From IMG/VR virus record IMGVR_UViG_3300021960_000577, positions 1-22,250 of that record: a stretch of 22,250 bases of DNA, one strand, 5' to 3'. This stretch comes from a virus. Below the pieces are notes generated by a model, which saw only the letters and a program-made list of their open reading frames with translations, ran no database searches and had not been told where the DNA came from. How positions within the stretch are numbered: position 1 is the first letter of the stretch; each line of letters opens with the position of its first letter. A program made the translations under genes and the position numbers. Below, piece after piece: positions 1 to 22,250 of this stretch.

Positions 1-7
1 CTTTCTT

Positions 8-325
8 ATGTACCAGAAAGTCGAAGGAATCGCAAATTTGGACCTTGACGCTATAGCAGGAGCAATGCAAAAGACATCATCAGATGTAATCAGAATTGAA
101 GAGCACGCTAATGCTATAAAGATAGAATTAAAGAAAGATATGACAGACCTACGCAATAGTCAATGGTCTTTAGAATCTAAAGTAGATACTAAGTTACAAT
201 CAGTAGATACTAAACTTACTAACTACGACACAAAGTTAGATAGGTTTGAGATAAAGGTAGAAAAAACTAAAGAGGATATAAACAAACGGATACAAGAATC
301 ATTAGATAATCCACTAGCAAACTAA
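8..325 (+). CDS. Coiled-coil protein at window edge, possibly 5'-partial
   Basis: Product of 105 residues, highly charged, with no membrane segment. Residues about 57-85 form a strict heptad pattern (VDTKLQS, VDTKLTN, YDTKLDR, FEIKVEK) that predicts a parallel coiled coil. I do not recognise a family. Its place just upstream of small membrane proteins and the tail tubular genes suggests a minor virion or assembly protein, which is inference. The start is uncertain: the frame is open to the window edge and there is no Shine-Dalgarno in the seven bases before the ATG, so the gene may begin outside the window. It ends at TAA 323-325, ten bases before the AT-hook microprotein, whose ribosome binding site (AAGGAG) follows the stop directly. 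Confidence 0.7.
   Translation: MYQKVEGIANLDLDAIAGAMQKTSSDVIRIEEHANAIKIELKKDMTDLRNSQWSLESKVDTKLQSVDTKLTNYDTKLDRFEIKVEKTKEDINKRIQESLDNPLAN
182..244 (+). repeat. 21-bp tandem repeat encoding coiled-coil heptads
   Basis: Three consecutive 21-bp units (182-202, 203-223, 224-244). The first two share GTAGATACTAA and then diverge; the third is degenerate. Each encodes one heptad with DTKL. The in-frame 21-bp period suggests the coiled coil grew by unit duplication. Confidence 0.6.
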
Positions 326-334
326 GGAGATAAT

Positions 335-403
335 ATGCCATACGGAAAAGGAACTTACGGTAAGAAAAGAGGGCGTCCACCAATGAAGAAAAAGAAAAAA
401 TAA
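335..403 (+). CDS. 22-residue AT-hook-like basic microprotein
   Basis: A 22-codon ORF, too short for most gene callers. It has an excellent ribosome binding site (AAGGAG, 8 nt before the ATG), and its TAA overlaps the next ATG (TAATG), so it sits in the translated chain. The product is almost entirely Gly, Lys, Arg, Tyr and Pro. It contains KKRGRPP followed by MKKKKK, which matches the AT-hook core (R-G-R-P flanked by basic residues) that binds the minor groove of AT-rich DNA. From memory, short Lys/Gly-rich ORFs of this style occur in other marine phages. DNA binding or condensation in the particle is inference from the motif. The ribosome binding site and coupling make real translation likely. 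Confidence 0.6.
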   Translation: MPYGKGTYGKKRGRPPMKKKKK

Positions 404-609
404 TGGACGAATTAAATCGTATGCAATTACAACTAGACAGACATCAATCACAAATAGGTAAGCTGTTTAGTAAAATTGACGATACTAATAAATGTATTAT
501 TAAGATAAACACTTCTTTAATGCAGATTAAATGGGGCGTCTACGGAGCACTGCTTTATTATTTTATTACAGAAGTAGGTGTTGTAGACGCTGTGAGGTTA
601 GCAATATGA
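403..609 (+). CDS. Small coiled-coil plus C-terminal membrane helix protein
   Basis: Product of 68 residues. Residues 1-42 are charged and helical (coiled-coil-like), and residues about 43-61 form a hydrophobic segment (KWGVYGALLYYFITEVG). The shape, soluble amphipathic helix then one C-terminal transmembrane helix, resembles XhlA/haemolysin-type lysis accessory proteins, but there is no clear family motif. The start overlaps the microprotein stop by one base and the stop overlaps the next ATG (ATGA), so the three genes are probably co-translated. A lysis or membrane-anchoring role together with the next gene is inference. Confidence 0.65.
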   Translation: MDELNRMQLQLDRHQSQIGKLFSKIDDTNKCIIKINTSLMQIKWGVYGALLYYFITEVGVVDAVRLAI

Positions 610-1043
610 TAGCGTTATTAACAAATGTAGCACCAATAGCTTTAGGTTTTGTAGCTAAGTTGTTTGCACTTAAGAGTCAAGCAGCATCAGAAAACCAAAA
701 ACTAATGATACAGAACTTGCAAGCACGCAATGATTCTATAAACCAAGCTAGAGATAGGGCAGACAAAGAGAGTCCAATGGCTGCACTTAACAGACGAGTT
801 ATTATATTTGTCATACTAGCACTAATTATATTTACTCAGGTAGCACCTGTATTCTTTAATGTGCCAACAGTAATACCTAATACTATAGAAGGATTTAGTT
901 TCTTTGGTATACAGTTTACACCAGATGTAGTAGAGTACATACAAATACAAGCAGGCTCAGTTTTAAAAATGGATGAAATCTTTGGATGGGCAACAATGAT
1001 TATTGAGTTTTACTTTGGAGCTCAACTAGCAAAAGGAAAATAG
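606..1043 (+). CDS. Three-helix membrane protein, candidate holin
   Basis: I place the start at the ATG at 606, which overlaps the previous stop (ATGA), rather than at an upstream in-frame codon near 531 that would run through the previous gene. The product has 145 residues. Hydrophobic stretches lie at about 1-22, 64-84 (RRVIIFVILALIIFTQVAPV) and the C-terminus (about 125-140, FGWATMIIEFYFGAQ), with a polar helix between the first two. This layout and the ending ...FYFGxxxxK resemble three-TM phage or gene-transfer-agent holins (GTA_holin_3TM type). If so, it would make the inner-membrane lesion that releases progeny. No experimental anchor; the class call is moderate. The next gene starts immediately after the TAG. 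Confidence 0.55.
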   Translation: MIALLTNVAPIALGFVAKLFALKSQAASENQKLMIQNLQARNDSINQARDRADKESPMAALNRRVIIFVILALIIFTQVAPVFFNVPTVIPNTIEGFSFFGIQFTPDVVEYIQIQAGSVLKMDEIFGWATMIIEFYFGAQLAKGK

Positions 1044-1712
1044 ATGACTTATAGAGAATTAATAAATCAAGTATTAATAAGGCTAAGAGAAGAAACTATA
1101 TCTTCTAATTGGTCTGGAAATATAAATGATAGTAGCACAGTTTCTGATTATCAAAAAGTAATTGGTTCTTTAGTTAATGATACTAAAAGAACTGCTGAGA
1201 CTTATCACGATTGGTTAGTTCTTAGAGAAACTGTTAACGTATCTACAGTAGCAGCTACAAAGAATTATAATTTATCTTCAGGTCAAGAGTTTAAAGTTTT
1301 AGATGTAACAAATAATTCTACAGGAAATAGTTTGTCACCGGTGACACAACAATATCTAAACAGCATTAAGTATCCGACTGACCCTACAGGAGAACCTAAT
1401 CATTATGGTTTTAACGGAGCAGATTCTTCTAATAATCTTAAAGTAGATTTATCGCCTATACCTACAGAAGCACAAACAATATCTTTTGATATAGTTAAAT
1501 ATCAAGATGATTTAACTTTAGCTGCTACAGTATTAAAAATACCTGCTCAACCTATTGTGTTAGGAGCTTGGGCTAGAGCTATAGCAGAACGAGGAGAAGA
1601 CGGAGGAACACAATCAAGTGCTGCTGCTGCGGAAGCAATGGTTGTTTTAAATCAAGCAGTTATGAGAGATAGTGGTAATTCTAAATATGATACTGATTGG
1701 TATGTTGTGTAA
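1044..1712 (+). CDS. Tail tubular protein A-like (T7 gp11 / adaptor)
   Basis: A 222-residue protein starting MTYRELINQVLIRLREE. This helical opening, the length and the position directly before a gp12-like gene match the T7 gp11/P22 gp4-type head-tail adaptor family. Such proteins form a ring under the portal to which the nozzle attaches. The mid region (VTQQYLNSIKY, YGFNG, LSPIPTEAQTISFDIVKYQ) resembles the beta-rich insertion of gp11, which typically ends with helices before the C-terminus. Residues about 97-101 (SLSPVTQ) are encoded by one copy of the repeated 14-bp palindrome, placed in what looks like a loop. The ATG abuts the previous TAG, and the stop overlaps the next ATG (TAATG). Confidence 0.8.
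   Translation: MTYRELINQVLIRLREETISSNWSGNINDSSTVSDYQKVIGSLVNDTKRTAETYHDWLVLRETVNVSTVAATKNYNLSSGQEFKVLDVTNNSTGNSLSPVTQQYLNSIKYPTDPTGEPNHYGFNGADSSNNLKVDLSPIPTEAQTISFDIVKYQDDLTLAATVLKIPAQPIVLGAWARAIAERGEDGGTQSSAAAAEAMVVLNQAVMRDSGNSKYDTDWYVV
1333..1346. repeat. Dispersed 14-bp palindrome, copy 1
   Basis: TGTCACCGGTGACA, a perfect inverted repeat, preceded by TT. It lies inside the tail tubular A gene, where it is read as SLSPVT. The exact 14-mer recurs at 12812, 18395 and 20310, with a one-mismatch copy at 21284. Confidence 0.85.
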
Positions 1713-3316
1713 TGGCTAAACAATTAACAGTACAGCCTTTACCTAATTTTGGTGTAAATGGTTTAAATACTCAAAGCAATCCTAATGCTTTAGACCCTTC
1801 TTTTCTTACTAAGGCTGATAACGTAGTATTAAGAGAGTCTGGAAGAATATCTTTTAGAAAAGGTTTAAAACAAAAAGTAGTTCCAAGTGGTGCAGCTATA
1901 AATTCTATAGTAGAACACAATGATTCTGGAACTAATAAAATATTTGCTAGTCACGGTACTTCTATTTACACAGTTGATTTTACCTCGCCTAATGCTGCTT
2001 TTCCTAGTAGCGGTGCTGATGTTAAACATACTGTTGCTAATAGCACAGGAGATTGGCAGTTTATAAATTTTAACAATAGATTACATTGTTTACACGAAGG
2101 AATTGTACCTCAAAGATATAGTGGTGCAGCAGGCGCAGGCTCTAAATGGGCAGCTTTTGATAATGCTACTAGACCTCCTACCGTAAGTTCAGGTGAATTT
2201 AAGCCTAGTTGTGGCACAGGATTTTATGGTCGTATGTGGGTCGGAGGAGTAGAAGAAGAGAAAGATGTTTTGCATTATTCTGCTTTATTAGACTCTGATG
2301 ATTATACGACATCGAGTGGTGGCGGTTCTTTAGATTTAAAAAAAGTATGGGGAAAGGATGATATTGTAGCTATAGCTCCTTTTTATGGTCAGCTTGCAAT
2401 TTTTGGTAAGAACAACATAGCACTATACGAAAGCCCTGATATAATAGGAAGCATTAAATTAAACGAAGTAATTAAAGGTGTTGGTTGTATAGCTAGAGAT
2501 TCAGTACAAGCAGTCGGAGATGATTTATTATTTATGTCTTCAACTGGACTAAGGTCATTAGCTCGTACTTCAGAAAAAGATAAGGTTCCTTTAATGGATT
2601 TAACACAAAACATTAAAGACACACTAATTAGAAACATAGGGCAAAGCTCAGAAATTAAAAGTGTTTATGTAGAAAACGAAGGAATTTATATTGTTTCTTT
2701 TCCTTCTTTAAATATTAATTATGTTTTTGACTTTAAACATTTTACACCTAACAAAGCACCAAGGATTACTACTTGGTCATTTAGTAATGATAGAGAACCA
2801 TATAGTTTAACATACACTGAATTATATGGTTTGTTAGCAGGACAAAAAGATGGAGGCATAGCAGGATATGAAGGATATTTTGATACTGATTTGGCGTGGG
2901 TTAGTTCAGCAGCCAGCTATACTAATGCTGCTATTACTGCTGATGTGTCTTCTATATGGATACCGCTAACAGAAGGAAGTGTTGCTTCTTTGCTTAAAAA
3001 AATGATACTAGTTTTAGAAGGTGGTTCAGGTGCTACACTTGGTTTACAATGGTATAAAGATTTTAGCATTAATCCAACAAACAGCACAACTATAACTCTA
3101 GCTCCTCCAACTACAGGAACTATAGCTTTGTGGGGTGCTTCTACTTCTTTGTATGGTGCTTCTAAATTTACTCCTGTGTATGGATTAACCGAATATAGAA
3201 CTTCATTAACAGGTAGTGCAAAAACACTAAAATTAAATATGAGTATTATAAGTAATGGTTATGATGCTTCAATACAAGATTTATCAATTTTACATTTACA
3301 AGGGAAAATACGATGA
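1712..3316 (+). CDS. Tail tubular protein B-like / tail nozzle (T7 gp12-like)
   Basis: The start is the ATG at 1712 (TAATG overlap with the previous stop), not an upstream in-frame codon at 1697, giving 534 residues. The N-terminus reads QPLPNFGVNGLNTQSNP and then LTKADNVVLRESGRISFRKG. This 'no-frills start, then ADN...G.I..RKG' pattern is typical of phage nozzle/stabilisation proteins (T7 gp12 or P22 gp10 type), which propagate the tail tube from the adaptor and hold packaged DNA. The rest is beta-rich and low in charge, as expected of a propeller-like nozzle. It is shorter than T7 gp12 (about 790 residues). Order after gp11-like and before fibre-type genes supports the call. The stop overlaps the next start (ATGA). 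Confidence 0.75.
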   Translation: MAKQLTVQPLPNFGVNGLNTQSNPNALDPSFLTKADNVVLRESGRISFRKGLKQKVVPSGAAINSIVEHNDSGTNKIFASHGTSIYTVDFTSPNAAFPSSGADVKHTVANSTGDWQFINFNNRLHCLHEGIVPQRYSGAAGAGSKWAAFDNATRPPTVSSGEFKPSCGTGFYGRMWVGGVEEEKDVLHYSALLDSDDYTTSSGGGSLDLKKVWGKDDIVAIAPFYGQLAIFGKNNIALYESPDIIGSIKLNEVIKGVGCIARDSVQAVGDDLLFMSSTGLRSLARTSEKDKVPLMDLTQNIKDTLIRNIGQSSEIKSVYVENEGIYIVSFPSLNINYVFDFKHFTPNKAPRITTWSFSNDREPYSLTYTELYGLLAGQKDGGIAGYEGYFDTDLAWVSSAASYTNAAITADVSSIWIPLTEGSVASLLKKMILVLEGGSGATLGLQWYKDFSINPTNSTTITLAPPTTGTIALWGASTSLYGASKFTPVYGLTEYRTSLTGSAKTLKLNMSIISNGYDASIQDLSILHLQGKIR

Positions 3317-3705
3317 GTGATTATACAATTGCGGTAGATTGGGCAGGTAAAGATGCTTTGTCTGATTCAAACGCAGCAAAAGTAATATCAGGGGCTGACT
3401 TTAATTCTGAATTTGTAGCAGCTAGAACAGCTATTAACTCTAAAGCTGATTTAAATGGAGATTCTGGAGAAGACTTTGCATCTAATAATGCAACAGTAGC
3501 AGGAACTTTGACTGTAACTGGAATACCTACTATACCTACTGCTGCTACTTCAACAAATACAACACAAGCAGCTAGTACAGCAATGGTACAAGCAGCTATT
3601 GATGCAGATGTGACAACACACGCAGCACTAAGAGCAAGTCAAACTGTCTACGGACACGCTAAGATTTATACATCTGGTGGAGATTTATACATAGTAACTA
3701 CATAA
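3313..3705 (+). CDS. Small tail-associated protein, fibre-connector-like
   Basis: A 130-residue protein. It opens MSDYTIAVDWAGKDAL, followed by GADFNSEFVAARTAINSKADL, then a Thr/Ala-rich region with TVAGTLTVTGIPTIPTAA and a short C-terminal beta segment. 'Gx(D/E)FxxEFxxxxTAINSKADLNG' followed by 'TVTG' repeats is the style of N-terminal parts of phage tail fibres and head decoration proteins in marine phages. Those usually trimerise, with the first part anchoring to the tail. I cannot name a family. The start overlaps the nozzle gene stop by four bases (ATGA). The following gene begins one base after the TAA without its own Shine-Dalgarno, so the two are probably translated together and may form one adhesion device. 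Confidence 0.65.
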   Translation: MSDYTIAVDWAGKDALSDSNAAKVISGADFNSEFVAARTAINSKADLNGDSGEDFASNNATVAGTLTVTGIPTIPTAATSTNTTQAASTAMVQAAIDADVTTHAALRASQTVYGHAKIYTSGGDLYIVTT

Positions 3706-3706
3706 T

Positions 3707-4366
3707 ATGAGCGATATATACTTTAATGGTACTGTGTTAGCCTCTGATGGGAAGGTTAAGTTTAATGGTACTGATATGTCAAATGTGTATTTTAATGGCA
3801 CAAAGATTTGGACATACTACTCAGAAACCGCACAAGCCTTTACAAGTTCCAGCACTTATACTTTAGATGTTGCTGAAACTTCTGTCCAGTACAAACTTTC
3901 TGGTGGAGGAGGCGGAGGTGGTGGTGCGGAAGGTTTTACAGGAGCAACTGCTGGTAGTTCGGGTGGTGATACTATCCTTAAAGTTTTAGATTCAAGTGGC
4001 AATGTAAGGCAAACAATAGCAACTGCTTCTGGCGGTGCTTATGGTCCTTATGGCGGTGGTGATAGAACTCGTAGTGGTGCTAATGATTTTTCAATACCGA
4101 GTGGTTGGGCAAATCCTCCGTGGTCTAGTACAGTTTCAGATGGTGGAACAGGCGCAGCAGGTGCAGGACCAGATAATCGTGCAGGAACAGGCGGAGCAGC
4201 AGGTAGCACAGCTACAGGAACATACACAATCAATGCCGATGGTAACGACCATTCATTACAAATCACTATTGGTGGTGGTGGTGGAAATGGTGGTGCTGGA
4301 GAAGCAGGTCAAAACGCAACATCAGGAAGTAGTGGTGGTGCTTGGTTGTTGTACATAATTAGTTAA
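3707..4366 (+). CDS. Glycine-rich tail tip / receptor-binding protein candidate
   Basis: A 219-residue protein. Residues about 1-36 carry three FNGT repeats (IYFNGTVL, VKFNGTDM, VYFNGTKIW). The centre and C-terminal half are strongly Gly-rich (runs of six to eight Gly, GGAGEAGQ, GGAAGSTATG) and interleaved with short beta segments. Gly-rich proteins of this kind resemble the polyglycine-II sandwich adhesins found at phage fibre tips (T-even gp38 class), which contact the receptor. That role is inference. The gene follows the fibre-connector gene by one base and is followed by a good ribosome binding site for the next gene. Two overlapping ORFs in other frames here are composition shadows. Confidence 0.6.
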   Translation: MSDIYFNGTVLASDGKVKFNGTDMSNVYFNGTKIWTYYSETAQAFTSSSTYTLDVAETSVQYKLSGGGGGGGGAEGFTGATAGSSGGDTILKVLDSSGNVRQTIATASGGAYGPYGGGDRTRSGANDFSIPSGWANPPWSSTVSDGGTGAAGAGPDNRAGTGGAAGSTATGTYTINADGNDHSLQITIGGGGGNGGAGEAGQNATSGSSGGAWLLYIIS

Positions 4367-4379
4367 TTAGGAGATAGAA

Positions 4380-5240
4380 ATGGCATTATTTGCAGGACAA
4401 AATGCAGGCAATAGACAAAACGATATGGCTCGTAGGTACGCTTCCACAAGAACAGGAACAGGACCAAACGATTATGGTTACACGAGTAGAGTAGGAAACT
4501 ACATACAACAGCCAAAAAAGAAATCAACATTTGGTTTTCCTTTAGGTGGATTATTAGGTGGTATGGGTAATTCTGCTAGATACGCAGAAGATGATTACAA
4601 CAGACAAGTAGCTATGAACGATTTAGCATATGAAAGGTCATTACCTTGGGATATTAGTGGTCCTTTAGGCTCTGTTACTTATGATAGAGAAAACAAAACT
4701 ATTACTCAAGAAATGTCTGATGATGCTCGTGGAGTTATGGAAAGATTTCTTGGTAGGTCTGAATCTTTTGGAGATGAGATAAGCACTTACGACCCTATGG
4801 AAATGCAAAAGAATCTCTTTAATCAACAGAGAGGTTTATTTACAGAGGGAGATAATTTAGCGGAGTTAAGAGCTAAAGAACAAGCAATTGCTAGAGGAAC
4901 AGATGATAGCACTGTTAATTATTGGGACGAAAGAGCTAGATTAGATAACATTAGTAGAAGAGATTTAGGTTTACAGAATGACACATTTATGCAGAGCCAA
5001 GCTCTTTTAGATTCACAGATAGCTAGGGAACAAGGATATGCACAAGCAGGATTTAACCTTGCAGGTCAAGCTAATCCTTATTTCTCACCATCAATACAAA
5101 CAGGACAAGGCTCACACACAGCTAAGAATATGGCAGGTATGAGTGCTTCTTCTATGAACTGGGCTGATGCGTTATCAGCTAAATCTGCAGGAAGGTCCAG
5201 TATGTTAGGACAATTTGCATCATCACTATTTAGTGTATAA
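4380..5240 (+). CDS. Putative internal virion protein (gp14-like position)
   Basis: A 286-residue protein preceded by AGGAGATAGAA then ATG. The N-terminal 60 residues are polar, with a Gly/Leu hydrophobic patch at about 50-62 (FGFPLGGLLGGMG). The middle is helical and charged (LFNQQRGLFTEGDNL, ELRAKEQAIARG, DERARLDNISRRDLGLQ). The C-terminus is Ala/Ser-rich, small-residue helix (NLAGQAN..., ADALSAKSAGRSS). This composition fits phage internal core or ejection proteins, and the position after the tail proteins and before two very large proteins matches T7 gp14 in a 14-15-16 set. I have no conserved motif to prove it. The role, ejection into the host envelope at infection, is inferred from synteny. 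Confidence 0.5.
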   Translation: MALFAGQNAGNRQNDMARRYASTRTGTGPNDYGYTSRVGNYIQQPKKKSTFGFPLGGLLGGMGNSARYAEDDYNRQVAMNDLAYERSLPWDISGPLGSVTYDRENKTITQEMSDDARGVMERFLGRSESFGDEISTYDPMEMQKNLFNQQRGLFTEGDNLAELRAKEQAIARGTDDSTVNYWDERARLDNISRRDLGLQNDTFMQSQALLDSQIAREQGYAQAGFNLAGQANPYFSPSIQTGQGSHTAKNMAGMSASSMNWADALSAKSAGRSSMLGQFASSLFSV

Positions 5241-5251
5241 GAGAGGATAAT

Positions 5252-7192
5252 ATGGCAGAAGGAATGTTTCAAGGTATGAGTGGATTTGATGTCGCTTCTA
5301 ATGAAAACGCGGGGATAAGAGATAGAGCTCTTCAGATGGCACAGCTAGGGAGAGGTCGTGTAGCAGTGTATGCTGCAGGTCTAGAAGGCGGTATGATGGC
5401 TCAAGGACTAGCTCGTATGGCGGGAATGAAAACTCCTGAAGAAGAAAAGTCTGAGGCTGTAAATACTATTATGTCTCAAAATGCAAACAGAGACCCTAAT
5501 AGTCCTACAGATTTACTGCACATATCTAGACAGTTTGTAGCTGCAGGTCTTCCTAATTATGCCCAACAGTTTAGAGATAAAGCTAGAGAAGTTGAAGTTA
5601 AAAATACTACAATGGGGCAAACAGATAGAGAACTAGACCAGAGAGATACTAGACAGGCTTTTGATGAGAAAAAATTAACTGCCGATACATCTTATAGAAC
5701 AAGTTCTTTAGAACTACAAGACAAAGACTTAACTTTTAGAACAGAAAAAGAAGAAACGAGAATAAACGAGTTAGCTAAACAGCTTGAACTTAATGCGGAA
5801 GAATTAAAAAGAAAATTAGCTTTAGGTGAGTTCCAAGAAATTGTAGGAAAAGATGGAAACACAGCCCTATATCAAATAACTTCTGATAACGCTGGTAATG
5901 TTTCTATTAAACCAGTAACTATAGATGTTGTACAGGCTACTAGTGGTGGAGGTGCAACTTCTTCTAGTACAACTAACCCTAGTACATCAAGCAGTAATGT
6001 AGGATACCAATCTGATGGAGCTCTTATAACTAAGTATGCTGCTACAGACCCCGCAGAAGAAATAGATGCTGACGCTGACAAAATATACAAAAACTTACAG
6101 ACTCAATATGAGGCTACATTTAAAGACGAACAGTTTATTGGTGAAGGTACTCAATTAGCAGTTCCTCAAACTGGAGAATTTTCTAATCTTGATGCTGTTC
6201 CTAGTGAACTAGACTATATGGTATATGAGGTAATGAAAAGAGCAGAGAGTTACGGCGGTGAAATAGACAGTATGTACGACTTATATATGGGTGCGGGCTC
6301 TGAAGCAATGGAAGCTGTTATGAAAGGCAACGGTTTAGGAAAACTCTGGGAACAGAACAAAACTGAATTTGAAAAATCAGGGGACACTACTCTTTATAGT
6401 ATGGAAGGCAGAGATGGTTTAATCAATGGCGTTCTTAATGGTATTGTTGGTTCACCTATTATGTTTGATGTTAAGTTAACAGAAAATTTAACTGATGAAA
6501 ATAATAATATCATTGCAAAAGCAGGAGAAACTTTTGATTCTGCAATGGCTAGAGTTATGGGTCAAGATATAAGTAGTGCTACTACAAACGCAGAAGGTAA
6601 CATAACTAAATTAGGTGCTCCTGAAAGCACATTTAATTTGTCTGTGGATGCAGTTAGAGGTATCGCTTCAAAACTAATGGAAGACAAAGCATTTGATTTT
6701 CTTCCTGAACTTACAGGAACAGCTCCTAAAGTAGAGCCAAATTATGGCAATCAAAACATAGCAAACCAAACAGTAACTGCTCAAACTATGAATGCTATTG
6801 ATAATAGTGATGTAGTTATGGGAGACACTACAGCATTTGATGAGGTAGTTAAAGAGAATGGGAATATTATAGCAGACACAGTAAAAGACATTAAAAAGTT
6901 TGTCATTAACATTTTAAAACCTAAAGAACACAAAGACTCTGCTCCAGAAAATCCAATTAAATCTGGGTTTGGTTCGGATGCTTGGTCTTTAGGTCTTCTT
7001 AAAACTAAAGTTACTCAGTTTGACACAGCAGAAAAAAATGAGGACGGTAGATATACTTTAAAAATGCCACAATTTATTGAGGTTAAAAACGAAAAGACTA
7101 GAAAGGCTTTTCAAGATTGGAAGTTTAGAAATTTTAATTACTTTCAAAAACAAGGAATCACACTGCCCAACGCAAGAGTAATGCCTAAATAA
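5252..7192 (+). CDS. Putative internal virion / ejection protein (gp15-like position)
   Basis: A 646-residue protein with ribosome binding site AGAGGATAAT before the ATG. Residues 1-60 are Ala/Gly/Met-rich (AAGLEGGMMAQGLARMAGM). Residues about 108-197 are a long charged helix or coiled coil (RDKAREVEVKN ... INELAKQLELNAEELKRKL). Residues about 228-250 are a Gly/Ser/Thr linker. The rest is a mixed globular part ending FQDWKFRNFNYFQKQG. It sits between a small internal protein and a 971-residue protein, as gp15 does in T7-like cores. No enzymatic motif seen. A structural or DNA-ejection role is inferred from position and composition only. Confidence 0.5.
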   Translation: MAEGMFQGMSGFDVASNENAGIRDRALQMAQLGRGRVAVYAAGLEGGMMAQGLARMAGMKTPEEEKSEAVNTIMSQNANRDPNSPTDLLHISRQFVAAGLPNYAQQFRDKAREVEVKNTTMGQTDRELDQRDTRQAFDEKKLTADTSYRTSSLELQDKDLTFRTEKEETRINELAKQLELNAEELKRKLALGEFQEIVGKDGNTALYQITSDNAGNVSIKPVTIDVVQATSGGGATSSSTTNPSTSSSNVGYQSDGALITKYAATDPAEEIDADADKIYKNLQTQYEATFKDEQFIGEGTQLAVPQTGEFSNLDAVPSELDYMVYEVMKRAESYGGEIDSMYDLYMGAGSEAMEAVMKGNGLGKLWEQNKTEFEKSGDTTLYSMEGRDGLINGVLNGIVGSPIMFDVKLTENLTDENNNIIAKAGETFDSAMARVMGQDISSATTNAEGNITKLGAPESTFNLSVDAVRGIASKLMEDKAFDFLPELTGTAPKVEPNYGNQNIANQTVTAQTMNAIDNSDVVMGDTTAFDEVVKENGNIIADTVKDIKKFVINILKPKEHKDSAPENPIKSGFGSDAWSLGLLKTKVTQFDTAEKNEDGRYTLKMPQFIEVKNEKTRKAFQDWKFRNFNYFQKQGITLPNARVMPK

Positions 7193-7203
7193 AAGGAGTC
7201 AAC

Positions 7204-10119
7204 TTGGCAACTATAGACTTATCAAAGTTTAAAGATGGAGAGGAGCAACCTAAAACTAACACTATAAGTTTACAAGGTTTCGCACAAACACCCTCTTTAG
7301 GACAAACATATGAACAAGATTCAGTAGCGGACAAGGCTGCATTTGCTGCACGCCTAGGGGCTGCTGATACCTATCGTGGAATCAAACAATTATTTAACAT
7401 ACAAGAAGAAGAGATGGCTGAAGATATGGCTAAGCTCAATGAGTACATATCTAACCCTGAATACGGAGGTACTATACTTGCAGCTTATACTGCAGGTTTA
7501 ATAGGAGACCCTGTAGGTTGGGTCATACCGGGTATGAAAGCTAAGAATCTTTGGAGTGCTGCTAAAGCAGGCGCTATGGTTGGTGCTCTGTCATCACCTC
7601 TTGGCTATGTAGATGAAGCAGAAGGACAAACCAGAGTATCTAATATGGCTTATGGTACTGTAGGCGGTGGCGTTCTTTCTCCTGCTATGTTTAAATTTAC
7701 AAACTCAATGTTACCTGCTTTGAAAAAAGGTTATGCTGACTTAGGTGTATCAATAGATACTGGGAAAGTAGCTAGTGATTTAGGTTTTATATCTAAAGCT
7801 ACATCTACAGTGGGTGCTAATGTCGGTGCTCCTATATACTCTCAAATGAAAAGGGGAGGAGAAGCAATCAAACAAAGTTCTTTAGGTCAGAGTTTTGGTA
7901 AATACTTTATTGATAACTTTGGTCTTCCAAAAGAGTATGTCAATGTTAAGATGAATAGAAGACAAACAGAACAACAGTGGGCTTCTAGATTTGATGAGGT
8001 TCTATCTAAATATTCTCAACTTAGTTTAGCAGATGACAAACTATTGTATAAGATTCTTACTGGTGAAGAGAGTAACATTCCCGGTAATCTAAAAGACTTA
8101 ACTAAAGAAGGTAGACAGCTTGTCGATGAAATAGGACAAGAGCTAGTTGATTTAAAAATACTAGACAAAGGAATATATAAAGAGAACAAAGGTAAATATT
8201 TATATCGTTCTTATGAAAAACATCAGACTCCTTTTATGAAAAAAAGAAGGCAGGCTGAAAAAGAAATAAAAGTTTTTGGTGAAGAGTTTATGCGTAGGGG
8301 TGAAACCAAAACTATATCTCAAGGTGTTTTAGATAAACATTTAAAAGACGGTTGGAAAGTTATTGAGGGAAGTGAAAGTCTAGGTAGAAAAACTGTAAGA
8401 GTAAATCGAGATTGGTCCCCTGAAGATAGAGCTAAGATGGGAGAAGTATTAAGTGCAGGATTTGCTATGGCTAAGACTGGTAACTTAATGACTAACGATA
8501 TAGCCACGTTTAAATTCTATGATGATATAAATAAGATGGTTATAGACGGAGAGAAAGTAGTTTATGATTCTCTTAATGATGTTTTAGACCCAGATAATTA
8601 TAGAAGAATACCTACAACTTCTGTTAAAGGAACACAAGTAAAAGAGTTTGGTTCTCTTGCAGGTAAGTATGTTCCTAAAGAAGTATACACAGACTTAACT
8701 ACAGCCAACGCTTACAAGAGATGGAACAGAGGTGATGGAAAGTTTGGTGGGCTTACTAAGTTTCACCATAAAGCACTACAGTTTTGGAAGAGAGGTAAGA
8801 CTACTCTTAATCCTACAGTACATACAAACAATGTAGGCTCTAATTTTATATTATACGATTTGCTAGACGGTGATTGGAAACAACTTAGGAGTGCTGGAGG
8901 TGATTTCTTTAGAGCTAAATCTAAAGGAGAGAAGTCAGAGGAATTTAAATTAGCAGAATCATTAGGTGTCTTTGATGCTGATATGATGTCTAGAGAATTA
9001 ACAGATTATGAGAACTCTATATTTAAGAAGTATATGAGTATGAAAAAGAAAGATGATGTTGAGTTTTCAAGTATGCTACAACGAGGGTGGGATAGAGTAA
9101 AAGGGTTTGCTAAGCAAACACCTATGGATACTTTATATCAAGTAGAAGACCAAGTGTTTAGATTAGGTGCGTTTAAAACTCAACTAGCTAATGGTGCTAC
9201 GCCGGATGAAGCTGCAAGATTTGCTAGAAGAGCTATGCTAGACTATGAAATATCAGCCCCAGGAATTAGAATGCTTAGAGAATCAGCCCTACCATTCATA
9301 GCATACACATATAGGGTTGCTCCTATACTAGCTGAGACTGCTCTTAAGAGACCTTGGAAGCTGGCTAAGTGGGGTGCTATACTTCACGGTGCTAATATGG
9401 TCGGTCAAGATATATCTCCGGGAGACTATGAGAAAGAACGCAAGTATCAGAAAGAATTAAATATGGGTTATGACTTAAGCTCTATAGGTATGCCGGGTGT
9501 GGCTAACACACTTATTAAAGTTCCTAGAAAAGACAAGAGCCAATACTTAGATGCTACTAGGTACATACCGGGTGGTGATATACTAGACATTAAAAACAGT
9601 ACGGGAATAACTATACCTTTCTTACCTGCTCCACTACAACCATCCTTTGGTGCTATCGGAAGTGCTGCTAAAATTGCTACTGGATTCGATACTTTTAGTG
9701 CATCTAAAATGCCGGGTGTTGGCTCTGGTGTGTTTGACATATCCGCAGAAGCTAGACTTAATGCTGTAGCTAAAGAGTTTATGCCTATGTACCATCAATA
9801 CAATAAACTTAATGCTACTATAGCTGCTAATGGTCAAAGTCATCCTACTAAAGATGATGCCACATTAAAAGAAGCAGTTCTAAATTTAATACCGGGCATT
9901 AAACTTAAGACTTATGATAAGAAACAGATGAAAAAGTTTAAGATGCGTGTGGGTATGAAGTATCAGAACCAGATGGAGTCCTTAACTAAACTTCTAAGTA
10001 CTTCTTATAAAGATTATAAAGGTGGTAGGATAAGTAAAGAAAGCTATGAAAAAGAATCAGCAAGGATAAAGTCTGAGCTTAAAAAAATACAGAAGAAAGT
10101 TAGAGAGGCTCTTAATTAA
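7204..10119 (+). CDS. Large internal virion / DNA-ejection protein (971 aa)
   Basis: The start is TTG at 7204, supported by AAGGAGTCAAC immediately upstream; the product reads MATIDLSKFKDGEEQ. It has a Gly/Ala-rich amphipathic stretch at about 88-135 (GTILAAYTAGLIGDPVGW, AAKAGAMVGALSSPLGY) that could insert into membranes, then a long helical body. The Lys-rich C-terminal 65 residues look like a coiled coil. Size, strand and position match the largest internal core/ejection protein of T7-like phages (gp16), but the murein hydrolase that T7 fuses to gp16 is encoded here by the next, separate gene. The body resembles large multi-domain 'polyvalent' phage proteins. No catalytic motif seen. The TAA overlaps the next ATG (TAATG). 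Confidence 0.6.
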   Translation: MATIDLSKFKDGEEQPKTNTISLQGFAQTPSLGQTYEQDSVADKAAFAARLGAADTYRGIKQLFNIQEEEMAEDMAKLNEYISNPEYGGTILAAYTAGLIGDPVGWVIPGMKAKNLWSAAKAGAMVGALSSPLGYVDEAEGQTRVSNMAYGTVGGGVLSPAMFKFTNSMLPALKKGYADLGVSIDTGKVASDLGFISKATSTVGANVGAPIYSQMKRGGEAIKQSSLGQSFGKYFIDNFGLPKEYVNVKMNRRQTEQQWASRFDEVLSKYSQLSLADDKLLYKILTGEESNIPGNLKDLTKEGRQLVDEIGQELVDLKILDKGIYKENKGKYLYRSYEKHQTPFMKKRRQAEKEIKVFGEEFMRRGETKTISQGVLDKHLKDGWKVIEGSESLGRKTVRVNRDWSPEDRAKMGEVLSAGFAMAKTGNLMTNDIATFKFYDDINKMVIDGEKVVYDSLNDVLDPDNYRRIPTTSVKGTQVKEFGSLAGKYVPKEVYTDLTTANAYKRWNRGDGKFGGLTKFHHKALQFWKRGKTTLNPTVHTNNVGSNFILYDLLDGDWKQLRSAGGDFFRAKSKGEKSEEFKLAESLGVFDADMMSRELTDYENSIFKKYMSMKKKDDVEFSSMLQRGWDRVKGFAKQTPMDTLYQVEDQVFRLGAFKTQLANGATPDEAARFARRAMLDYEISAPGIRMLRESALPFIAYTYRVAPILAETALKRPWKLAKWGAILHGANMVGQDISPGDYEKERKYQKELNMGYDLSSIGMPGVANTLIKVPRKDKSQYLDATRYIPGGDILDIKNSTGITIPFLPAPLQPSFGAIGSAAKIATGFDTFSASKMPGVGSGVFDISAEARLNAVAKEFMPMYHQYNKLNATIAANGQSHPTKDDATLKEAVLNLIPGIKLKTYDKKQMKKFKMRVGMKYQNQMESLTKLLSTSYKDYKGGRISKESYEKESARIKSELKKIQKKVREALN

Positions 10120-10595
10120 TGGAAGGTTTATTTACAGCTAACGAACAAGAAGCAATAACTCAACTGCAAAGAGCAGGCTTTAGTTTACAAATGCTACCTG
10201 CTATTCTTGCTAACATATCAGTAGAGACTGACGGTACATTTGATTATGGTATGAAGCAATACAAAGGTGGTCCGGGTAGAGGTATGTTTCAGTTTGAGAA
10301 GAGCCAGTTAAGGGACTACAATAAGTTTAAAGGAGACCAAGAAGATAGTATGTACTTACAATCTAAGTTCGTACAAAAAAATATCTTTGGAGAGAAAGGA
10401 GATAGACCTCACGACTTAGGTTGGAGAGCTCGAGGATTGCTTTCTGAGTCACTTAGTGGTGATAGCTCTGCTAGTGATAAGGCTAAAGTATTTGTAGAGC
10501 AATATGAGAAGTCTGGTACTCCACATTTAAAACGCAGGCAAGAAGAAGCAGATAGGTATAACAGATTACTATTCTTAAATATGGTTGACTTATAA
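10119..10595 (+). CDS. Virion-type murein hydrolase (phage tail lysozyme / lytic transglycosylase-like)
   Basis: A 158-residue protein. Residues 27-43 read PAILANISVETDGTFDY, with Glu36 in the position of the catalytic acid. They are followed by GGPGRGMFQFE (residues 50-60), the 'G.G..QF' substrate-groove signature of Phage_lysozyme2/SLT-like hydrolases. The C-terminal part has the usual helices (QSKFVQKN..., FVEQYEKSGTPHLKRR). It would cleave glycan strands of peptidoglycan. The position between two ejection-type genes, joined by TAATG on both sides, suggests local wall digestion during DNA entry. No separate endolysin is seen in this window, so a lysis role is also possible. No signal peptide. 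Confidence 0.75.
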   Translation: MEGLFTANEQEAITQLQRAGFSLQMLPAILANISVETDGTFDYGMKQYKGGPGRGMFQFEKSQLRDYNKFKGDQEDSMYLQSKFVQKNIFGEKGDRPHDLGWRARGLLSESLSGDSSASDKAKVFVEQYEKSGTPHLKRRQEEADRYNRLLFLNMVDL

Positions 10596-12346
10596 TGGGT
10601 TGGTTTACTGATACACTTAACGCTCTCGACAAACCATCGAATGCACTACAAGGATTAGCGGTTGGTGGTCTTAAAGGATTAGAAAGAGGGTGGAACCAAG
10701 AAGAGAACTACGACTTTGAACAGTTGTGGGATGAAGACTTACAGGAGAAGGGGTGGTCTGAAAGAGAAGGCTTTGGTGAGACTGCCAGTTATATAGGTTC
10801 TACTGCACTTAATTTAATTGTTGACCCTTTAAATGTAGTAGGTCTAGGATTGTTTAAGAAAGGTGCAAAAGCTGCTGGAGAATTGAAGGGTGCTATAACC
10901 TCAGGTAATCCTAATATTATTACAGATTACTATGGTCCTATGGGTAAAACAGAAGAAGCTATGAAAGTAGCTGAGCAGTTTGCCAAGGAAGCAGGTATGA
11001 GCTCAAAAGAAATTGAGTTGATGAAAGCAGGAGAAGCTCTGATAGGCAATGTTAAAGGCAAGGGTGAAGCAGTAGGCACAGGATTACTTAATGCTATGAA
11101 GATGCAACTACCTAGTAACAGGGCTTTGTATAGAGACACTGGAATTAATAGACCTCTATTTGAATCAGCCACTAGAGCTCAAGGTTCACACGCAATGAAC
11201 GACAGAGAGATGATAGGAAGAGCTATCTTTAATAAATGGATTAATAAACAGAAAGGTAAGACAGGGGAGACTAAAGCACTAGATGATTTAGTATCTAGGG
11301 CTGTCTATGTAGATGAGGTAGGAGATGTAACAAGACCATTAGAAAAAGGTTTCTTTGGTTACGCTAATGCCAAAGCTATGGGAGACCAAGCTAAAAATCT
11401 AACTAAGGATGAGATACTTGAAGTAGAGCGCAGTGTTATGAATACTTGGAAACAAAAGAGTGCTCTTGATGTTATGATGGACATAGGTAAAAAAGGTATA
11501 AACAAGACTGCTAACTGGGTAGGTCTTGATGATGTCAAACTACAGATGTCTGTGGGTAAAGGTTTAGAGTATGGTAAGGGAGATTTAGTTACTGTTAAAA
11601 GACCTGCTAGTAAAAAGACAGGCAATCATTGGAATGACTTTAATCATTCTAAACAAATGAATGCAATAGCTAGAGAAGTGTTCGATATAGATAACCTTCC
11701 TAAATCAATAGACGAGCTATATGAAAGAATGTCTAAGGTACAATTTGAAGATGTAGAAGGATTAACTAGAAAGAAAGCTATGAAAAATCTTACTGGTTTA
11801 AAGAAAGATACCGATGGTGTATGGTTTACGTTTTCTAGACCCGGCTCTGCAGTAGTAGAGGGAGGAGTAAACTTTAGAAGTAAACTTAAGTTAGATGGTG
11901 ATGGGTTTACAGTTATGAGTGACGAGCATAACTTAGCAGAAGCACTAACAGGTGCGTCTAAGTTAAAGAGATTAATTACTGTTAGTCCTCCAATGCACTT
12001 TAACATACTAAAGATTAAGCCAAGAGAAACAGGAGCAAACAAATTAAAAGGTAATGTTCCTACTTTAACTATGACTAATGCTAAAGATGTTAGAGCAATT
12101 AAAAAAGGATTTACTGAGACTACTCCTAGAACTTATCCAGACGCAGGTTGGACTGAAATAAGAAAAGGTGGAGCTAGAGGTAGGGGCAATAAAGGAGAGC
12201 TTGTATCTGAGGGTAGACCTGACGTTAAAGAGTTCTTAATGAAAGAACAACCTTCTGCCAAAACCTTACGCAAAGAGCGAATGGCTTTAGCAGGAAAGCT
12301 ATTAGGTGCGGTTACTATATCAAGAGGTATGTTTACTAATGAGTAG
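10595..12346 (+). CDS. Putative ejection protein, 583 aa, last gene of the virion module
   Basis: Begins MGWFTDTLNALDKPSNALQG, with a TAATG overlap to the hydrolase gene. Residues about 62-105 carry a Gly/Ala amphipathic stretch (GSTALNLIVDPLNVVGLGLF then KKGAKAAGELKGA) that echoes the one in the 971-residue protein (DPVGWVIPGMK...AAKAGA). The rest is mixed alpha/beta with many Lys. No enzymatic motif recognised. As the last gene of the virion operon it may be an additional internal or ejection protein. Its 3' end overlaps the convergent nuclease gene by 11 bases, so there is no spacer between the modules. Confidence 0.55.
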   Translation: MGWFTDTLNALDKPSNALQGLAVGGLKGLERGWNQEENYDFEQLWDEDLQEKGWSEREGFGETASYIGSTALNLIVDPLNVVGLGLFKKGAKAAGELKGAITSGNPNIITDYYGPMGKTEEAMKVAEQFAKEAGMSSKEIELMKAGEALIGNVKGKGEAVGTGLLNAMKMQLPSNRALYRDTGINRPLFESATRAQGSHAMNDREMIGRAIFNKWINKQKGKTGETKALDDLVSRAVYVDEVGDVTRPLEKGFFGYANAKAMGDQAKNLTKDEILEVERSVMNTWKQKSALDVMMDIGKKGINKTANWVGLDDVKLQMSVGKGLEYGKGDLVTVKRPASKKTGNHWNDFNHSKQMNAIAREVFDIDNLPKSIDELYERMSKVQFEDVEGLTRKKAMKNLTGLKKDTDGVWFTFSRPGSAVVEGGVNFRSKLKLDGDGFTVMSDEHNLAEALTGASKLKRLITVSPPMHFNILKIKPRETGANKLKGNVPTLTMTNAKDVRAIKKGFTETTPRTYPDAGWTEIRKGGARGRGNKGELVSEGRPDVKEFLMKEQPSAKTLRKERMALAGKLLGAVTISRGMFTNE

Positions 12347-12770
12347 TGTTCTCTTCAAAGGACATAAGGGCATCATCTATATGTAGATAGCCTACCTCTT
12401 TATCAATCCAAGTGCTCCCCTTGAACTCTGTGTTCTTTGGGAGTTTTTTTATGTGCCATTTAAAATCATATCCTTCTTCTTCATTCTCTAAGTTAGCAGG
12501 GTCAAATATATATATGATGTGTGTGTTAGCTTTACTAGGCATAGATACTGCATACCAAAACTCTAGCTCGTGTTCCTCTGCAAAGTTTCTGTTCCATTCA
12601 TACTTCATCTTCTCAATAATAGTATCTGGGTAATGCTTATTCCTACACTTAATCTCTAACATAATACCTTTCTTCTCATCAAAGGCATCGTACCTAGAGA
12701 ACTTATCATCCATAGGTTTGAAGTCATACGCTATAGTGTTTAGTGCTTTTATAATTGTAGATTCATTCAC
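12336..12770 (-). CDS. PD-(D/E)XK nuclease-like protein
   Basis: A 144-residue protein starting at GTG, 8 nt after GGAG in the upstream 49-residue gene (stop TAA is directly followed by GTG). The nuclease core is visible: Asp28 in RYDAFDEKKGI, then MLEIKCR with Glu39-Ile-Lys41, the D-x(n)-E-x-K triad of PD-(D/E)XK enzymes. A helix (TIIEKMKYEWN) and the strand ELEFWYAVSM follow, as the fold requires. It probably cuts DNA (host degradation, branch resolution or recombination); the substrate is unknown. It is distinct from the two other nucleases in this module. It is the last gene of the leftward operon and contains the + strand terminator in antisense near its 3' end. Confidence 0.6.
   Translation of the reverse strand: MNESTIIKALNTIAYDFKPMDDKFSRYDAFDEKKGIMLEIKCRNKHYPDTIIEKMKYEWNRNFAEEHELEFWYAVSMPSKANTHIIYIFDPANLENEEEGYDFKWHIKKLPKNTEFKGSTWIDKEVGYLHIDDALMSFEENTTH
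12415..12450 (+). terminator. Rho-independent terminator of the virion module
   Basis: CTCCC (12415-12419) pairs with GGGAG (12439-12443). Inside, after a 3-nt internal bulge, GAAC pairs with GTTC around a TCTGT loop, and seven T follow (12444-12450). It lies about 70 nt past the TAG of the last + strand gene, within the - strand nuclease gene, so it would end rightward transcription shortly after the convergent junction. Confidence 0.7.
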
Positions 12771-12920
12771 TTACTTTCTCCAGTCTGATTTCCATAATCG
12801 GGGGTTAAGTTTGTCACCGGTGACAGATTTCTTGTCACTAAGTAACTTCTTGTATAGCTTGGAAGTCCCATCCATACGGACGAGACCCCAAGTATTTTTA
12901 GGTGGTTTACTTTCCGCCAC
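12771..12920 (-). CDS. 49-residue hypothetical protein
   Basis: A short ORF that fills the gap between the two-helix membrane protein and the nuclease gene. It starts at GTG (12918-12920) inside the last codons of the upstream gene (14-nt overlap), reads VAESKPPKNTWGLVRMDG and ends SDWRK, with the stop immediately followed by the nuclease GTG. The product is basic, rich in Lys and Trp, with no membrane segment or recognised domain. The middle SVTGDK is encoded by a palindrome copy. Upstream SD is weak, so initiation probably depends on coupling. Support is tight packing on both sides and lack of stops; function unknown. Confidence 0.5.
   Translation of the reverse strand: MAESKPPKNTWGLVRMDGTSKLYKKLLSDKKSVTGDKLNPRLWKSDWRK
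12812..12825. repeat. Dispersed 14-bp palindrome, copy 2
   Basis: TGTCACCGGTGACA, exact, preceded by TT as at copies 1, 3 and 4. It lies in the 49-residue gene, read on the - strand as SVTGDK. Confidence 0.85.
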
Positions 12921-13146
12921 TCGTTATATCTTTGTCGAGTAGTTTCCAGATGATGCCGGCTGCGATTATTCCTGCAAGCCCTGCGTTACCAAGTGTCCAT
13001 ACTATATCTAGTATCGAACCAATAACATTACCAGTTAGGAATGCTACCTTCTGACCAAAGATAATTTGTAGTACAATTGATAAGCTGATTAGTTTAATAC
13101 CTACATCTATTGCACCGTCAGCACCGTTCTTTATTTTCTCTAACAT
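12907..13146 (-). CDS. Two-helix small membrane protein, holin-like candidate
   Basis: A 79-residue protein with ribosome binding site AAGGGAG, 6 nt before the ATG. There are two hydrophobic segments: about 12-30 (AIDVGIKLISLSIVLQIIFG) and about 38-68 (VIGSILDIVWTLGNAGLAGI, then IAAGIIWKLL). The tail is short and polar (DKDITSGGK). Two TM helices, small size, and the neighbouring small lipoprotein are compatible with a class II holin or antiholin, but the family is not identifiable. A second candidate holin lies at 606-1043, so one of the two may have another role. It shares an operon with the RNR and replication genes rather than with virion genes, which would give early expression unless regulated. 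Confidence 0.5.
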   Translation of the reverse strand: MLEKIKNGADGAIDVGIKLISLSIVLQIIFGQKVAFLTGNVIGSILDIVWTLGNAGLAGIIAAGIIWKLLDKDITSGGK

Positions 13147-13197
13147 ATTTTACTCCCTTATTAATGTAAAACAATTGGCTAATGTATAGCCACCTTA

Positions 13198-13341
13198 TCA
13201 AGTATGCCAACCTATGCACATACTCGAATCTACTGGGGCATTACATTGAAGCTGTTCCATTTTTTCTTCGAACATACTGCACCCTGTTAATGAAATGACA
13301 AGCACTTGTAAAGCTATTATTAATATTATAGTGTTTATCAT
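13198..13341 (-). CDS. Small lipoprotein (47 residues)
   Basis: An ORF whose ATG overlaps the RNR stop (ATGA). The product begins MINTIILIIALQVLVISLTG and Cys21 follows: a hydrophobic signal sequence with lipobox L-T-G-C, so signal peptidase II would leave a mature lipoprotein of only 27 residues (CSMFEEKMEQLQCNAPVDSS, then MCIGWHT). The mature part has two further Cys. Short lipoproteins of this type include Rz1-like outer-membrane spanins and superinfection-exclusion lipoproteins. The neighbouring two-helix membrane gene makes a lysis role plausible, but no Rz-like i-spanin partner is visible. Start, lipobox and coupling make it a convincing gene; the function is inferred. Confidence 0.65.
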   Translation of the reverse strand: MINTIILIIALQVLVISLTGCSMFEEKMEQLQCNAPVDSSMCIGWHT

Positions 13342-15305
13342 TCGACATCCCTCTCTTCCTCAACGAGGTCGACAAGTTCACACACACTACCAGTACAGGC
13401 TAGTGTCTTAGTTCCTACTGTCATATCTGTAAGCTCATACTCACTAATCAAATCCCAGTCTACTGATTTAGGCATCTTCTTAGCTAGGGCATCGTGTGTC
13501 TTCTTATCACACTCCTCATATGGTGCTTGTTGATATGTGTGGTCTGAGTGTGGTAGGAAACTAACACCTGATACTTCATCAAAGTGTTTGTATACCCACG
13601 CACCTACTTCCATCCACTCGTGTTCTCTCACACTAACAGTAACACTAGGCTTGTGCTCACAGTAGTATCTTTGATACATAAGCCACAGCTCTAGTTGTTC
13701 GATAGCACTCCTCTCGTTCCTAGTTACTGCACCTTTAGGAGCTTTCATAGGGAAGGAGAATACCTTAACGCTGTTAGGTTTCATTACATCAGGTTCAGCA
13801 GGTATGCCTTGGTCTTCCATTAGCTGTGCTATTGGGTCCTTAGAGTCTGCTCTAACCCTACGAATATAATAATCACTATGTCTAGTGTGTATACCACTAG
13901 CACTATCAACTAACTGACTGACTGTACCACTAGGTTTAATAGCAGTAGTAGCAGTAGCTTGTTGAATGCCTAGTAGCTCTGACCATTCCTTGTTAGTCTT
14001 AACAGATTCTTTTCTAAGGTCAGATAGAAAATCAGGCAGGCTACGCTTACCATAGTATCCTCTACTATCATCATTACTATAATTCATAAAAGCATTATCC
14101 ATAATACCAGTGAGTGATACACCTAGTAGGGCTTCCTCTTCTGTATTGTGTACCCACTTAGGTCTCAATCTTTTGAGGTTAGTAAGTGATGCTTGGAATG
14201 TACCAAGTATGGTAGCTAGTCTAACCTTACGGAGTATATCCTTTTGCGTGTCTTCCGCTCTCACTACAACCTCAGTAAGATTACAGAACTGTCCGTCTCT
14301 TAATATGATTTCACTACAAGGATTACAACCGAAGTCGTGTTCAGTATCTCTTCTACCTATAGATGCCACCTGTTTAATTGCTGCTTCTCTGTTGAAGATA
14401 CCACGCTCACCTGACTTAGACTCATACAGTGATGTCCACTCCTTCATAAAGATACCAATGTCTGGCTTCTCTGTGTAGCATACACTGTTGTTACTTAGTG
14501 CCATCTCTGGTGTATCAGACCACCACTGACCAGACTTAGCATTACGCATACGCTCATCAGTTAGATTAGATAAAGAGATTAGGGCACTTCGTCTAACACC
14601 ACCCACTACAACTACCTCTGCAATCTTACACATCATACGGTGACACTCATAGCTTGTCAGCTTACGACCGCCTGCTTCTTTAAAGATGTTAGTAGCAAAG
14701 TTAAACAAGTCAAGTAAAGGCTCTGGTCCACTGGCTCTACCACCAAAGGTAGCTAGTCTAGAACCTTTAGGTCTGACCTTAGAGAAGTCCCACTTAGGCA
14801 TCTCACCATCATAAAGATAAGTAATCAGCTTACGGAATGCAGACTGCCACCCTTCCTTAGAATCCTGTACGACAATGACATCATCTATATCTACCATATC
14901 TGTAGGGACTTCGGGTAGTTTGTTAACTGCTTGTCTCTCAACACTAAAGCCTACACCAGTACCGTGCATCAGAACGAATAGACATTCATCAAATGCTTTC
15001 GGGTGGTCTACACTAAGGTAAGCACAGTTGTACCCTGCTATATTATTCTTAGCAAGAGCAGGACCTGCGGTCATAAGAGCTCTCATACTAGGCATAACTT
15101 CTAAGTTACATACTGCTTCCTCAAGTATCTTCCTAGTCTTAGGTACTAACTCTTGGTTTGTATTCTCTTTAAGATGCCCCTCCATAAAATCAAAGTAACG
15201 GGCAACGGTTTCTTTCCAAGTCTCTCTGCGTTTCTTCTCAGGTAGCCATCGTGCGTACCTGCTAAGTGCAATAAAGTTTTGGTAATCATTTGGTAATTGG
15301 TTCAT
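13338..15305 (-). CDS. Adenosylcobalamin-dependent (class II) ribonucleotide reductase, monomeric type
   Basis: A 655-residue protein that reduces ribonucleotides to deoxyribonucleotides, feeding DNA replication. The key motifs are present. NPCSEI has Asn328, Cys330 (thiyl-radical cysteine) and Glu332. CNLTE (Cys341) lies exactly 11 residues later, as Cys408/Cys419 do in Lactobacillus leichmannii RTPR. Cys94 in GYNCAYLS would be the partner of the substrate-reducing pair. MPSMRALMTAG and AIKPSGTVSQL are family signatures. The C-terminus carries a C-x4-C pair (Cys637, Cys642) that would re-reduce the active site. It is somewhat shorter than RTPR (739 residues). The start has GGAGG just upstream inside the previous gene. 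It requires host or environmental B12. Confidence 0.95.
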   Translation of the reverse strand: MNQLPNDYQNFIALSRYARWLPEKKRRETWKETVARYFDFMEGHLKENTNQELVPKTRKILEEAVCNLEVMPSMRALMTAGPALAKNNIAGYNCAYLSVDHPKAFDECLFVLMHGTGVGFSVERQAVNKLPEVPTDMVDIDDVIVVQDSKEGWQSAFRKLITYLYDGEMPKWDFSKVRPKGSRLATFGGRASGPEPLLDLFNFATNIFKEAGGRKLTSYECHRMMCKIAEVVVVGGVRRSALISLSNLTDERMRNAKSGQWWSDTPEMALSNNSVCYTEKPDIGIFMKEWTSLYESKSGERGIFNREAAIKQVASIGRRDTEHDFGCNPCSEIILRDGQFCNLTEVVVRAEDTQKDILRKVRLATILGTFQASLTNLKRLRPKWVHNTEEEALLGVSLTGIMDNAFMNYSNDDSRGYYGKRSLPDFLSDLRKESVKTNKEWSELLGIQQATATTAIKPSGTVSQLVDSASGIHTRHSDYYIRRVRADSKDPIAQLMEDQGIPAEPDVMKPNSVKVFSFPMKAPKGAVTRNERSAIEQLELWLMYQRYYCEHKPSVTVSVREHEWMEVGAWVYKHFDEVSGVSFLPHSDHTYQQAPYEECDKKTHDALAKKMPKSVDWDLISEYELTDMTVGTKTLACTGSVCELVDLVEEERDVE

Positions 15306-15520
15306 TCATCCTCCAGTGGGTCGATTTCGATGTTCACCATTTTCTTTCCATCGTCATCTAAGTAAGTATTATATTTAAGTCTTCCTTGTCTGTGCATAAG
15401 TATCGCATCAGTTATTCCTCTGTCATAACATTTAGTACCGTGTCTCCACAATAAGAACCCTCCTATTGTAAGCAACGCTACCATCAGTAAGACAAAGTTC
15501 TCAGTCGGTATCATCAGCAT
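15302..15520 (-). CDS. Small membrane-anchored protein upstream of the RNR
   Basis: I prefer the ATG at 15520 (GAGGAG with 7-nt spacing) over an in-frame TTG at 15526. The product has 72 residues: an N-terminal hydrophobic helix (about residues 8-24, FVLLMVALLTIGGFLLW), then a basic turn RHGTKCYDRG, and a small polar domain (DAILMHRQGRLKYNTYLDDD, then GKKMVNIEI). This 'membrane helix plus DGKKM.NIEI' form resembles small uncharacterised proteins common in marine phage genomes (recollection, not checked). The stop overlaps the RNR ATG region (ATGA). Function unknown. Topology suggests one TM helix with a cytoplasmic C-terminus. Confidence 0.6.
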   Translation of the reverse strand: MLMIPTENFVLLMVALLTIGGFLLWRHGTKCYDRGITDAILMHRQGRLKYNTYLDDDGKKMVNIEIDPLEDE

Positions 15521-15668
15521 CGTCAAACTCCTCTCGTTTATCTAATAGTTTATCTTCGAACTCGTGTAAGATATCTTCCGTTGTTATGTCCAATACCTCA
15601 CACAGAGTACAAGGGTCTATGGCTTCCTGAACTATGCGTTCCTTTAATTCATTTAATGTTAGTGCCAT
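15501..15668 (-). CDS. Small acidic protein (55 residues)
   Basis: An ORF with a strong ribosome binding site (GAGGGAGGGCAGT before the ATG). It starts inside the 3' end of the DUF3310-like gene (20-nt overlap) and ends inside the membrane-protein gene (20-nt overlap). The product begins MALTLNELKERIVQEAIDPC and ends EEFDDADDTD. It has one short helical domain with Cys20/Cys23, then an acidic tail. The 'LCEVLDITTEDILHEFEDKL' region resembles a helix-turn-helix-like motif seen in other phage accessory proteins, but the call is weak. The gene is supported by the strong RBS and by tiling with both neighbours. Function unknown. Confidence 0.6.
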   Translation of the reverse strand: MALTLNELKERIVQEAIDPCTLCEVLDITTEDILHEFEDKLLDKREEFDDADDTD

Positions 15669-15870
15669 ACTGCCCTCCCTCGTGTTCTATAAGTTTATCT
15701 AAGAACCACCGAGCTTTCTTTAAATCTTCTATCCCATTTTTAAATCGCCATCGGCAGATATACTTTGTGATAGATGCGGTTAGGTAATCCATATCTTGGT
15801 CTAAGATAAAATCTATGACCTCAATATTACCCTGCTTATAATGATTTGGATTTATGTTATCTTCGTCCAC
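15649..15870 (-). CDS. DUF3310-like protein (T7 gp1.7-related?)
   Basis: A 73-residue protein starting at GTG, 8 nt after AAGGAG. It carries the DUF3310 signature: NPNHYKQGNIEVIDFI (residues 7-22), then a helix with LTASITKYICRWRFKNG (residues 30-46) and EDLKKARWFLDKLIEHE (residues 48-64). This is a short all-helical phage domain. I recall it being linked to T7 gp1.7, a nucleotide kinase that phosphorylates dTMP and dGMP, so a role in nucleotide supply is plausible next to the RNR, but the enzymatic part of gp1.7 is longer. Overlaps the endonuclease stop by 19 nt and the next gene by 20 nt. Function in this phage is uncertain. Confidence 0.75.
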   Translation of the reverse strand: MDEDNINPNHYKQGNIEVIDFILDQDMDYLTASITKYICRWRFKNGIEDLKKARWFLDKLIEHEGGQYGTNIK

Positions 15871-16217
15871 TTCTTAAGCTCCTTAATTTCTTTAGTTGAA
15901 AATATTTTAATATCATACTTATCACACCACTGTCGATAAGTAATCTTATTACCCTTGGCTACCTTAGAGTCTGGTCGTGGCATTAAGAAGATTAAATCCT
16001 TGCCTTCAAATCTCATCTGCTCAGCAATTGATTTGTACTTCTGTCTGTCACCACTACGGAAGAACCCTTTAACCTCTATGTGATACTTACCCTTAACAAA
16101 GTCAGGGGTGTAGTTCTTTCGTATCGTATAGGCTATCCTACAGGGCTCATACTTCCACTCTCTGCCTAGTGCTTCCGCACATTCTTTCTCTAGCTTACTC
16201 CGAAACTTTGTTGCCAT
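15852..16217 (-). CDS. T7 endonuclease I-like Holliday junction resolvase (gp3-like)
   Basis: A 121-residue protein. The PD-(D/E)XK core matches T7 gp3: Glu10 in SKLEKE; NYTPDF with Asp39; YHIEVKG with Glu48 and Lys50; then RSGDRQKYKSI (residues 54-64). In T7 these carry the metal site that cuts four-way junctions and branched DNA, freeing replicated concatemers and degrading host DNA. Gene size and order (polymerase, exonuclease, endonuclease) also match the T7 class. The shared helix that T7 uses for domain-swapped dimers appears in the N-terminal part. Starts at ATG inside the 3' end of the exonuclease gene (23-nt overlap). Confidence 0.8.
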   Translation of the reverse strand: MATKFRSKLEKECAEALGREWKYEPCRIAYTIRKNYTPDFVKGKYHIEVKGFFRSGDRQKYKSIAEQMRFEGKDLIFLMPRPDSKVAKGNKITYRQWCDKYDIKIFSTKEIKELKKWTKIT

Positions 16218-17079
16218 CTTTATCTACCTCTATAACTTGTGGTAAGTTCTCAACTTTAACTAAGTATCTCGGTCCGTTAGAGTACAGGAATGTTCTAAGC
16301 TCATCGCCCCAACACTCGTGCTTGTATGAACAGTAGCTACAACCTACAGGTAACTTCATATTACCAGACTTACCATCAGGTATAGGTTCGTAGCATCTCT
16401 TAGGTGGCTTAGATAACTTAACTATATTCTTGATAGATTTAATTCTGTCTACTATCGAGAAGAAGTTTAGCTTAGTCCAGTACCACTGAGATTCATCAGC
16501 CATATCATACTTGAGGTATGTTAGATGTCCGTTGGTCTTATCCATAACTAACCAACCAACATCCTTTGTATTCTCTGCGTGAGCATAGCCTTTGATTTGG
16601 TCTATGTATCCAAAGGGGTCATCATTAATGAGTGAACCATCCTTGAATTTCTTAAACCCATAAGGTGAAGCTGACTTAACATCTGTTAGTACACCATCAA
16701 TCTTACAGTCCATAGAACCTTTGATACCATTTACTTCTACTTGCTTCTGTTCGTGTGTCACATCGTGACCAGAGAGTTTAGTAAGTGCTAGTATCATTTC
16801 TTCAATCAAATGACCATAGAGGAACTTGATTCTAGTGTGAGGCATAAGCTCCTCACCTTTGTATCCATTATAAGAATACCACAGTTGTCTATCCTTCTTA
16901 CCGATGTTAGACATTCTAAGTTTACGCTTATCAAACTTACTCTCTGTGATATTGTTTCGTAATATCTGCTTCACATTCTCACCGAAGTCATTTATTACTT
17001 GCTCGACAGGTACACCATCTGCTATTTCTTTGGTGTCTATCATACGATATATATCGTCTACTAGTGTGTCTGTTGCCAA
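16195..17079 (-). CDS. RecB/Cas4-family exonuclease with C-terminal Cys cluster (gp6-like role)
   Basis: A 294-residue protein with a TTG start after AAGGTAGG, overlapping the polymerase gene end by 19 nt. The nuclease motifs follow the RecB/Cas4 order: LYGHLIEE (His90, Glu93/94); GSMDCKIDG (Asp124); then LTDVKSAS with Asp133 and Lys135; and QIKGYAHA (Q161-x3-Y165). Four cysteines (C229, C247, C250, C256; GCSYCSYKHECW) in the C-terminal part can bind a metal or an Fe-S cluster, as in Cas4/AddB-type nucleases. In T7-like phages a 5'-3' exonuclease removes RNA primers and processes ends; this gene sits in that slot. The exact polarity is not visible from sequence. Confidence 0.8.
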   Translation of the reverse strand: MATDTLVDDIYRMIDTKEIADGVPVEQVINDFGENVKQILRNNITESKFDKRKLRMSNIGKKDRQLWYSYNGYKGEELMPHTRIKFLYGHLIEEMILALTKLSGHDVTHEQKQVEVNGIKGSMDCKIDGVLTDVKSASPYGFKKFKDGSLINDDPFGYIDQIKGYAHAENTKDVGWLVMDKTNGHLTYLKYDMADESQWYWTKLNFFSIVDRIKSIKNIVKLSKPPKRCYEPIPDGKSGNMKLPVGCSYCSYKHECWGDELRTFLYSNGPRYLVKVENLPQVIEVDKDGNKVSE

Positions 17080-18842
17080 GTTTTACCTACCTTGTATTCA
17101 CCGTCCAGTGGACAGTTTAGATTAAAAGTTTTACCTGCTTTGATGATAGCTCCTACCGCTAGACCACCGAAGAAATCAGCTTGGTCATCTCTGACCTCAC
17201 ACTGAAACTCATCGTGCACATTGAGTACAAACTTGTAGTCTATGTTGTACTGCTTAGCATATGTATCTAGTAACACCAACGCTTTCTTCATTATAACCGC
17301 ACCTGCACTCTGTAGTAGAGTATTTAATGCTGAATGTTCTGAGCGTATGTGTAGCTTCCTACCATCTAGTCCTGTTACCCACCCCTTCTTACTGGAGTCT
17401 GCAACCTTACTACGCAAGTGTTTCAACGCGGGAGTATTATCAAGAAAGTTCTTCTTAAGTATACGACCACGCTTTGCACCACCTCCTGCTACCTCGCCTA
17501 TCTTAGTATCTCCTGCTCCGTATAGGAACGCATAGATAAAAGTCTTGGCTTGGTCTCTAGTCTGTAGTCCTGCTGACTTCTGATTAGCACTGTGTATATC
17601 ACCGTTGAGTATCTCATCAGTGTATGCCTTATCATCCATATAGTGGGCGAGCATTCTAAGCTCTAGTCCACTAGCATCACAACCTACCAGACTGTAGCCA
17701 TCAGGCACGGTCCATAGGTTACGACAGTCAGCACCATAACCACCCTCGAAACCCCACAAGATGCTACCATCTCTACCGTGTCTAGTCGCAGGGACTTGGG
17801 CACAGTTAGGTTTAGAGTGTGTCATTCTACCGGTGACTGCACCGCAAGGGTTTACCCTACCGTGTACTCGACCAGTATGCTCATTGATAGCTTCTACCCA
17901 ACTCTTTACCATAGCTATACGCTTGGTCAGTGTAAGGTAATCTACAATCAATTGTGCTTCGGGTATCTTAACAGTCTTAAGTACCTTCTCATCTACGATA
18001 GGGTTTCCCTTCTCAGTAAATGATTTAGGTTTCCAACCGAAGTGCTGGAGGTACTTAGCTATCTGTTGTCGAGACCCAAGATTAAACTCTGGGTACTCAT
18101 AGTATCCCCATTCTAAATATGTATTCCAATCAGCACCTCTATCCAACTGTGCTTGATACCTCTTAGATACACTACCATCCTTGTTGTGTGTCTTATCACC
18201 GGGATGCTTCAGGTTTATCCACACAGGCAGAGGTTCAAATTTCTTGTGTACCTCGTCCTCTATGTCTAGTACCTTCTCCTTCATCTCAGCTAGTAGTTCA
18301 TAAGCACGCTCCTCATTGAGTATCATACCGTTGTCGGTCTGCTCTCTGATGATGTCGGCAGTCTTATGTTCTATCTCTACTGCTAGTGAATCTTTGTCAC
18401 CGGTGACAAGATGGTGATACAAAGCCTTAGTTACCCGCACATCCTGTTGGCAGTAAGTTAACATCTCGTGGCTATACTCTTCCCAACCACCTTGATAGTC
18501 ATCTTTGTAATTGCCTAGTCTCTCACCCCAAGACCTTAAACTATGTCCACCATCAAGGCTAGGGTTATGTAGTCTGCTAAGTACGAGAGTGTCCCGTAGA
18601 TTAAAAGCCCAATCCATCCCAGTAAGCCTACGCAAAATAGGAACATCAAAATTAATAATGTTGTGTCCCACAAGAGTATCGACATCTTCTGATGCCAACC
18701 ATTTTCGAAAAAGTCCATTGGCTTCTCCTCCTATAAAATTGTAAACAGTAGACTCACCATCATCAAGCATCGCACAAATGCAATGTACTTTGGTAGCGTT
18801 GAGTCCATCAGTTTCTATGTCAAAAAAAGCTGTGTTCATCAT
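17061..18842 (-). CDS. Family A DNA polymerase with 3'-5' exonuclease (T7 gp5-like)
   Basis: A 593-residue replicative polymerase. The proofreading exonuclease has FDIETDGL (Asp8, Glu10), GHNIINFD (Asp66) and YCQQDVRVT (Asp134). The polymerase has motif A LVGCDASGLELRM (Asp389), motif B RDQAKTFIYAFLYGAG (Arg429, Lys433, Tyr437) and motif C LNVHDEFQ (543-545, HDE). It is shorter than T7 gp5 (704 residues), so part of the insert regions, perhaps the thioredoxin-binding loop, is reduced. Tyr437 aligns with T7 Tyr526/E. coli Phe762. The upstream gene overlaps it by 23 nt. SD GGAGGT lies 2 nt before the first ATG and 5 nt before the second, so the second (18839) may be used. Confidence 0.95.
   Translation of the reverse strand: MMNTAFFDIETDGLNATKVHCICAMLDDGESTVYNFIGGEANGLFRKWLASEDVDTLVGHNIINFDVPILRRLTGMDWAFNLRDTLVLSRLHNPSLDGGHSLRSWGERLGNYKDDYQGGWEEYSHEMLTYCQQDVRVTKALYHHLVTGDKDSLAVEIEHKTADIIREQTDNGMILNEERAYELLAEMKEKVLDIEDEVHKKFEPLPVWINLKHPGDKTHNKDGSVSKRYQAQLDRGADWNTYLEWGYYEYPEFNLGSRQQIAKYLQHFGWKPKSFTEKGNPIVDEKVLKTVKIPEAQLIVDYLTLTKRIAMVKSWVEAINEHTGRVHGRVNPCGAVTGRMTHSKPNCAQVPATRHGRDGSILWGFEGGYGADCRNLWTVPDGYSLVGCDASGLELRMLAHYMDDKAYTDEILNGDIHSANQKSAGLQTRDQAKTFIYAFLYGAGDTKIGEVAGGGAKRGRILKKNFLDNTPALKHLRSKVADSSKKGWVTGLDGRKLHIRSEHSALNTLLQSAGAVIMKKALVLLDTYAKQYNIDYKFVLNVHDEFQCEVRDDQADFFGGLAVGAIIKAGKTFNLNCPLDGEYKVGKTWQQTH
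18395..18408. repeat. Dispersed 14-bp palindrome, copy 3
   Basis: TGTCACCGGTGACA, exact; with flanking T and A it is a 16-bp palindrome. In the polymerase gene it encodes VTGDK (residues 146-150), just after the third exonuclease motif, in the segment leading to the polymerase domain. Confidence 0.85.
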
Positions 18843-20472
18843 CTACCTCCGTTAATCTTCCGGTGTCACTGTCATACTGTAGCTTACAAGCGGGACCAGT
18901 AAGACCTGAGAACCTATTCTTTATAACCCTTAGTGTAGTCTGGTTACGAATGATAGGGTCATCGTCCTGTTGATTACGCTCTAATCCTATTACAATGTCA
19001 GACAACTGAGCAATTGCTGCGGAACCTCGAAGCTCTGAGAGGCTCACCTGTCCACCTTCTTCGTGAGCCCTGCCTTGTGGTCTCCTAAGATGAGATATAA
19101 GGAACAAGCCTACGCCAGTCTCCTGTACTATCTTACGGAGCTTAGTCATAATGGCATCAATCGCCTTACGCTCATCAGCTATACCGTCTTGGTCACTGAC
19201 TACGATAGACAAGTGGTCCAATACAATCCACTGACAATCATAGGATTTAGCATAGGTTCTAATGACATTAAGCAGTGAGTCCTCTGACATACTACCGAAG
19301 TGGTCATAGAAGAACACATTCTTATCACCAACTGACTTCTTCCACAGTGCTTTCTTATCCGAATCACTCAGCTCTCTTTCGTACTGAGGTATATGGATAG
19401 GAGCATTAGCTTCGATAGACATCAAGCCTTTAACAGTACGCTCGATGGATTCTTCCAAGTGAATGATAGCTAGGTTATCATCAGTGTTGTTAAGTATGTA
19501 AGACTCTAGTTCCTTAACGACACTAGTCTTACCCATACCAGAGCCACTGGTGATAGTTACTAGCTCTTTCGCTCTGAATCCATAAGTCAAAGTGTTAAGA
19601 CCTTGCCACGGATAGTCGACAGTAAGTAGGTTCTCATCCTTAAGTAGATGTTCCCAAGTATCCTTACCTCTGATGATACCTGCCGGAGTGTAAGACTCAG
19701 CAGACCACCAAGCATTGGTGAACTCCTTGACCTTTCCGTTCACTAGCATATCACTAGCGTCCTTCATAGGTAGCTTGCACACCTTGAGCTTACCAACAGA
19801 TATAATATCTTGACAGGCTTTCACCGCATCAAACCCTGCTTGGTCTTGGTCGAAGCACAGCACCACATTATCAAACGACTCGATGTATTCTAGATTGTCT
19901 TTGATATCTCGTGACGCAGAAGACGCCCCGTTCTTAAGGGAGACCACCTGCCACTTGCCATCGAACATTTCTGAAATCGAGAGGGCGTCAATTTCACCTT
20001 CACAGATAGTCAGATACTTACCACCGGAGCGGTTAGCATTTTGTCCGAACAGACCAGAGCCTTTGTTCGTTCCTATTATTTGAAACTCTTTGGTTTCGAC
20101 AGTTCTCTCTTTATAGCCGAGTAGCCTGTTGCTCTCGTTAGAGTCGTAGTATGGATAGTAATGTTTCTCTATCTTACCGGTCTTGTCGTAACCTACAGTC
20201 ACACCAAACTTAGATGTGATGTTAGATGATATGCGTCTGTCTTTAATTGACGCACCAGATACACCTCTCGGTGTGATTGTCTGCATAACTGATACCTCCT
20301 CATAATCTTTGTCACCGGTGACACTCTTTTGATAGTGACCACAGGCGTTACAATAACCGTGACCATCAGAATAGATAGCTAGGTTATCACCTGCTCTGTC
20401 CCCACCTGTATCTCTACAGGCAGGGCAGGGCTTATGCTCTACAAAAGTAGAATGATTATGCGAAGAACTCAC
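18820..20472 (-). CDS. Bifunctional DNA primase-helicase (T7 gp4-like)
   Basis: A 550-residue protein (T7 gp4: 566). The start is GTG, overlapping the SSB stop region by 17 nt. There is an N-terminal zinc site, Cys16/Cys19 (CPACRDTGG) and Cys41/Cys44 (YCNACGH), which recognises the priming sequence. The TOPRIM primase has YLTICEGEIDAL (Glu158/Glu160) and VLCFDQDQAG (Asp208, Asp210). The RecA-like helicase has Walker A GSGMGKTS (310-317), Walker B QWIVLDHLS (Asp419), LFLISHLRRP with His461, and SLSELRGSAAIAQL. The C-terminus is acidic and ends EHSFF, like the terminal Phe tail of gp4 that contacts polymerase. A palindrome copy encodes SVTGDK in the linker after the zinc domain. Confidence 0.95.
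   Translation of the reverse strand: MSSSHNHSTFVEHKPCPACRDTGGDRAGDNLAIYSDGHGYCNACGHYQKSVTGDKDYEEVSVMQTITPRGVSGASIKDRRISSNITSKFGVTVGYDKTGKIEKHYYPYYDSNESNRLLGYKERTVETKEFQIIGTNKGSGLFGQNANRSGGKYLTICEGEIDALSISEMFDGKWQVVSLKNGASSASRDIKDNLEYIESFDNVVLCFDQDQAGFDAVKACQDIISVGKLKVCKLPMKDASDMLVNGKVKEFTNAWWSAESYTPAGIIRGKDTWEHLLKDENLLTVDYPWQGLNTLTYGFRAKELVTITSGSGMGKTSVVKELESYILNNTDDNLAIIHLEESIERTVKGLMSIEANAPIHIPQYERELSDSDKKALWKKSVGDKNVFFYDHFGSMSEDSLLNVIRTYAKSYDCQWIVLDHLSIVVSDQDGIADERKAIDAIMTKLRKIVQETGVGLFLISHLRRPQGRAHEEGGQVSLSELRGSAAIAQLSDIVIGLERNQQDDDPIIRNQTTLRVIKNRFSGLTGPACKLQYDSDTGRLTEVDDEHSFF
20310..20323. repeat. Dispersed 14-bp palindrome, copy 4
   Basis: TGTCACCGGTGACA, exact, preceded by TT as at copies 1-3. 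Read as SVTGDK (primase residues 50-55), in the linker between zinc domain and TOPRIM domain. Confidence 0.85.
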
Positions 20473-20866
20473 TCGTCTCAGAGTCTGCAGATTTGTACCC
20501 TTCGGTACGCTTAAGTACCTTTACTGCGGTCAAGTAAGTAGCTACCCCGTGTTGTGGGTGCTCTTGTCCTGCTTTCCATAGTACCTGTACTTCGCTTTCA
20601 GCTCCAAAATCGTGTCCGATTGATTCGCCATCATCAGCCATCTTCACCATATCAAAAGACAACGGATACTTTGTAGAAAACTTACGAGCCTTGTAAGACC
20701 CTCCATCTTCTGTCTGAATGGTGCGAACCTTAACACCTGCTGACTCTAGTGCTTTGGCTTCTTTATCATCAACAGAGACAGTAAGTGTGTACTTACCGGT
20801 ATCCTCACCGTTGAATTTTTCTGTACTGTCTAGATAGACATACTTTGCTATACCTTTAGTTATCAT
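20456..20866 (-). CDS. ssDNA-binding protein (T7 gp2.5-like)
   Basis: A 136-residue protein, first gene of the replication cluster. Beta-rich segments (GKYTLTVSVDD, AGVKVRTIQTED, YKARKFSTKYPLSF, SEVQVLWKAG, VATYLTAVKVLK) fit an OB fold, followed by a short acidic tail ending DSETSEFFA. T7 gp2.5 and E. coli SSB also end in an acidic tail with a terminal aromatic residue that recruits polymerase and helicase. It is shorter than gp2.5 (232 residues). Position directly before the primase-helicase supports the call. The ATG follows GAGG with 7-nt spacing, and the start sits only 20 nt after a strong terminator hairpin (20887-20927), so expression is likely controlled there. Confidence 0.75.
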   Translation of the reverse strand: MITKGIAKYVYLDSTEKFNGEDTGKYTLTVSVDDKEAKALESAGVKVRTIQTEDGGSYKARKFSTKYPLSFDMVKMADDGESIGHDFGAESEVQVLWKAGQEHPQHGVATYLTAVKVLKRTEGYKSADSETSEFFA

Positions 20867-20886
20867 AGTTTTTCCTCGGAGCCCTG

Positions 20887-20927
20887 AAAAAAAAGACTGC
20901 TGTGACGGACTCTAAATCACAACAGCC
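20887..20927 (-). terminator. Rho-independent terminator between promoter and SSB start
   Basis: Read on the - strand, an 11-bp stem (GGCTGTTGTGA, 20927-20917, pairs with TCACAGCAGTC, 20905-20895, with two G-U pairs) encloses an 11-nt loop. It is followed by eight T (20894-20887). It stands 20 nt before the SSB start codon, which suggests attenuation rather than simple termination. Confidence 0.8.
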
Positions 20928-20988
20928 AAACTACTTTAGACTCAACTAAAGTGATAATTATTATGGTTATCTCTTTAATTGAATCTAT
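20887..20988 (-). ncRNA. Putative leader RNA or small RNA upstream of SSB
   Basis: Between the zinc-ribbon gene and the SSB gene lies a 143-bp gap without an ORF. A promoter at 20995-21023 would start an RNA near 20988. Within this RNA, CTTTAG and CTAAAG (20934-20951) can pair around a 6-nt loop, and a terminator follows at 20887-20927. An RNA of about 100 nt would result, either a free small RNA or a leader read through to SSB when the terminator is overridden. Transcript ends and function are inferred. Confidence 0.4.
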
Positions 20989-20994
20989 AGTAAT

Positions 20995-21023
20995 ATTTTA
21001 AACTATTCCTCACCCAATGTCAA
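20995..21023 (-). promoter_or_regulatory. Sigma-70-type promoter driving the replication cluster leader
   Basis: TTGACA (21018-21023 on the - strand) is separated by exactly 17 nt from TAAAAT (20995-21000), one mismatch from consensus TATAAT. The -35 element lies in the last codons of the zinc-ribbon gene. It would let host RNA polymerase transcribe the replication cluster independently of the early genes. The spacing and both hexamers are near-ideal. Confidence 0.65.
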
Positions 21024-21189
21024 TAGTAATATCTTCTTTTTTTAGTACCTCATCATCATCTAAATAAGAATAAGGATTGGAGTGGTATCTACAGACACCA
21101 CACAAGTCTAGATATTGTGTTCTATCAACAGGGTCCTTTGCCTTAGACTCCCATTCAGTGAGCAAGGCGTCACAACATTTACATCGCAT
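21010..21189 (-). CDS. Small zinc-ribbon-like protein
   Basis: I prefer the ATG at 21189, which has AGGAGG 6 nt upstream, over the in-frame GTG at 21204. It overlaps the previous gene stop. The product has 59 residues: MRCKCCDALLTEWESK with Cys3, Cys5 and Cys6, then LCGVCRYHS with two further Cys, forming a CxxC pair. This arrangement is expected of a small zinc ribbon; the tail is acidic. Similar proteins occur in T4- and T7-like marine phages (recollection, not checked). Could bind DNA, RNA or a protein partner. It is the last early gene before the promoter and terminator region, and its final codons contain the -35 element. Specific function unknown. Confidence 0.65.
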   Translation of the reverse strand: MRCKCCDALLTEWESKAKDPVDRTQYLDLCGVCRYHSNPYSYLDDDEVLKKEDITIDIG

Positions 21190-21469
21190 CGAAATCCTCC
21201 TCACTTAGTATGTCTTTATTCTCATAGGTGATAGCAGTGCCATCATCATTGTAGAATGGTAAGTCTTCGTTAGGTTCATAATCTGTCACTGGTGACAAAC
21301 TTTCTTCCCTACCAATAGACCAGTTAGGGTCTTTCATAGAGTGTATTCTAGCATCAATCTCTGTCATACCTTTAGCCACACAGTTGCCTTCACCGTCAGT
21401 CACAAAATATGTGTACTTCTGGTCTTCATATATCTCAGCCAATCTACTTATCAGTGGTTTCTTGTGCAT
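21179..21469 (-). CDS. Hypothetical protein (96 residues)
   Basis: A product with MHKKPLISRLAEIYEDQKYT at the start, then YFVTDGEGNCVAKGMTEIDA, a typical small alpha/beta segment, and a long acidic, probably disordered C-terminal part (about residues 55-96). The ATG has GAGGAG about 8 nt upstream and overlaps the coiled-coil gene by 26 nt. Its linker SLSPVTDYE is encoded by the one-mismatch palindrome copy. I recognise no family. As part of the small early gene set it may be a host-takeover factor, which is a guess based on location only. Confidence 0.55.
   Translation of the reverse strand: MHKKPLISRLAEIYEDQKYTYFVTDGEGNCVAKGMTEIDARIHSMKDPNWSIGREESLSPVTDYEPNEDLPFYNDDGTAITYENKDILSEEDFDAM
21284..21297. 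repeat. Dispersed 14-bp palindrome, copy 5 (one mismatch)
   Basis: TGTCACTGGTGACA, differing from the exact copies by one base in the centre. On the - strand it is TTTGTCACCAGTGACA, so the same TTTGTCACC left part is kept, and it reads SLSPVT. Confidence 0.75.
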
Positions 21470-21617
21470 TTACTAACTCCTCTATTATTTTTATTTCTAC
21501 CTGAACCTGCTCTTCAAGTTCTTTAATTTTCTCCTCTAGCTTGTCGTTCTTACGCTTGAGGTCCCTGTTTATTTCTAATGCCTGCTTGTAGACATTCATA
21601 TTATAGTTAGGATTCAT
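21444..21617 (-). CDS. Small coiled-coil protein (57 residues)
   Basis: I choose the ATG at 21617, which overlaps the previous stop (ATGA), over an upstream in-frame GTG at 21629. The product reads MNPNYNMNVYKQALEINRDL, and about residues 19-50 (DLKRKNDKLEEKIKELEEQV, then QVEIKIIEEL) form a strong coiled coil with Leu/Ile at heptad positions. No membrane segment or known domain. It probably oligomerises. In an early operon such proteins often bind and modulate host proteins, but there is no specific evidence here. It ends inside the next gene (26-nt overlap). Confidence 0.6.
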   Translation of the reverse strand: MNPNYNMNVYKQALEINRDLKRKNDKLEEKIKELEEQVQVEIKIIEELVNAQETTDK

Positions 21618-21907
21618 TTCGTGTTCCACCCATCGTTATTTAATTTCTCTTGTAACTCTTTAATATAATGTTCTTGTGCTCTCTGTTCTTCTTGGAGCCA
21701 AAGAATTTGATGTTGTAAGTCCTGCATTATACCTAAATAACTCTGAGGGTCAACATAATAGCCACCTTGAGCCAGATAATCTGCCTGTGGGTGTAATCTC
21801 CCGTCTTTTCTAAAGATTAACTCTCCGTACTCTTGTTTTATATTGAATTTCCTGTCGAGTTCTTCGTCTAAATCCTTAACATCGCTTGCATATACGCTTA
21901 TTTCCAT
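21614..21907 (-). CDS. Hypothetical protein with C-terminal coiled coil (97 residues)
   Basis: A product with a charged N-terminus (MEISVYASDVKDLDEELDRK), a central beta or turn region with LHPQADYLAQGGYYVDPQSY (about residues 38-57), and a Gln/Glu-rich helical C-terminus (LQHQILWLQEEQRAQEHYIK). ATG is preceded by GGAGATATT. I recognise no family. The stop is coupled to the next gene by ATGA. Early operon position, role unknown. Confidence 0.55.
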   Translation of the reverse strand: MEISVYASDVKDLDEELDRKFNIKQEYGELIFRKDGRLHPQADYLAQGGYYVDPQSYLGIMQDLQHQILWLQEEQRAQEHYIKELQEKLNNDGWNTK

Positions 21908-21915
21908 AATATCTC

Positions 21916-22110
21916 CTAAAAATTAACAGTGTATTCGACTCCAGAATCAACCAGAGTCTGTAAATGCCTAGCTTTTCGTCCGTAAACTGTAACTAAGCGG
22001 TGATTATCCTCAAAATCAGCATCTTGGTAGAGCCTAGTCACTCTTTTCAGCTCTACCGCAGTGTCAATTAGCTTGATTTCCTTGAGAGGGCTCCAATCTC
22101 TGCCACTCAT
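21916..22110 (-). CDS. Hypothetical small protein (64 residues)
   Basis: A product rich in charged residues: MSGRDWSPLKEIKLIDTAVE, then LKRVTRLYQDADFEDNHRLV, with a beta-type tail (TLVDSGVEYTVNF). No motif or membrane segment. The start ATG overlaps the stop of the partial gene by one base (TGATG), so it is translated by coupling, with no strong SD of its own. The 5-bp gap after its stop contains the SD of the next gene. Function unknown. Confidence 0.5.
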   Translation of the reverse strand: MSGRDWSPLKEIKLIDTAVELKRVTRLYQDADFEDNHRLVTVYGRKARHLQTLVDSGVEYTVNF

Positions 22111-22250
22111 CAGTCAATCAAGTCCATATAGGCTCTGATATTGTTCTCAATGAACCAATTCTTGCCCTTGTTGAAGTCTTTGTATAGTTTTCTGGCTTCT
22201 TTATAGTCACCCATAGTGCCTAACTCGATGTGCTCGTGATAAGACTGCAT
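22110..22250 (-). CDS. Small protein cut by or starting at the window edge
   Basis: A 46-residue reading frame whose first ATG is formed by the last three bases of the window (22248-22250): MQSYHEHIELGTMGDYKEAR, then KLYKDFNKGKNWFIENN, ending MDLID. The frame may continue outside, so the true start is undetermined. Basic, helical and without recognised domain. Its stop overlaps the next start codon, showing that the early operon continues to the right of this window. Confidence 0.45.
   Translation of the reverse strand: MQSYHEHIELGTMGDYKEARKLYKDFNKGKNWFIENNIRAYMDLID

Follow-up and report, generated by a model that had tools for sequence, protein, structure and literature searches.

Dispersed palindromes in uncultured T7-like marine podoviruses match an early phage gene in class and in presence

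A 14-base palindrome, TGTCACCGGTGACA, recurs inside the genes of an uncultured T7-like marine podovirus, of which the window analysed here (the whole 22,250-base stretch of IMG/VR record IMGVR_UViG_3300021960_000577) is a fragment. Among relatives of this phage the palindrome exists in several classes, and the class carried by a genome matches one early gene, here called gene 1. We think it probable, judging from sequence comparisons, that a dimeric protein encoded by the phage, most likely the gene 1 product, binds the palindromes and regulates early transcription. Among the four hypotheses raised in the original prediction, this match makes an operator for a dimeric regulator the best fit, and a modification site is conceivable but fits less well. 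Dispersed repressor sites are known from a few temperate phages, and the layout described here is a comparable one in an uncultured marine group.

A scan of the window finds exact copies of the 14-mer at positions 1333, 12812, 18395 and 20310, and a fifth copy at 21284 carries a single mismatch that is restricted to the centre. Beyond these five, no window sequence lies within three mismatches of the 14-mer, which ranks first among the repeated 14-mers of the window. None of 100 dinucleotide shuffles reached five matches at three or fewer mismatches (shuffle mean 0.49), and the fivefold repetition originally described is therefore confirmed as far above expectation. As had also been claimed, all copies fall within genes, are read in two different frames and share a TT flank.

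The palindromes, which are assigned to neither strand and belong to the class called A below, are distributed as follows. The copy at 1333-1346 is in a putative tail adaptor gene (1044-1712, plus strand) and is the sole late-operon site; it is kept in 19 class-A contigs, with zero difference in the motif versus 12% in the flanks. The copy at 12812-12825 is close to where two operons converge, in a gene for a protein of only 49 amino acids (KNTWGLVRMDGTSKLY...SVTGDKLNPRLWKSDWRK; 12771-12920, minus strand) that falls under the usual ORF cut-off and is conserved in relatives, with homologues in G001, G002, G004, G007 and G009. The copy at 18395-18408 is near codon 144 of a family A (DNA polymerase I-type) gene (17061-18842, minus strand) that matches phage DNA polymerases by tblastn. 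The copy at 20310-20323 occupies the linker after the zinc domain in the primase-helicase gene (18820-20472, minus strand), and the centre variant, TGTCACTGGTGACA, is at 21284-21297 in an early gene for a protein of 96 amino acids (21179-21469, minus strand).

The window carries genes for the tail together with a replication module of T7-like type. For its polymerase and primase, identity to isolates does not exceed 48%, the nearest being Pelagibacter phages HTVC103P and HTVC104P, and IMG/VR holds many relatives that are closer. The replication module (primase-helicase, DNA polymerase, endonuclease and RNR) is held in common with T7-like podoviruses of the HMO-2011 type and Autographiviridae relatives, but the dispersed palindrome system is missing from the five sequenced T7-like podovirus relatives that were checked. 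No match to PF00589 or PF13614 was found in G001-G004, G006, G007 or G010, with positive controls. Near-complete relatives thus show no integrase or ParA-type gene, and the group carries no recognised lysogeny genes. No ORF for a phage RNA polymerase was seen in G002, and a search of bacterial genomes for a host link found no relative.

When 117 distinct contigs were searched de novo and without bias for inverted repeats that recur, five palindrome classes emerged: A (TGTCAC-CR-GTGACA), B (TGACAC-CG-GTGTCA), C (GTTCAC-CG-GTGAAC), D (GTTAAA-NN-TTTAAC) and E (CATAACA-N-TGTTATG). None of 117 simulated contigs held three or more copies of any inverted repeat. Classes A through D are found at the same codons of homologous genes, including 45 polymerase and 46 primase homologues that carry a palindrome of class A, B, C or D, and homologues of the 49-codon gene that carry class A, B or D. 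Class E belongs to a more distant group with its own early-region layout, where most sites surround the early genes or fall at the SSB-primase junction. There are, then, at least four interchangeable classes at fixed positions and a fifth further away, normally with one class per genome. Near-matches in class-A contigs are strikingly uniform, with 130 of 132 varying, if at all, at the two centre bases only, and in classes B and D the centre occurs in both orientations. One class-E contig (L214, 1-140) also has tandem copies of a unit of about 22 bp, TGATATACAATCTATGGACCAG, just upstream of its first class-E site.

The near-complete relatives G001, G002 and G003 carry exactly eight class-A sites each at homologous places: three are found around the first early genes, while the 96-codon gene, the primase, the polymerase, the 49-codon gene and the tail adaptor contain a single site each. 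The excess of the motif in relatives, which the original prediction had proposed to look for, is therefore present. Seven of the eight sites in G002 are in its early operon, although this operon spans only roughly one third of the genome (binomial 0.002), and the six sites of G019 (class D) all lie inside one 12.6-kb genome part. This crowding makes a packaging signal, another of the functions originally suggested, unlikely. The ends of G003 hold two non-identical copies of the small and large terminase genes (L236, 261-1929; L237, 18092-19341), which is probably a misassembly.

The original prediction also held that the constraint acts on DNA, and relatives bear this out in that another palindrome occurs at the same codons and alters the peptide (VTGD, DTGV, FTGE or VKHLTF). 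The primase-linker peptide is HYQK-SVTGDK in class A, HYQK-DDTGVN in class B, HYEK-KFTGEQ in class C and HYEK-KVKHLTF in class D. Diversity is near zero in the motif versus 5-24% in the flanks, third codon positions included, and in the 96-codon gene twelve contigs have the class-A palindrome in frame 1 and four have it in frame 2; the relatives of the window thus use either frame in one homologous gene. Frozen synonymous positions, near-zero diversity and the use of two frames together indicate that the sites are conserved as DNA. The contrary outcome named in advance, VTGDK or LSPVT kept with varied codons, did not appear, since the peptides change with class. Selection on the peptide is ruled out by the frozen synonymous positions, the two frames and the class-dependent peptides. 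The primase proteins of G005 (class B) and L129 (class C) are identical over 430 residues and have different palindromes. We regard these genes as a clear example of an overlapping putative DNA-binding site that dictates protein sequence.

Just downstream of the primase site in the window is a sequence resembling a ribosome-binding site, GAGGAGG, with an in-frame ATG (20284-20301, minus strand). The same pair follows closely behind the primase site in classes A through C. It is possible that this is an internal start for a helicase without the zinc domain, like gene 4B of T7.

Gene 1, which evolves fast, is the first early gene (170-220 amino acids) and is located between the first two sites. 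It is absent from the window, whose type is read from its own sites and from the near-identical relative G003, where gene 1 is at 36885-37448. Gene 1 proteins are 61% identical within a class versus 38% between classes, a wider gap than in any other gene family that occurs in many contigs. In the family shared by classes A and B, 22 positions split A from B, whereas the two alternative ways of grouping these four subgroups give 10 and 4; 21 of the 22 are within the first 130 residues. Profile comparison shows the A/B and D proteins to be homologous (probability 89, pairwise E 2e-6), and no homology to the other classes was detected for the class-E gene 1.

The match between gene 1 and the sites is close. 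Among contigs that are related, and hence not independent samples, the cognate class accounts for 76 of 76 sites within 600 bp of gene 1 and for 69 of 73 sites beyond 1.5 kb, and none of 10,000 label permutations equalled this match. An IMG/VR search with gene 1 alone brought in further contigs, all of which have the predicted class on both sides of the gene. Presence and absence agree as well: of the 18 contigs that cover the stretch from TerS to SSB/primase, fifteen have gene 1, each with 4-8 cognate sites, and the three that lack it (G010, L188 and L216) have zero sites. The primases of G008 and L188 are 99.5% identical over their last 1,290 bases, outside the linker, yet gene 1 and the class-D site are both present in G008 and both missing from L188. 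These genomes offer many natural protein-site pairs for specificity-switch studies. In the early region of the site-less G010 a different palindrome, AGTAAGGCCTTACT, occurs twice (L247, 3772-4055).

The four distant sites of non-cognate class come from three genomes. Sites of two or three classes are carried by G006 (L241/L242), L049, L167, L142 and L076; in L049 (898-5394), for example, class A is found early and in the polymerase, and class B in the region of the 96-codon gene and in the primase. From their sequences, such genomes look like recent recombinants between specificity types.

Gene 1 gives no significant Pfam or PHROG match and has no recognised HTH, and none of the isolates searched carries it. 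A fold search with its structural model (pLDDT 82) returned no PDB match and one unnamed viral protein, A0A516M4L5 (E 5e-4), whereas the class-E model (pLDDT 45) is too poor for use. The protein is a candidate for a new DNA-binding family. Sites 2 and 3 enclose early gene 2 (L237, 16174-16773), which codes for a DUF7178 protein in class A; class B has a homologue of it at this position, and class D has an unrelated protein.

Sites 1 and 2 have predicted sigma70-type promoters about 15-40 bp downstream, serving early genes 1 and 2. These promoters are mostly strong in classes A and B, where a terminator also lies ahead of site 2, and some class-D genomes have no clear promoter behind site 2. 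Strong promoters follow these two sites alone, and most of the later sites have no promoter downstream. This mixture of promoter-linked and promoter-less sites resembles the operators and stoperators of mycobacteriophage L5, which leads us to propose damping at both initiation and elongation. The gene 1 product would accumulate early, bind the palindromes as a dimer and damp initiation at the promoter-linked sites, while protein bound at sites within genes would block elongating RNA polymerase in the manner of a stoperator. Each lineage would keep one protein-site specificity, as with immunity types, and class switching between close relatives would be the expected product of competition between specificity types. 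We infer dimer binding, repression, roadblocking and superinfection effects from sequence, and the system provides a testable case of superinfection competition among lytic phages. The broader proposition is that virulent marine podoviruses have dispersed palindromic operators, immunity-like types and a new family of DNA-binding regulators, with sites written into replication-gene coding sequence and proteins that change with type; we consider the case for it to be about evenly balanced.

The sites might instead organise or tether the phage genome, as in Noc/NBS, ParB/parS or MatP/matS, with gene 1 coding for a bridging or membrane-tethering protein. The Bacillus protein Noc, a ParB-like chromosomal protein that affects cell division, binds about 70 scattered palindromic NBS sites (PMC4331003). 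Invariant 14-bp palindromes that are scattered mostly in genes resemble these sites, as would a single protein binding a single palindrome sequence, and sites within genes that lack promoters would suit such a role. However, gene 1 itself bears no resemblance to Noc and has no ParB- or CTPase-like family match, and the sites crowd into the early operon (seven of eight, and six of six in G019), with two at early promoters. We therefore regard genome organisation as a rather unlikely function.

Somewhat less probable still, in our opinion, is that gene 1 encodes an activator, or an antitermination or processivity factor, working at the palindromes. Sites 1 and 2 are positioned upstream of the -35 element, where activators are as common as repressors, with their centres some 60-75 bp before the predicted starts, a spacing like that of class I activators. 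However, the promoters that follow are often already near consensus at -35 and -10, and most of the remaining sites have no downstream promoter on which an activator could work.

A host protein, or a host restriction or defence factor, that differs between hosts might also bind the sites. This is very unlikely given that the class tracks a phage gene, presence and absence included, and differs among closely related phages. We give even less credence to the palindromes functioning as RNA hairpins in transcripts. Every palindrome change also compensates the stem, and the stability of the D1 hairpin somewhat exceeds that of shuffles (z -2.5), but class A and B sites show no such advantage over shuffled sequence (z -1.0 to 0.1), G-U variants are absent from the arms, and a single sequence class per genome is not required by selection on a stem. 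Finally, repeated insertion of a tiny mobile palindrome into genes, as had been suggested, can be virtually dismissed: site-bearing and site-less primases do differ by a 12-bp indel, but the places are homologous across classes A through D while the sequences are class-specific, and there are no scattered unshared insertions.

Regulation by the gene 1 product has its closest parallel in mycobacteriophage L5 and its Cluster A relatives, which are temperate and carry 20-30 asymmetric, directional 13-bp sites per genome that are bound by a monomeric repressor with a two-domain HTH (PMC9283540, PMC6550527). Near-identical sites are numerous and dispersed in both systems; some stand at early promoters, the majority have no promoter, and in both the site consensus diverges among relatives together with the specificity of the repressor (here gene 1). 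The marine phages differ in having only about 6-8 sites per genome, in lacking recognised lysogeny genes, and in that gene 1 matches no HTH family whereas the Cluster A repressor has an HTH. Rather than being asymmetric and fixed in orientation, the marine sites are palindromic, with asymmetry possible only at the centre. Most have no promoter, but many are inside coding sequence rather than in short intergenic regions, where most L5 sites lie.

The C1 repressor of phage P1, a temperate plasmid prophage, recognises 22 dispersed operators that are 17 bp long and asymmetric (PMC8546580). The likeness is in a regulator made immediately after infection and in operators spread widely over the genome, although gene 1 shows no sequence relation to C1, in keeping with its lack of any family match. 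Pseudoalteromonas phage Slicky01, one of the five sequenced relatives checked, carries four CTTACA-N3-TGTAAG inverted repeats within 2 kb, in the early region only (L292, 32824-34768), and these may be a local variant on this theme.
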